Below, piece after piece: positions 1-52,328 of a stretch of 52,328 bases of DNA (its first letter is position 1; each line of letters begins with the position of its first letter). The notes below the pieces were generated by a model. It saw only the letters and a program-made list of their open reading frames with translations. It did not search any database and was not told the DNA's origin. Source of the DNA: an uncultured Bacteroidales bacterium (lineage in GTDB: Bacteria > Bacteroidota > Bacteroidia > Bacteroidales > Paludibacteraceae); NCBI GenBank assembly GCA_902780235.1, contig CACZEL010000012.1, positions 1-52,328 of the forward strand, given 5' to 3'. Both the position numbers and the translations under genes were made by a program.

Positions 1-126
1 GCAAAAACGGTCCACCAGCACAAAATAGACGGTCGCTTTGTTCCAAGCGAAACCATCTTCTTCTGCCTTCTTTCCGCATGCCGCGAACATCGTCGCAGCG
101 AATGCAAGGATGATTAGTTTTTTCAT
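1..126 (-). CDS. Lipoprotein, probable GH13 alpha-amylase family, N-terminal fragment
   Basis: Only the first 42 codons are in the window; the gene continues past the left edge. The start ATG is at 126. The peptide begins with a lipoprotein signal (MKKLIILAFAATMFAACGKK) whose Cys17 would be lipidated. After a short linker comes WNKATVYFVLVDRFC, which closely resembles the first strand of GH13 catalytic domains (xVYFVMTDRFxNGD). I therefore infer a surface or periplasmic starch-type glycoside hydrolase anchored by lipid. No catalytic residue is visible, so the family call rests on this one strand. The next gene upstream (glutathione peroxidase) is on the same strand but about 100 bp away, and I see no promoter I trust between them. 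Confidence 0.6.
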   Translation of the reverse strand, partial: MKKLIILAFAATMFAACGKKAEEDGFAWNKATVYFVLVDRFC

Positions 127-230
127 TTTATTAATTTGTTTAACTTATGTTCTTGATATGCGGATCAATCATGGTTGGCCTGTTGTATTCCATAGTAATT
201 CATAACTTCCCCACCAACTTTACGATTTAG

Positions 231-779
231 TTATTTAGCTAATTCGGCTACAATGTTGGCTTCGAAATCCTTCGGTTCGGCTACCGGCGCAAAGCGTTGG
301 ATAGTCTTGCCGTCCTTGGAAACGAGGAACTTGGTGAAGTTCCACAGGATGTCGCTCGGTTTCTCCACACTCTTGCTGATGCGTTTGAGCATCGCATGTG
401 CGGCTTTGGCTTTCAGACCTTTGTACTCCTCGGTAGGAGCTTGCGTCTTGAGGTACTCAAAGACAGGGTTGGCATTCGCACCGTTGACATCGCTTTTGGC
501 CATCAGCGGGAAGGTTACACCGTGGTTGAGGCGGCAGAACTCCTCAATCTGCTCATCGCTACCCGGTTCTTGGTTCGCAAACTGGTCGCACGGGAAGCCG
601 AGGATAACAAAGCCTTGGTCTTTGTATTTCTTATAGAGTTCCTCCAGACCATCATACTGCGGGGTAAAACCGCATTTGCTGGCCGTGTTAACAATGAGAA
701 TTACTTGTCCTTGATAGTCTGCGAGGTTCACCTCTTTGCCTCTGTTGGAGAGGGTCTTAAAATCATAAATTGTTGCCAT
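231..779 (-). CDS. Glutathione peroxidase family protein (thiol peroxidase)
   Basis: A 182-aa thioredoxin-fold peroxidase that reduces hydroperoxides. The motifs are NTASKCGFTPQY (peroxidatic Cys in place of selenocysteine), GFPCDQFANQEPG (active-site Gln) and WNFTKFLV (active-site Trp). Bacterial members usually draw electrons from thioredoxin rather than glutathione; that is family knowledge. I chose ATG 779 (MATIYDFKTLSN) because it gives the standard family length. The frame stays open upstream to 911, and LLVACIVLITSC just before the Met looks like a lipoprotein signal. However, the only initiator there is TTG at 833, so an exported form is possible but unproven. An OhrR-like regulator gene lies directly upstream on the same strand, which fits peroxide control. 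Confidence 0.85.
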   Translation of the reverse strand: MATIYDFKTLSNRGKEVNLADYQGQVILIVNTASKCGFTPQYDGLEELYKKYKDQGFVILGFPCDQFANQEPGSDEQIEEFCRLNHGVTFPLMAKSDVNGANANPVFEYLKTQAPTEEYKGLKAKAAHAMLKRISKSVEKPSDILWNFTKFLVSKDGKTIQRFAPVAEPKDFEANIVAELAK

Positions 780-908
780 AGTTTCGTTTGTTTTAGTTGT
801 ACATGAGGTTATTAGTACGATGCACGCTACCAAAAGCGTACACCGTAAGATGCGAATGCTTTTAATGCTTCTTGCTTGTTCATAATTGTAAAATTTTGAG
901 GGTTTATA

Positions 909-1352
909 TTATTGTTTTCTTTTCATTCCTTCGATGAGTTTGTCGAGTGTCGGGACCATCTGAATGAGATCCTCTTCCTTGTTTGTTTTGAGAATGATAT
1001 CGCGAAGACAATTAGGGATGTGTTGTGCTTGCTCGTAGAGCGCTTTGCCTTGTGCCGTTAGCGATACGATACGCGTGCGTGTATCCTCTTTACCGCGTGT
1101 ACGTGTGATCAGTCCTGCTTTCTCCATTCGTTGGAGTAAAGGAGTCACCGTGTTTGTATCCAAGAGCAGTCGGTTCGCGATGTCGCATACCGGTTGCTTG
1201 TCCTGCTCCCACAATACGAGTAATACCAGATATTGCGGATAGGTAATACCCATCTGCGCAAAATACGGTTGATATGCTCCCGTCACAAGACGTGCCGCTG
1301 TATATAAACGGAAACAAAGTTGATTCTCTAATTTCAGTTGCTCACTACTCAT
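909..1352 (-). CDS. MarR/OhrR-type peroxide-sensing transcriptional repressor
   Basis: A 147-aa winged-helix regulator. LENQLCFRLYTAARL near the N-terminus carries the Cys that OhrR proteins use to sense organic peroxides. It is followed by YPQYLVLLVLWEQ, the recognition region LDTNTVTPLLQRMEKAGLI and the wing RGKEDTRTRIVSLT. This order is diagnostic of the OhrR branch of MarR. The start is uncertain because the leader repeats ATGAGAAAATG; I chose MSSEQLK (1352), while ATG 1376 would add eight residues encoded by the repeat. The gene ends 130 bp before the glutathione peroxidase start, so it probably controls that gene and itself. Confidence 0.85.
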   Translation of the reverse strand: MSSEQLKLENQLCFRLYTAARLVTGAYQPYFAQMGITYPQYLVLLVLWEQDKQPVCDIANRLLLDTNTVTPLLQRMEKAGLITRTRGKEDTRTRIVSLTAQGKALYEQAQHIPNCLRDIILKTNKEEDLIQMVPTLDKLIEGMKRKQ

Positions 1353-1388
1353 TTTCTCATTTGTGCATTTTCTCATTTAGCCATTTAT
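1349..1388. repeat. TCATTTnn-type 8-bp array at the regulator start
   Basis: Units such as TCATTTTC, TCATTTGTG and CATTTAGC are repeated across the start of the MarR gene, so two possible in-frame ATG starts lie inside the array. This is the first of several related arrays in the window (19365, 24358, 25270, 42436). Confidence 0.6.
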
Positions 1389-1512
1389 GTCGTTCACGAT
1401 GCAAAATTACAACAAATATTTTAATGTCGCAAGCGATATAAATATTTTCTTAATAATCGTACATTGTTTCTTAAAAATAATAACCACCTGCATCAAGACA
1501 GATGGTTATTCA

Positions 1513-1716
1513 TTATGGATTATCGTATCCAATCGGGCGGAATTGTTCTTGCTCTTCGCTATAGATGTAACCGGCATCAAGGAGAATGGCTTTGATCTTC
1601 TCCGGCTTCGTGTTGAAGTTATAGCATAGCGATTCGAGCGAGTCAAATTCCTCATCCCTAAGCAACATATTGATGCTCGATACCAATATGTCGGGGTTCT
1701 GCGGTAGGTAGTCCAT
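1513..1716 (-). CDS. DUF4250 domain protein
   Basis: A 67-aa protein (MDYLPQNPDILVSSINMLLR...). It has the pattern of the DUF4250 family: LP.NP..L.S.IN..LRD near the N-terminus, SL..LC...N in the middle and a closing AGY.Y. The function of the family is unknown. Its stop codon is 132 bp from the MarR start, and its start lies 3 bp after the stop of the methyltransferase gene, so the two are very probably co-transcribed. No membrane segment or signal peptide is visible. Confidence 0.75.
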   Translation of the reverse strand: MDYLPQNPDILVSSINMLLRDEEFDSLESLCYNFNTKPEKIKAILLDAGYIYSEEQEQFRPIGYDNP

Positions 1717-1719
1717 ACG

Positions 1720-2223
1720 TCATTTGAAAGTAAACGGTAAAAATCTTCCGGTGCGTTTGCAAAAGGCTTCGTATTCTTCGCCGAAGTCACGGTGCAGGCG
1801 TTTCTCTTCGGTCAACACTTGCACGAACATAATGACCACGAAAACGACCCATACCAACAAGGCTTGCCACGTCCACAGCCACACGATGTAGCCGGCCAGA
1901 TAGAGGAAAGTACCGGTGAGCATCGGATTGCGGTTGAGCCGATAGGGACCATCGGTCATCAGGTGCTGCGTACGCGGACCGATCTCATGGTCGAACGCAT
2001 CCATGGGATTACCTTTGCCGCGCTGTCTCATATACACGATCGTCCAAACACTCAGCGCCAAGCCTCCGAGGATCAGCACGCCCGTTATCGATGCACGCAA
2101 GGCACCGATATGCTCCAAAGCCGGCATCCCGGATGCCAGCCACATGATCGTCGGCAGCAGCACGACGAATAGTACTCCGCCCAGCACGTAGCCGGCTATG
2201 TCACGAAATGTTTTCATATCCAT
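1720..2223 (-). CDS. Isoprenylcysteine carboxyl methyltransferase-like membrane protein
   Basis: A 167-aa integral membrane protein with about four hydrophobic segments. The C-terminal half has the ICMT/PEMT signature: GPYRLNRNPMLTGTFLYLAG (SAM-binding HxxRxPxY-like region, with N in place of H) and EEKRLHRDFGEEYEAFCKRTGRFLP. Bacterial members methylate lipids or small molecules, and the substrate here is unknown. The start may be M1 or M3 (MDMKTF). DUF4250 follows after 3 bp, suggesting one transcript. The ORF is complete with no defects. Confidence 0.8.
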   Translation of the reverse strand: MDMKTFRDIAGYVLGGVLFVVLLPTIMWLASGMPALEHIGALRASITGVLILGGLALSVWTIVYMRQRGKGNPMDAFDHEIGPRTQHLMTDGPYRLNRNPMLTGTFLYLAGYIVWLWTWQALLVWVVFVVIMFVQVLTEEKRLHRDFGEEYEAFCKRTGRFLPFTFK

Positions 2224-2257
2224 TTTTTATTGTTTTAATGATTTTGCTCGGTCACAT

Positions 2258-2971
2258 TCAAAGAATCTTCATGACATCGACAAATCGCGGTACGATATAG
2301 GTAGCCCCTTCATTCGTTAACTCTTTCACTCCTTCACTCGTTATCCAGATCTGGTCGATGCCTGCGGCTTTGGCGCCGGCGATGTCGGAGGTATAACTGT
2401 CGCCGATCATGACGGCTTCGTCCGCGGAGATGCCGTTGCGTTGCAGGGCAATGCGGAAGATCTCAGGCTGGGGTTTGTTGATACCGACCTCTTCGCTGAT
2501 GAGCGTGTGGGTGAAATAAGGTGCCAGACCCGAATGTTCGAACTTATAGTACTGCACCTCTTTGAAGCCGTTGCTGATGATGGTGAGCGGGTATTTGGCA
2601 GCGAGGTAGCGCACTACTTCCGCTGCATCAGGCAGGAGGCAGAAATGCTTGTTGGTCAGACGCAAGAACTCAGCGCCTATCTCGTGGGCGAGGTGCTCTA
2701 CATTAGCTGTTAGCTGTTGGCTGTTAGCTTTTATGAGCGGGCGGTAGAAACGCTCAAAATGCAATTTCTCTTTGGTCACTTCGCCGCGGCCGTACATGCC
2801 CCATAACTCGAGGTTATAGGGTTTGTAAGCGTTCAAGTAGTCCTCAAACGTCGGGTATAAGCGATCCAGATGATAAGAGACATAGATGTCCTGCAGCGCT
2901 TTGTGCTCCGCCGTTGTCCAATCACCTATCGTGTCGTCCCAATCGAGGAATATGGCTTTGTATTGTTTCAT
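2258..2971 (-). CDS. HAD-family phosphatase, YjjG-like (noncanonical pyrimidine nucleotidase)
   Basis: A 237-aa HAD subfamily IA hydrolase, start ATG 2971. HAD motifs in order are FLDWDDTIGDW (nucleophile Asp and acid Asp), ISNGF (motif II), K in VGINKPQPEIF (motif III) and MIGDSYTSDI (motif IV). The combination best matches YjjG/YfnB, which dephosphorylate non-canonical dUMP-like nucleotides to keep the pool clean; substrate assignment is inference. The cap domain contains ANSQQLTANVEHL, encoded by a 7-bp tandem repeat (2703-2730) that also occurs in several other genes here. A second, unrelated repeat-like stretch encodes EGVKELTNEGA near the C-terminus. A good promoter lies at 3017-3047. 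Confidence 0.8.
   Translation of the reverse strand: MKQYKAIFLDWDDTIGDWTTAEHKALQDIYVSYHLDRLYPTFEDYLNAYKPYNLELWGMYGRGEVTKEKLHFERFYRPLIKANSQQLTANVEHLAHEIGAEFLRLTNKHFCLLPDAAEVVRYLAAKYPLTIISNGFKEVQYYKFEHSGLAPYFTHTLISEEVGINKPQPEIFRIALQRNGISADEAVMIGDSYTSDIAGAKAAGIDQIWITSEGVKELTNEGATYIVPRFVDVMKIL
2703..2730. repeat. 7-bp array (GCYAAYA family) inside the HAD phosphatase gene
   Basis: Four adjoining heptamers on the plus strand: TTAGCTG, TTAGCTG, TTGGCTG, TTAGCTT. Read on the coding strand they give ANSQQLTAN in the cap domain. Confidence 0.85.
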
Positions 2972-3016
2972 TTGACGATTACAGTATATGATGCTTACGT
3001 CTTTGCAAATTCGCGG

Positions 3017-3047
3017 CAAAGGTACAACTTTTTTTTGAGATATACAA
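3017..3047 (-). promoter_or_regulatory. Bacteroidota-type promoter for the HAD phosphatase
   Basis: On the minus strand TTG (3047-3045), 20 bases, then TACCTTTG (3024-3017). This fits the -33 TTG / -7 TAnnTTTG consensus of the Bacteroidota primary sigma factor, with an A-tract spacer. It lies 46 bp upstream of the ATG at 2971. Confidence 0.75.
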
Positions 3048-3123
3048 GGATTTTGTCTAAAATAATCCAAAATGATTCCAAAAAGGAGAGCGATTGGAGG
3101 GAGGCGAGAGATATAAAACAAAA

Positions 3124-3330
3124 ACACCGCCAAGTGGGCACCCTGCATGTGGTGAGGAGCGGTGTCAACTAGACACCTGTAATACAAAGAAGAAACGGCA
3201 AAGCCGTGTCCGAATACCATTCGTACGAAACAGACGAAGAAAGAACCTGCCTGCTCGGTGGCGGAGCAGGCAGGAGTTCCGATAGATCGGGTTATCGATA
3301 GAGCGAAAGGGGAGATAGCGAAGGAAGAAG
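3124..3330. other. Gene-free stretch with several hairpins (possible structured RNA or terminator cluster)
   Basis: The 403-bp gap between 2972 and 3374 has no credible ORF but holds consecutive inverted repeats: ACACCGC/GCGGTGT (3124-3130, 3159-3165), ACGGC-AAA-GCCGT (3195-3207), an 11-bp stem CCTGCCTGCTC/GAGCAGGCAGG with a 7-nt loop (3246-3274), and CCGAT-AG-ATCGG (3279-3290). The 11-bp stem may end transcription of the minus-strand operon that stops at 3375. No match to a known RNA class is recognised. Confidence 0.4.
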
Positions 3331-3374
3331 ACCGCTAGCGCTAATCAGGAATATTGTATGAAAGTCACACATAG

Positions 3375-3911
3375 TTATTGACAAAGCTGTTGTGGGTTTA
3401 GTTTAATGAGTCTAATAGGCTTATTGGCTAACTCACATATTACATCGTCTATTACTAACAATTGAATCGTATCATTTGCAGATTTTTGTATATATGCTGC
3501 TTTTTCGTATGTAATTCCGCTATCTCTCATATATATAACTGAATCTTTTATTTTGTATTGCGTTGGTAAGAATTTATTTTCTTCAATATTTTTTACAACT
3601 TCCATAACTTTTGGATTATTTGTGTTTTTATCCAAAAATTCTTTTGTGTAATAACACGAAAATACGGCATTCTTACCATCAGTATAAATTAAACATTGGA
3701 GATTGTGAAAACGAGGATCCCTATATATATCGCTATCTCTTTCCAGGCATGGACTTAGTGTTGAATCCTTAAGATAGGCCATCCATTCGGACCAATCTAA
3801 TTGATAAATAGCTTGTTGTGAGAACTGCCGACAGATACGTTTCGTCGGAATACAAGAGGAGGCAAAGAGGACGATTGCCAATAATGGAAGTATTTTAAAC
3901 TTCATATTCAT
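3375..3911 (-). CDS. Hypothetical lipoprotein
   Basis: A 178-aa protein with a clear lipobox signal, MKFKILPLLAIVLFASSC (start at M1 or M3). The mature part is hydrophilic and has no motif I recognise. It is the last gene of an AT-rich minus-strand operon (small membrane protein, large anchored protein, 92-aa protein, this lipoprotein), lying only 7 bp after the preceding gene. Base composition and codon use are much more AT-rich than in the flanking housekeeping genes, which suggests horizontal acquisition. Function unknown. Confidence 0.7.
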   Translation of the reverse strand: MNMKFKILPLLAIVLFASSCIPTKRICRQFSQQAIYQLDWSEWMAYLKDSTLSPCLERDSDIYRDPRFHNLQCLIYTDGKNAVFSCYYTKEFLDKNTNNPKVMEVVKNIEENKFLPTQYKIKDSVIYMRDSGITYEKAAYIQKSANDTIQLLVIDDVICELANKPIRLIKLNPQQLCQ

Positions 3912-3918
3912 TAAATTA

Positions 3919-4197
3919 TTAGTCTATTACACACGTAAACTCACTGACTAATTCTCCATTATTTAGCCAATTCGCCCATCCTATATATTCTATCGAATTT
4001 TCCGTGTAATGATGGGATTTTAAGACACTCTCTATCATTTGAGTTATCTTTGATTTTGTCAAAGGCTCTTTTAATCCGTTTAACTCATTATGCAGGATCT
4101 CTGCAAAAGCACAATTGTCTGACGATACACTATACGAATATTCAATATTATTCGTACTAATATCTTCTATTGCTTCTAGTTTACATTTTAATTTCAT
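3919..4197 (-). CDS. Hypothetical 92-aa protein
   Basis: A soluble 92-aa protein (MKLKCKLEAIEDISTN...) with mixed alpha/beta character and no signal peptide or motif I recognise. Its start overlaps the end of the upstream 422-aa gene by 17 bp, and the lipoprotein gene follows 7 bp after its stop, so translational coupling within one operon is likely. AT-rich like its neighbours. Such small proteins next to an anchored exoprotein could be partners or chaperones, but nothing in the sequence shows this. Confidence 0.6.
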   Translation of the reverse strand: MKLKCKLEAIEDISTNNIEYSYSVSSDNCAFAEILHNELNGLKEPLTKSKITQMIESVLKSHHYTENSIEYIGWANWLNNGELVSEFTCVID

Positions 4198-5449
4198 ATT
4201 CTATTTTTTTTGCTTTTATAAACTGAATTATTGAAAGTATTAACAATAATATCCCCATAAAGAAATTGATAGCTGCAATATTTTCAATGACTTTACTTAT
4301 TTCCTTCAACTTGGCATCGTTCCAGCAATTCAAATCATAGTAATGCATATCGGATAGAATATACATAACGTCATAATCATCATTATGGACTACCATATAT
4401 TGGTAGAATTTGTTTCTTGGGTTATACTTGCTTTCCTTTCCCCATTTGTGGTATTTACTTTTTACAGGGTAGTCTATCGGCTGGAACACAGAATGTTCAA
4501 ATTTATATCTTTCTAAACCTGTCGAATTTAGCAAGAAATCAGGAATATATAGTTTTTGGGGAAATCTTCTTCTATATTCTTTTTCCAATGATTTGTTGTA
4601 TGCCGTTTGTTGTGCATAAGAAGCCAGAGGCAACTTGTTGCTAAAAGTGCTAAAAGAATATGGATTGTCCTTATCTATATCATAATATTTATTCTTGATG
4701 AGATTACTATCGGGCAAAAAAGTGTTATATGTCAAAGATTTGACATTTTTATATTTGTGTTGTTGGAATATATTGATGACATTTTCAAAAGTTTCATTTA
4801 TATCTTTCGCTATATCCCTATTTTTGCTGTCCTCGTTGTAAAAAATTCGATAAGGACGAATAGTATATTCCCAAAATAGAGCTCCAAGCCCTCCTTTCTT
4901 CACATTATCTTCCTGAAATAAAAGTGAGTCGGATAAAATGTTGTTTAGATCAAATACTTTGATACATCCAACGCCTTCTGTTGATAAAGTAAAGTTATTC
5001 CACAACAGACCATCATAAAATATGAGAGGAGATCCTGCTGCATACATACCGGAGTTTTGTTTGAATACATCAATTTCAAAGGCTTGTTGGTATGGTTTTA
5101 TAATAGAAGTGTCATTCGTATTAATAGAAAAATAACCTTTAGCATCTTCCAAGAAATAATAGTTGCTATCTCTGTCTGAATACGAAGCATACTTTCTAAG
5201 TCTCCCATCTTGGTAAATATACGATGTCGGAATTTCATGATATTCTACATCATCAAATGGAAAAACCTCAATAAAATAAGTAGTTGAGTCTGCTACATTT
5301 TGGACATTACGGACTATATCTTGGGCATAAATACTATCCCCATACCAAGAAAAACATCTTTCTTCAATAAAAATAAGTACAAATGTAGTAGCAATTAAAA
5401 CTATGGAAACTGCTAAAAGAATCCAAGCAACTTTTTTTCTTTTATTCAT
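4181..5449 (-). CDS. Hypothetical membrane-anchored protein with large external domain
   Basis: A 422-aa protein with one hydrophobic segment near each end (about residues 9-28, WILLAVSIVLIATTFVLIFI, and about 393-412, INFFMGILLLILSIIQFI). Between them are some 360 polar, Tyr- and Asn-rich residues, followed by a short basic tail KAKKIEYEIKM. The predicted arrangement is both ends inside and a big periplasmic domain. No family is recognised. The gene starts 2 bp after the stop of a 54-aa membrane protein gene and overlaps the next gene by 17 bp, so it is central to a four-gene AT-rich operon. Confidence 0.65.
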   Translation of the reverse strand: MNKRKKVAWILLAVSIVLIATTFVLIFIEERCFSWYGDSIYAQDIVRNVQNVADSTTYFIEVFPFDDVEYHEIPTSYIYQDGRLRKYASYSDRDSNYYFLEDAKGYFSINTNDTSIIKPYQQAFEIDVFKQNSGMYAAGSPLIFYDGLLWNNFTLSTEGVGCIKVFDLNNILSDSLLFQEDNVKKGGLGALFWEYTIRPYRIFYNEDSKNRDIAKDINETFENVINIFQQHKYKNVKSLTYNTFLPDSNLIKNKYYDIDKDNPYSFSTFSNKLPLASYAQQTAYNKSLEKEYRRRFPQKLYIPDFLLNSTGLERYKFEHSVFQPIDYPVKSKYHKWGKESKYNPRNKFYQYMVVHNDDYDVMYILSDMHYYDLNCWNDAKLKEISKVIENIAAINFFMGILLLILSIIQFIKAKKIEYEIKM

Positions 5450-5451
5450 AT

Positions 5452-5616
5452 TTATTCGCCATTTATAAGTTTATATAAAAATGATATTATTTCCCATAAG
5501 ATGAATAAAGGTGATAATATCATCAAAAGTGGTGCCAAAACCACAAAAATTACCACAGATAGTAATTCATTGGCATCTTTCGAATCGGTTATGTCAAAAA
5601 TTGGTATTTGAAACAT
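5452..5616 (-). CDS. Small hypothetical membrane protein (54 aa)
   Basis: A short ORF below usual length cut-offs: ATG 5616, TAA 5454-5452. It begins MFQIPIFDITDSKDANELL and continues with one long hydrophobic stretch (VVIFVVLAPLLMILSPLFIL) and a short tail ending LINGE. I accept it because it is preceded by a TACCTTTG -7 element (5655-5648), its stop lies 2 bp before the next start, and the codon use matches the downstream operon genes. It may be a partner of the 422-aa anchored protein. No known family recognised. Confidence 0.55.
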   Translation of the reverse strand: MFQIPIFDITDSKDANELLSVVIFVVLAPLLMILSPLFILWEIISFLYKLINGE

Positions 5617-5647
5617 AAATGTCTAAATGTAAAAGTTAATTTTGGCG

Positions 5648-5655
5648 CAAAGGTA
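5648..5655 (-). promoter_or_regulatory. -7 element of the AT-rich operon promoter
   Basis: The minus strand reads TACCTTTG, a perfect -7 box, 31 bp before the small membrane protein start. The expected TTG 20 bp further upstream is degenerate (ATT), so the promoter may be weak or need an activator. Confidence 0.5.
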
Positions 5656-5739
5656 CATATAATTTTTCAAATATGAATCATCTTTGCAATAATTTCCATA
5701 ACTCGCTATATTTCAGGTGATTGTTTTGTATTCTTACAT

Positions 5740-6066
5740 TCAATAGATTTTGGCAGAATTGGCTTTGCGATAAGCAATCGCATCGTCCATATCTTTAATA
5801 CTCCACGAAAGTTCTTTGAAGCCTACTGCAGGTTGACCTTTTGGAATAATGCCAAGTGCGATGTAGTTATTAAAAGTACTTTCGCTACAGTGCAGAACAT
5901 TGTCGCAAAGCCATCGTTTGCTATACCGTTTGATGCCATGATTAAGTGTGCTTAACATATCAATTGCAGCATCAATTTCTGCTTCGTCCTCCGTGCTATT
6001 TCCTGCGTCTATATCTTCAACAATACGAGCCATTATGTCACGTAGGAGTTTGAGTTTTGTGTTCAT
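5740..6066 (-). CDS. Small protein with probable helix-turn-helix (excisionase/MerR-like) domain
   Basis: A 108-aa protein. The C-terminal half, KRYSKRWLCDNVLHCSESTF followed by NNYIALGIIPKG and a MDDAIAYRK tail, resembles the helix-turn-helix plus wing of excisionase/MerR-like proteins common on Bacteroidota mobile elements (choose helix, position helix, G.IPKG wing). The N-terminal part is an acidic helix. Its ATG overlaps the 3' end of the membrane protein gene by 29 bp, so the two are coupled. A role as a DNA-binding regulator is inference. Confidence 0.5.
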   Translation of the reverse strand: MNTKLKLLRDIMARIVEDIDAGNSTEDEAEIDAAIDMLSTLNHGIKRYSKRWLCDNVLHCSESTFNNYIALGIIPKGQPAVGFKELSWSIKDMDDAIAYRKANSAKIY

Positions 6067-6838
6067 ATATATTAGTGATTTTTTGTTTTACTATTACAAA
6101 GGCTATACTAAGTATCGGCATTATATAATATGCGAGGTATAGTTGCATATTAGATAGGGGGAAAATGCGTATATTTGCATCTATGAAAGCAATGGAACAA
6201 TTAATAAAGTTCACAGCAATAAGTACCCTATGCCAAAATGGGAGGTATAGTCTTTTACTTACCAAATATACGAATATGGTTGCTAATAGCGAATTGCCCA
6301 CAGCAAAATCTAACATATAACAATATCGTATATCGAAATCAAGTAGAGCAAAAGTATTGCTTAACAAGAAGCCTACTAATTGTATGAGAGGGAACCACCG
6401 TATAAAGCCTAATAGGAACAGGTCATAACGAGTTGATGTGGTATGGCGAGTCGCACACATTATATTACCTTGTCGAACATTCTTTAGATGTATAATGGTT
6501 GCTATAGAACAACAAATAACTGAAACAATAAGCATCAATATTAATAGCCGCGTCTTTGGTATTTCTATCCAATGAAGTGAATCAAAAATTGCAATAGAGA
6601 CATTAAACAAACTATTGAATAGTAATATACGATGCCATGTGCAATATTTAAATTTGAAGCTAATTAGAAATAACAATATTAGCACGATGACTGACATTCC
6701 GCAAATGCCATCTAGAAAATAAGGAATATAGTCAAAGGCACTACTATCGCATAAATAGATGATGCTATTCAAAAGTGCCCCCATAATGCTGACTGCCGGA
6801 ATATATTTGAATAATATGAGCGTGATTTTGTTTAGCAT
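6038..6838 (-). CDS. Polytopic membrane protein with internal duplication
   Basis: A 266-aa protein with about seven or eight hydrophobic segments. Two halves carry the same motif: YCTWHRILLFNSLFNVSIAI followed by FDSLHWIEIP, and LPFWHRVLIAVNFINCSIAF followed by IDANIRIFPL. The shared pattern WHR-hL...N..N.SIA..D....I-P indicates a duplicated 3-4 helix unit. The repeated unit is followed each time by three or so hydrophobic helices. I do not recognise the family. The gene is AT-rich, overlaps the HTH-like gene downstream, and has a leader ORF and terminator-like stem upstream (6857-6955). Confidence 0.65.
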   Translation of the reverse strand: MLNKITLILFKYIPAVSIMGALLNSIIYLCDSSAFDYIPYFLDGICGMSVIVLILLFLISFKFKYCTWHRILLFNSLFNVSIAIFDSLHWIEIPKTRLLILMLIVSVICCSIATIIHLKNVRQGNIMCATRHTTSTRYDLFLLGFIRWFPLIQLVGFLLSNTFALLDFDIRYCYMLDFAVGNSLLATIFVYLVSKRLYLPFWHRVLIAVNFINCSIAFIDANIRIFPLSNMQLYLAYYIMPILSIAFVIVKQKITNIYEHKTQTPT

Positions 6839-6856
6839 ATTATAATACGTTTCATC

Positions 6857-6939
6857 AAAAAAGTGTGGGCAACTCTGTTTATATCAGGACATTCGGGCTT
6901 GGACTCCCATCACTTCCAATATACGCAGAATGCCCACAC
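6857..6939 (-). terminator. Terminator-like stem in the leader of the membrane protein gene
   Basis: On the minus strand TGTGGGCA...TGCCCACA (9-bp arms at 6939-6931 and 6871-6863) is followed at once by six T (6862-6857). The 59-nt interior contains most of a 23-codon ORF. It looks like a small RNA or attenuator ending upstream of 6838. Confidence 0.45.
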
Positions 6940-6955
6940 AGATACGTGTGAACAT
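6884..6955 (-). CDS. Possible 23-aa leader peptide
   Basis: ATG 6955, TGA 6886-6884. The peptide starts MFTRICVGIL and ends GVQARMS. It sits within the terminator-like stem upstream of the duplicated membrane protein gene. It has no run of a single amino acid codon, so classical attenuation is not obvious. It could equally be a chance reading frame in a structured small RNA. Confidence 0.3.
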   Translation of the reverse strand: MFTRICVGILRILEVMGVQARMS

Positions 6956-7053
6956 TCGCTATATTTAGGAAAGTGATTACAATGGTCCAAGATTGAATGT
7001 CTCCTTAATAAAGCAAATGCTTATTTATGTATGTTGTTTGTCTTTTGTTTTAT

Positions 7054-7154
7054 GCCATAGGCGGTGGTTGGTTGATTCTATATTTTAATCGGTCAAGATT
7101 GCGGGACAGAGCCTACATTGCTCCGGTTTTAACGTCGCGGAGAGGTGACGGTAT
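7054..7154. repeat. Copy A of a 100-bp element flanking DUF1016 genes
   Basis: Aligns with 8224-8326: both contain CATAGGCGGT, then a T-rich stretch, TCGGTCAAGATTG, and CTCCnnnTTTAACGTCnnnGAGAGGnGACnGTAT. In the other copy the element runs into the start codon of the intact DUF1016 gene. Here no gene follows, so this may be the leader of a lost third copy. A GCGAACGC/GCGTTCGT hairpin (7162-7180) lies between this element and the stop of the intact gene. Confidence 0.6.
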
Positions 7155-7187
7155 CTGGATTGCGAACGCGGTGCGTTCGTAATTAGG

Positions 7188-8228
7188 TTATAGTTCTTCT
7201 TTGTCGCTTTGAATCTGAGCTTTTACTTCGTCTATTTCCTTAATCAGTTGTTCCTCCGTCGGTAGATAGAGTTGGTATTCCGAAGCAAGGATGGTCTTAT
7301 TGTCCTGCGGCAGCGTCGTGCGCACAAGCGTTTCGTTCTTGCGCGTGCAAAGCAGTATGCCGATTGTTGGATTTTCTTCAGGCAGTTTCTCGTTGCGATC
7401 GTAATAATTGACGTACATTTGTAACTGTCCTAAGTCTTGGTGCGTCAGTTCGCCTGTTTTCAATTCTACCACCACAAAGCAACGCAATAGACGGTTATAG
7501 AATATCAAATCAGCAAAGAATTCGTCGTCTTCTAATAAAATACGTTTTTGACGTGCCACAAACGAGAAGCCCTTGCCAAACTCAAGCATAAAATCAGCTA
7601 TATGAGTGATGATTGCTTGCTCCAAGTCTTTCTCATAGTATGCCGCTTCGCGTTTTAGCCCGAGGAACTCCAACACGGTTGGTTGCTTGATAATTTCCTG
7701 CGGAGTCTCCGGAATACGTTCCTTGCGTGCTACGGCGAGTACCGCCTCTTTGTCATTGCTCATCAACAGCCGCTCATATAGCATAGAATCAATCTGTCGT
7801 TGCAGTTCTCGACCTGTCCAAGCATTATTGACTGCTTCCAACTCGTAGTACTCGCGTTTGTCATGATCCGGTATCTGAATGAGCGAACGATATTGGCTCC
7901 AGTTTAATTGGGAACGCAGTGTGTTCACAATTGGATATTCGCGATAAAACTGCCGGCAGAATTTGAGTTGTCGTTCTCCAAAACCACTGCCATATTCCGG
8001 TTCAATGCGTTGTGCGAGGTTCTTAATCAAATACGATCCATACTCGGCACGCGCCTTGCCTTGCTGTTCTTCTTCAAGGATTCGTTTGCCCAGATTCCAA
8101 TACATCTGCACACGGCAGAAATCCACACTGCGTACTGCGTTCTGCTGCGCTTGCCGGATAATCTGGCGTATCTCAGCCACGAACTGCTCACTGATGGGTT
8201 GAGCCGGTTGTATATTGGCCTTTGTCAT
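7188..8228 (-). CDS. DUF1016 (YhcG-type) PD-(D/E)XK nuclease
   Basis: A 346-aa protein of the YhcG family. The N-terminal DUF1016_N helical domain includes NLGKRILEEEQQG, LRSQLNWSQYRSLIQI and EAVNNAWTGRELQRQIDSML. The C-terminal nuclease fold includes KDLEQAIITHIADFMLEFG, the catalytic strand DEFFADLIFYNRLLRCFVVV and ELKTGELTHQDLGQLQMYVN. The Asp and ExK of the nuclease core are present. Family members are found beside restriction systems and mobile elements, and their role is unsettled. A decayed second copy lies just upstream (8327-8568), and both share a leader-like 100-bp element, so this is a tandem family locus. Confidence 0.85.
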   Translation of the reverse strand: MTKANIQPAQPISEQFVAEIRQIIRQAQQNAVRSVDFCRVQMYWNLGKRILEEEQQGKARAEYGSYLIKNLAQRIEPEYGSGFGERQLKFCRQFYREYPIVNTLRSQLNWSQYRSLIQIPDHDKREYYELEAVNNAWTGRELQRQIDSMLYERLLMSNDKEAVLAVARKERIPETPQEIIKQPTVLEFLGLKREAAYYEKDLEQAIITHIADFMLEFGKGFSFVARQKRILLEDDEFFADLIFYNRLLRCFVVVELKTGELTHQDLGQLQMYVNYYDRNEKLPEENPTIGILLCTRKNETLVRTTLPQDNKTILASEYQLYLPTEEQLIKEIDEVKAQIQSDKEEL

Positions 8229-8326
8229 AGGCGGTAATGTTGTTTTTGTTTAGTTTTGTTTTGATCGGTCAAGATTGGCCGATAGATTATTTCTCCATCT
8301 TTAACGTCTTAGAGAGGGGACAGTAT
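8224..8326. repeat. Copy B of the DUF1016-flanking element (leader of the intact gene)
   Basis: Lies between the decayed and intact DUF1016 genes and ends at the ATG of the intact gene. It shares TCGGTCAAGATTG and TTTAACGTC with copy A (7054-7154). CTCC...GGAG-type arms flank TTTAACGTC, and one base pair changes in a compensatory way between copies (G-C to A-T). Confidence 0.55.
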
Positions 8327-8568
8327 TTATTGTTCGTTATCTTCTAATAATATATTTTGCAATTCGCGTTCGAGTTGTTCGCGATCTGGCAAATAAAGCT
8401 GGTAACGGCTGACAAAAAGTTGGTTAGAGATTCCATGTAATAAGCAATTTATCTTTCTTCAAGTGGATCCTCCAATTTCAAAATCTCGAAATAATGACTC
8501 CAGCTCAATAAGTGAGACGGTGTCTCACCTTTTGCGAAAGTATAGTAGAACTTCCTGATATAGAGCAT
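8327..8568 (-). pseudogene. Decayed DUF1016 (YhcG-type) nuclease gene
   Basis: Two out-of-frame pieces remain. Frame 1 (8568-8449) encodes RKFYYTFAKGETPSHLLSW and SHYFEILKLEDPL, which is the DUF1016_N core. Frame 2 (down to TAA 8327) encodes FVSRYQLYLPDREQLERELQ, the C-terminal tail, parallel to ASEYQLYLPTEEQL of the intact neighbour. The start of the N-terminal domain and nearly the whole nuclease domain are missing, so it cannot cut DNA. A well-formed promoter survives at 8620-8650. I infer an internal deletion after tandem duplication. Confidence 0.75.
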
Positions 8569-8619
8569 GTTACATTACTTTAGGACTCTGTTCGTTCAAG
8601 CCTTTGCAACTTTTGGCTG

Positions 8620-8650
8620 CAAAGTTACAGTTTTTTTGTGACATATGCAA
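8620..8650 (-). promoter_or_regulatory. Bacteroidota-type promoter upstream of the decayed DUF1016 copy
   Basis: On the minus strand TTG (8650-8648), 20 bases, TAACTTTG (8627-8620). It is closely similar to the promoters at 39690 and 35583 (TTGCATATnTC then an A-rich tract). It could also drive the downstream intact copy. Confidence 0.7.
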
Positions 8651-8789
8651 GAAAAAGAACGAAAAACTGAGAATTTTTTATATTTTGCAAGCCAAATAGG
8701 GCGGAATAGGATGGTATAGGTAGTAATAGGAAAGAAAGTCGAAAGAAAAAAAGATGAAAAAAGCGACCGAAGTCGCTGTTTTCGTGAGA

Positions 8790-9173
8790 TTAGCCTTCCC
8801 GGACGAGGACCGTGCGGACGAAGGCAGGGAACTGTTTGTAGGGTTCGGGGTCGGAGAGTTGGGCTTTCCAGCGAAGGTAGAGTTCCATGAAACGAGGATG
8901 GGACTTGTCTTTGATGATGTCCTGCGCATCGCGACAGGCTTGCGACCAATTACCGCGCTGACGAGCTTCTGCGGGAGTGAGCGGGTGCTCGGAATAGTCC
9001 CGTTTGTTTTGGATAAAGATCTCGTTCGGTCCGGTACCAATCTCTTCTCCTGTGAGAGGGTCATGGAAGTGTTTCTTCTTGGTGACCGTGATGTGATCTA
9101 CACCTTGTTCGGTGGTTTTCTTAAGTGCTCCGGTGATGCCTTCGATCCCGTTGCTGATGGTGCAATGTGCCAT
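8790..9173 (-). CDS. Hypothetical protein (accessory region)
   Basis: A 127-aa soluble basic protein, start ATG 9173 (MAHCTISNGIEGITGALKK). An upstream extension to 9254 exists but reads through AT-rich leader. It resembles small proteins often seen in Bacteroidales accessory regions: an N-terminal IEGITGAL segment, a middle LTPAEARQRGNWSQACRDAQ segment, and a C-terminal helix FMELYLRWKAQL. I do not know a function or family name. The DUF3987 gene lies upstream on the same strand, separated by inverted repeats and a 73-bp structured element. Confidence 0.55.
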   Translation of the reverse strand: MAHCTISNGIEGITGALKKTTEQGVDHITVTKKKHFHDPLTGEEIGTGPNEIFIQNKRDYSEHPLTPAEARQRGNWSQACRDAQDIIKDKSHPRFMELYLRWKAQLSDPEPYKQFPAFVRTVLVREG

Positions 9174-9230
9174 AATTGTAAGGGTAATAATTAAAGAATA
9201 AATAAACAATATATAAGGAATAACTAAAGA

Positions 9231-9303
9231 TCGCGTTCGGCAACAAGGTCGCAAAGGTCAATACCACTCCGCTAAATTGACGGGCGACTTGTGCCTCCGC
9301 TCT
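9231..9303 (-). repeat. 73-bp structured element, copy A
   Basis: On the minus strand it begins AGAGCGGAGGCACAAG and ends CTTGTTGCCGAACGCGA. Copy B at 36994-37066 matches at 65 of 73 positions with no gaps. It folds into one long hairpin of three helices with loop TTAGCGGAGTGGT. Differences between copies at positions 18/54 and 26/44 keep base pairing. Small ORFs across it are probably spurious. Confidence 0.7.
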
Positions 9304-9416
9304 CCCCACAAATTAAAATTTGCGGGGACCCCATTGCAGAAAATTTGCATGAGATACTTGAGACAGTTGAGACAGTTAGAGCGAAGAGTCTCAAGAATCT
9401 CAACTGTCTCATGCAA
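9304..9416 (-). terminator. Nested inverted repeats at the end of the DUF3987 gene
   Basis: Two systems are present. TTGCATGAGA (9345-9354) pairs with TCTCATGCAA (9407-9416), and inside it TGAGACAGTTGAGA (9359-9372) pairs with 9398-9411. A second hairpin, CCCCACAAATT/AATTTGCGGGG (9304-9314, 9317-9327), follows downstream. The DUF3987 stop codon (9411-9409) lies inside the first stem. Likely a transcription end, without a strong T-run. Confidence 0.5.
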
Positions 9417-10731
9417 TTTTTTTATATACTCCATATCTGATTTTTTGTATCAGTCCATGGTTCTGCCATTCGTCATTCCAGCGCAAAACAGTCGCACGGG
9501 AGATACCTTGGGATTGAGCTTCGGCGACGAGATGTTTGGATTCGAACTCATCGGGAAGGAGGGAGAGGAGGATCTGCTTCTGGTCAAGGGGTTTGACGGA
9601 GGGCAGGGTGATTCGCTCTGTGCCTTTGATGAGTTGGTAGGCTTGCGCCATGTGAAGGATGAGTTTATTGCCGATGAGTTCGGCTGTCTGGTAATCCTCA
9701 TCGGAACAAACAATATTCTCGGGTCTAACGCCCCGAGCACTTGACAAAGAGGAAGTGTCCGAATCCAATTCTTTACCCGCAAGGGGTACGATTATTTCGG
9801 ACGAAATGGACGAAGAACGGAGGGCGGAGAGGATCATAGCGATACGCTCGATATGGACGGCCATGCGGAGGACGACGGAGTGGAAATCTTCGCCGAGCAT
9901 GCGGATGAGGGTCGGGTAGGCGGTCTCAAGGTGTTGACCGAGACGGTGACGCTGGTCGGGCGTGAGGCAGAACTCGCGAGGCTTGGAAAAGAGCAGTTTC
10001 TCATAGAGCCGGTAGAGTTGTTCGGCAGCAGTCTTGATGATCTCGTCGGAGTTTTCCGAGGGCTGGACATAACTGCTGTTGAAGGCCTGATGCTCATCGA
10101 CGATGAGGGTGATGAGTCGGGAGAAATAGCCATTCTCGATACTCGGCACGAGGGCATGGTACTGGCTGAAAGTCCCGGTGAGCACCATCGAGAGTTGCGG
10201 GTTCTCGATGACGGACGCTTCGCGGCAACGGCTGCGGCTGATCGTCTCGTGCTCGGCTGCCTTACGGAGGGCGGTGTTGTAGTTCGCGGTGGACGAACGC
10301 CAGATGTCGGTGATGACCGATCCTTCGGACTCGTGGATATAACCGCGTCCGTGCTGCTTGGCAAGTTGCTGATAGAAAGCGGGATAGGTGGCATCGCCGG
10401 GGATGATGAGCGGTGTTGCCTCGTGGATGGGCTTGACGAGTTCGAGGGCAAGGTTTGCGATGCCTTTTCCGCACGCGGCAGAGCCGACGATGAAGAGCTG
10501 GAGGTTCGGGTAATAACGCTTCGCGGCGATACCGTATCGGCAATAGAGGTTCGGCATGACGCTTCCGCACGCTACGAGCGCGCTCATCAATAACATGTCT
10601 TTCTCCGCGGGCGTGTGAGCCAGCGAGAGGACGGACTTCATTAGTTCCGGCAGGTTGTTTTCATTCATGTTTTCCACAATGCGGAGGTTTCCCTGCTCCT
10701 CCATAGAATTTAGGTTCTGAATTTCATTCAT
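9409..10731 (-). CDS. DUF3987 domain protein (helicase/primase-associated ATPase)
   Basis: A 440-aa protein typical of Bacteroidales mobile and accessory regions. Residues about 75-85 (IVGSAACGKG) form a Walker A loop, preceded by CGSVMPNLYCRYGI and followed by HESEGSVITDIWR and MVLTGTFSQYHAL (Walker B and sensor region of the DUF3987 ATPase). The C-terminal segment with ISRATVLRWNDEWQNHGLIQ is a winged-helix DNA-binding domain. Family members are usually found on plasmids, prophages and integrative elements, where they act in replication. The start ATG 10731 abuts a GTTAAA repeat array with an embedded hairpin, and a -7 box lies at 10803-10796. Confidence 0.75.
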   Translation of the reverse strand: MNEIQNLNSMEEQGNLRIVENMNENNLPELMKSVLSLAHTPAEKDMLLMSALVACGSVMPNLYCRYGIAAKRYYPNLQLFIVGSAACGKGIANLALELVKPIHEATPLIIPGDATYPAFYQQLAKQHGRGYIHESEGSVITDIWRSSTANYNTALRKAAEHETISRSRCREASVIENPQLSMVLTGTFSQYHALVPSIENGYFSRLITLIVDEHQAFNSSYVQPSENSDEIIKTAAEQLYRLYEKLLFSKPREFCLTPDQRHRLGQHLETAYPTLIRMLGEDFHSVVLRMAVHIERIAMILSALRSSSISSEIIVPLAGKELDSDTSSLSSARGVRPENIVCSDEDYQTAELIGNKLILHMAQAYQLIKGTERITLPSVKPLDQKQILLSLLPDEFESKHLVAEAQSQGISRATVLRWNDEWQNHGLIQKIRYGVYKKIA

Positions 10732-10732
10732 A

Positions 10733-10790
10733 ACGTTAAATGGTTAAAAGGTTAAAATGGTCGCTTACGCGACGTTAAATGGTTAAAATC
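10733..10790. repeat. GTTAAA array with embedded hairpin, leader of the DUF3987 gene
   Basis: GTTAAATG, GTTAAAAG and GTTAAAATG units, then the hairpin GTCGC-TTAC-GCGAC (10760-10773), then GTTAAATG and GTTAAAATC. The array ends 1-2 bp from the start codon. The same plan (array, hairpin of different sequence, array) occurs at 39767 and 47472. Confidence 0.75.
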
Positions 10791-10795
10791 GAGTG

Positions 10796-10803
10796 CAAAG
10801 ATA
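10796..10803 (-). promoter_or_regulatory. -7 element for the DUF3987 gene
   Basis: The minus strand reads TATCTTTG in a TTGTATCTTTGCAC context like the other promoters here. The -33 position carries TTT instead of TTG. Confidence 0.5.
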
Positions 10804-10832
10804 CAACAAAAAACGTCCCTTTGAAAGGACGC

Positions 10833-10860
10833 ATAAAAAAAAGGACGTCACGTGACGTCA
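10833..10860 (-). terminator. Rho-independent terminator after the 361-aa gene
   Basis: The minus strand has a perfect 16-bp palindrome (GACGTCAC/GTGACGTC, 10859-10844) followed by CCTTTTTTTT. The palindrome includes the TGA stop of the gene ending at 10858. A second stem, CGTCC/GGACG, lies just beyond (10814-10831). Confidence 0.75.
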
Positions 10861-11943
10861 CTTTTTCGCTTTGCTTTTCATTCGCTTGCCGAGCGCGTTA
10901 GGATCTACAAACCAACCAAATAGGAGCGATAATTGGTCGCAGAAATCTGTCCTTTTATACGCTTTGTAATATTTTTCAAATTCTTTGTCATATTTGCAGC
11001 GTTCGAGGATGTATTCGCGCACTTTGACATAATTATGTTCAGGCGGAATAGGCATCACATTATCGAGAAAAAGCTCTTGCCGGATGCTTTTCTTTTGAGT
11101 TGAGACAGGCGGTTCTATTTTTTGTTCTACGAACTCTTTCCACAACCCCATCCATTTGCGGAAGAGGTTGAGTTGTTCGGGTGTAAAATCCTTCATGTCG
11201 GGTTTGAGGTCCTCGTAATGGGGCTCTTTCTGAAGGATAATTTGCTTGTATTCCGCTAACTTTACTTTGGAGTCCGGATATTGCGCCGCTTGTTGTTCGA
11301 TGAATGTCATGAGCCAGTTGTAATACGCATTCAGGAGGGCATCGGCACGCTCTCCTCCAAACACGAAGGTAGGCCCTTTGGCCTCGGGTTCTTTTATGTA
11401 ATCGACCAAGGCATAGACGTCCTCCGGATTCGCCCAGTTGATCGCCAACAGTTGTTGACGATAGGTCTCCGCATATCCGGCTTTGTATAGCCATCGAGCA
11501 AAAGGTCCTATCCATGGGACAAAGTCATAGATATGTTCGCCGATTTCCTCTTCGACGAGTTTATCCATATAGTCCATCGTCAGCCCAAAGGCAAGATCGA
11601 ACAAACGCTCGTTACCGCAGATAGCGAGCAGCAGGTTCTTGTCGGCGTTAATCTCCATATATGCCTCATTCAAGGCTTGTACTTCGGCAGCAAAGTACCC
11701 TCCGTTATCGTGTATCGTCTCATCTTCGTATCGGGCGAAGAAATCCTGCTGCCCTTCGCTTGTGTTGAGGGCAATACCACGCTCACGTCCTTCGTCCTGC
11801 CCGTAGAGCAAGGCTCCCAAGACGGCCGCACCGAGGAAACCGCCTAACTCCATGCGGTCTTGATCGGTCGAACCATAGATGAGACGATGGTTCTCATAAC
11901 GGAGCGTGTCCGAGAAAATATGATCGGCTAATAATTGTTTCAT
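10858..11943 (-). CDS. Hypothetical protein, 361 aa
   Basis: A soluble, acidic, mostly helical protein (MKQLLADHIFSDTLRYENHR...) without signal peptide. One Gly-rich hydrophobic patch (GGFLGAAVLGALLYG, about residues 34-48) might be a membrane-contacting or buried helix. The C-terminus is basic (GKRMKSKAKK). No family is recognised. It lies between the accessory block and the Omp85-like gene, same strand, 22 bp after the Omp stop, and ends in a strong terminator. It could be the last gene of the long cell-wall and envelope transcription unit or a separate insertion. Confidence 0.65.
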   Translation of the reverse strand: MKQLLADHIFSDTLRYENHRLIYGSTDQDRMELGGFLGAAVLGALLYGQDEGRERGIALNTSEGQQDFFARYEDETIHDNGGYFAAEVQALNEAYMEINADKNLLLAICGNERLFDLAFGLTMDYMDKLVEEEIGEHIYDFVPWIGPFARWLYKAGYAETYRQQLLAINWANPEDVYALVDYIKEPEAKGPTFVFGGERADALLNAYYNWLMTFIEQQAAQYPDSKVKLAEYKQIILQKEPHYEDLKPDMKDFTPEQLNLFRKWMGLWKEFVEQKIEPPVSTQKKSIRQELFLDNVMPIPPEHNYVKVREYILERCKYDKEFEKYYKAYKRTDFCDQLSLLFGWFVDPNALGKRMKSKAKK

Positions 11944-11965
11944 GAGGCGTTGTCGCGATCATGGC

Positions 11966-13480
11966 TTAGAACAAATAACCCATCTTGACATAGAAATTCG
12001 CCCATTTGGCGTTATCCTGTTTGTCGATCGGCATGCCCCAGTCGGCAGAAAGGACGAAGTTCTCGTTCATACCGATCTTGAGTCCGAGACCTGCTGTCAT
12101 GTGCGGGCGGTAGATATCCTTGGGGTCGGTGGAGAAATAATCCTCGTATTTGTCGGTCGGCGTAGTGGCAGCCATGCTCTCGCGAAGGGTGGTGTAGGTT
12201 CCGTTGGTATGGAGCGCTACGAGTTCGTCGAGTTTATAGGGCTGCGTGATGACGCCGAGGTCGAAGAAGGGGTTGAGACCGATGAAGAAATGCTGGCGAC
12301 CGATATCGAAATTGACCACTCGGAAACGGAACTCGACGTTCGCGTAGGCGAAGCCGTTGGCAAGAATGCGGTTCGCCATCATACCTCTTACGGAGTTACC
12401 TCCGCCGAGTCCTTCGTAATAGACACGCTGGATGAAGAGCGTATTGAGGTAGTTATTCATATAGAACGGCGAACGACCGGCGATATTATTCTGGAGACCG
12501 AGCCGGTAGGCGAAGGTGATGCGGTTGATGCCGTTCTTATCCTTGAAGCAAGGCACGTAATGACGGAAAGTGAAGTTGAGCTGCAGATGATTGTATCCGG
12601 CTGCGGCTTGCTGACCGTACTTGGCGTTGAAGGCCGCAGAGTAGGTGAGGAAGAGGTCGGTGTAGATACCTTTGTTCGGTCCCTGTCGTTTGTCGCGCGT
12701 GTCGTAGGTGATACCTCCGCGGAGGTATGGATGCCAGCCGCCGTTCATCTCCTCGGCGCCGATAAGCCCCCATTTCTTGTATTTGTCGTAGAGCAGCGGA
12801 GCGTCGGGATTGAGGGCTTTCTGCTCACCGGGCAGCAGGCTTGGGTCATAGACGTTCTTCTTGCCGTTGAGCATGGCGATGTCGCAGTCGGCGATGATAT
12901 AACCGAGTACGCCGAGACCTGCATTCCATTTGAGGTCTTTGTAGATCGTACCTTCGATATCTCCGGCAACACGGATGAGGTCGCGTTTGTATTTGTAGAA
13001 GACACGGGTCTGATAGTCCTCGACGGACATCTTATCCTTTTTCTTGTTCCATGTATGCCAAGTCGAATTGTAGCGTGACTGATATCCGTTGAAGCCGTAG
13101 AAATCGCACATGGCGTCCGGCAGATAGGTTGCGTCCAGCGTGAGACGATAGCCCGGAATGAGGTACTTCGAGTCGTAGTTGAGACGGAAGATACCATGAT
13201 GCTTGGTGGTATAAGCTCCTTCGAAATAGATCGAATGGATGTACTCGGGGTACTGGCTTCCGTCGCCGTAGTAATAGACATTGGTCAGGATACCTCCCTG
13301 AAAACCGTAGTCGGCATCGTAGGCTACAGAGGGCAGGATACCGAAATTCCAGCCGGTCTTGATCTTGTTACCCAAGGAGTCTACCTCTTGCGGCTTAGGC
13401 TGGCGTTTCGCCAGCAGAGGTGAAAAGTGAAAAGTGAAAAATGAAAGGAGCAACAATGTTGCTAATTTATATTTTTTCAT
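11966..13480 (-). CDS. Omp85/BamA-like outer membrane beta-barrel protein (surface antigen D15 type)
   Basis: A 504-aa protein with signal peptide MKKYKLATLLLLSFFTFHFS and a barrel-like body of alternating aromatic strands. It ends in VKMGYLF, an aromatic C-terminal strand of the kind recognised by the Bam machinery. GGGNSVRGMMANRI is the VRGY/F-like motif of Omp85 barrels. There is no room for five POTRA domains, so this is a single-barrel relative rather than BamA itself. The hydrophobic core of the signal peptide (FFTFHFS) is encoded by a 7-bp tandem repeat (13422-13446). It lies downstream of DUF819 in the murG-plsC-DUF819 run. Confidence 0.8.
   Translation of the reverse strand: MKKYKLATLLLLSFFTFHFSPLLAKRQPKPQEVDSLGNKIKTGWNFGILPSVAYDADYGFQGGILTNVYYYGDGSQYPEYIHSIYFEGAYTTKHHGIFRLNYDSKYLIPGYRLTLDATYLPDAMCDFYGFNGYQSRYNSTWHTWNKKKDKMSVEDYQTRVFYKYKRDLIRVAGDIEGTIYKDLKWNAGLGVLGYIIADCDIAMLNGKKNVYDPSLLPGEQKALNPDAPLLYDKYKKWGLIGAEEMNGGWHPYLRGGITYDTRDKRQGPNKGIYTDLFLTYSAAFNAKYGQQAAAGYNHLQLNFTFRHYVPCFKDKNGINRITFAYRLGLQNNIAGRSPFYMNNYLNTLFIQRVYYEGLGGGNSVRGMMANRILANGFAYANVEFRFRVVNFDIGRQHFFIGLNPFFDLGVITQPYKLDELVALHTNGTYTTLRESMAATTPTDKYEDYFSTDPKDIYRPHMTAGLGLKIGMNENFVLSADWGMPIDKQDNAKWANFYVKMGYLF
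13422..13446. repeat. GTGAAAA 7-bp array encoding a signal-peptide core
   Basis: Plus strand GTGAAAA three times, then ATGAAAG. On the coding strand this is TTTTCAC units that translate to FFTFHFSP, the hydrophobic core of the Omp signal peptide. A related GGTGAAA array lies in the susC leader (35491). Confidence 0.75.
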
Positions 13481-13495
13481 TGTTTTATAATTTTT

Positions 13496-13527
13496 CGTTA
13501 TTACGTTATTACGTTATTACGTTATTA
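13496..13527. repeat. Perfect CGTTATTA array (4 x 8 bp)
   Basis: Four exact copies of CGTTATTA. The last copy includes the TAA stop of the DUF819 gene. The same unit recurs at 18017 and 20696. Confidence 0.9.
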
Positions 13528-14703
13528 CGAAAGGATTGCATAAATGATCACACCTAAGTAGTTTCCGATGGCATATCCGATCAGACCGATCACGAGACCG
13601 GACAACAGCACTTTTTTGTTCTTCATCGCGCCGATGACAGGCGGTACGAAAGGCGGCGAACAGAGGAGCGCCACCTGGCTGACGGTGAACAAGTCGCCCG
13701 AACATTTGGAGAGACGGCAGATGAGCAGGTGAATCAGCGCACCTACCACGATCACGTACAGCACGAAGGCGCCGATCATGATACTACCCATGTTCACGCT
13801 ATGTATATCGAAGAGCGAAGCCACGATGACCGAGAAGAGCAGAATCAATACCATACCCATCTCGAAGGTATGCGGCAGTTCACGAATCTTCTTGAAGAAC
13901 GACGCAATGATCGAGAGGGTGGTGATGGTCAGGATGACGACTAACTCATTGAGTTTGCCGGTAATCAGCAGCGCGAGCCCTGCACCGATCGCGAGGAAGA
14001 GCACACTCAGAAGGAAGGCAATCATCATTCCCGGCCAGTTCTTTTTCTGAATCAGTCCCTTGTAATCCTCGATGTCCTTGGTCATCGTCTCGGAGTCCGC
14101 TTGCCGGAACTTCGTTGCCATGTCGTCGGCGTACGGGAGGATCTTACGGAAGACCTTGAAACCGCCTCCGATGATGAAGAAGATATAGGGCGTAGTGAGT
14201 ACCATCTCAAACGCCAGCACGATGGCCATCGTCGTCGGTGTCACCCCTAATGATGCACCTAAGGCATTGAAGTTCATCGTGCCTCCGGTATAGATACCGG
14301 TCATGATCGCTACCACTTTCTCGAACTCCGGGATTCCCTGGTTACGGAAGATGAAATAGCCGGTTACGAGGGCCGTGAGTACCCCGACGATACCGCCCAC
14401 CAAGCTGAAGAGCGTCTTTGGCAATGCCTTCGTCCACAACTTAAAATCGCAGTTGAACAGCATCAAAGGGATCGCCAGCGGTACTGCGATCGACATGATG
14501 GTCGATTGGATTTTAGTGAACGAAGCCGCTACTTCGGCATCTGCACTGAAATCGACCAAGCCCGCCAGCGCCATCACGATACCGATGATATAGGCGCTCA
14601 CTACGGTGCCTAACTTGCGGAACGTGGTCCATTTCTCAAAGCAAAACATAATTACGATCGGCGACAAAAGATAGATCGCCAATACCAAATACATCTTTGT
14701 CAT
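13525..14703 (-). CDS. DUF819 family integral membrane protein
   Basis: A 392-aa protein with about ten hydrophobic helices, resembling the YjcL/DUF819 family of putative transporters (keratan sulfotransferase-like misnomers exist for this family). Glycine-rich patches such as GGIVGVLTALVTGYFIF, GIYTGGTMNFNALGASLG and CSPPFVPPVIGAMKNKK are typical of that family's substrate or ion sites. The middle has a charged cytoplasmic loop (KFRQADSETMTKDIEDYKG). The start overlaps the acyltransferase stop by 4 bp, showing translational coupling with the lipid gene. The substrate is unknown. Confidence 0.8.
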   Translation of the reverse strand: MTKMYLVLAIYLLSPIVIMFCFEKWTTFRKLGTVVSAYIIGIVMALAGLVDFSADAEVAASFTKIQSTIMSIAVPLAIPLMLFNCDFKLWTKALPKTLFSLVGGIVGVLTALVTGYFIFRNQGIPEFEKVVAIMTGIYTGGTMNFNALGASLGVTPTTMAIVLAFEMVLTTPYIFFIIGGGFKVFRKILPYADDMATKFRQADSETMTKDIEDYKGLIQKKNWPGMMIAFLLSVLFLAIGAGLALLITGKLNELVVILTITTLSIIASFFKKIRELPHTFEMGMVLILLFSVIVASLFDIHSVNMGSIMIGAFVLYVIVVGALIHLLICRLSKCSGDLFTVSQVALLCSPPFVPPVIGAMKNKKVLLSGLVIGLIGYAIGNYLGVIIYAILS

Positions 14704-15671
14704 ATCTTTCTCAATTGGTATATATATTCTTGCACAAACATCCAGAAAGGTAGGGGGATGAGCAACGTGATGGTGAGGAAGATCAGCTGCCAGACATACT
14801 GCACGGAGTTATGGAAAGCAGGATCTTTCACTTTCTTTTGGATGATGAGCCACATGCCCCACAAGGGGATGGTCATCAAGAGACTAAGCACAAACAGCGG
14901 GAAGAGGATGAGCGCCAAGGGGTAGGCGACCCATCTCGGCAGACGCTTCTTGGTCGGGAGTAGTTTGGCGATGTTCTCATCATAATGTTCGTCGTCGGGT
15001 ACCCAGAGGATGAGTTCGCGCATGCGCAGGGTTAGTTCTTCACGCAGCGCCATCATCTGTTGCGGATAGGTGAGTTCAGCATGCTGACGACAGAACTCGG
15101 TCACATTGATCGGTTTTCCGATATTGACCGTGACACTGTCCCAGAGGTGGTAATAATCGCCGTACTCCAGTCCGACCGGCACGATATAGATCGGTTTTTC
15201 GTCGCCGAAGGTCTCGTTGGCCTGCAAGGCGATGCGGAAGATACCTTTGCTGAGCGGCAACAGCGAGTGCATGGGACGATGGGTGCCTTCCGGCAGGATG
15301 CAGAACGGTACTCCGTCCCGCAGGGTATCCACGGCTTTGTTGATCGTTTCGTCATTATGACGAACCTCATCCAACCCGTCGCGTACCCGATTGATCGGCA
15401 TGATCTTGAGCCATGTCAGGATACGCGCCCGCTTGGGATCTTTGAAGATATCCGCCCGCGCGACAAACACTTTCTGCCGCCGATCGATACCTAAGATACA
15501 CATCGCGTCGCAAAGGGCGTTGGTATGGTTCGGCGCGAAGATGATCGCACCGTCGGTAGGGATATTTTCTTTTCCGATATAGTGGAACTCCCGGTACGAA
15601 CGCCGGAAGAGCCAGTCCACGTAGGGACGCAAAAATAAGTATAAACGGTCTTTGTCTTGTATCTTACTCAT
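14700..15671 (-). CDS. Lysophospholipid acyltransferase (PlsC-like)
   Basis: A 323-aa membrane-associated acyltransferase. FAPNHTNALCDAM carries the catalytic His with Asp six residues later (HX5D rather than the common HX4D), a variant seen in a Bacteroidota branch with NHQNALMDA. ILPEGTHRPMHS is the EGTR-like phosphate-binding motif. Two hydrophobic segments near the C-terminus (LALILFPLFVLSLLMTIPLW and LIFLTITLLIPLPFWMFV) anchor it. It probably acylates lysophosphatidate or a related lipid. It starts 12 bp after the murG stop and overlaps DUF819, so it is part of the cell-wall operon. Confidence 0.8.
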   Translation of the reverse strand: MSKIQDKDRLYLFLRPYVDWLFRRSYREFHYIGKENIPTDGAIIFAPNHTNALCDAMCILGIDRRQKVFVARADIFKDPKRARILTWLKIMPINRVRDGLDEVRHNDETINKAVDTLRDGVPFCILPEGTHRPMHSLLPLSKGIFRIALQANETFGDEKPIYIVPVGLEYGDYYHLWDSVTVNIGKPINVTEFCRQHAELTYPQQMMALREELTLRMRELILWVPDDEHYDENIAKLLPTKKRLPRWVAYPLALILFPLFVLSLLMTIPLWGMWLIIQKKVKDPAFHNSVQYVWQLIFLTITLLIPLPFWMFVQEYIYQLRKI

Positions 15672-15683
15672 GATGGGTTTTGC

Positions 15684-16757
15684 CTATTTGGCAATTTTCA
15701 TTACCTCCTCTGCAATTCGTCGAGCCGAATCGGTTTGCGCCAATTGGAGGATGTTGGTATGCAGTTGTGCCAACTGTTCCTCATCTTGTATGAGTTGGAG
15801 CGCCGTTGGGATGAGTTTCTCGGCAGCCTCTGCGTCTCGCACGAGCACCGCAGCATTCTTATTGACGAGCGCCAAGGCGTTATGTGTCTGATGATCTTCG
15901 GCGACGTTAGGCGAAGGCACGAGGATGGCAGGTTTGCCAAGCAGGCATAACTCGCTGATGGACGAGGCGCCGGCACGGGAGATGACGAGGTCGGCATTGG
16001 CGTAGCGATCCGGCATGTCGGAGAGGAAGTCCAAGCACTCGACATTCGCCGGACTACCTGCGGCTTCCCATGCCGCTTTGCATTTGTCGTAATAGGTCTT
16101 ACCGGTCTGCCATACTACTTTTAGCTCTTGGCTGTTGGCTTTTAGCTTTTCGAGCGAAGCGATGACCGCTTCGTTGATCGTGCGGGCACCAAGAGAACCG
16201 CCAATGATCAATAAATTTTTAATTTTTAATTTTTCATTTTTAATTCCGGAGGTAAGGTTCTGCCGTACCGGATTACCTGTGAGGATGATCTTATCGGCAG
16301 GGAAGAAGCGCTCCATGCCTTCGTAGGCAACGCAGATCTTGGTGGCTTTGTCCTTGAGGATCTTGTTCGTCACGCCTGCAAAACCGTTCTGCTCCTGGAG
16401 CAGGATAGGGATACCCATGTTAGCCGCCGCCCACATGGCCGCACCGGACGCATATCCGCCGACGCCGACACCCACGTTGGGTTGGAACTCGCGGATGATC
16501 TTCTTCACTTGGCGAATGGACTTGGCGAGGTCGATGAGAACGGAGACGTTCTTCCACGGTTGAGCACGGTTGAAACCGCGTACAGGCAGACCGATGATCT
16601 TATACCCTGCTTGCGGTACACGCTCCATCTCCATGCGACCCAGCGCACCGATAAACAGTATCTCTGCCTCCGGATCCAACTCCTTCAGCGCGTTTGCAAT
16701 TGATACGGCGGGGAAAATATGACCGCCTGTACCTCCTCCTGAGATTAAATATTTCAT
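15684..16757 (-). CDS. murG: MurG: UDP-GlcNAc:lipid I N-acetylglucosaminyltransferase
   Basis: A 357-aa GT28 enzyme that makes lipid II on the inner face of the membrane. ISGGGTGGHIFPAVSIAN is the N-terminal glycine-rich loop, VGGYASGAAMWAA follows, GGSLGARTINEAV opens the C-terminal domain, and ISRAGASSISELCLLGKPAI is the UDP-GlcNAc site. Two different repeat arrays are translated inside it: IKNEKLKIKN just before GGSLGAR (16213-16245) and LKANSQELK (16121-16148). Both fall where homologs have short variable loops. The start overlaps the ftsW stop by 4 bp (ATGA). Confidence 0.95.
   Translation of the reverse strand: MKYLISGGGTGGHIFPAVSIANALKELDPEAEILFIGALGRMEMERVPQAGYKIIGLPVRGFNRAQPWKNVSVLIDLAKSIRQVKKIIREFQPNVGVGVGGYASGAAMWAAANMGIPILLQEQNGFAGVTNKILKDKATKICVAYEGMERFFPADKIILTGNPVRQNLTSGIKNEKLKIKNLLIIGGSLGARTINEAVIASLEKLKANSQELKVVWQTGKTYYDKCKAAWEAAGSPANVECLDFLSDMPDRYANADLVISRAGASSISELCLLGKPAILVPSPNVAEDHQTHNALALVNKNAAVLVRDAEAAEKLIPTALQLIQDEEQLAQLHTNILQLAQTDSARRIAEEVMKIAK
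16121..16148. repeat. 7-bp array (GCYAAYA family) inside murG
   Basis: Heptamers TTAGCTC, TTGGCTG, TTGGCTT and TTAGCTT. They translate on the coding strand to KANSQEL. Confidence 0.85.
16213..16245. repeat. AATTTTTA-type array inside murG
   Basis: Repeated AATTTTT/AATTTTTCA units, coding strand ATTAAAA. They translate to IKNEKLKIKN in the linker before the C-terminal domain. The same unit forms the non-coding array between ftsI and murE (22221-22255). Confidence 0.8.
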
Positions 16758-17995
16758 ATTGATTCTAAAGTTACAATCGGAGCATCTTCGAGGCTCTCTT
16801 CTTTGGTTTCGTTGACACGATTCTGCAGCTCTTTCTGTTCGCGGCTGACCGCCATCATGATGCCGAAATAGATCGAGGTGATCAGTACGGACGTACCGCC
16901 TCGGCTGATGAGCGGTAGGGGTTGACCGGTGACCGGACCGAGACCGACCGCCACGAGCATGGAGATGAGTGCCTGGCAGGTGATCATCAGCGCCAGACCC
17001 ATCGTCATCAACATCGCCGGCATGTCGTTATACCGGCTGGAAATATTGCAGGCTCGGAAGAGAATCGCCAGATAGAGGAAGATCAGGAATAACGCCCCTG
17101 CTATGCCGGACTCTTCGACAATGATGGCGAAGATATAATCGGCGAAGGCGAGCGGCAAGTAGTCACGCTCTTTGCTGTTTCCCGGCAGTACACCTACCGG
17201 CGATTTGCCTCCGCGGGCGATCGCTACTGATGAATAGACCTCTTGGATATTCTCATCGGTCAGCACATATTTGGAAGCACTGTCATGCTCGAAATGGCGG
17301 TCGATACGCGCTACCCACGTAGTGGCACGTTTGAAAGGTCCGTGCATGGCGCGTCCCGGACGCACAAAACCGAACTCGACGATGGCGTATCCGAGGCATA
17401 AGACCACGATGGCGATGCCGAGGACGGAGAGCGTGTATTTCCAAGGGATACGCGCCAGTATCCAGAGGCAGAAGATGATCAGACCGATCAGCACCGCCGT
17501 AGAGAGGTTGGACGCCATGATCGGCAGCATGACCGCTGCAGCAATGATGAGCGTGCGGTAGAAATATTTCTGTTTGTCCGCCTCGGTACGAATACGCGCC
17601 AACTGGTCGGCGATGACGATGATAAGGGACAGTTTGGCCAACTCGGACGGTTGGAAGGTGATACCTGCGATGCGTATCCATCGTGCGGCACCGTTGATGG
17701 TGACCACCAGCGGATTGCCCGGTATCATGGTCGAGAAAACGAGCAGGGTGCTGACCACCAGCAATGCGTACCCGCCCAAGCGTACCCAATAGGTTGGTAG
17801 GAATTGAATGCCGAAAGCGGCGGCGATGCCCAGGACGATAAAGAACATCTGCTGCCCGATCGGTCCCAGCGCCGAATGGTGCATGTACACGAGGGTAGAA
17901 GACGCCGAGAAAAGAGCGATGATTGCCACCGCTATCAGGGCCAAAAACAGGGCCCAGAACGTGCGGTCGATGTTGTTTAAATTGATCTTTTTCAT
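16754..17995 (-). CDS. ftsW: FtsW: SEDS-family peptidoglycan glycosyltransferase
   Basis: A 413-aa polytopic protein (about ten helices) of the SEDS family that polymerises lipid II at the division site with its cognate PBP. Motifs are FQPSELAKLSLIIVIADQLA, VVLCLGYAIVEFGFVRPGRA, GNSKERDYLPLAFADYIFAI with VEESG, and the C-terminal GPVTGQPLPLISRGGTSVL, all typical of FtsW. A hydrophilic C-terminal tail contains basic and acidic residues. It overlaps murG by 4 bp. The cognate transpeptidase is the PBP gene at 22248. Confidence 0.95.
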   Translation of the reverse strand: MKKINLNNIDRTFWALFLALIAVAIIALFSASSTLVYMHHSALGPIGQQMFFIVLGIAAAFGIQFLPTYWVRLGGYALLVVSTLLVFSTMIPGNPLVVTINGAARWIRIAGITFQPSELAKLSLIIVIADQLARIRTEADKQKYFYRTLIIAAAVMLPIMASNLSTAVLIGLIIFCLWILARIPWKYTLSVLGIAIVVLCLGYAIVEFGFVRPGRAMHGPFKRATTWVARIDRHFEHDSASKYVLTDENIQEVYSSVAIARGGKSPVGVLPGNSKERDYLPLAFADYIFAIIVEESGIAGALFLIFLYLAILFRACNISSRYNDMPAMLMTMGLALMITCQALISMLVAVGLGPVTGQPLPLISRGGTSVLITSIYFGIMMAVSREQKELQNRVNETKEESLEDAPIVTLESI

Positions 17996-18016
17996 TTTTT
18001 GTAGGGGTTTAGGGTT

Positions 18017-18047
18017 AATGTCGTTATTACGTCATGACGTCATGTTG

Positions 18048-18048
<1 letters not shown>
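18017..18048. repeat. CGTYATKA 8-bp array between murD and ftsW
   Basis: Units CGTTATTA, CGTCATGA, CGTCATGT and TGTCATAG run up to the murD stop region. The middle units form the palindrome ATGACGTCAT. Same family as 13496 and 20696. Confidence 0.8.
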
Positions 18049-19364
<1,316 letters not shown>

Positions 19365-19388
<24 letters not shown>

Positions 19389-19421
19389 TTGTTCATTTAT
19401 TTTTTCATTGAACCATTTATC
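19365..19421. repeat. TCATTTAC/CATTTGG array across the murD start
   Basis: Alternating TTTACCAT, TTGATCAT, TTACCAT and TTGTTCAT units spanning the murD start and the end of mraY. Read as protein they give MVNDQMVN at the MurD N-terminus. Confidence 0.8.
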
Positions 19422-20688
19422 TTATTTTAAGGGTTAGGATGGTGATGGCAGCCAAGATGAGGGTCACGATGCAGAAGCGAAGGACGATCTTGGACTCGTG
19501 GTGCAGATTCTTGCTGCCTTTGAAAAGGATGGAGCAGGTGGGATCATTCTTGAGCACCTGATCAACACTCGTGCGGAAATGGTCATGGAGCGGCGTCCGC
19601 TTCCATATACGCACATGCTGGCCGCGTTTCTTGTAGTATTTATAGACTTGCGTCTGCACGATGACCGAGATGCTCTCCATGAGGAAGATACCGCAGAGAA
19701 CCGGCACCATCAACTCCTTGTGGATCATCATGGCGCAAACGCCGATGATACCGCCTACGGTCAGGCTACCCGTGTCGCCCATGAAGACCTGCGCCGGAAA
19801 ACCGTTGAACCATAGGTAGCCGACCAGCGCTCCGACGAATGAAGCGAGGAAGACCACGAGTTCTTCGGATCCGGGGATGTACATGACGTCGAAATACTCA
19901 GCCCACACGACACTACCGGAGGTGTAAGCGAGAATCAGTAAGGCGACACCGATGATCGCCGAGTTGCCGGCACACATGCCATCCATGCCGTCGTTGAGGT
20001 TCGCGCCGTTACTTACTGCCGCTACTACAAAAACGGTCAGCAGCACGAAGAAGATCCAGCCGAAGCGGTATTTATTCGTCTCGCCGGTCCAAGAGAAGAG
20101 GTCGGCGTAGTTGAAGTTATGGTGCTTGACGAAGGGGATGGTGGTCTGCGTGGACTTGATCTCCGGCGTCTTTTCTACGACCACTACGTTGTTCTCGATA
20201 TGGCTGGTGACCACTTCGTTCATGGTCGTCATCGGTGCAAAACGCAGCGTGAGACCGACGATGAGACCCAGGCTCACCTGACCGGCGATCTTGATCCAAC
20301 CGTTGAGGCCGTCTTTGTTCTTCTTGAAGGTCTTGATATAGTCGTCCGCAAAGCCCAGCGCACCCATCAGCAGGGTCGTGATGAGCATGAGGATCATATA
20401 GACGTTCGTCAATTTACCGAGCAGCAGACAGGGTATCAGGATCGCGGCAATGACGATGAGACCACCCATCGTCGGAACCCCTTTCTTACCCACATTGAAC
20501 GGGTCGGTCTTCTCATCGCGTTGCGTCTCCGTGATATGGCGACGCTTCATGAAATCGATGAACCAGTTGCCGAACCATATGCTCACCAGCAGGGCGATGA
20601 TGCCTGCGACGATGGCGCGGAAGGATATATAGGTGAACAAACGTGCACCTAAGAGTTCGTTAAAATGTTGAAAAAAATGATATAACAT
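19417..20688 (-). CDS. mraY: MraY: phospho-MurNAc-pentapeptide transferase
   Basis: A 423-aa membrane enzyme that makes lipid I from UDP-MurNAc-pentapeptide and undecaprenyl phosphate. Signatures are KKGVPTMGGLIVIAAILIPC, ALGFADDYIKTFKKNKDGLN (catalytic DD), NGANLNDGMDGMCAGNSAII and FMGDTGSLTVGGIIGVCAMM, ending with HHFR-type RTPLHDHFRTS. Longer than the roughly 360-aa enterobacterial form because of an extra loop (about residues 150-215), as in other Bacteroidota. It lies between murE and murD. Confidence 0.95.
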   Translation of the reverse strand: MLYHFFQHFNELLGARLFTYISFRAIVAGIIALLVSIWFGNWFIDFMKRRHITETQRDEKTDPFNVGKKGVPTMGGLIVIAAILIPCLLLGKLTNVYMILMLITTLLMGALGFADDYIKTFKKNKDGLNGWIKIAGQVSLGLIVGLTLRFAPMTTMNEVVTSHIENNVVVVEKTPEIKSTQTTIPFVKHHNFNYADLFSWTGETNKYRFGWIFFVLLTVFVVAAVSNGANLNDGMDGMCAGNSAIIGVALLILAYTSGSVVWAEYFDVMYIPGSEELVVFLASFVGALVGYLWFNGFPAQVFMGDTGSLTVGGIIGVCAMMIHKELMVPVLCGIFLMESISVIVQTQVYKYYKKRGQHVRIWKRTPLHDHFRTSVDQVLKNDPTCSILFKGSKNLHHESKIVLRFCIVTLILAAITILTLKIR

Positions 20689-20695
20689 ATATTTT

Positions 20696-20729
20696 CGTTA
20701 TTTCGTCATTACGTTATTACGTTATTACG
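20696..20729. repeat. CGTTATTA 8-bp array between murE and mraY
   Basis: CGTTATTT, CGTCATTA, CGTTATTA, CGTTATTA, CGAC. Same unit as at 13496 and 18017; fills almost the whole 43-bp junction. Confidence 0.85.
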
Positions 20730-20731
20730 AC

Positions 20732-22219
20732 TTAAATAAATTTTCTTACGACCTCATGGTCGTCAAAATGGTGCTTGACGCCCTTGATGATCTGGTAGTC
20801 TTCGTGTCCTTTGCCGGCGATGAGGATGACGTCATTGGCTTGAGCGAGGGTGCAAGCGGTCTGGATGGCTGTGGCACGGTCCTCGATGACAAGCGTACTG
20901 CGTAACTCATCGGCTGTCAGGCCGTCCGTCATATCTTTGAGGATATCCTTCGGCTCTTCATCCCGCGGATTATCGGATGTCAGGATCAGTTGTTCGCTGC
21001 CTTGTTTGGCGATCTTAGCCATCATCGGTCGTTTGCCTTTGTCGCGGTTTCCGCCACAACCGATCACCGTTATTAACTTTGGCTGTTGGCTATTAGCTAT
21101 TGGCTTTTTATTGCTTAGTATCTCGCGAATGGTTTGGATGACATTATCCACGGCATCCGGCGTGTGGGCATAGTCCACGATAGCCGTCCAACCTTTGGGG
21201 CTGTGGATGGTCTCAAAACGACCGTTCACGGGCTTGAGGGTAGAGAGAACGCGAAGCACCTCTAACTCATCAAAACCGAGGTTCAAAGCCGCACCATAGA
21301 TGCAGAGCAGGTTCGATACATTGAATCGTCCTACTAGCGGAACGAAGACTTCTTTGCCGTTGATACTCAGCATCATCCCGTCGAAGCCTTCTTCGAGGAT
21401 CTGCGCTTTGTAGTCTGCCAAGGAACGGGTAGAATAGGTATGAACCGCAGCCTTGCAGTTCTGCGTCATGACGAGTCCGTTCTTGTCATCTTTGTTGGTG
21501 ACCGCAAACGCGGTTTTCTTGAGATTGTCGAAGAGGCGTTTCTTGGTGTCGCGATAGTTATCGAAGGTCTTATGGTAGTCGATATGATCGCGGGTGAGGT
21601 TGGTGAACAGCGCTCCGTCAAAATCGAGTCCGGCGATACGCTCTTGGGCGATTGCGTGGGATGAGACCTCCATGAAGGCGTAGGTGCAACCGGCATCGAC
21701 CATGCGACGCAGAAGACCGTTCAATTCGATAGCATCCGGCGTGGTATGCGTAGCCGGAACGGCTTCCTCTTCGATATAATTGACGACGGTAGAGAGTAAG
21801 CCGGCTTTGTGCCCCATCGCGCGTACGAGTTTGTAGAGCAAGGTTGCGATCGTCGTCTTGCCGTTCGTGCCCGTTACGCCGACTAAGGTCAGTTGTTTGC
21901 TTGGCTCGCCGAACCACTTGCTGGCTAACAATCCCAACGCCTTATCCGTGTTCTCGACGAGGATGTAAGTTGGCTGTTGGCTATTAGCTATTGGCTGTTG
22001 GCTAATATACTCTCTTTTGGAGAGAACGACTGCTGCAGCACCTTTGGCGACACAACCATCAATGAATGTATGTCCATCTACTGCTGTGCCTACCTGGGCT
22101 ACAAACAGGTCGCCTTCGCCGATCTTACGGCTGTCGAAATGCAAACCCTTAATCTCCTTGTCCGTCGAACCGATGATCTCGATCGGTTGGATCACTGATA
22201 ATAATTCGCTCAGAAGCAT
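20732..22219 (-). CDS. murE: MurE: UDP-MurNAc-tripeptide synthetase
   Basis: A 495-aa Mur ligase adding the third stem residue. GVTGTNGKTTIATLLYKL is the P-loop, HTTPDAIELNGLLRRM and MEVSSHAIAQERIAGLDFDG the central domain (with the TTP and SSHA motifs), VDYAHTPDAVDNVI the hinge, and GCGGNRDKGKRPMMAKIA and TSDNPRDEEP the C-terminal domain. DNPR is the DAP-specific signature, so meso-diaminopimelate is the expected substrate. Two 7-bp arrays are translated in it: SQQPIANSQQPTY (21970-22004) and KKPIANSQQPK (21079-21106). Confidence 0.95.
   Translation of the reverse strand: MLLSELLSVIQPIEIIGSTDKEIKGLHFDSRKIGEGDLFVAQVGTAVDGHTFIDGCVAKGAAAVVLSKREYISQQPIANSQQPTYILVENTDKALGLLASKWFGEPSKQLTLVGVTGTNGKTTIATLLYKLVRAMGHKAGLLSTVVNYIEEEAVPATHTTPDAIELNGLLRRMVDAGCTYAFMEVSSHAIAQERIAGLDFDGALFTNLTRDHIDYHKTFDNYRDTKKRLFDNLKKTAFAVTNKDDKNGLVMTQNCKAAVHTYSTRSLADYKAQILEEGFDGMMLSINGKEVFVPLVGRFNVSNLLCIYGAALNLGFDELEVLRVLSTLKPVNGRFETIHSPKGWTAIVDYAHTPDAVDNVIQTIREILSNKKPIANSQQPKLITVIGCGGNRDKGKRPMMAKIAKQGSEQLILTSDNPRDEEPKDILKDMTDGLTADELRSTLVIEDRATAIQTACTLAQANDVILIAGKGHEDYQIIKGVKHHFDDHEVVRKFI
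21079..21106. repeat. 7-bp array (GCYAAYA family) inside murE, C-terminal domain
   Basis: TTGGCTG, TTGGCTA, TTAGCTA, TTGGCTT. Translates to PIANSQQPK just before GCGGNRDKGKR, a loop that is short in homologs. Confidence 0.85.
21970..22004. repeat. 7-bp array (GCYAAYA family) inside murE, N-terminal domain
   Basis: Five heptamers: TTGGCTG, TTGGCTA, TTAGCTA, TTGGCTG, TTGGCTA. Translates to SQQPIANSQQPT in the N-terminal domain. Confidence 0.85.
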
Positions 22220-22220
22220 A

Positions 22221-22255
22221 TAATTTTTAATTCTTATTTTTTAATTTTTAATTTC
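22221..22255. repeat. AATTTTTA array between ftsI and murE
   Basis: Units of TAATTTTT/TAATTCTT fill the junction between the two genes and run into the last codons of the PBP gene. The same unit is translated inside murG. Confidence 0.75.
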
Positions 22256-24047
22256 GTTTATCAAGCACGCGAACGCCGTCTTGATAAACATAACATCCCG
22301 TATAGGCCATCGTTTTCTCGGCAATCGTTCGAACCGTACTTCCGCAGTCCATACCGGCGTCGTATGGATATTGCGGATCTTCGATCATGCAGATGCAGGT
22401 GTACCGCGGGTTCTCTTCGGGGAAATAACCGACGAAGGTGATACGGTGATGTTTGCCCGAATATCCCCGCCCCGGGATGATGAGCTGCGCCGTACCGGTC
22501 TTACCGGCGATCGAGACCAAGTCTGACTGAGCCTTACGTCCTCGCCAGCGGTTGACCGAAGCCGTACCGAGATGGCTGTCCCAAACGACGTCATGCAAGG
22601 CACTTCGGATGTCCTTGAGGGCACTCTTGGAGCAGATGGAGGACTTGACCACTTCGGGTTTGAAAGTCTTGCGCGTCTCGCCGTTCTGCTGAATCGAAGT
22701 GACGAGCATCGGTCGCACCATGCGGCCGTTATTGGCGACGGCGTTGTAGAACATCAGGATCTGCATCGGACTCAGTTCGACCGAATAGCCGTACGCCATC
22801 TTACTGAGCGTCACGGTGTCTTTCGGGATGTCAATACGTATCTTGTCTGCACCCGGGATCTCGCAATAGACGCTGTCCATGAGCCCCATTTTCTCGATGC
22901 GCCGTACGAATTTCTTCGCCGAGCCTTCATAACTGCGGGTAATGATCTTCGCCAAAGCGATGTTACTCGATACCGCCAAGGCCGAACGGACGGTCAGCAT
23001 CGTGTCCATCGGGTGGGCGTCCGTGTGTTGGACGGTGAAGTATTTCCACGGCTGACGGCTGACGGAGACCGTGTCGTCTATCTCTATCTTACCATCGTCA
23101 AGCGCCGCTAACAGGGCGATCGTCTTGAAGGTTGAACCCGGTTCAACACGTTGAACGGCATGGTTCTGCGCCTCGAAATAATCGCCGTCCTCATCGCGGT
23201 CGAGGTTCGCTATCGCGCGGATATAGCCGGTCTGCGTCTCCATCAAGATGCAGCAGCCCCATTTGGCATGTTTCTCGGCGGTCTTGGCCCATAAGGCGTT
23301 CTCGACGATATCTTGCAGGTTTGCATCAATCGTGGTCACCACATCAAGTCCGTCTTTGGCTTCTTCGATGGTGACGGACTCGTTACGTCCTCCGATACGC
23401 TGGATGCTACTCATGCCGTCCACGCCGCGCAGTTCTTTGTCAAAACGTTTCTCCAAACCGGAGTTACCGACGCCGTCTTCGCCGTAGATACTACCGATCG
23501 TACGGCTGGCCAATACGCCGTAAGGCTTGATACGGCGGTGCTGGTCCTCGAAGAAGATACCGCTCTTGTACTTGCCTTTTTTGATGAGGCTGTTCTGCTC
23601 CAACTCGCGTCGTTGGAGGTAGTTGATGCGGTTGTTGCAGACCTTGAGTCGTTTCTCGCCTCGGCGATAAGCCTGGGTGATACGCGATTTGTACTCGGCA
23701 GCCGTCTTGCCGCCTACGATACGCGACAGATCGCTTGCCAGCGAGTCGATATGAGCGGTAAACAAGGCACCGTTCTTCTCATGTAACGCGGGCACGCGCG
23801 TATCCATATAAATATAATACTGCGGCATACTGCTCGCAAGTAGGCGACCGTTGCAGTCGAGGATGTTTCCCCGTGTAGCTTTGATCGGCTGCAGGGTAGG
23901 CACTTGTTTCTCGGCTACCTTGAGCCATTCGTCGCGCTCAACGGTCTGGATGTAAATGATCTTCGCCAGTACGGCCACAAAACCGAGGGCGATGATAATG
24001 AAGATGATGGCAAAGCGCCATACTGTGTTACGTTGTTCGTCACTCAT
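22248..24047 (-). CDS. ftsI: Division-specific class B penicillin-binding protein (FtsI/PBP3-like)
   Basis: A 599-aa transpeptidase with one N-terminal membrane helix (AIIFIIIALGFVAVLAKIIYI), a pedestal domain (GNILDCNGRLLASSMPQYYIYMD), and catalytic motifs EPGSTFKT (SxxK), SSNIA (SxN) and AGKTGTAQ (KTG). It cross-links septal peptidoglycan with FtsW. It stops shortly after the transpeptidase domain (VYQDGVRVLDKRN). Many Bacteroidota homologs carry a C-terminal PASTA domain; none is present here. It overlaps the ftsL-like gene by 8 bp. Confidence 0.9.
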   Translation of the reverse strand: MSDEQRNTVWRFAIIFIIIALGFVAVLAKIIYIQTVERDEWLKVAEKQVPTLQPIKATRGNILDCNGRLLASSMPQYYIYMDTRVPALHEKNGALFTAHIDSLASDLSRIVGGKTAAEYKSRITQAYRRGEKRLKVCNNRINYLQRRELEQNSLIKKGKYKSGIFFEDQHRRIKPYGVLASRTIGSIYGEDGVGNSGLEKRFDKELRGVDGMSSIQRIGGRNESVTIEEAKDGLDVVTTIDANLQDIVENALWAKTAEKHAKWGCCILMETQTGYIRAIANLDRDEDGDYFEAQNHAVQRVEPGSTFKTIALLAALDDGKIEIDDTVSVSRQPWKYFTVQHTDAHPMDTMLTVRSALAVSSNIALAKIITRSYEGSAKKFVRRIEKMGLMDSVYCEIPGADKIRIDIPKDTVTLSKMAYGYSVELSPMQILMFYNAVANNGRMVRPMLVTSIQQNGETRKTFKPEVVKSSICSKSALKDIRSALHDVVWDSHLGTASVNRWRGRKAQSDLVSIAGKTGTAQLIIPGRGYSGKHHRITFVGYFPEENPRYTCICMIEDPQYPYDAGMDCGSTVRTIAEKTMAYTGCYVYQDGVRVLDKRN

Positions 24048-24366
24048 AATAGTTAAGGATTTTGGTTGGAGGTTTGGTATTCTCTTGCAGTGTACTGCCG
24101 CACGCGTGCAGCGCCTCGATGATATGGGACTGGCGCGTGGTGTTGGTCAGTTGGGCACTGATGGTCATGTAGCGGAACTTGGCATCTAACATTTCTTTCT
24201 TGGTGTCCGTCAGACGATGTTGCTGCTTGGCTGCCTGGTAGCCAGCTAAGATATAGAGGAAGATCAGACATACGATCAATCCAAGAAGCGGATATTGCTC
24301 CTTGAATCGCTTGCTACGAAGTTTGTCTCCGTTCAGCCAACTTTGTATGTCCTGACTATTTACCAT
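24040..24366 (-). CDS. ftsL: FtsL-like cell division protein
   Basis: A 108-aa bitopic protein: short basic cytoplasmic N-terminus (GDKLRSKRFKEQ), one membrane helix (YPLLGLIVCLIFLYILAGYQA) and a periplasmic coiled-coil (KQQHRLTDTKKEMLDAKFRY). Position between rsmH and the PBP gene plus this topology identify the FtsL-like protein of Bacteroidota, a scaffold of the divisome with FtsB/FtsQ partners. The first residues (MVNSQ) lie in a repeat array, so the exact start is uncertain. Confidence 0.8.
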   Translation of the reverse strand: MVNSQDIQSWLNGDKLRSKRFKEQYPLLGLIVCLIFLYILAGYQAAKQQHRLTDTKKEMLDAKFRYMTISAQLTNTTRQSHIIEALHACGSTLQENTKPPTKILNYYE

Positions 24367-24391
24367 TTATTCATTTACCATTTGGTCATTT
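24358..24391. repeat. TCATTTAC/CATTTGG array at the ftsL-rsmH junction
   Basis: TTTACCAT, TTATTCAT, TTACCAT, TTGGTCAT units across the ftsL start and the rsmH stop. Same family as at 19365, 25270 and 42436. Confidence 0.8.
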
Positions 24392-25295
24392 TTTTTTCAG
24401 CAATGCGGAGTTTGGCGCTACGGGCTCTCGGGTTGCGCTCTACTTCTTCGGCAGAGGCTTCGCGTCCTTTCTCGATGAGGGTGAAGGGACTGAGGTTATT
24501 GCCGTAAAAATCTTTCTCGATCGTTCCTTCGAGGTTTCCGCTGCGAAGGAAATTCTTAACCAACCGGTCTTCAAGCGATTGGTAGGTGAGGATGGCGATG
24601 CGTCCTCCGGGCTTGAGCAGGTCGCGTGCGGCGACCAGCATCTCCCGTAAGGCTCCCATCTCGTCGTTCACTTCGATGCGCAAGGCTTGGAACAAGCGCG
24701 CCAACTCTTTGCTCATCTCCGCAGGAATACGCGAAGCGGCTACAAGGTCTTCCGTACGCTCGATCGGTTTCTGGCTACGCGCTTTGCAGATGTTTTTCGC
24801 AATGCCGCGACCGTTCTTCAGTTCGCCGTAGAGATAGAAGATCTTCGCCAACTCCTCTTCGCTGTATCCGTTTACGATGTCTGCTGCCGTACGTTTCGCC
24901 GTTTGGTTCATGCGCATGTCGAGTGGGGCAGAGAAACGAAAACTGAATCCGCGTTCGGGGCAGTCAAAGTGGTGAAAACTGACCCCTAAATCGGCTAATA
25001 GACCGTCAATACTTTCAATTCCGTAGTAGTCCATCCAGTTGCGCAGATACCGGAAATTGCTGTGCACGAAGGTCCATTTGGGATCGTTGATCGCATTCTG
25101 CAAGGCATCTTGGTCCTGATCGAAGGAGAAGAGGTGACCGCCATCTTGTAAACACTCCATCATAGCACGGCTGTGTCCTCCGCCTCCGAACGTGACATCT
25201 ACATAGACTCCCTCAGGCTTGATTGCCAAGCCTTCGATCGTCTCCTGTAGCATGGCAGGTATGTGATAAACATTTACCATTTGGTCATTTACCAT
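24375..25295 (-). CDS. rsmH: RsmH (MraW): 16S rRNA m4C1402 methyltransferase
   Basis: A 306-aa SAM-dependent enzyme methylating C1402 of 16S rRNA. VYHIPAMLQETIEGL (the H-P-V.L.E start pattern), DVTFGGGGHSRAMME (SAM loop), FSFRFSAPLDMRMNQ, YGELKNGRGIAKNI and ILTYQSLEDRLVKNFLR (S-LEDR signature) place it firmly. The N-terminal MVNDQMVN comes from the upstream repeat array, so M6 (MVNVYHIPAM) is a likely native start. It is adjacent to mraZ, as in most bacteria. Confidence 0.95.
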   Translation of the reverse strand: MVNDQMVNVYHIPAMLQETIEGLAIKPEGVYVDVTFGGGGHSRAMMECLQDGGHLFSFDQDQDALQNAINDPKWTFVHSNFRYLRNWMDYYGIESIDGLLADLGVSFHHFDCPERGFSFRFSAPLDMRMNQTAKRTAADIVNGYSEEELAKIFYLYGELKNGRGIAKNICKARSQKPIERTEDLVAASRIPAEMSKELARLFQALRIEVNDEMGALREMLVAARDLLKPGGRIAILTYQSLEDRLVKNFLRSGNLEGTIEKDFYGNNLSPFTLIEKGREASAEEVERNPRARSAKLRIAEKKMTKW

Positions 25296-25312
25296 TTACG
25301 ATTTTTTCATTT
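25270..25312. repeat. TCATTTAC/CATTTGG array across the rsmH start
   Basis: CATTTACCATTTGGTCATTT followed by ACCATTTACG. Encodes the MVNDQMVN N-terminus of RsmH and overlaps the last codons of mraZ. Confidence 0.8.
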
Positions 25313-25745
25313 TGGCACGGAGTCGTGCAGCAAGTTCTGTTTGACTCAACTTCTTATTTGCGAAGTTCTCCGGTGCCCAAAGGGCGAAACGATTCAACAT
25401 GCCGACAAACAGCACATCGTTCTGCGCACCGATGGTCTCAAGGTTCTTCTTCTGCAGCAAGATACGTCCCTGTCCGTCCAACTCCAAGTATTCGGCGTCG
25501 GCCATGAACTGCATGAGGATCAGCTGATCTTCCGGATCCCACTCGTCCAGCGTCTGACGCAACTGCTCCACTTTCTCGTTCCAAACGGACTCGGGGTAGA
25601 ACATCAGGCATTCGTTGTCTGTGTCGCGACGCATGACAATGCGTTTGGACTCCTCTTCCGCCAGAATCTTACGGTACACCGCCGGCACAAAGATACGTCC
25701 TTTGTCGTCCAACTTTGCCTCTATATTTCCAATGAAAGTTTGCAT
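25296..25745 (-). CDS. mraZ: MraZ: transcriptional regulator of the division cluster
   Basis: A 149-aa protein with two SpoVT/AbrB-like halves: GNIEAKLDDKGRIFVPAVYR and DAEYLELDGQGRILLQKKN, each with the DxxGR motif. MraZ binds repeats in front of its own operon and forms a ring. It starts the division and cell-wall cluster. Its leader (25746-25802) is filled by AATTTACA-type repeats, which could be its operator or only a junction array. Confidence 0.92.
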   Translation of the reverse strand: MQTFIGNIEAKLDDKGRIFVPAVYRKILAEEESKRIVMRRDTDNECLMFYPESVWNEKVEQLRQTLDEWDPEDQLILMQFMADAEYLELDGQGRILLQKKNLETIGAQNDVLFVGMLNRFALWAPENFANKKLSQTELAARLRAKMKKS

Positions 25746-25749
25746 ATGA

Positions 25750-25780
25750 TTAATTTACAATTTACAATTCACAATTTACA
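25750..25780. repeat. AATTTACA array upstream of mraZ
   Basis: On the minus strand TTGTAAA, TTGTGAA, TTGTAAA, TTGTAAA, TTAATC: 7-bp units directly before the mraZ start. MraZ in other bacteria binds direct repeats with a GTG core 5-6 bp apart; these units do not match well. Confidence 0.65.
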
Positions 25781-25802
25781 AAGCGTCCTAGTATGTTTTG
25801 TG

Positions 25803-26180
25803 CTATTTTTTGAGATTTTTCGTATTCTCAATATTTGAACGCGTATTCTTGATTATAGTTGTCAGCAGTTTGCAGATTTCTATTGCATCTCCTTTGATCG
25901 ACTCATATGTCTCTTGGTTAATGAGTTCGGAGGCATATATAACGTCAATCCAGTGACATGTCTCGTTCGCTTCTTTTAGTGCGATGCTTAACTTGTTAGC
26001 GAAGTCTGCTTTAGATACTGCGCTTGCTGCTTCACTGCAGTTGGCTCCAATGGAAGTACCGCTACGGAAGAATTGATCAGCGAGGCTATATTCTTTTTGC
26101 TCCTTTAAATATTTGGTCGCTTTCACGACGCGTTTGGTAAAAGCCTCTATTTTATCTCCTAAAATTCCAAGTCCGTACAT
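25803..26180 (-). CDS. Four-helix bundle protein (S23/IVP-like, TIGR02436)
   Basis: A helical protein of about 125 aa. The conserved core is KRVVKATKYLKEQKEY, LADQFFRSGTSIGANCSEAA and FANKLSIALKEANETCHWID, characteristic of the four-helix bundle family first seen as intervening-sequence proteins in 23S rRNA genes. The function is unknown. I start it at ATG 26180 (MYGLG) because the longer forms (26210 or 26270) read through a repeat array. It is the first gene before mraZ and has its own promoter, so it may be an inserted module at the head of the division cluster. Confidence 0.8.
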   Translation of the reverse strand: MYGLGILGDKIEAFTKRVVKATKYLKEQKEYSLADQFFRSGTSIGANCSEAASAVSKADFANKLSIALKEANETCHWIDVIYASELINQETYESIKGDAIEICKLLTTIIKNTRSNIENTKNLKK

Positions 26181-26192
26181 AACTCTTGTTAC

Positions 26193-26226
26193 CCTTTGTT
26201 CATTGTACATTATACATTGTACATTG
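26193..26226. repeat. CATTGTA 7-bp array upstream of the four-helix bundle gene
   Basis: CATTGTA, CATTATA, CATTGTA, CATTGAA units. If translated from ATG 26270 they give FNVQCIMYNEQ, which has no counterpart in the family, so they are more likely leader. Confidence 0.7.
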
Positions 26227-26236
26227 AATTCGGGTG

Positions 26237-26267
26237 CAAAGATACAAAAAATATTTGATATTCCCCA
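26237..26267 (-). promoter_or_regulatory. Promoter of the four-helix bundle/division cluster
   Basis: TATCTTTG (26244-26237) in a TTTTTTGTATCTTTGCACCC context. The -33 triplet 20 bp upstream is TGG rather than TTG. No other promoter is evident between here and murG, so it may drive the whole cluster. Confidence 0.5.
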
Positions 26268-26331
26268 CATTTCCCCACAAAAAAATTTATCAATTGTTTT
26301 ATCAACAGGTTTTCAACAATTGTATATATGC

Positions 26332-26369
26332 AATAACTCGCGTAAATTCAATGACTTACGCGAGTTATT
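26332..26369. terminator. Strong hairpin between the M6 protease and the division cluster
   Basis: A perfect 14-bp stem: AATAACTCGCGTAA (26332-26345) and TTACGCGAGTTATT (26356-26369), loop of 10. It lies 45 bp beyond the stop of the minus-strand M6 gene. There is no T-run, so it may act with Rho or as an insulator. Confidence 0.55.
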
Positions 26370-26413
26370 AACAATTTAACAAAAATGTGGGGTAAAATGG
26401 AGGATCGTGTCGA

Positions 26414-29212
26414 TTAGAGGAACATAACCTTGATCCACGGACCTTTTCTGGTCATTTTATCCTCGGGTATGTACTTGAGCAGGTACAGCGTTCCGCGACG
26501 GAATTCTTCCTCGTTGAGTTGGACGACGTTGTTTGTCGGGCTGATCGGAATACGCTTCACGATCTCGCCGTTCGTGTTGTAGATACATAGTTCGCCGCTC
26601 TTCAACGACTGAGGGATATAAACCACATGTGTCGCCGGGTTATAGCTGATTGAATCGTAGTCCAATGTCAGACGATTCGAGTCGGCTGCGCCTCCTTGCT
26701 TGGTAAAGACATAAGTTGTCATACTAAGATCACTCAAATGTTCGCTACACCCTTTGTTTTCAGAGCATTGCATCTGTATGTGATACGCTGTGTTTGGAAG
26801 CAGATCGTACGCATAGAAAATAGCATATTCTTCTGCTAAGTCTCCCTCTTGTGCCGGAATGGTTTTTTCGCGTCCTTTATAGGTATATACTATCTTCTGG
26901 TTGAAAGTCGTACAGAATGCGTCAACACAGACTCCTTCACCACCTAATGAGGTGTATTCCAAATGGAAACGACGGTAGCCTTTATTGATATCCAAGCTGC
27001 GTGTATAGGTGTATTTTTTTGTACTCTTAGTAATTTTGATATTCTCCAAGGTATCCACGCCTGCATCACCAAAAGCAATCAGTTTGATGAAACCAACCTC
27101 CGTATCCGTAGTCGCCGGAGCGCTTAACCACATGCTTATTTGAGTTACCGGCAAAGCGTATATCGGGGAAATCAGCAACTCGTTGTTCTCTTTGAACCAC
27201 ATCGAAACGGCGCCGTCTTCTTTCGCTTTGGTGGTTGTGCGATAGAAAGAGGTGTACCAACCTGATTCTTTCACATTAACCTCGTCGTCAAAGCCCTCAA
27301 AACTCTCCATGGTCGTCTCTTGACCCTCTTCCATATGGTAGAGGGTGACGTAGTAGTTTTCTGCATCCTCTTGTGGGTCCCAACGAAGTTTGAAGCTGGT
27401 TGGCGACACTTCTTCGATAGTGGTGATATTCGGTGCCTCAATCAGCGTTGGTCTAGGACTTGTGCCGCGAACGGAATACGTACCGACTTTGTTGCCTTGA
27501 CGAACGGTTATATTGCCTCGTTGGATATCGCAAACCATCTTACTTGGGCGGTAACGGACGTAGATCGGCTGCTCCATCGTGGAGTCGGCCGCAGAACGAA
27601 CGTTCAGTTTGTAGGTCCAGTTGAGGCTGTCCAAGGCAATCTGGAAACCGGATCCGCTGATCTCGATGGAAGCGTCCACTTCCGGATCGAGTCCTTCGCC
27701 TACGATGACTAACTTGCTACCCGGCGTATAAGCTTTCTTCGTGTCCGGGTTGTAGGTGCTCTCAATAACGGGCAGATCGGTCGGCAGGATCATGAAATCG
27801 CTGGACTTGAAGGTGAACGTGATGTTCTTTCCGTCTTGCGCGATGCCATAGAGCGGCTGCTCCACGATATCGCCGCTATGCAACATCGGGGTGAACTCCG
27901 TCACGTTGAACGAACCCGGGAAAGGATCGCTGGAAGCCGAATAGCCTTTGCACCCTGCTGCTTCCTCGATATCGTACAACAGCGGCGTGCTGTTGTTGGG
28001 CGTGTTGGCACCCCAACGGCTGCCGTTATAGGTGATATGGAAAATAAGCATACCCGTGCCCGGCAGACTGGAGTTATGACGGTCCCAACCGAGGTTCTGA
28101 CGGTTTTCCAACAACCAGTACTCATGCGGGTTGGCATTCTCCCAGCTGAGGTTATGATCGGTCTTGGCAATCAGATAAGCTGTGTTCGCAGTCTCCAGCG
28201 GCTCAAGGGTGTAGAAACCCGCATCTTTGAGTTGCACGGGCGTCAACCAACCGAGTTGGAAACGCTCACCAGCCGTATAGGATGGGGGAGTTTTGCCATA
28301 TCCGTTGTAACTACCGGAACACATGATGTCCCATGAACCAACGGTGTAAACACTAGATGATTCTGTGTCGTAGTAGTCGGGCAAACCGAGCACGTGGCCG
28401 AACTCATGGCAGAACGTACCGATGCCGCACATGCTTGTGCCCGTTGAACCGCGTAACTCGGAGGTACAAGCATAGTCATAGACCAGTTTTCCTTGGATGC
28501 GGTCGCCTGTCTGTACGACGCTACGGTGCGGCCAGATGGTGTTGGAGGGAGCGCCTTCCGCTTCGTTATGGCCGGCGTAATAAACGAACACGTTATCCAA
28601 ACGACCGTCGTTATCCGTATCGTATTGGGTCAGGTTCACACCTGAGTTGGCAACCAAGTTACATGCCTCCACGATCATCGAACTCGTGTGGCTGTCGTAG
28701 TAGGCATATTCCTTGCTCAGCGTAACAGGTCCGTAGCAGTCAAACTGCGGAGAGAAAACGCTATCTGAGCAAGCGATGAAATAGTCGCGTGCCGAACCGA
28801 CACCGTTGTTCTCGCTGTAACCCGACTCGGTGAGCATACGCTGGAAATCATTGAGCGTATATTTGAAACTCAGGTTGGAGAAATTGACGAGGATCACGAG
28901 GCTCTTGGGCGAACCGGTAAGGGGGTAGGAGCCGCTGATCTTCTTCTGTTGTGCCACACGACGTGCCTGTTGAGCCGCTTGCGGTACAACAGCTACCGAT
29001 TCGTCCGGAATGAACTTGTTCTCGGCCGTACGGCGTACGGGAGTGCCATCAAGCAGGGTGTAATAACTGTGGAACTCATCGCCCACTAACTTCACGTTTA
29101 CTACGCTACCGTCGGCTTGCGTTACAGCTACCGGTTCCGGCGTTGCAATAACGGCGAAAGCGCTTGCGCTACATACGAGCGCGGCTACCAAACTGATAAA
29201 ATATCTTTTCAT
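26414..29212 (-). CDS. Secreted M6-family metalloprotease with C-terminal sorting-like domain
   Basis: A 932-aa exported protease, start ATG 29212 (MKRYFISLVAALVCSASAFA signal peptide). FCHEFGHVLGLPDYYD is the HExxH zinc site with the downstream Asp of M6 (immune-inhibitor-A-like) enzymes. Upstream, TPVRRTAENKF and LVNFSNLSF are typical of the prodomain and start of the catalytic part. The middle carries an IPT/Ig-like and a fibronectin-like segment (TSFKLRWDPQEDAENYYVTL). The last 70 residues (ELCIYNTNGEIVKRIP and RGTLYLLKYIP) look like a type IX secretion C-terminal domain. It has its own promoter at 29240-29270. Confidence 0.85.
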   Translation of the reverse strand: MKRYFISLVAALVCSASAFAVIATPEPVAVTQADGSVVNVKLVGDEFHSYYTLLDGTPVRRTAENKFIPDESVAVVPQAAQQARRVAQQKKISGSYPLTGSPKSLVILVNFSNLSFKYTLNDFQRMLTESGYSENNGVGSARDYFIACSDSVFSPQFDCYGPVTLSKEYAYYDSHTSSMIVEACNLVANSGVNLTQYDTDNDGRLDNVFVYYAGHNEAEGAPSNTIWPHRSVVQTGDRIQGKLVYDYACTSELRGSTGTSMCGIGTFCHEFGHVLGLPDYYDTESSSVYTVGSWDIMCSGSYNGYGKTPPSYTAGERFQLGWLTPVQLKDAGFYTLEPLETANTAYLIAKTDHNLSWENANPHEYWLLENRQNLGWDRHNSSLPGTGMLIFHITYNGSRWGANTPNNSTPLLYDIEEAAGCKGYSASSDPFPGSFNVTEFTPMLHSGDIVEQPLYGIAQDGKNITFTFKSSDFMILPTDLPVIESTYNPDTKKAYTPGSKLVIVGEGLDPEVDASIEISGSGFQIALDSLNWTYKLNVRSAADSTMEQPIYVRYRPSKMVCDIQRGNITVRQGNKVGTYSVRGTSPRPTLIEAPNITTIEEVSPTSFKLRWDPQEDAENYYVTLYHMEEGQETTMESFEGFDDEVNVKESGWYTSFYRTTTKAKEDGAVSMWFKENNELLISPIYALPVTQISMWLSAPATTDTEVGFIKLIAFGDAGVDTLENIKITKSTKKYTYTRSLDINKGYRRFHLEYTSLGGEGVCVDAFCTTFNQKIVYTYKGREKTIPAQEGDLAEEYAIFYAYDLLPNTAYHIQMQCSENKGCSEHLSDLSMTTYVFTKQGGAADSNRLTLDYDSISYNPATHVVYIPQSLKSGELCIYNTNGEIVKRIPISPTNNVVQLNEEEFRRGTLYLLKYIPEDKMTRKGPWIKVMFL

Positions 29213-29239
29213 AAGTGCATGATTTTCCAATTTCGGCGG

Positions 29240-29270
29240 CAAAGGTACAAAAAAAATCCCACATACGCAA
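29240..29270 (-). promoter_or_regulatory. Promoter of the M6 protease gene
   Basis: Minus strand TTG (29270-29268), 20 bases, TACCTTTG (29247-29240). Full match to the consensus, 28 bp before the start codon. Confidence 0.75.
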
Positions 29271-29310
29271 GAGTATGCAGGATTTTTTTGCAATTTAATC
29301 TTTGAAAAGA

Positions 29311-30438
29311 TTATTTTTTGATCAGCACGTTGTTCGGCATAGCCTCTTTATGGATCTTGTTGGCGTTCTTGCTCATGAACGGCTCTTTAGCGGTATACTT
29401 CGGAGCTTGTTGTGCGAGCGGACCGAGGTACTCATAGTAGTACGGGCTCAACTCACCCCACTCAGCCGGCTCTTTGAGAACCCATTTTTGTTCGGTCTCG
29501 TTATAAACGATCTTCAGACCATAAGCAACATCGTCTTCCAACCACCAGTTTACATTTGCTCTGTAGAGGTATTCGGTAGTTCCTTCGTCAGTGTCGTACT
29601 CCAAGAATACACCTTTGCCTAACAGACCCAAGAAGAAGCCTTCGTATTTACCGGACGAACCGTCCCACGAAATAGCGTCAATACGAGCACCCTTGATTTC
29701 GGTAACGTCCTCAATTTTCGAGGTCTCGTCCTGCAGCCACTCAGCGTGAACCTGAGCGTTGCCCAACTTACCGGCAGGGATGCAGCCTGCATACGTGGTG
29801 TCGTTCATGTCGAACTTGTCGTAGTCAACTACATCCAGTCTTCCGGTCCAGAGGATGTTGTAGTTTTCTCCCTTACCCATATCTTCTGTGATGAGCCAGA
29901 TAGTACCCGGAGCGTCAACCCAGTAACCGGTACCGGTGATGTCCCCTGCCTCTTCGTCCAATACGATGTTGCTATCCCAGATAGCGTACGTACAAGAGAT
30001 CATGACGCAGTGAACGGTTTGACCGTTAGTCAGTTTCGCTACCAATGTGTCGTTGCTCAGAATGTCGGTTTTGTTGATGTCCCAGATCGTCCAAGCACCC
30101 CACTCGAATAACTCGTACGGGTCTTTTACGATGATGTGGCAAACAGCGCTCAGTTCACCTACTTTAGCGGTGATGTTAGCCTCGCCGATTTCCAATGCCT
30201 CGATGTTACCGTTATTAACCGATACAATCGAAGCGTCACTCGTGGTCCACGTGCAAGCAGGAGCGTCCAGCGTTGTCGGCTCGTACAGCACGGTCAGTTT
30301 TGCGGTTGCACCTACACCCAGCGTCAACTCCGTTTGCTTGAAGGAGATCTTGGTGTACTCAGTAGCTTCTTGCTTCTTGTCTTTACAGCTTACCAAAATC
30401 ATGGCAAGAGCTGCTAATACAATTAAATACTTTTTCAT
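29311..30438 (-). CDS. Lipoprotein with bacterial Ig-like (Big2) domain
   Basis: A 375-aa lipoprotein: MKKYLIVLAALAMILVSC signal, then one Big2 domain (ISFKQTELTLGVGATAKLTV and TWTTSDASIVSVNNGNIEAL, closing GEANITAKVGELSAVCHIIV). The rest, rich in Trp and Asp, has no domain I recognise. It is the third gene of the susC-susD unit, 50 bp after susD. Such third genes in Sus-like loci usually encode surface ligand-binding lipoproteins (SusE/F-like role), which is the inferred function here. Confidence 0.75.
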   Translation of the reverse strand: MKKYLIVLAALAMILVSCKDKKQEATEYTKISFKQTELTLGVGATAKLTVLYEPTTLDAPACTWTTSDASIVSVNNGNIEALEIGEANITAKVGELSAVCHIIVKDPYELFEWGAWTIWDINKTDILSNDTLVAKLTNGQTVHCVMISCTYAIWDSNIVLDEEAGDITGTGYWVDAPGTIWLITEDMGKGENYNILWTGRLDVVDYDKFDMNDTTYAGCIPAGKLGNAQVHAEWLQDETSKIEDVTEIKGARIDAISWDGSSGKYEGFFLGLLGKGVFLEYDTDEGTTEYLYRANVNWWLEDDVAYGLKIVYNETEQKWVLKEPAEWGELSPYYYEYLGPLAQQAPKYTAKEPFMSKNANKIHKEAMPNNVLIKK

Positions 30439-30488
30439 ACCAATAATTGTTTAATGATGTTAATATTTTGTTTGTTTTATTATGCTAA

Positions 30489-32102
30489 TTATTCTTCTTT
30501 TACCAACTCGGTGGTAGCCAAGTAGGGGTTGTAACGCGCCTCGGAGGTCGGGATCTGGCATTGGTATTTCTCCATGTCAGCACCCATGGCAGAGATCTCT
30601 TCGTTAGCGCGGCTGATATGGTTGGTACCTAACTTGACTTTTTTGGTCAGACGACGCAGGGTCTGCATTCCGTATCCTTCACCCCACATCTCCACGCGCC
30701 AGTTATAACCGATCGCGTTTTCGAGAGACGTAGAAGCGAGCCATGCATCGAAATCAGCGGTGGTCTTGCCTTCTGCCAGACGCTCGTAGCACAAAGCCTT
30801 GAGGTAGTTCTCAGCGGTGGTATTGTCGCCATTATGGAAGGCGGCCTCTGCTGCAATCAGGTAGGCAACTTCTATACGCATGAACACGTTGTCGCACAGC
30901 CAGTTACGATCTACTTTGTCCAAAGCGGTCTCGTTCTTGGTGGAAGGGCAGAAGAACTTACCGTCCGGGCAGTATGCGAATTTCATGTCCGGCGAGCGGA
31001 ACCAATCCTTACGTGCGTCCCAACCTGTAGCCTCAATCTGCTCGTACAGACGGCTGTCAATCGCTTTTGTATCACCGGCAGCTGCATAGCTATAAGAGTG
31101 AATATCCACTTGGCCGAAGAACGAACCGAGGGCAGTGGTGGTCTCAACCGTTACGTCCTGACCCCAGATCCAGTTCTGTGCAGTAACGTCTGCAAAACCG
31201 GTCTTGAACAGGTCGTCACGCTTCAACATCGGGTACTCGCCTCCGTCGATCACGGCTTTGGCTTGCTCCAGAGCGATGTCGAACGCGTTCTTACCGCCGG
31301 CGAAAGTGGTGCCTTCTTTATTAAGGTGGTTCAGCATCGCGTAAGCCAACATGATACGGGCTACGTCTGCGTTCACCTCTAATTTTGAGCTACGCGGCGT
31401 CAGTTTGCCGTAGTAGTCGAGCAGGTCGATAGCGGTGGTCAGATCCTCGTAAACGCGGTCATACACCTCTGTTACGGAAGCGAGGGGAGCGCCGAGCGCA
31501 CCGTTCTTCACTTCGGTCTCGGTGTAGATAGGTACAGCCGGTTCATCGTCCATGAGGTTGTCCAATGCGTCCATCGGGTTGCAGTAGTACTTGAGCAGTT
31601 CGGCATAAGCCCATCCGCGGATAGCCAATAACTGACCGTACGCATAACCGAACGCTTTGATCGTGTCCGACGGGTTCGGATCAGCACTTGCCATCGTGTT
31701 CATGATGTCGTTGACATTGCTCTCCAGATCCCTGGTTCCACGGTTGGAGAGGTTGATGATATCGTAGTAGAACGACCACAGGTAGCTGCGGGCATCGGAG
31801 TAGAAATAACCACGCTCGAAATCCTCGAACCAACCATAGCTGCTCTTCTTCATTGCCATATCACCCGACTGGATATCGCCGTACATGTCGATCGAGCGAA
31901 GGCCGAATGTACTGTGACCGCCGTATTCGTACAACTTGGAGTAGATACCCAAGATAGCACCTTCCAGTTTGTCCGGCAGTTGTTGATATTGCTCCTCGAG
32001 GAGTACGCCTCCTTCCGGATATTGGGTTAAGAAACTGTCACCACAAGAGGTGAGGGAAGCACCCAATACAATCGTTGCAAATAAATATTGTATCTTTTTC
32101 AT
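30489..32102 (-). CDS. SusD/RagB-family nutrient-binding lipoprotein
   Basis: A 537-aa SusD homolog: lipoprotein signal MKKIQYLFATIVLGASLTSC, GDSFLTQYPEGG start, helical TPR-like body (YAYGQLLAIRGWAYAELLKY is the conserved R-xxA..Y..L signature), SusD-like domain with RIEVAYLIAAEAAFHNGD and the C-terminal segment GYNWRVEMWGEG. It caps the SusC channel and binds the imported ligand on the cell surface. It lies 19 bp after susC. No glycan enzymes are nearby, so the substrate may be peptide rather than glycan. Confidence 0.92.
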   Translation of the reverse strand: MKKIQYLFATIVLGASLTSCGDSFLTQYPEGGVLLEEQYQQLPDKLEGAILGIYSKLYEYGGHSTFGLRSIDMYGDIQSGDMAMKKSSYGWFEDFERGYFYSDARSYLWSFYYDIINLSNRGTRDLESNVNDIMNTMASADPNPSDTIKAFGYAYGQLLAIRGWAYAELLKYYCNPMDALDNLMDDEPAVPIYTETEVKNGALGAPLASVTEVYDRVYEDLTTAIDLLDYYGKLTPRSSKLEVNADVARIMLAYAMLNHLNKEGTTFAGGKNAFDIALEQAKAVIDGGEYPMLKRDDLFKTGFADVTAQNWIWGQDVTVETTTALGSFFGQVDIHSYSYAAAGDTKAIDSRLYEQIEATGWDARKDWFRSPDMKFAYCPDGKFFCPSTKNETALDKVDRNWLCDNVFMRIEVAYLIAAEAAFHNGDNTTAENYLKALCYERLAEGKTTADFDAWLASTSLENAIGYNWRVEMWGEGYGMQTLRRLTKKVKLGTNHISRANEEISAMGADMEKYQCQIPTSEARYNPYLATTELVKEE

Positions 32103-32121
32103 AATTGTAATCTCCTATGGT

Positions 32122-35100
32122 TTAGAATTGAACTTTGATACCTGCCATTACGGTGGACAGCGGGCTATAGTCGTTATAACCATTCGAACCGTCGCCGGAC
32201 ATCATCGGGTTGTAACCCTTACGTGCGGTGAGGATAGCGAGGTTATCGCCGGCTACCCAGATCTGGAGGTTATTGAGTTTAATCTTCTCAATCCATTTCT
32301 TCGGGAACTTGTATCCGAGGTTGATGTTGTTCAAACTCAGGAACGAGTTGCTGGTCAAGAAACGATCGGAGCCCATATTTGCATATTTGTCAGAACCGTT
32401 GCTCAAACGCGGAACAATAGTCATCTTATTAGCCTCGGTAACGACGGTACCCGGAACCCATGCGTTCGCGATGTCTTTGTGCCAGTTCATCGAACCGATC
32501 TTGTCGCTATGCATCAAGGAAGCGTATTGGTTATCGTATCCGTAACCGCCGATACGGTAGCTGCAGCTGACGCTCAGCGTTACACCGTAAGCCTCGAAGT
32601 CGATTCCGAAACCACCGTCGAGATCCGGCATAGCGGTTTTGCCTACGTAGGTGTAACCTGCGTATTGCGATTCGTCACCGGTAACGATCTGCTCTTTGAT
32701 GTTGGCATTCGGGTGCTTGAGTTGGTACTCGTGCAGCGAACCGATATAGTTGTCTGCTTGTACACCATCGTCAATCAACTCTGCGGAATTGTGACCGAAC
32801 GCACCTTTGTCTGCATCGTAGTAAGCGATATAGAGTGCCTGACCGTCATCGCCTACACCTGCGTACTTAGGCAAGTACCAGTCGTAGAGCGAGTGACCTA
32901 CGGACATACCGCCGGACATTACCATTCGTTTCGGTTCGCCGGTCTTCTCGTCGTAACCGTCGATAGGCATCTCGAGCATCTTGTTGCGGTAGAAACCACC
33001 GTTCAACTTGATGTCCAACTTGATGTTACGCGTATCCACAGCGTGTGCCTTGAGGTCGAACTCAAATCCCTGGTTCTCCATCTTGGCGTCGTTGACGTAG
33101 TATCCGCCGTAACCCAGCGAAGGAGCTACATAGCGCGGGAAGAGCATGTTATCGGTCAGTTTGTAGAAGTAATCCAACTGTACATCAAGGTACTTGCTGA
33201 TGCTCAATTCGAGACCGAGGTCAATCGTACTCGTACGCTCCCAAGTCAGATCCGGGTTACCTCTGTAACTCCATGGATAACCCTTACGGCCATTGACGTT
33301 ATCTACGTTGTATTGGTCGGAGAACATCATGTCACCAATATCCTGGTTACCCAGTACACCCCAACTCAGACGCAGTTTACCGTTTTTCAACCAGTCGGCT
33401 GCTTCGGTACCTTCCATGAAATGCTCATTTGTGAAGCTCCATGCGCCACCGACAGAACCGAAGTGACCCCAACGGTGACCCTTCGCAAATTTCGAAGAAC
33501 CGTCGGCACGGTAGTTGGCTGTGATATGGTAACGGTCGTCGTACTCATAGGTAGCGGTTGCCAAAGCGGACTCCAGGGTGCTCGTACGAGCGTAACCCTC
33601 TACACCGTCCATCGACACACCGTTGCTCAACTCAACTACGTTGTCCTCTACGATGTTCTTCTTATAACCATATTGCATGTTATAGGTGAAGTACGTCGTC
33701 TCGTGACCAGCCATCAAGCGGATCGTGTGCTCGCTGAAGGTCTTGTTGTACTCCAACAACTGGTTGCTGGTCACAGCCAGGTAGTTATACTGTGTCTGGC
33801 TGACACGACCTACACCGGCTGCATCGCCGTAGTATTTGTTAGTCAGGCTCTTGACGTTGTTGTTCATATATTGCGCACCGAGGTTGATGGTGAATTTCAG
33901 ACCCTCGTAGAGCTTGAACTCCAAGAACGTGTTAGCCACCGTCTGGTGACGAACCGTGAACTGCTTGTCCCATTCGAGGGCACCGGCAGGGTTGATACCG
34001 AACGAGTACGGACGACCACCTTCTTCACCGATATTATCGTTTCCGTTGTCACCGTAATCGTACATCTTACCTCCGGTCTTCGGATCCGTACGGATAGCGC
34101 CGGTAGCAGGGTCATAGACATATACCGGATAGATCGACGGGATCTGGTTGACGAACAAGAAGCCGTTGTTTGCGGCACTAGCATCCTGAACCGGGTTGCT
34201 GATCTTCGCGTACGAATATTGGATGTTCAAACCACCCTTCAACCATTTCTTCGGTTGGAAGTTCACGTTTGCACGCGTGTTGAAACGCTGGAAGTCGGAT
34301 GCGGTATAATAACCTTCGTCCTTGAGGTAACCGAAGCTGGTATAGTAGTTCAGTTTCTCGTTACCGCCGCTGATCTTAGCGGTTGCTTCGAGCTTCAGAC
34401 CGTTGTGGAACAAGGTATTGTACCAACTATCCATCTTCTCAAATTGCTTGAGACGTTTAGCATCTTTGCTGAACGTAGGATGTACGTTTCCGGCTGCGTC
34501 GTAGGCATCTACCAAGAGGTTACCCGGTTGATCCCAGAGGTTGTAGATCGTCGGGATACCGATCGAGCCGTAGAGGTTATTGTTAGCGTAATTAACAGAA
34601 CCGGATTCGTCAGCAGTTGCTTTGAAACGCTGGTTGTACAAACTCTGCCAAGCCAGAAGGATGTAATCCTCCGGACTATCAATCACATCGTACATCGGGA
34701 GCAGACGCATGTTGGCACCGGCCTTCACGTCAATCTCGATCTTACCCTCATCGCCGTTCGAACTACCTTTCTTGGTAGTGATGACGATGACACCGTTAGC
34801 ACCACGGCTACCGTAAAGCGAGGTAGCGGTAGCATCTTTCAGAATCGTGGTTGAAGCGATATCACTCGGGTCGATCGAGGAGATCGAACCTGCATCCAAA
34901 GCTATACCATCGACTACGTACAGCGGAGCGCTGCTGGCGGAGATAGAACCGATACCGCGGATACGGATCGAAGCTACTGTACCCGGCTGACCGCTGGAGG
35001 TCACAACCTGTACACCCGCTACCTCACCGGCCAAAGCCTTGGTGATATCCGACGGGTTCTTCTTCTCAATGTCCTCAGCCTTGACGGACTCTACGGAACC

Positions 35101-35442
35101 GGCGTAACCGCCTTTGCTGACATTACCGTAACCGGTAACGACTACGTCCTGCAGGACCTCGCTGTTCTCTTTCATGACAATGCGAAGGTTCTTGCCGGCG
35201 TTCACTTCCTGAGTCGCCATTCCGACATAACTGATAACCAAAGTCTTCACAGACTCCGGTACCTCCATCTCGAACTTACCGTCGTAATCCGAGATCGTAC
35301 CCTGTGTGGTACCCTTGGCTTGAACGCTTGCACCGATCACCGGCTCCCCGTTCTCATAGAGTACTACACCGTTTACTTGCTTCTCTGCAAACAAGCCCAA
35401 GCTGATCACAGCAAGAAACAAAAGTGTAAAAATCTTCTTCAT
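32122..35442 (-). CDS. SusC/RagA-family TonB-linked outer membrane transporter
   Basis: A 1106-aa TonB-dependent channel. Signal peptide, then a carboxypeptidase-like domain (GVVLYENGEPVIGASVQAKG to VISYVGMATQEV), plug domain (EVLQDVVVTGYGNVSKGGYA, KDATATSLYGSRGANGVIVI with the SusC signature) and a long beta-barrel ending AGIKVQF. Energised import with the adjacent SusD is the known family role. A promoter at 35583-35613 starts the operon, and the leader holds a GGTGAAA repeat array. Confidence 0.93.
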   Translation of the reverse strand: MKKIFTLLFLAVISLGLFAEKQVNGVVLYENGEPVIGASVQAKGTTQGTISDYDGKFEMEVPESVKTLVISYVGMATQEVNAGKNLRIVMKENSEVLQDVVVTGYGNVSKGGYAGSVESVKAEDIEKKNPSDITKALAGEVAGVQVVTSSGQPGTVASIRIRGIGSISASSAPLYVVDGIALDAGSISSIDPSDIASTTILKDATATSLYGSRGANGVIVITTKKGSSNGDEGKIEIDVKAGANMRLLPMYDVIDSPEDYILLAWQSLYNQRFKATADESGSVNYANNNLYGSIGIPTIYNLWDQPGNLLVDAYDAAGNVHPTFSKDAKRLKQFEKMDSWYNTLFHNGLKLEATAKISGGNEKLNYYTSFGYLKDEGYYTASDFQRFNTRANVNFQPKKWLKGGLNIQYSYAKISNPVQDASAANNGFLFVNQIPSIYPVYVYDPATGAIRTDPKTGGKMYDYGDNGNDNIGEEGGRPYSFGINPAGALEWDKQFTVRHQTVANTFLEFKLYEGLKFTINLGAQYMNNNVKSLTNKYYGDAAGVGRVSQTQYNYLAVTSNQLLEYNKTFSEHTIRLMAGHETTYFTYNMQYGYKKNIVEDNVVELSNGVSMDGVEGYARTSTLESALATATYEYDDRYHITANYRADGSSKFAKGHRWGHFGSVGGAWSFTNEHFMEGTEAADWLKNGKLRLSWGVLGNQDIGDMMFSDQYNVDNVNGRKGYPWSYRGNPDLTWERTSTIDLGLELSISKYLDVQLDYFYKLTDNMLFPRYVAPSLGYGGYYVNDAKMENQGFEFDLKAHAVDTRNIKLDIKLNGGFYRNKMLEMPIDGYDEKTGEPKRMVMSGGMSVGHSLYDWYLPKYAGVGDDGQALYIAYYDADKGAFGHNSAELIDDGVQADNYIGSLHEYQLKHPNANIKEQIVTGDESQYAGYTYVGKTAMPDLDGGFGIDFEAYGVTLSVSCSYRIGGYGYDNQYASLMHSDKIGSMNWHKDIANAWVPGTVVTEANKMTIVPRLSNGSDKYANMGSDRFLTSNSFLSLNNINLGYKFPKKWIEKIKLNNLQIWVAGDNLAILTARKGYNPMMSGDGSNGYNDYSPLSTVMAGIKVQF

Positions 35443-35490
35443 CGTTTGTTAATATTTGTTATTTATTTTCTTTCGACCAAGGATTTTTCG

Positions 35491-35521
35491 TCTTTCAACT
35501 TTCACCTTTCACCTTTCCTCT
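35491..35521. repeat. TTTCACC 7-bp array in the susC leader
   Basis: CTTTCAA, CTTTCAC, CTTTCAC, CTTTCCT, CTTTATA on the plus strand. Lies in the 5' untranslated region between promoter and susC start. Same unit type as the array in the Omp signal peptide (13422). Confidence 0.7.
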
Positions 35522-35582
35522 TTATACTCGCGTACGTATATTATATACGGAATACGCACACGCGCACAAACGAAAAATCGCG

Positions 35583-35613
35583 CAAAGGTACGACTTTTTT
35601 TTGATATGAGCAA
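35583..35613 (-). promoter_or_regulatory. Promoter of the susCD operon
   Basis: Minus strand TTG (35613-35611), 20 bases with an A-tract, TACCTTTG (35590-35583). Leaves a leader of about 130 nt before susC. Confidence 0.75.
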
Positions 35614-35652
35614 ATTTTTAAGAGAAAAAATGCAAAAAAATCACTTTTTGTG

Positions 35653-36912
35653 TCAAATATATGTCAAAATGTAACCATTTTCGTCACAAAATAGTTCATT
35701 TGCTACTTTTAAAAGGTCTTGTGCTGACGTTTGTGCAATTTTGCCGAAAGTCTCCTGCCAATCGGGTGCGACGCCGTGGTAGAGCATCGACTTCGCCAGA
35801 GCCAACGCGCTGTTTTCTTGGTTCTGCGCGGAGATGGCCAATTGACCCCGTAATTGCTGCAAAGCATGCTGCAATCCGCTCTCCGTCAGAGGCGTCGTGC
35901 GCAGTTTGTCCAGTTCGTGCTTTACCAGCTCCAGACTATAGGGGTAATCTTCCGGATCGCACGCCCAATAGACGCACCAATAACCGGTGTCGCTCAGCGG
36001 TGTGTAGGTCGATTCGACGGTATAGACGAGCCCTTTGGACTCGCGAAGACTCAGGTTCAGACGGCTGTTGAGACTTCCTCCGCCCAGGATATTATTGAGT
36101 AGAAACATTGCCAACTGCTTCTCGTGCCCCAAGGGATATGCTCTTCCGCCTAACATGGCATGCACCTGGTGAGTATGTTTCTTGTAAGTCCATTCACGGT
36201 CCATTGTGCTTCCATTATGCTTCCATTGTGCTTCCGTTATGCAGATTTTATCGAGAGTAGAAGGGTTTGGAATACCTCCAAACTCTTTCTCCGCGATCTT
36301 GAAAATCTTCTCCGGCTTGACATTGCCTTGGCAGAAGATGACCATCCGATCGGGCGTATAGTGTCGCTTCATCCAGTTGAGGGCGTATTCGGGCTTGGAG
36401 GAGAGGTGCTTGAGCGTTTTCTTGGTGCCTAAGATAGGTAGCGCAAGGCTGCTACCGGCAAAGACGAGGCTCTCGAAATCATCGTAGATCAGTTCCGAAG
36501 GGCTGTCGTTGTAACTCTCGATCTCGTCCATGATCACCATCCGTTCTTTGTCCGTCTCTTCTTTCTTGAAGGCGGGTTGCAGGATCATCTCGGCGATCAG
36601 ATGGAGCGTCAGTTGGACATGTTCGGCTAAGATAGCGGCGTAGAAAGTGGTCTCTTCTTTGGTCGTATAAGCGTTTATCTCACCGCCGATCCCTTCGATG
36701 GCATGGATGATCTGCCGAGCGGAATGGTGCGTCGTTCCCTTGAAGACGCAATGCTCGATATAATGTGCCATGCCGTTCTCTTCGGGCGATTCATCGCGCG
36801 TACCCGCACCCACCATCACGCCTACGTACGCAACGGGAGACGGCGTCCAACGATGCACAATTTTGATGCCATTTGGCAAAATATGATAAAAAGTTTGCGA
36901 ATTTTCTTGCAT
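35653..36912 (-). CDS. M16 family zinc peptidase (processing-peptidase-like)
   Basis: A 419-aa soluble peptidase of the pitrilysin/MPP type. HYIEHCVFKGTTHHSA holds the inverted HxxEH zinc motif. The third ligand lies in EGIGGEINAYTTKEETTFYA, and the C-terminal half has the non-catalytic M16 domain (GGGSLNSRLNLSLRESKGLVY). There is no signal peptide, so it acts in the cytoplasm or is exported by another route. An 11-bp repeat (36201-36233) is translated as EAQWKHNGSTM in the interdomain region. Its start codon overlaps the divergent promoter of tRNA-Leu. Confidence 0.88.
   Translation of the reverse strand: MQENSQTFYHILPNGIKIVHRWTPSPVAYVGVMVGAGTRDESPEENGMAHYIEHCVFKGTTHHSARQIIHAIEGIGGEINAYTTKEETTFYAAILAEHVQLTLHLIAEMILQPAFKKEETDKERMVIMDEIESYNDSPSELIYDDFESLVFAGSSLALPILGTKKTLKHLSSKPEYALNWMKRHYTPDRMVIFCQGNVKPEKIFKIAEKEFGGIPNPSTLDKICITEAQWKHNGSTMDREWTYKKHTHQVHAMLGGRAYPLGHEKQLAMFLLNNILGGGSLNSRLNLSLRESKGLVYTVESTYTPLSDTGYWCVYWACDPEDYPYSLELVKHELDKLRTTPLTESGLQHALQQLRGQLAISAQNQENSALALAKSMLYHGVAPDWQETFGKIAQTSAQDLLKVANELFCDENGYILTYI
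36201..36233. repeat. 11-bp tandem repeat inside the M16 peptidase gene
   Basis: CCATTGTGCTT, CCATTATGCTT, CCATTGTGCTT, then CCGTTATGCAG. Because 11 is not a multiple of 3, copy number changes other than by three would break the frame. Confidence 0.75.
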
Positions 36913-36937
36913 ATTCCAAAAAAAAGCAGTAATTTTG
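36907..36937 (+). promoter_or_regulatory. Promoter for the structured element, tRNA-Leu and lipoprotein
   Basis: TTG (36907-36909), 20 bases (CATATTCC then an A-tract), TAATTTTG (36930-36937). Transcription would begin near 36944 and cross copy B of the 73-bp element and the tRNA. Confidence 0.75.
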
Positions 36938-36993
36938 CAGCCGTTTTAAATTCCTCGGGACGTAAACCAAGCCGAAGGCTGTTTGCGGACCGA

Positions 36994-37066
36994 AGAGCGG
37001 AGGCACAAGTTGCCCGTCCATTTAGCGGAGCGGTATGGACCATCGCAATCTTGTTGCCGAACGCGA
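36994..37066 (+). repeat. 73-bp structured element, copy B
   Basis: Matches 9231-9303 at 65 of 73 positions without gaps and ends exactly where tRNA-Leu begins. Helices GGC-A-CAAG-TTGC / GCAA-T-CTTG-T-TGCC and GTCCAT/ATGGAC, loop TTAGCGGAGCGGT. An imperfect hairpin (GTAAAC..AGCC-GAA-GGCT-GTTTGC) lies just upstream. Confidence 0.7.
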
Positions 37067-37148
37067 GCGGCATTGGCGGAATTGGTAGACGCGCCAGACT
37101 TAGGATCTGGTTCCGCGAGGAGTGAAAGTTCGAGTCTTTTATGCCGCA
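37067..37148 (+). tRNA. tRNA-Leu (anticodon UAG)
   Basis: An 82-nt class II tRNA. The acceptor stem is GCGGCAT (37067-37073) with ATGCCGC (37141-37147), discriminator A37148 and no encoded CCA. Other parts are the D-loop with GGTAGACGC, anticodon arm CCAGA-CTTAGGA-TCTGG (anticodon TAG in DNA), a long variable arm around TTCCGCGAGGA, and a T-arm with GTTCGAGTC. The class II variable arm and anticodon both indicate leucine. Confidence 0.93.
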
Positions 37149-37152
37149 CATT

Positions 37153-37662
37153 ATGAAGCATTTTCACACTATTGTATTTTCGCTCGCGCTCCTATGTTGC
37201 GCGTGTATGATGAGTTCGTGTCTGAATGACTCGTCTGTTTCTTCTCCTACAATCCGTTTTGATTCGCAAATGTACCGCACGTCTCCCGAAGGTGTGAAGG
37301 ACACTCTTTATTTAGTGGATACGGTCCAAATCGGCGACACGTTGCGTTTGCCTGTTTTGCTGCAAGGCGGGTTTAATATCCTTACTTCGTTTCAGGTATC
37401 AAGCGATCCGTTGGATCACATGGTCAAACTGGAAGTGGATTCCGCTGTCGCTACGATAGTTGATCCCAAGAGCGATTTGGGGAAAGGCAAACTTGTTTTT
37501 CCGCAGGATCGTCAGATATTAATGTGCAATGTCACGGTTTGCTTTATTCCCCAGCGCGCCGGAAGTCAGCCTATCAATTTGACGGTAGCCAATACGGCCG
37601 GAGACAAATATTCACCCAATACCTATACGTTCACTCCTATTGTAGCGAAAGAGGAGGAATAA
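37153..37662 (+). CDS. Hypothetical lipoprotein starting 4 bases after tRNA-Leu
   Basis: A 169-aa lipoprotein (MKHFHTIVFSLALLCCACMMSSC). The start is ATG 37153, and the mature part has beta-sandwich-like spacing (PTIRFDSQMYRTSPEG, IGDTLRLPVLLQGGFN, PINLTVANTAG). No family is recognised. The only promoter seen upstream is that of the tRNA, and just 4 nt separate the tRNA 3' end from the start codon, so tRNA 3' processing would leave an almost leaderless mRNA. An alternative start at 37141 lies inside the tRNA and is unlikely. It converges with mazG, with 3 bp between stops. Confidence 0.7.
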   Translation: MKHFHTIVFSLALLCCACMMSSCLNDSSVSSPTIRFDSQMYRTSPEGVKDTLYLVDTVQIGDTLRLPVLLQGGFNILTSFQVSSDPLDHMVKLEVDSAVATIVDPKSDLGKGKLVFPQDRQILMCNVTVCFIPQRAGSQPINLTVANTAGDKYSPNTYTFTPIVAKEEE

Positions 37663-37665
37663 AAA

Positions 37666-38469
37666 TCACTTTTCCGTTTTCTTCGCTTCATTCCAAAGCT
37701 CGTCCATCTCTTCGAGGGACATATCCTGTAGCGCGCGACCTTGTTCGCGCGCTTTCTGTTCTACATAGTTGAAGCGGCGAATGAACTTGAGGTTCGTTTG
37801 CTCGAGGGCGTTGTCCGGCCGTAATTTATACAACCTTGCCGCGTTGATCAACGCGAATAAGATATCGCCCAATTCGGCTTCGGAAGGATCGGCTTCGAAC
37901 TCCGCGATCTCTTCTTTCACTTTCGCCCACACGTCTTCGCGTTTCTCCCAATCGAAGCCGACGTTCGCTACTTTGTCTTGGATCCGATAGGCTTTGACGA
38001 TTGAGGGTAGAGAGTCGGGTATGCCGCCGAGTACGGTCTTGTTACCGCCTTTCTCCTTCAGTTTGACCTGCTCCCAGAGATGACTCACCTCTTCCGCGTT
38101 CTGTGCGGCGGCTTCGCCATAGACATGCGGGTGACGGAAGATGAGTTTGTCGCTGATCCGGTTGCAGACGTCGGCGATGTCAAAATTATCGCGTGGTTCA
38201 TCGCTCGGTGAACCAGAGAAATTCCATTTCTTTTCGGACCCCATCTTGGCATAGAAAACGACATGGAGCAGCACATCGCCGAGCTCTTTGCTGATCTCGT
38301 TCATGTCGTGCCGCGAGATGGCGGTGGCCAACTCATAGGTCTCTTCGATCGTATTCTGGCGGAGGCTGTCGAAGGTCTGTTTGCGATCCCACGGACATTT
38401 CTCCCGCAGGTCGTCCATGATATCCAACAACCGCTCAAAAGCCGCTAATTTCTCCTCTTTGGTATGCAT
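37666..38469 (-). CDS. mazG: MazG: nucleoside triphosphate pyrophosphohydrolase
   Basis: A 267-aa all-helical NTP pyrophosphatase that removes abnormal NTPs and lowers ppGpp. The MazG motifs are CPWDRKQTFDSLRQNTIEET (start of domain 1), EETYELATAISRHDMNEISK and ELGDVLLHVVFYAKMG with ExxE/ExxD metal ligands. A second, degenerate MazG half follows (VGFDWEKREDVWAKVKEEIA and ELGDILFALINAARLY). Length fits the two-domain family. It is followed by lpxH upstream on the same strand, 32 bp away. Confidence 0.92.
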   Translation of the reverse strand: MHTKEEKLAAFERLLDIMDDLREKCPWDRKQTFDSLRQNTIEETYELATAISRHDMNEISKELGDVLLHVVFYAKMGSEKKWNFSGSPSDEPRDNFDIADVCNRISDKLIFRHPHVYGEAAAQNAEEVSHLWEQVKLKEKGGNKTVLGGIPDSLPSIVKAYRIQDKVANVGFDWEKREDVWAKVKEEIAEFEADPSEAELGDILFALINAARLYKLRPDNALEQTNLKFIRRFNYVEQKAREQGRALQDMSLEEMDELWNEAKKTEK

Positions 38470-38501
38470 CTTTTTTCTTTTATCTTTGAGCGAAGCGGTC
38501 T

Positions 38502-39296
38502 TTATTCTTCCCCTTCGTAATTATGCATGGTCAGATTGCCGTGATGATCGAGTTTGGCGTAGGTCCACTGTTTGAAGGTGTCGCCGAGGATGATCACGCG
38601 GCTACCGGTTTCCAGCTGCAGGTCGAGTTCAATATGGCGGTGACCGAAGATATAATAATCGCGGTGGTTATGCTGTTTCTCCTGATCTTTGGCGAAGAGC
38701 ACCAACTCCTCTTTGCGCTCGCCTTTGTACGGACAGGGGTTTGCCAACTCTTTGAGACGGCTTTTCTTCGCCCAACCGTAACCGATCTTGTTACCCCATG
38801 CCGGCGGTAAGCAGCGGAAACAGAATTGCAGGAACGGATTATTGAAGATCTTACGCAAGGTAATGAAATGTTCGATCTGACGACGCACCCGACGCGGGTA
38901 GAGGTCTTTCCATTTGGATGGCAGCAGACCGTCTCCGTGGCTGAGGAAGATCGACTTGCCGTAACGGATGATCGTAGTAGGCTCATAGTGGATCTCAGCG
39001 CCGGTCAAGCGAGCCAAACCGCCGAAGGTCCATAGGTCATGGTTGCCGACAAACATATGAATATGGATGCCTTTCTTCGCCATCTTGCGCAACTGTTTGC
39101 AGAACGGATGGTACTGCCGTTTGCTCTTGTCGCTAATGAAATACTCCATCCAGAAATCGAACATGTCGCCTAACATATAGACCGACACGGCGTCCTTACT
39201 CATCTCTTCGAGCAGCGCGATGAGTTTCTTCTGCTGCGCGTACCCGCGCTCAATGGCCAAACTGCCTAAATGAGCATCTGATAAAAAATAAATCAT
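38502..39296 (-). CDS. lpxH: LpxH-like UDP-2,3-diacylglucosamine pyrophosphatase
   Basis: A 264-aa calcineurin-like phosphoesterase with metal motifs FLSDAHLGS (D-x-H), MLGDMFDFW (GD), VGNHDLW (GNHD), FLSHGDG and FGHRHIELD (GHxH). It hydrolyses the UDP sugar intermediate to lipid X in lipid A synthesis at the membrane face. The basic/hydrophobic central insertion (FITLRKIFNNPFLQFCFRCL) matches the LpxH lid. Between it and the DUF59 gene lies a 7-bp repeat array. The assignment to LpxH rather than a related phosphoesterase is likely but not certain. Confidence 0.85.
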   Translation of the reverse strand: MIYFLSDAHLGSLAIERGYAQQKKLIALLEEMSKDAVSVYMLGDMFDFWMEYFISDKSKRQYHPFCKQLRKMAKKGIHIHMFVGNHDLWTFGGLARLTGAEIHYEPTTIIRYGKSIFLSHGDGLLPSKWKDLYPRRVRRQIEHFITLRKIFNNPFLQFCFRCLPPAWGNKIGYGWAKKSRLKELANPCPYKGERKEELVLFAKDQEKQHNHRDYYIFGHRHIELDLQLETGSRVIILGDTFKQWTYAKLDHHGNLTMHNYEGEE

Positions 39297-39307
39297 CTAA
39301 TTATACT

Positions 39308-39358
39308 TTAGCTTTTGGCTATTGGCTATTAGCTAACAGCTAACGGCTAACAGCTAAT
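39308..39358. repeat. 7-bp array (GCYAAYA family), both orientations, between DUF59 gene and lpxH
   Basis: Begins TTAGCTTTTGGCTATTGGCT and continues ATTAGC, then switches strand to TAACAGCTAACGGCTAACAG followed by CTAA. The two halves are complementary and could form a long hairpin. It fills the junction completely. Confidence 0.85.
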
Positions 39359-39359
39359 G

Positions 39360-39674
39360 TTACAGGAACCCCAGTTCCAGTTTTGCTTCTTCCGACATCA
39401 TGTCTTTGGTCCATTCGGGTTCAAAGACGATGGAGACGTTCACATCTTTGATGCCATCAACGGATCCTACTTTCTGACGGATGTCTTCCACCAGAAAATC
39501 GCCCGCCGGACAAGACGGCGCAGTGAGCGTCATCGTGATCTCACATACTCCGTCGTCCTTGAGCTCGATGCCGTAGATCAACCCTAAGTCATACACGTTC
39601 ACCGGTATCTCAGGGTCAAAAACGGTCTTGAGCATCTTCAATATTGCTTCTTCTTTCTCTAAAAACTCGTTCAT
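39360..39674 (-). CDS. DUF59/MIP18-family protein (Fe-S assembly related, SufT/PaaD-like)
   Basis: A 104-aa single-domain protein, start ATG 39674 (MNEFLEKEEAILKMLKTV). The motifs are VFDPEIPVNVYDLGLIYGIE (DPE-P...DLGLIY) and MTLTAPSCPAGDFL (T.T.P.CP), where the Cys may handle iron or Fe-S clusters. Homologs serve in Fe-S cluster maturation (SufT). It has a consensus promoter just upstream at 39690-39720. The longer frame to 39758 reads through the promoter and is rejected. Confidence 0.88.
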   Translation of the reverse strand: MNEFLEKEEAILKMLKTVFDPEIPVNVYDLGLIYGIELKDDGVCEITMTLTAPSCPAGDFLVEDIRQKVGSVDGIKDVNVSIVFEPEWTKDMMSEEAKLELGFL

Positions 39675-39689
39675 ATTCCAAAAATTGTG

Positions 39690-39720
39690 CAAAGTTACAA
39701 CTTTTTTTTGATATATGCAA
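39690..39720 (-). promoter_or_regulatory. Promoter of the DUF59 gene
   Basis: Minus strand TTG (39720-39718), 20 bases (CATATATC then an A-tract), TAACTTTG (39697-39690). Nearly identical to the promoters at 3017, 8620 and 35583. Confidence 0.8.
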
Positions 39721-39751
39721 GAAAAACTGCCATTTTGGCAGAAAAAACCAC

Positions 39752-39768
39752 TTGGCACAGGAATTGAT
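39752..39768 (+). promoter_or_regulatory. Possible sigma-54-like promoter of htpG
   Basis: TTGGCAC-AGGAA-TTGAT: matches TGGCAC-N5-TTGC except that the -12 GC is GA. It is the best promoter-like match between 39721 and the htpG start; no TAnnTTTG promoter was found there. Confidence 0.35.
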
Positions 39769-39822
39769 AGTTAAAATGGTGACAATGTCACGTTAAATTG
39801 TTAAATCGTTAAATTGTTATAA
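39767..39822. repeat. GTTAAA array with embedded hairpin, leader of htpG
   Basis: GTTAAAATG, hairpin GTGAC-AAT-GTCAC (39779-39791), GTTAAATT, GTTAAATC, GTTAAATT, GTTATAAT, then ATG. Same plan as at 10733 and 47472. Confidence 0.8.
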
Positions 39823-39823
39823 T

Positions 39824-41758
39824 ATGGCAAAAGGTAATATTGGGGTAACGAGTGATAATATCTTCCCCGTGATTAAGAAATTTTTGTATTCAGATCATGA
39901 GATCTTCTTGAGAGAGTTGATCTCGAATGCGGTGGATGCGACGAGTAAGTTGAAGACCCTTTCTTCGGTAGGCGAAGTGAAAGGTGATTTAGGTGATACG
40001 CGTGTGCGCGTTATTATAGATAAGGCGAAGAAGACCTTGACGGTCTCGGATCACGGTATCGGCATGACCGCCGAAGAGGTGGATAAATACATCAACCAGA
40101 TCGCATTCTCCGGCGCGGAGGAATTCCTGAACCAGTACAAAGACAAGGCTGAGGCGATCATCGGTCATTTCGGTCTCGGTTTCTACTCGGCGTTCATGGT
40201 GAGCAAGAAAGTGGAGATTTTCAGCCAATCGTACAAAGAGGACGCGAAAGCCGTTCATTGGAGTTGTGAGGGCAATCCGGAGTACACGATGGAGGACACG
40301 ATCAAGGCCGAGCGCGGTACGGACATCGTGCTGCATATCGACGATGAGTTTAGCCAGTACCTCGAGGACGCGACGATTCAGGGCTTGCTGAACAAGTACT
40401 GCAAGTTCCTGCCGGTCGAGATCGCTTTCGGTAAGAAGAAAGAGTGGAAAGACGGCAAAGAGGTAGAGTTGGACGAGGAGAATATCATCAACGATATCAA
40501 CCCGGCATGGACGCGTAAACCGACCGAGTTGACCGATGAAGATTACATGAAGTTCTACCACGAGCTCTATCCTATGCAGATGGACGAGCCGCTGTTCCAT
40601 ATTCATCTGAACGTCGATTATCCGTTCAACCTGACGGGTATCCTGTACTTCCCGAAGATCAAGAGCAACCTCGACGTTCACCGCAACAAGATCCAGCTCT
40701 ACTGCAATCAGGTCTATGTGACGGACGAGGTGGAGAACATTGTGCCGGAGTACCTGACCTTGCTGCACGGCGTGATCGACAGCCCGGATATCCCGCTGAA
40801 CGTGAGCCGCAGTTACCTGCAGAGCGATAACAACGTGAAGAAGATCTCGGGTTACATCACGAAGAAAGTGGCTGACAAGTTGGCAGAGTTGTACAAAGCC
40901 GACAAGGACGAGTTCGCCAAGAAATGGGATGACATCAAGATGTTCATTCAGTTCGGCATGCTGACGGACGAGAAGTTCTACGAGAAAGCGACGGGCTTTG
41001 CGCTCGTGAAGAACCTCGGCGGCGAGTACGCGACCTTGGACGAGTACATGGATAAAGTGCGTGAGAATCAAGTAGATAAGGACGGAAACATGGTGCTGCT
41101 CTATACGAACGCGCCGGACGATCATTACACCTATATCGAGCGCGCGAAAGCGAAGGGCTACGATGTGCTGCTCATGGACGGCGAGTTGGATGTTCATTGC
41201 ATGTCGCAGGCCGAGCAGAAACATGAGCACTTGCGTTTCGTGCGTATCGACTCGGACACGATCGAGAACCTGATCAAGAAAGAGGAAGCGGCGAAGGACA
41301 GTTATACGGACGAGCAGAAAGAAGGGCTGCGTAAGGCGTTTGAGGCCTTGCTGCCGAGCGATGCCGACAAACTGCGCTATAACGTGACCTGCGAAGCTGC
41401 TTCGGCGGACGCGCTGCCGGTCTTCCTGACGCAGAACGAGTTCATGCGCCGAATGAAAGAGATGGCGGCACACCAGCAGGAAATGAATTTCTACGGTCAG
41501 ATGCCGGATAGTTACAACCTCGTGGTCAACACGAACCATCCGCTCATTCAGGAATTGGTAGGCAAAGAGACCAGCGAAGAGGTGCAGGAAGAGGTGGAGA
41601 AAGACGGCAAGAAAGAGACCGTTGTCAAAACCGTCTATTCGCTGAACGCCGAAGATGATCGTCTGAAACAGTTGATCGACATCGCGCTACTCGCGAGCGG
41701 CCAACTCAAAGGCGAGGCGTTGGCGAAGTTCGTCAACCGAAGCGTCGAGTTGTTATAA
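39824..41758 (+). CDS. htpG: HtpG: Hsp90-family molecular chaperone
   Basis: A 644-aa ATP-dependent chaperone. GHKL ATPase motifs are LRELISNAVDATSK (N-box), VSDHGIGMTAEEVDK, GHFGLGFYSAFMVS and GTDIVLHI. The middle domain follows with DSPDIPLNVSRSYLQ (catalytic Arg region), then a C-terminal dimerisation domain. It folds client proteins in the cytoplasm under stress. It is followed by a good Rho-independent terminator (41763-41795) and stands alone on the plus strand. Confidence 0.96.
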   Translation: MAKGNIGVTSDNIFPVIKKFLYSDHEIFLRELISNAVDATSKLKTLSSVGEVKGDLGDTRVRVIIDKAKKTLTVSDHGIGMTAEEVDKYINQIAFSGAEEFLNQYKDKAEAIIGHFGLGFYSAFMVSKKVEIFSQSYKEDAKAVHWSCEGNPEYTMEDTIKAERGTDIVLHIDDEFSQYLEDATIQGLLNKYCKFLPVEIAFGKKKEWKDGKEVELDEENIINDINPAWTRKPTELTDEDYMKFYHELYPMQMDEPLFHIHLNVDYPFNLTGILYFPKIKSNLDVHRNKIQLYCNQVYVTDEVENIVPEYLTLLHGVIDSPDIPLNVSRSYLQSDNNVKKISGYITKKVADKLAELYKADKDEFAKKWDDIKMFIQFGMLTDEKFYEKATGFALVKNLGGEYATLDEYMDKVRENQVDKDGNMVLLYTNAPDDHYTYIERAKAKGYDVLLMDGELDVHCMSQAEQKHEHLRFVRIDSDTIENLIKKEEAAKDSYTDEQKEGLRKAFEALLPSDADKLRYNVTCEAASADALPVFLTQNEFMRRMKEMAAHQQEMNFYGQMPDSYNLVVNTNHPLIQELVGKETSEEVQEEVEKDGKKETVVKTVYSLNAEDDRLKQLIDIALLASGQLKGEALAKFVNRSVELL

Positions 41759-41762
41759 AAAG

Positions 41763-41795
41763 AAAAGTTCCCGAGGTTTTCGGGAACTTTTTTTT
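41763..41795 (+). terminator. Rho-independent terminator of htpG
   Basis: Stem AAGTTCCCG (41765-41773) / CGGGAACTT (41781-41789), loop AGGTTTT, T-run 41788-41795. Confidence 0.9.
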
Positions 41796-41831
41796 CGAGA
41801 TGTCGAGATCTCGAGATGTCGAGACCTCGAG
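41795..41831. repeat. TCGAGATG 8-bp array between htpG and clpP
   Basis: TCGAGATG, TCGAGATC, TCGAGATG, TCGAGACC, TCGAGG, starting at the end of the htpG terminator T-run and reaching the convergent clpP stop at 41834. GC-rich, unlike the other arrays, and internally palindromic. Confidence 0.85.
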
Positions 41832-41833
41832 GA

Positions 41834-42460
41834 TTAATCTTTTCTTTCGACGATGGCATCGAGGAAGCCCATTTGGATAGCTTCGTCGGCTTTCATCCAG
41901 TTGTCGCGGTCGCAGAGCGCCTCGATCTGCTCGAGCGTCTGTCCGCTATTCTCCGCCAGCACCTTATAGAGATCGATCTTGAGGTTCTCCATCTCTTTGA
42001 GATGGATAGCTTGATCCTTGAAGGTGGAGTAACCGATACCGGAACTGGGCTGATGGATCATGAATCGCGAGTAGGGCAGGGCGGTACGATGACCTTTCTC
42101 ACCGCTGGAAGCGATGACCGCACCCATCGAGGCAGCCAGACCGAGGACGGTCGTATAAACCGGCGACTTAATGAATTTCATGACCGAGATCAACTCCAAG
42201 CCGGAGTAGCACTCTCCGCCGCCGGAATTGATATAGAGATGAATCGGATCGTGGTTGAGCGAGTCGAGGAACAGGAGTTGGGCAACCAGCGTGTCCATCG
42301 TGTCACCTACCACTTCGCCGCTCAGGAACAGGATACGATCCATCATCAAGCGGCTGAACACATCCAACTGCGTGATATTCAGTTGACGCTCCTCAATAAT
42401 ATAGGGATTAAATAATCTGCCATTCGGCATATTGTTATTTATCATTTTGTCATTTACCAT
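41834..42460 (-). CDS. clpP: ClpP-like protease subunit
   Basis: A 208-aa serine protease with catalytic Ser in GLAASMGAVIAS, His in RFMIHQPSSG and Asp in CDRDNWM; YINSGGGECYSG forms the oxyanion strand. It degrades proteins unfolded by a Clp ATPase. The N-terminus MVNDKMINNNMPNG is partly encoded by the repeat array 42436-42498, and the native start is more likely M6 or M11. It stands beside the kinase-AAA gene and not beside clpX or tig, suggesting a second ClpP isoform. Confidence 0.88.
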   Translation of the reverse strand: MVNDKMINNNMPNGRLFNPYIIEERQLNITQLDVFSRLMMDRILFLSGEVVGDTMDTLVAQLLFLDSLNHDPIHLYINSGGGECYSGLELISVMKFIKSPVYTTVLGLAASMGAVIASSGEKGHRTALPYSRFMIHQPSSGIGYSTFKDQAIHLKEMENLKIDLYKVLAENSGQTLEQIEALCDRDNWMKADEAIQMGFLDAIVERKD

Positions 42461-42498
42461 TTGTTCATTTATTTAGTCATTTAACCATTTCGTTATTT
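42436..42498. repeat. TCATTTAC-type array across the clpP start
   Basis: TTTATCAT, TTTGTCAT, TTACCAT, TTGTTCAT, TTATTTAGTCAT, TTAACCAT units filling the junction between clpP and the kinase-AAA gene. Confidence 0.8.
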
Positions 42499-44281
42499 AC
42501 AAGGATTGCACGACAGCGCGTCGTTGGAGGCCGTTCATCTTGTCTTTGATATGCGAATACTCTTCGATCACCTCTTTCTGCAGCGAGGGTTTGATGTTCA
42601 TGATCGAGGTCATCAATAACTCGTGGCTGATCGGTTGGCGGGTAAACGCAGCCGTCATGGCGGCATCATTGACGATGAAGGCGATATCGGAGGCAATATA
42701 GCCTTCGGTTTTCTTGGCGTACTCGTTCATATCGAGATCATCCGTGGTCGGACGTTTGGCGATATACATGGCGAACATCGCTTTGCGTGCCTCGAAATCG
42801 GGCAGGGGCACGAAGACCTGTTTGTCAATACGACCGGTACGCAGGATCGCGGGGTCGATCTTATCGGGCCGGTTGCTGGTAGCGACGATGAAGATCCCTT
42901 TCTTGGCGCAGTTATTCATCTGCGCGAGGAACTCATTCACCTCGCCGGACTGGTACTCGTTTCCGTGGGCACCACGAACCGGCACCAAGGCATCGAACTC
43001 ATCAAAGCAGAGCACGATCGGGCTGTTCTTCGCCGCCTTGGCAAAGAGTTTTTGGATCTTCGCTTCCGTGCCGTGCACGAGGCTGCTACCGATATCGGAG
43101 GACTTGACGAGCATGAAGTTAAAGCCCGTCTCTTCGGCGAATTTCTCCGCGAAGAAAGTCTTACCGCATCCCGGAGGGCCGTAGAGCAGCATGCCGTTGG
43201 GCGGCGTGATCCGATATTGCTCGGCGAGCTCTTTGTTATTGATCATGAAGATCACTTTCTGCGACACGTAGTCCTTGAGTTCCTGCATGCCGGCTACGTC
43301 AGCGAAACCGTTACCACCTCCGCGACGAATCTCCACCGGCAGGTCATCGTCGTCCTCCGCTCCTTCGCTTCTTCCTTTCTCGCCTCGTCCTTCCTCGGCA
43401 CGCTTACCGCCTTGTTCTTCGAAAGGTTTCTCGTCATCGACGATGGCGAGGATGTCATTGATGGTCTTGAAGCGGTCGGTCGCTTTGAGGGCGAGTCCTT
43501 CCTCGAGGATCGCTTTGACCTTGGGGCTGATGCCGTCAGGTGTCTGCAACGGGTGCGTCTGGCGGTACTGCCACATGGCTTTGAACCGCTCTTTGTAGTC
43601 CCCTTCGGGGGCTACATCGATCATCCACGGAGCCCGACCGGTGAGCATGGTGTAGAGGGTCGCGCAGGCGGAGAAGATATCCGTCTGTTGGTCGAAGATA
43701 CCCACCATCGTCTCTTTGGCGTGGTAGAGCACGTCGAGGTCGTTGGTGTCGAACTCCGCAATGCCGGCACAAGGGGTGCAGGTATGACCGAGGTCAATGA
43801 TGACCGCCTCACCGTTCATGGCGTCGTTGAGCACGATGTTCGCCGGCGTGAGGTCGTTATGGCAGAGCGCGGTCGCCTGCGCGTGCATGTACTGCAGACC
43901 GACGAGGATATTGCGGAAGATAGGCATCGCCTCTTCTTCGCTCATCTTACCGCCTGTAGCCAAACGATCCGCCAGCACCGGTCCCGAGAAATAATCGGTG
44001 ATATAATACTGGTACGAACCGCTCTCTTTCTCCAATCGACCGTCGGCCACATGGCTGACGATATTCCGATGGTGCAGTTGGCGACTATACTCGATCTCCT
44101 TGACGCAACGGGTCTCCTGATTGATCAGTTTGGTCGGGATATTGCCCAATAAGAACACCTTCAGGAAGAACGGGTGATCGTCGCCGTCCACGATACGGTA
44201 AGTCTCCGTGTAGCGGTTGGCTTTGATCAAGTTCTGAACGGTATAGATGCCTATTTTTTCAGATGGATCTAAAACAGCCAT
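42497..44281 (-). CDS. Protein kinase-AAA+ ATPase fusion protein
   Basis: A 594-aa two-domain protein. Residues 10-280 are a eukaryote-like Ser/Thr kinase: Lys41 in FFLKVFL, Glu62 region, catalytic loop HNDLTPANIVLN (141-152, HRD changed to HND) and IDLG (162-165, DFG changed to DLG). A charged low-complexity linker follows (about 287-318), then a Cdc48/FtsH-like AAA+ domain: Walker A GPPGCGKT (368-375), Walker B VLCFDEFD (423-430), IVATSNRPDKIDPAILRTGR (sensor 1 and arginine finger). An unfoldase whose activity is controlled by phosphorylation is plausible. The YbjN-like gene lies 5 bp upstream and clpP downstream, which hints at a protein quality-control role (inference). Confidence 0.85.
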   Translation of the reverse strand: MAVLDPSEKIGIYTVQNLIKANRYTETYRIVDGDDHPFFLKVFLLGNIPTKLINQETRCVKEIEYSRQLHHRNIVSHVADGRLEKESGSYQYYITDYFSGPVLADRLATGGKMSEEEAMPIFRNILVGLQYMHAQATALCHNDLTPANIVLNDAMNGEAVIIDLGHTCTPCAGIAEFDTNDLDVLYHAKETMVGIFDQQTDIFSACATLYTMLTGRAPWMIDVAPEGDYKERFKAMWQYRQTHPLQTPDGISPKVKAILEEGLALKATDRFKTINDILAIVDDEKPFEEQGGKRAEEGRGEKGRSEGAEDDDDLPVEIRRGGGNGFADVAGMQELKDYVSQKVIFMINNKELAEQYRITPPNGMLLYGPPGCGKTFFAEKFAEETGFNFMLVKSSDIGSSLVHGTEAKIQKLFAKAAKNSPIVLCFDEFDALVPVRGAHGNEYQSGEVNEFLAQMNNCAKKGIFIVATSNRPDKIDPAILRTGRIDKQVFVPLPDFEARKAMFAMYIAKRPTTDDLDMNEYAKKTEGYIASDIAFIVNDAAMTAAFTRQPISHELLMTSIMNIKPSLQKEVIEEYSHIKDKMNGLQRRAVVQSL

Positions 44282-44286
44282 AGTGC

Positions 44287-44661
44287 TTATTCGCTAAAAA
44301 TCTCCTTTGCGGTATCTTCGTAAGCGTGGATGAGGATGTTGCAGCAACGCTCGAAGAAATCGCCTACCTCCGGTGTCGAGTCCACAAACATCTCGATCGA
44401 AAGCCACAGTTTGTCGTTCACCAAGTAGGCTTTGACAACCTTGAACGAACGGGTGATCGTGTTGCATGCTTCGAGCACTTTGACGCGGTTGTCCTCCAAC
44501 TCGTAGATGTTCGGCATGATCAGACGGAAATAGGTCTCGTCCTCATCCGGCGTGAAATAGATATGCTTGCCGTTGTACTTGAAATGTACATCGCCATCGG
44601 AATCGATTTCGTGTTTGTAACCCTCGTTAAACAACCAAGCGGTAATAAGATCTGCTTTCAT
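44287..44661 (-). CDS. YbjN-like (type III secretion chaperone fold) protein
   Basis: A 124-aa soluble acidic protein. MKADLITAWLFNEGYKHEID, FKYNGKHIYFTPDEDETYF, and the closing TPEVGDFFERCCNILIHAYE helix match the YbjN/T3SS-chaperone-like fold in length and pattern. YbjN proteins are thought to bind partner proteins and affect stress responses. It starts the kinase-AAA operon with a 5-bp gap, so it is likely an adaptor or regulator of the kinase-AAA protein. Confidence 0.7.
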   Translation of the reverse strand: MKADLITAWLFNEGYKHEIDSDGDVHFKYNGKHIYFTPDEDETYFRLIMPNIYELEDNRVKVLEACNTITRSFKVVKAYLVNDKLWLSIEMFVDSTPEVGDFFERCCNILIHAYEDTAKEIFSE

Positions 44662-44696
44662 AATAGTGAGATTTTAAAGATTTATAAATATCGTTA

Positions 44697-44720
44697 ATTC
44701 TTTCATTCTTTCATTCTTTA
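44697..44720. repeat. ATTCTTTC array (3 x 8 bp) at the end of pepP
   Basis: ATTCTTTC, ATTCTTTC, ATTCTTTA. The last unit includes the TAA stop of the aminopeptidase P gene. Confidence 0.85.
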
Positions 44721-46517
44721 AACTTCGATCGCCTGACATTTGTATGCCAGATACGATTTTTCGTCGTCGTTCAGGAGCGGCGACACCTCTTTATATACGC
44801 GCACGTGATAAGCGTTGAGCCAGTCGATCTCGTCTTCTGTCATCAGGGACATCTCGATCAGTTGCGTGTCGTAGAAACAGAGGGTCAGGGTTTCGAAGGC
44901 GTACCATTCGTCTTCGGTCGTCGTGGCCTTGGTCGGTTTGGCGGGAATGACGGTGATCAGGTTCTCCGTACGAATGCCCCATTTGTCAGTACGATAAATA
45001 CCCGGTTCATCGGAGATGATGTGGCCTACTTCCAGCGCCGTCGGATTATTGTCCGTACGCACGTTCTGCGGTCCTTCGTGGCAACCGAGGAAATGGCCTA
45101 CGCCGTGCCCTGTACCGTGACCGAAAGTGATACCCGCTTCCCACATGTACTGCTTGGCGAGTGCGTCCAGTTGGTTGCCTCGTGTACCTCTCGGGAAACG
45201 TGCCCGTGCCAAGGCAATATGACCTTTGAGCACGTAGGTGTAATCAAGTTTGGCCTGCTGCGGGATTCGTCCTCCGAGCCAGACAGTACGAGTGATGTCG
45301 GTCGTGCCGTCGAGGTACTGACCGCCCGAATCGAGCAGCAGCATGCCTTCGGGTTTGACGATGGCGCATTTGTCTTTGGTCGCCGCATAATGGACGATGG
45401 CGCCGTTACCTTGATAGCCGGCTATCGTACCGAAACTCTCTTCGACGAAGTTCTCGCCCATTATTCGGAACTCGTGCAGTTTCTCCATTAGTTCCCATTC
45501 GGTACGAGTCTCGCCGTGCTTGAAGGCTTTCTCTTCGAGCCATTTGAAGAAACGGGTCAATGCCACAGCATCCTGCCGCATGGCGATGCGTTCGCCCTCC
45601 AACTCAACGGCGTTCTTCTTCGCTTTGTCGATGAGGATCGGCGACTTCGTGTTGATCTTCTTGCATCCCTCCGGAATCGCTTCATAGAGGGCTTCATTCA
45701 CCCGTGCACCATCATAGAGCACGGTGCCGCTGAGGCTCGCAATATAATCGAAGACCGCCTCGTACGGTTGGATGTCGATATTGTTGAAATTCAAGTAGTT
45801 CTGCGCTGGTGAATCAACTTTTTCAGGGTTGACGAAGAGCGTACATTTATCGGCTTCGAGCACGACGTAGGAGATAACCACGGGGTTGTACTCGACATCG
45901 TTTCCGCGGATATTGAGCAGCCATGCGATCTCGTCCAAGGCGCTGACGATCAATGAGTCGCCATGCATGGCGGCTATTTTCTCGCGCATTCTCGCGAGTT
46001 TGGACTCCACGGTCTCGCCGGCAAAATCGGCAGAGTATGGATAGAGCTTGTCCGCAGGAATGGCAGGACGGTCTTCGGTCCAAAGCGGCTTGATCAGGTC
46101 GATGGATTTAAGTTCGATCTTCTCGCTCCAGTCCTTATAATCATTGACGGAGAACATCTCCGGATTGACGCCAACCTTGGCTTTTGGCTCTTGGCTGTTA
46201 GCTGTTAACTCATCGCAGATCCACTCTGTGACAGACGGGCAATCGACGTCGGACTCGCGCATTAACTCAATACCGGAATCTTCGAGTTCGATACCTGCTT
46301 GCAGGTAATAACGGCTGTCGGTCCAGAGGAGCGCTTTGTCCATCGTGACGACCATCGTACCGCTCTCGCCCGAGAAACCGCTCAACCACTGCATCTCGCA
46401 CCAATGGCTCGCCATATACTCACTCGCATGGGGATCGTTTCCCGGCACAACGTAAACGGCTACACCGTGCTCTTGCATCAAACCGCGCAAGGCGGCTATT
46501 TTCTCCTTCGTGTTCAT
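44718..46517 (-). CDS. pepP: Aminopeptidase P family (Xaa-Pro aminopeptidase, M24B)
   Basis: A 599-aa cytosolic metallopeptidase removing N-terminal residues before proline. Two creatinase-like N-terminal domains precede an M24 domain with metal ligands in LLLDSGGQYLDGTTDITRTV (D, D), HGTGHGVGHFLGCHEGPQ (H), ISDEPGIY (E) and GIRTENLI (E). The C-terminal extension matches the three-domain form. LTANSQEPKAKV in the first linker is encoded by a 7-bp array (46177-46212). Promoter at 46538-46568. Confidence 0.9.
   Translation of the reverse strand: MNTKEKIAALRGLMQEHGVAVYVVPGNDPHASEYMASHWCEMQWLSGFSGESGTMVVTMDKALLWTDSRYYLQAGIELEDSGIELMRESDVDCPSVTEWICDELTANSQEPKAKVGVNPEMFSVNDYKDWSEKIELKSIDLIKPLWTEDRPAIPADKLYPYSADFAGETVESKLARMREKIAAMHGDSLIVSALDEIAWLLNIRGNDVEYNPVVISYVVLEADKCTLFVNPEKVDSPAQNYLNFNNIDIQPYEAVFDYIASLSGTVLYDGARVNEALYEAIPEGCKKINTKSPILIDKAKKNAVELEGERIAMRQDAVALTRFFKWLEEKAFKHGETRTEWELMEKLHEFRIMGENFVEESFGTIAGYQGNGAIVHYAATKDKCAIVKPEGMLLLDSGGQYLDGTTDITRTVWLGGRIPQQAKLDYTYVLKGHIALARARFPRGTRGNQLDALAKQYMWEAGITFGHGTGHGVGHFLGCHEGPQNVRTDNNPTALEVGHIISDEPGIYRTDKWGIRTENLITVIPAKPTKATTTEDEWYAFETLTLCFYDTQLIEMSLMTEDEIDWLNAYHVRVYKEVSPLLNDDEKSYLAYKCQAIEV
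46177..46212. repeat. 7-bp array (GCYAAYA family) inside pepP
   Basis: CTTGGCTT, TTGGCTC, TTGGCTG, TTAGCTG, TTAACTC on the plus strand. The coding strand gives LTANSQEPKA. Confidence 0.8.
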
Positions 46518-46537
46518 AGTAACGCAAATTTAGGCTG

Positions 46538-46568
46538 CAAATATACAACAAAAAAAGCATATATACAA
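46538..46568 (-). promoter_or_regulatory. Promoter of pepP
   Basis: Minus strand TTG (46568-46566), 20 bases, TATATTTG (46545-46538). Divergent from the MBL promoter 28 bp away. Confidence 0.75.
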
Positions 46569-46595
46569 ATTTTAAGAATAAAATTTCAAGATTTT

Positions 46596-46626
46596 TTGCA
46601 TATATCAATTTTTTTTTGTAATTTTG
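46596..46626 (+). promoter_or_regulatory. Promoter of the MBL hydrolase operon
   Basis: TTG (46596-46598), CATATATC and a T-tract (20 bases), TAATTTTG (46619-46626). The start codon follows 16 bp later at 46643. Confidence 0.78.
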
Positions 46627-46642
46627 TGCCCGATTTGGTAAT

Positions 46643-47485
46643 ATGGAGGAAAATGAGCTCATATTCAGGTGCTTTGCCAGCGGAAGTAGCGGCAACTGTT
46701 ACTACCTTGGTACGCGTCGTCAGGGAATCCTGATCGATGCCGGCATCTCTGCGCGTTCGATTCAGAAATACTTGCGCGACATGGGGCTGGATTTCCAAAA
46801 TATCATGGGCGTGCTGATCACGCACGATCACGCCGATCATATCCGTGCCGTAGGTACGTTGGGCGAGCGTGTTCATCTGCCGATCTACACGACGGCGGAG
46901 ATCCACGAAGGTATCGATCGGAACTATGGCGTAAGGGAGAAACTGCGTACCAGTCGCCGTTATTTCGAGCGCGGCGTGGAGTGGGAGCTCTTCGGCATGC
47001 GGATCAATACCTTCCATATCGAGCACGACTCGACGGATTGTCTGGGGTACTGCATCGATTATCTGGGGCAGCGCTTTGTGCTGATGACCGATTGCGGGTC
47101 GATCAATCCCGAGATGGAGGAGTATATCCGTACCGCCAACCACTTGGTCATCGAGGCGAACCATGACGAGCATATGTTGCTCAACGGTCCGTATCCGACC
47201 TACCTCAAGGAGCGTATCTTGAGTCCCCGCGGACACCAGTCGAACGACGTGTGCGGCGAGTTGCTCGAGCGGAACTGGCACCCGGAGTTGCGTAATGTAT
47301 GGCTTTGCCATCTGTCGCTGGAGAACAACGATCCCGAAGTGGCGTACAACACGGTTGCTTCCTACCTCGAAGAGATCGATATCATCCCGGGTCAGGAAAT
47401 CTTCCTCAAAGCCCTCGATCGCACCTCGCCGAGTCCGGTGTATAGGCTCAACGATCAAATGATCGTCGATCCGTTAAAAGGTTAA
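46643..47485 (+). CDS. Metallo-beta-lactamase fold hydrolase (YycJ/WalJ-like)
   Basis: A 280-aa MBL-fold protein. FASGSSGNCYYLGTRRQGIL is the N-terminal signature of the YycJ subgroup, LITHDHADHIRAVG the HxHxDH metal motif, HDSTDCLGYCI and MTDCGS follow, and LVIEANHDEHML adds ligands. Relatives are exonuclease-like or signalling hydrolases. It starts a plus-strand operon with the GT2 gene and argS. Its final codons (DPLKG, stop TAA 47483-47485) are encoded by a GTTAAA repeat array. Confidence 0.88.
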   Translation: MEENELIFRCFASGSSGNCYYLGTRRQGILIDAGISARSIQKYLRDMGLDFQNIMGVLITHDHADHIRAVGTLGERVHLPIYTTAEIHEGIDRNYGVREKLRTSRRYFERGVEWELFGMRINTFHIEHDSTDCLGYCIDYLGQRFVLMTDCGSINPEMEEYIRTANHLVIEANHDEHMLLNGPYPTYLKERILSPRGHQSNDVCGELLERNWHPELRNVWLCHLSLENNDPEVAYNTVASYLEEIDIIPGQEIFLKALDRTSPSPVYRLNDQMIVDPLKG

Positions 47486-47528
47486 ATAGTTAAAATGGTT
47501 TTTTCTTTGAAAAAACGTTAAATTGTTA
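47472..47528. repeat. GTTAAA array with embedded hairpin, between the MBL and GT2 genes
   Basis: GTTAAAAG, GTTAAATA, GTTAAAATG, hairpin GTTTTTTC-TTT-GAAAAAAC (47498-47516), GTTAAATT, GTTAGATATG. Third example of the array-hairpin-array plan (see 10733, 39767). Confidence 0.8.
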
Positions 47529-47531
47529 GAT

Positions 47532-48266
47532 ATGGAGCGTTTAGTAATTATTCCTACCTACAACGAAAAAGAGAATATAGAGGCAATCATCACGGCTGTG
47601 ATGGAGTTGCCGCTGGAGTTCAACGTGTTGGTTATCGACGATGGTTCGCCGGATGGTACGGCCGCTATCGTGAAGAGCCTCATGGCCGGTAAATACAAAG
47701 ACCGTGTCTTCCTCATCGAACGTTCCGGTAAGTTGGGTCTCGGTACGGCTTATATCGCCGGTTTCAAGTGGGCGATCGAGCATAAAGCCGATTATATCTT
47801 CGAGATGGATGCGGACTTTTCGCATAACCCGCAGGACCTGCTCAAGCTCTATGACGCGTGTGCGAACCAAGGAGCCGACCTCGCCATCGGTAGCCGTTAC
47901 GTGACCGGTGTGAACGTGGTCAACTGGCCTATGGGACGCGTGCTGATGTCTTATTTTGCATCCAAATATGTGCGCACCGTGCTCGGCGTCAATATCCACG
48001 ACACAACCGCCGGTTTTGTGGCATACAAACGTCATACGCTCGAGACGATCGAACTCGATAAGATCCGCTTCAAAGGCTATGCCTTCCAGATCGAGATGAA
48101 GTTCACCGCCCATAAATGCGGTGCGAAGATCATCGAGGTGCCGATCATCTTCGTCAACCGTGTGCTCGGTACGTCCAAGATGTCCGGCGGCATTTTCTCC
48201 GAAGCTTTGCTCGGCGTGATCCGTCTGAAAATTAGTAGCTGGTTCAGAAAATATCCTAAATTATGA
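47532..48266 (+). CDS. Polyprenol monophosphomannose synthase-like GT2 glycosyltransferase
   Basis: A 244-aa GT2 enzyme similar to dolichol-phosphate mannose synthase (Dpm1). VIIPTYNEKENIE, VIDDGSPDGTAAIV, FEMDADFSHNPQDL (DxD-like) and AIGSRYVTG are the catalytic motifs. NRVLGTSKMSGGIFSEA is the conserved end. No extra membrane domain is fused. It transfers a sugar from GDP-mannose or a related donor to a polyprenyl phosphate. The start is ATG 47532, and its end overlaps argS by 4 bp. Confidence 0.88.
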   Translation: MERLVIIPTYNEKENIEAIITAVMELPLEFNVLVIDDGSPDGTAAIVKSLMAGKYKDRVFLIERSGKLGLGTAYIAGFKWAIEHKADYIFEMDADFSHNPQDLLKLYDACANQGADLAIGSRYVTGVNVVNWPMGRVLMSYFASKYVRTVLGVNIHDTTAGFVAYKRHTLETIELDKIRFKGYAFQIEMKFTAHKCGAKIIEVPIIFVNRVLGTSKMSGGIFSEALLGVIRLKISSWFRKYPKL

Positions 48267-50071
48267 GTTTAGAACAAAATATACAGGTATTAGTCAAAGA
48301 CGCCGTGAAGGCGCTTTATGGTGTGGAGGCAAGTGACGCGCAGATTCAGTTGCAGAAGACGCGTCCTGAGTTCGAAGGCAATATCACCGTCGTGGTCTTC
48401 CCCTTCGTCAAACTCGCCCGCAAAGCCCCTGCGCAGGTCGCTGAGGAAATAGGCCAACAGCTAATAGCTAACGGCCAAGGTCTTGTAGCCAAGTACAATG
48501 CGGTACAGGGCTTCCTCAACCTCGTGATCGACGATGCTTTCTGGGTAAAGCAACTCGAAGCCATCGATGCGGACGAAAACTACGGAAAAGGCCAACAGCC
48601 AACAGCTAACGGTCAACAGCCATTGATGATGGTTGAGTACTCGTCCCCGAACACGAACAAACCCCTTCACCTTGGTCACGTGCGTAATAACCTTTTAGGT
48701 TATTCGATCGCGAAGATCCAAGAGGCGAACGGATGGAAAGTAGTCAAGACCAATATCGTCAACGACCGCGGCATCCATATCTGCAAATCCATGCTTGCTT
48801 GGCTTAAGTTCGGTAACGGCGAGACCCCGGAGACCAGCGGTAAGAAAGGGGATCACTTGATCGGCGACTACTACGTGCGTTTTGATAAAGAGTACAAAGC
48901 GCAGATAGCTGAACTCATGGCGGCAGGCAAGGATGAAGAGACCGCGAAGAAGGAAGCTCCGTTGATGCTCGAGGCACAAGAGATGCTCCGCAAATGGGAA
49001 GCGAACGATCCTGAGATCCGTGCCCTGTGGGCGAAGATGAACGAATGGGTTTATGCCGGTTTTGATGAGACCTACCAACGCATGGGCGTGTCGTTCGATA
49101 AGATCTATTACGAGTCGAACACCTACCTCGAGGGTAAGTCCGAAGTAGAGAAAGGTCTGGCGGCAGGTCAGTTCTACCGCCGCGAAGATGGATCCGTTTG
49201 GGCGGACCTCACCAAGGACGGTTTGGACGAGAAACTGCTGCTCCGTTCCGATGGCACTTCGGTCTATATGACCCAAGATATCGGTACGGCGAAGCTTCGC
49301 TTCCAGGACTATCCGATCGATAAGATGGTGTATGTGGTCGGTAACGAGCAGGAGTACCACTTCAAGGTGCTGTCTATCCTGTTGGATCGCCTCGGATTCC
49401 CCTTCGGTAAGGAACTCGTGCATTTCTCTTACGGCATGGTTGAACTGCCGAATGGTAAGATGAAGAGCCGCGAAGGAACTGTCGTTGACGCCGACGATCT
49501 CATGGATAAGATGATCGAAGATGCGAAGGAAATCAGCAAAGATAAGGTGAACACGCTGCAGGGTATTACCGAGGCAGAAGCCGACGAGATCGCTCGCAAG
49601 GTAGGCTTAGGCGCACTCAAATACTTCATCTTGAAGGTTGATCCGCGCAAGAACATGCTCTTCAATCCCGCCGAGTCCATCGATTTCAACGGTAACACGG
49701 GTCCGTTCATCCAATACACCTATGCGCGTATTCAGTCCGTGCTGAGAAAATCGGGAGTGGAACCTATGAATCACGGGGTAATCCTAGACCATACACAGGG
49801 GCTTGACCTGAAAGAACTCACCCTTATACAGCGTCTTTGTGACTATCCCGCTATCGTGCGCAATGCCGGCGATAACTTCTCTCCGGCGGTTATCTGTAAC
49901 TACGCGTACGATCTGGCGTGCGACTTCAACTCGTTCTACCACGATCTGAGTATCCTGAACGAAAAAGACGAGCAGAAACGGGCTCTCCGTCTCTTGCTCG
50001 CCAAGAATGTCGCCAAAGTGCTGGCTTCTGCCATGTCGCTCCTTGGCATCGAGATGCCGGAACGCATGTAA
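48263..50071 (+). CDS. argS: ArgS: arginyl-tRNA synthetase
   Basis: A 602-aa class I synthetase charging tRNA-Arg. SSPNTNKPLHLGHVRNNLLG contains the HIGH-type motif (HLGH), DIGTAKLRF and the KMSKS-like KMKSREGTVV. The N-terminal additional domain holds two 7-bp array insertions: QQLIANGQGLV (48452-48479) and GKGQQPTANGQQPLMM (48591-48621). Both lie in loops that are short in homologs. An essential enzyme, so these inserts must be tolerated. It is the last gene of its operon and converges with the flavoprotein gene. Confidence 0.95.
   Translation: MSLEQNIQVLVKDAVKALYGVEASDAQIQLQKTRPEFEGNITVVVFPFVKLARKAPAQVAEEIGQQLIANGQGLVAKYNAVQGFLNLVIDDAFWVKQLEAIDADENYGKGQQPTANGQQPLMMVEYSSPNTNKPLHLGHVRNNLLGYSIAKIQEANGWKVVKTNIVNDRGIHICKSMLAWLKFGNGETPETSGKKGDHLIGDYYVRFDKEYKAQIAELMAAGKDEETAKKEAPLMLEAQEMLRKWEANDPEIRALWAKMNEWVYAGFDETYQRMGVSFDKIYYESNTYLEGKSEVEKGLAAGQFYRREDGSVWADLTKDGLDEKLLLRSDGTSVYMTQDIGTAKLRFQDYPIDKMVYVVGNEQEYHFKVLSILLDRLGFPFGKELVHFSYGMVELPNGKMKSREGTVVDADDLMDKMIEDAKEISKDKVNTLQGITEAEADEIARKVGLGALKYFILKVDPRKNMLFNPAESIDFNGNTGPFIQYTYARIQSVLRKSGVEPMNHGVILDHTQGLDLKELTLIQRLCDYPAIVRNAGDNFSPAVICNYAYDLACDFNSFYHDLSILNEKDEQKRALRLLLAKNVAKVLASAMSLLGIEMPERM
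48452..48479. repeat. 7-bp array (GCYAAYA family) inside argS, site 1
   Basis: GCCAACA, GCTAATA, GCTAACG, GCCAAGG on the plus (coding) strand, read QLIANGQ. Orientation matches the other copies relative to transcription. Confidence 0.85.
48591..48621. repeat. 7-bp array (GCYAAYA family) inside argS, site 2
   Basis: GCCAACA, GCCAACA, GCTAACG, GTCAACA, GCCA on the coding strand, read GQQPTANGQQP just before the HLGH region. Confidence 0.85.
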
Positions 50072-50080
50072 GGGTGATTT

Positions 50081-50695
50081 CTATCGAATAAAATGCATAG
50101 CTTGGCGAGGCTCGTATTCGGGCTTCGCCTTGTTTTCTAATGCCTTCAGCAGGTACGCCATGTTCTTCGCCAACGACCGCATCGTCTGCATGCCTTCGGC
50201 ATCAAGGGCTGCTTCTCCTTCCAGCCTACCATACACGATGTTCCAGTACTGACTCGTCACGATCGGCATGTTCAGCAACTGGAACGGCATATTGAGCGTC
50301 TGCAGCGCAGCTGTTGCGCCGCCTCGACGACATACTGCTACACCGGCAACAGGCTTACCGTTAAACGCCGCTCCGTTGGAGTATAACATGCGTTGGATGA
50401 GCGCCAGCACCGTCGCGTTCGGCTGCCCGTAATATACCGGCGAACCTACGATAAGTCCGTCGCATTGTGCCATCTTAGCGCTTACTTCGTTGCAGATATC
50501 ATCGTCGAACACACACTTGCCATTCCCCTTCGTCTTGCACGTCGAGCAAGCAATACAGCCCCGAACGGGTTTGGTACCGACCGAAATGATCTCGGTCAGT
50601 ACGCCACCCTTCTCGAGTTCCAGCGCCGCTTCTTTCAGCGCCAGGTATGTGTTTCCGCTTTTATGCGGAGAACCATTGATCAACAGAACCTTCAT
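50081..50695 (-). CDS. Flavodoxin-like NAD(P)H-dependent FMN reductase
   Basis: A 204-aa flavoprotein. LLINGSPHKSGNTYLALKEA is the FMN-phosphate loop, GCIACSTCKTKGNGKCVF a Cys-rich segment common in iron-sulfur flavoprotein relatives, and LIVGSPVYYGQPNATV the flavin ring site. It probably reduces quinones or small electrophiles. It shares the strand with the mutase fragment, 1 bp apart, so it is co-transcribed with it. It converges with argS, with 9 bp between stops. Confidence 0.85.
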   Translation of the reverse strand: MKVLLINGSPHKSGNTYLALKEAALELEKGGVLTEIISVGTKPVRGCIACSTCKTKGNGKCVFDDDICNEVSAKMAQCDGLIVGSPVYYGQPNATVLALIQRMLYSNGAAFNGKPVAGVAVCRRGGATAALQTLNMPFQLLNMPIVTSQYWNIVYGRLEGEAALDAEGMQTMRSLAKNMAYLLKALENKAKPEYEPRQAMHFIR

Positions 50696-50696
50696 T

Positions 50697-52328
50697 TTAT
50701 TCCTGCATGAGGAGTTGCATCACAATCTTAGCGCTATAAGCCACCGGTGTTCCCGGACCAAAAATAGCCGCTACACCTGCCTTATACAAGAAATCGTAAT
50801 CTTGTGCAGGAATAACGCCGCCAGCCGTCACCATAATATCCGGGCGACCCAACTTCTTCAACTCTTCAATCACTTGCGGAATCAAAGTCTTGTGTCCGGC
50901 TGCCAACGACGATACGCCTAATACATGGACATCGTTCTCAACCGCCTGTTTAGCTGCCTCTGCCGGAGTCTGGAACAACGGTCCCATATCGACATCAAAG
51001 CCGCAATCGGCATAACCGGTGGCTACCACTTTGGCTCCACGATCGTGGCCGTCCTGTCCCATCTTAGCAATCATGATACGGGGTTGACGACCTTCTTTCT
51101 TGGCAAACTCTGCCGTGAGACGACAAGCTTCCTGGAAGTTATCGTCGTTCTTAGTACCTGAAGCGCTTTCTCGCAGGCATCGGAGATCTCGCCGAGGGAA
51201 GCGCGGAGACCGGCGGCTTTGACAGCGAGTGCGAGGAGGTTCTCGCCCTTACCGCCGTCAGCCCATTTCTGTACGGACTCGGTGATCTCGGCAAGAGCAG
51301 CCTGCACGGCTTTCTCGTCACGGTTAGCACGGAGTTCGTTGAGGCGAGCTACCTGCTGCTCACGAACGGCGGTGTTATCGATCTCGAGGATGTCGATCGG
51401 ATCTTCGTGCTCGAGACGATACTCGTTGATACCGATGATCTTCTGTTTGCCGGAGTCGATACGCGCCTGAGTACGAGCCGCTGCTTCCTCGATACGCATC
51501 TTAGGAATACCGGTCTCGATAGCTGCAGCCATACCGCCGAGTTTCTCGATTTCCTGGATATGAGCCCACGCTTTCTCCATGAGTTCCTGCGTGAGTGTCT
51601 CTACGTAGTAAGAACCGCCCCACGGGTCAATCTCCTTGCAGACCTTGGTCTCTTCTTGGATGTATATCTGGGTGTTACGTGCGATACGAGCGGAGAAGTC
51701 CGTCGGCAGCGCGATCGCCTCGTCGAGTGCGTTGGTGTGGAGCGACTGGGTGTGACCGAGTGCGGCTCCCATAGCCTCGATACAGGTACGACCGACGTTG
51801 TTGAACGGGTCTTGCTCGGTGAGCGACCAACCGGAGGTCTGACAGTGAGTACGGAGTGCCATGGATTTCGGGTTCTTGGCACCGAAAGACTTGACGATCT
51901 TCGCCCACAACATACGTCCTGCACGCATCTTGGCAATCTCCATGAAATGGTTCATACCGATTGCCCAGAAGAAGGAGAGACGCGGAGCGAACGTATCGAC
52001 ATCCATGCCGGCGTTGACACCTGCGCGGAGGTACTCCATACCGTCGGCGAGCGTGTAAGCCAACTCGATATCTGCCGTTGCACCGGCCTCCTGCATGTGG
52101 TAACCGGAGATGGAGATAGAGTTGAACTTAGGCATGTTCTGCGAGGTATATTCGAAGATGTCGGCGATGATCTTCATGGAGAACTTAGGCGGGTAGATAT
52201 AGGTGTTACGCACCATGAACTCCTTGAGGATATCGTTCTGGATGGTACCTGCCATCTCCTCGAGTTTGGCACCCTGCTCGAGTCCGGCGTTGATGTAGAA
52301 CGCGAGGATAGGCAGCACGGCGCCGTTC
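50697..52328 (-). pseudogene. Methylmalonyl-CoA mutase large subunit, partial, with internal deletion and frameshift
   Basis: The gene runs off the right edge. The catalytic part (52328 to about 51170) is intact in sequence: [57 protein letters not shown]. It then reads EISDACEK and leaves frame, ending 51071. The C-terminal cobalamin domain continues in another frame: [32 protein letters not shown] (DxHxxG), [19 protein letters not shown]. Comparing with the family, about 20 residues (the FGRYK...SGVY stretch) are missing at 51165-51175 and the frame is shifted. Either a true pseudogene or an assembly error. Confidence 0.8.

Follow-up and report, generated by a model that had tools for sequence, protein, structure and literature searches.

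Heptamer arrays in the window

The window analysed here is the whole 52,328-nucleotide stretch (positions 1–52,328) of contig CACZEL010000012.1 from the draft genome (GCA_902780235.1, 78.6% complete) of an uncultured Bacteroidales bacterium of the Paludibacteraceae. A preliminary description of this DNA had listed nine arrays of the 7-bp unit GCYAAYA, eight of them within genes. All nine were recovered, the array at 39308 being the intergenic one, and in all eight genes' arrays the coding strand carries the GCYAAYA reading of the unit. The proposed gene names were backed by Pfam (HAD hydrolase, MurG, MurD, MurE, a PepP-like M24 peptidase/creatinase and ArgS). The features are as follows:

2702–2733, minus strand: GCYAANR array in a HAD-family hydrolase gene (2258–3220, minus), sense to the gene (Pfam)
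16121–16147, minus strand: array in murG (15684–16757, minus), encoding KLKANSQELK (Pfam)
18229–18252, minus strand: array in murD (18048–19388, minus), encoding NQELIANSQ (Pfam)
21079–21105, minus strand: murE site 2, array in a loop of the C-terminal domain, encoding KPIANSQQPK
21969–22004, minus strand: murE site 1, array in a loop of the N-terminal domain, encoding ISQQPIANSQQPT
39308–39358, no strand: hairpin element between genes, formed by two inverted heptamer arrays, 39308–39335 and 39325–39358
46177–46207, minus strand: array in an M24/creatinase-type peptidase gene (44718–46517, minus), encoding LTANSQEPKAK (Pfam)
48453–48478, plus strand: array in argS (48263–50071, plus), site 1 (Pfam)
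48591–48622, plus strand: array in argS, site 2, encoding GQQPTANGQQP (Pfam)

Dimer matches with up to two mismatches numbered 33 in the window, compared with 2.64 (s.d. 1.63) in 100 shuffles. The inverted partner (39325–39358) of the 39308–39335 array was absent from the preliminary description, and one weaker match (6282–6304, score 23) fell under the array cut. Rfam searches of the window matched one tRNA and nothing else.

The units had been placed in loops that are short in homologues, which agrees with most of the alignments at MurE site 2, where the loop is short in 12 of 18 congeners (judged by eye). In the AlphaFold model of MurE, the two inserts (approximately residues 72–84 and 372–381) are predicted to be coil between regular elements, with block pLDDT values of 63 and 64, and elsewhere in the model two blocks score lower still. 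The proposed frame independence of the 7-bp units, and hence coding-compatible arrays, was also supported: as 7 and 3 have no common factor, the heptapeptide encoded by three units does not depend on the frame, and an in-gene array would survive if its net length keeps the frame and it brings no in-frame stops.

Abundance, orientation and turnover among relatives

Head-to-tail 7-bp units occur at many loci in this genome, far above chance. Genome-wide, the GCYAAYA trimer gave 703 overlapping matches at ≤3 mismatches, and the reversed pattern gave 18. For the array census we used 1,220,862 of 2,278,966 bases, a non-random sample of stretches partly picked where trimer matches had already been seen, with genes and start codons called by a simple script and an array finder built on the earlier consensus GCYAAYA. 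This retrieved 175 arrays, 84 of them wholly inside genes; in-gene arrays were mostly 24–40 nt long, the sense ones ranging over 19–125 nt. In a separate count a control word, GYCAAYA, gave 41 arrays compared with 56 for GCYAAYA; as both words hit the same arrays, this control is not independent. Period 7 was the most common repeat length, with 314 tandem arrays in 1.22 Mb against 75 of period 8, while one Markov-1 simulation yielded no period-7 array. GCYAAYA is one of several heptamer families, accounting for 67 of 266 period-7 arrays, and other heptamers are also abundant in this genome.

The orientation bias persisted in the 1.22-Mb sample without being absolute: 77 of the 84 arrays wholly in genes are sense and seven are antisense. 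Arrays in spacers were divided 30 and 31 between the strands. Of the frames of intergenic arrays, 8.7% were open in the sense and 30% in the antisense direction; stop codons would favour the antisense strand, and therefore do not explain the sense bias. Sense arrays encode polar segments, and five of the seven antisense arrays lie in hydrophobic segments, four being putative signal-peptide cores and one a transmembrane-like stretch, as assigned by inspection. Among all 7/14/21-bp arrays in genes, 17 of 27 within the first 25 residues were hydrophobic, compared with 5 of 177 elsewhere, and the corresponding figures for in-gene arrays of a second species (G034) were 5 of 8 and 1 of 48; both the N-terminal cut (25 aa) and the hydropathy cut (0.8) were set after looking at the data.

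Period-7 arrays numbered 44 in 353 kb from 18 congeners (one genome region, around murE) and 2 in 276 kb from 20 genomes belonging to other families in the order (stretches of 0.4–20 kb). The possibility raised earlier that the heptapeptides are ancestral protein sequence found no counterpart among 30 genus members, in none of which such an ancestral heptapeptide was seen. On alignments judged by eye, related species appear to carry different heptamer words at some identical sites. At the MurE and MurD loops and in one putative signal peptide, congeners have other heptamers, palindromes or nothing; at the murD site, G002 and G004 carry a related GCYAAYR-type array and G021, G064 and G030 other heptamers. 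The closest relative by MurE and sec1, although not by ArgS, is G029, compared at a few sites: the murG array segment is 6 nt longer in our genome, MurE site 2 differs by 24 nt in length and the murD array is absent from G029. Several congeners have equal length at argS site 1 with a different 7-periodic sequence, and site 2 is length-variable, with a palindrome-like sequence in some. By the same visual comparison, the difference in length from a relative is in many cases not divisible by 7 or 21, which suggests that arrays replace existing sequence rather than simply insert.

Copying, unit structure and alternative origins

Copying of the array, as proposed in the preliminary description, is supported for the arms of the intergenic hairpins; for arrays in genes, the order of units agrees little more than chance would give. 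We found 27 inverted ('-+') array pairs, of which 26 are not wholly within one called gene and one is. A 48-bp hairpin consensus had 17 matches in its own genome and one in 40 congeners. The window hairpin (39308–39358) is identical over 48 bp to a copy at C1:75775 and is absent from G029, whose empty site showed no clear target-site duplication (one site, by eye). Shared unit runs among hairpin arms numbered 55 compared with 8.9 in shuffles, a value reached in none of 300. Hairpin orientation was 17:6 by a crude rule under which at least one copy (C2:70387) looks misassigned. A strict 7-periodic search returned four hairpins in 522 kb of this genome, three of them of a second word (AAYGACC-like), and one in 400 kb of G034; this search misses most GCYAAYA pairs because their arms differ at degenerate positions. 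Among in-gene arrays, 33 pairs shared runs of three identical units (mean 28.9, reached in 86 of 300 frame-respecting shuffles) and four shared runs of four units, a slight excess (1.3 expected, reached in 13 of 300), so that verbatim copying between genes is not clear beyond such shuffles. One exception is murE, in which all 27 bp of the site 2 array lie within the site 1 array.

One palindromic MITE- or REP-like element might be inserting everywhere, mobilised by a transposase, with the in-gene arrays as its arms. The common unit order and outer ends (GCYAAWGT) of the hairpin copies, the empty site in G029 and the slight excess of shared four-unit runs in genes are consistent with this. We nevertheless regard it as rather unlikely, given that the flanks of the in-gene arrays are not conserved (73 right and 76 left ends), that the order of units in these arrays is not clearly shared and that congeners hold different heptamers at the same sites. 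Spread driven by a Y1 transposase (PF01797) is disfavoured by the lack of a match in this 78.6%-complete genome, while at E≤0.001 a match occurs in 16 of 41 genomes of the genus.

The unit is better given as GCYAANR, since neighbouring units that deviate from GCYAAYA differ mainly at positions 6 and 7; the neighbours behind this result and behind the synonymous-site figure that follows were limited to at most one core mismatch (149/248; 62/106), and by construction each departs from GCYAAYA somewhere. The GCYAA core is kept at synonymous third positions in 95 of 96 cases and positions 3 and 6 vary freely. An open frame containing an array forces C at some unit positions by construction. Together with the 77:7 sense bias, the kept core would fit a binding site in mRNA (or DNA), GCYAA every 7 bp, recognised by a species-specific protein or RNA and kept by selection. 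Such a function is improbable, however: most congeners have no GCYAA array, or other words, at the same sites, antisense arrays occur in putative signal peptides, and single words, counted with arrays masked, are only weakly enriched (observed/expected 1.33, compared with 0.87, 0.96 and 1.27 for three control words).

Adjacent units are not the near-identical copies expected of slippage, with a lag-7 identity of about 0.82 and a median perfect run of 14–16 nt. At position 3 their agreement is near random (intergenic 0.565 versus 0.526 expected; in-gene 0.426 versus 0.486), which argues against plain slippage as this predicts resemblance between neighbours, whereas at position 6 it exceeds expectation (intergenic 0.502 versus 0.377; in-gene 0.415 versus 0.304), as plain slippage predicts. 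In-gene and intergenic arrays showed no measurable difference in regularity (P=0.13), a further argument against slippage, which is expected to endanger genes. If slippage acted locally and independently on chance seeds, without preferring any word across the genome, this would accommodate the many different heptamers in the genome, the above-chance agreement at position 6 and the seed of about 1.5 units (by eye) that G029 has at sec1 where our genome has an array; that a single word family makes up about a quarter of the period-7 arrays, and that neighbours are near random at position 3, nonetheless renders it distinctly improbable.

DNA uptake sequences (DUS/USS) show similar behaviour, with words particular to a species that form inverted pairs in spacers and occupy permissive sites in genes, but a drive of this kind, spreading a dialect word by biased uptake and recombination with inverted pairs at gene ends, is highly improbable here, as single words are at most weakly enriched after masking (1.33-fold), not strongly over-represented genome-wide, and uptake words are not known to form 7-bp tandem arrays.

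Related repeats and a proposed origin

TAACTGA heptamer direct repeats occur at many loci, patchily among species, in Beggiatoaceae, Cyanobacteria and five Bacteroidetes (MacGregor, 2015; PMC4679880). As described there, they are mostly intergenic, just upstream of starts, their forward units force stops, and some lie in ORFs, mainly at protein ends, including one near the end of MurG. Our arrays resemble them as tandem heptamers at many loci, patchy among species and partly inside ORFs, but lie mid-enzyme; moreover, at one and the same site the word varies between species, antisense arrays look like signal peptides and hairpin elements are copied. Heptanucleotides were also the most abundant class of long simple sequence repeats in most genomes rich in them, for which slippage was proposed (Mrazek et al., 2007, as cited in PMC4679880); unlike these, the units here show degeneracy confined to fixed positions, and the same protein sites carry them repeatedly. 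In Rickettsia, the palindromic elements are palindromes of 105–146 bp that are read in frame in conserved enzymes and are possibly near-neutral (PMC2229807). We likewise find in-frame repeat DNA within conserved proteins, as one-directional heptamer runs rather than as a palindrome of that size. The 168-bp Yersinia repeat YPAL/RU-2 forms part of a signal peptide (PMC2229807); the putative export signals to which repeats contribute here involve instead several proteins and several heptamer words in the two species examined. A dispersed protein-coding repeat partly found in membrane-targeted proteins is similar, but consists of an amphipathic motif of 25 residues, located in ORFs of no assigned function, and has no heptamer DNA word. 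REP hairpins are short inverted repeats present in many copies in spacers. The hairpins described here share these features with REP hairpins and with the MITE hairpins of PMC2229807, but their arms are themselves heptamer arrays and the genome has no match to a Y1 transposase (RAYT). Among the matches listed from mostly open literature, with the word GCYAAYA outside the queries, there was no publication on heptamer-derived loops or signal peptides. The in-gene arrays and hairpins are a variation on bacterial heptamer repeats and protein-coding repeat elements.

Based on the observed abundance, orientation and hydropathy of the arrays, the reuse of sites, the turnover among species, the copied hairpins and the conserved core, our preferred explanation, which we consider probable, is a lineage-specific heptamer-generating process whose sites and orientation are filtered by the encoded peptide. 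An active process in this genome and genus would build tandem arrays of 7-bp words, the favoured words differing by species and including GCYAANR among others here. Arrays would start or land in length-tolerant segments, namely spacers, protein loops and signal peptides, and may be made by polymerase slippage or template switching. Selection rather than insertion bias would then sort their orientation, with purifying selection on the peptide allowing the A-rich sense strand to provide polar ANSQQPT runs in enzymes and the T-rich strand the hydrophobic, LLAVGYW-like cores of signal peptides. Inverted pairs of the words are common in spacers, where at least one hairpin element of approximately 50–70 bp has been copied around the genome. 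Short-patch exchange from array to array, or selection at the nucleotide level, may maintain the identity of the core. Weighing against the explanation are the near-random agreement at position 3, the similar regularity of in-gene and intergenic arrays and the length differences that are not divisible by 7 or 21.

More tentatively, the genus may run a word-specific writing process by which every species repeatedly puts degenerate heptamers of its own (here GCYAANR) into permissive DNA, unit by unit rather than by whole-array copying and possibly from a template tolerating C/T (G-U-like) ambiguity; loops and signal peptides would then be continually rewritten, and repeat DNA would be a standing source of new export signals.

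A degenerate unit with a conserved core raises the concrete question of how such arrays arise. If our explanation is true, evolution has used a simple repeat to scan essential enzymes by insertion and to swap signal peptides, a natural experiment spanning dozens of related species. The arrays would map which enzyme loops tolerate change, the orientation of DNA would be seen to be sorted by peptide chemistry, and there would be a testable route for the origin of export signals.

GCYAAYA arrays in the window and its source genome

All nine GCYAAYA arrays listed in the preliminary description were found, and the window holds 33 matches to the dimer (≤2 mismatches), compared with 2.64 (sd 1.63) for shuffled sequences. 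The names given there to the genes holding eight of the arrays agree with Pfam domains, GCYAAYA lies on the coding strand in 8/8 as claimed, and the frame logic proposed for 7-bp units was judged right. The ninth array has an inverted partner that had been overlooked. This array and further repeats noticed in the window are as follows:

39308, intergenic, ninth GCYAAYA array, with its inverted partner at 39325-39358
13496-13529 and 20696-20729, 8-bp arrays, CGTTATTA
19365, 24358, 25271 and 42428, 15-bp, 22-bp or 28-bp arrays of ATTTACC/ATTTGGTC-like units, several at gene starts

The source genome is a draft of 2.28 Mb in 58 contigs (78.6% complete), the window being part of contig C12. The proposed genome-wide count returned 703 overlapping trimer matches at ≤3 mismatches, compared with 18 for the reversed control, and period 7 was the leading period (314 arrays, compared with none in a single Markov simulation). 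The 1,220,862 bp sampled, with 804 genes called by our own script, contained 175 arrays, of which 84 lay wholly in genes, 30 across a gene end and 61 between genes; four control words gave 0, 1, 4 and 9. A fifth, GYCAAYA, gave 41 arrays versus 56 for GCYAAYA in the first sample, because both words match the same arrays.

Orientation and encoded peptides

Across the genome sample the orientation bias is not absolute: 77 of the 84 arrays wholly within genes are sense and 7 antisense, and intergenic arrays divide 30 versus 31 by strand. Stop codons alone were rejected as the source of the sense excess, since they arise more readily on the sense strand (intergenic arrays are open in 8.7% of sense frames, versus 30% of antisense frames) and the coding bias is therefore opposite to expectation. 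This points to the encoded peptide; alternatively, arrays may insert with a bias relative to transcription.

The peptides read from sense arrays are polar runs (for example, ANSQQPT). By inspection, 4/7 antisense arrays resemble hydrophobic cores of N-terminal export signals (such as MKKILAIGYWLLAVSFCAYAQ and MKKFLFILLAISYWPLALAQ), one lies in a transmembrane-like stretch and two are of other kinds; 4/7 antisense and 1/77 sense arrays fall within the first 25 residues. Among all in-gene 7-, 14- or 21-bp arrays, 17/27 in the first 25 residues were hydrophobic compared with 5/177 further in (Fisher 6.6e-14), and 400 kb of a second species (G034) gave 5/8 compared with 1/48 elsewhere (8e-5), the cut-offs in both species having been picked post hoc, after viewing the data.

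The same protein sites and the spread of heptamers

The suggested comparison with relatives, made for MurE on 30 genus members including our own (the best 30 of 41 matches), bore out the placement of repeat units in loops: both sites are loops that are short in most members, site 2 (C-terminal domain) being short in 12/18 congeners. In the AlphaFold prediction for MurE (27 congener sequences, mean pLDDT 85.8), each heptapeptide falls in coil flanked by regular elements (block pLDDT 63 and 64); solved homologues exist and serve only to place the family. By eye, site 2 is occupied in other congeners by GGACAAA, CTCAAAC or a palindrome-like sequence. The MurD array site likewise, by eye, has a related GCYAAYR-type array in two congeners and AGTCGAA, ACAATTN or a palindrome in further ones. 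In an exported protein (C11:56624-57730) the signal peptide has a GCYAAYA array, and about 6 of the 19 congeners shown have TTTTCAA, TCTGTAC or CTTTGTA heptamers in theirs (both by eye).

Other repeats were observed nearby. In G029, the closest relative by MurE, the longest ORF at L072:2234-3586 gives MurD the N-terminus MYKKISNMSKSNQSSLPCGESRRG, which looks derived from a palindromic repeat. Its murD-mraY spacer holds a DUF559/REase-like ORF (contig C19, L072:3562-3942, Pfam PF04480) flanked by CCTCCCC/GGGAGGG palindromes; similar inserts were seen by eye in G020, G034 and G064, and none in the window. Upstream of mraZ in several congeners, 11-bp arrays swap between species (by eye; for example, CTAATCACCTA and AAGAACTAAAG).

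At ≤2 mismatches the GCYAAYA trimer matched 514 times here versus 0 to 60 times in 36 congeners, and TGGACAA has a separate distribution, with matches in 30/41 genomes. Period-7 arrays number 44 in 353 kb around murE in congeners and are rare (2 in 276 kb) across 20 genomes from the order's other families. One genome of the order, G058, gave 289 matches to the reversed control pattern, which probably reflects expansion of a different heptamer word. Across the phylum, the trimer with ≤1 mismatch occurred in 29/198 genomes including our own, mostly in few copies. Exact 31-mers recur in named genomes, at 118 stretches or more; among the 80 listed, 47 are Bacteroidota by title and others come from many phyla, the nearest in sequence being Bacteroidales records (for example, RUG14556, 75% over 3.6 kb).

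Hairpin elements, unit order and the conserved core

The arrays had been described as a copied microsatellite, which holds for the hairpins and is not clearly supported for gene-borne arrays. Inverted pairs occur 27 times as '-+' (26 not wholly inside one called gene) versus once as '+-'. Their 54 arms have common outer ends, GCYAAWGT, and a shared order of variant units. A 48-bp consensus matches 17 times in our genome, once in G034 and in none of the other 39 congeners; the C12:39311 and C1:75775 copies match each other exactly across all 48 bp, and the window copy faces an empty site in G029. Spacer inverted pairs are copied elements. Where the flanking genes are codirectional, a crude rule assigns 17 to one orientation and 6 to the other. 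Another, AAYGACC-like word forms three hairpins with the same two-arm layout within ~2 kb (C5:52483-54525).

Around in-gene arrays no conserved flanks were found. Their shared unit order was not clear beyond frame-respecting shuffles (3-unit runs 33 vs 28.9; 4-unit runs 4 vs 1.3); copying predicts shared order. Neighbouring units agree above chance at position 6 and hardly above, or below, chance at position 3; plain slippage predicts near-identical neighbours. Among the 149/248 neighbour units that are array-like (≤1 core mismatch permitted), core changes were rare (G1 6, C2 10, A4 3, A5 3), versus 60 at position 7. In genes, array-like units keep the core at 95/96 synonymous third positions, and positions 3 and 6 vary. 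This core conservation, with neither near-identical neighbours nor a clearly shared unit order, is the strangest result.

Among the literature matches listed, the degenerate-core unit was not found. Each half of the overall picture has a precedent, heptamer repeats in PMC4679880 and, in PMC2229807, repeat elements that code for protein or form signal peptides, and no precedent for their combination appeared among the matches listed. The overall reading is that, in this genus, species-specific heptamer arrays have repeatedly filled the same tolerant protein segments, with their orientation sorted by hydropathy.
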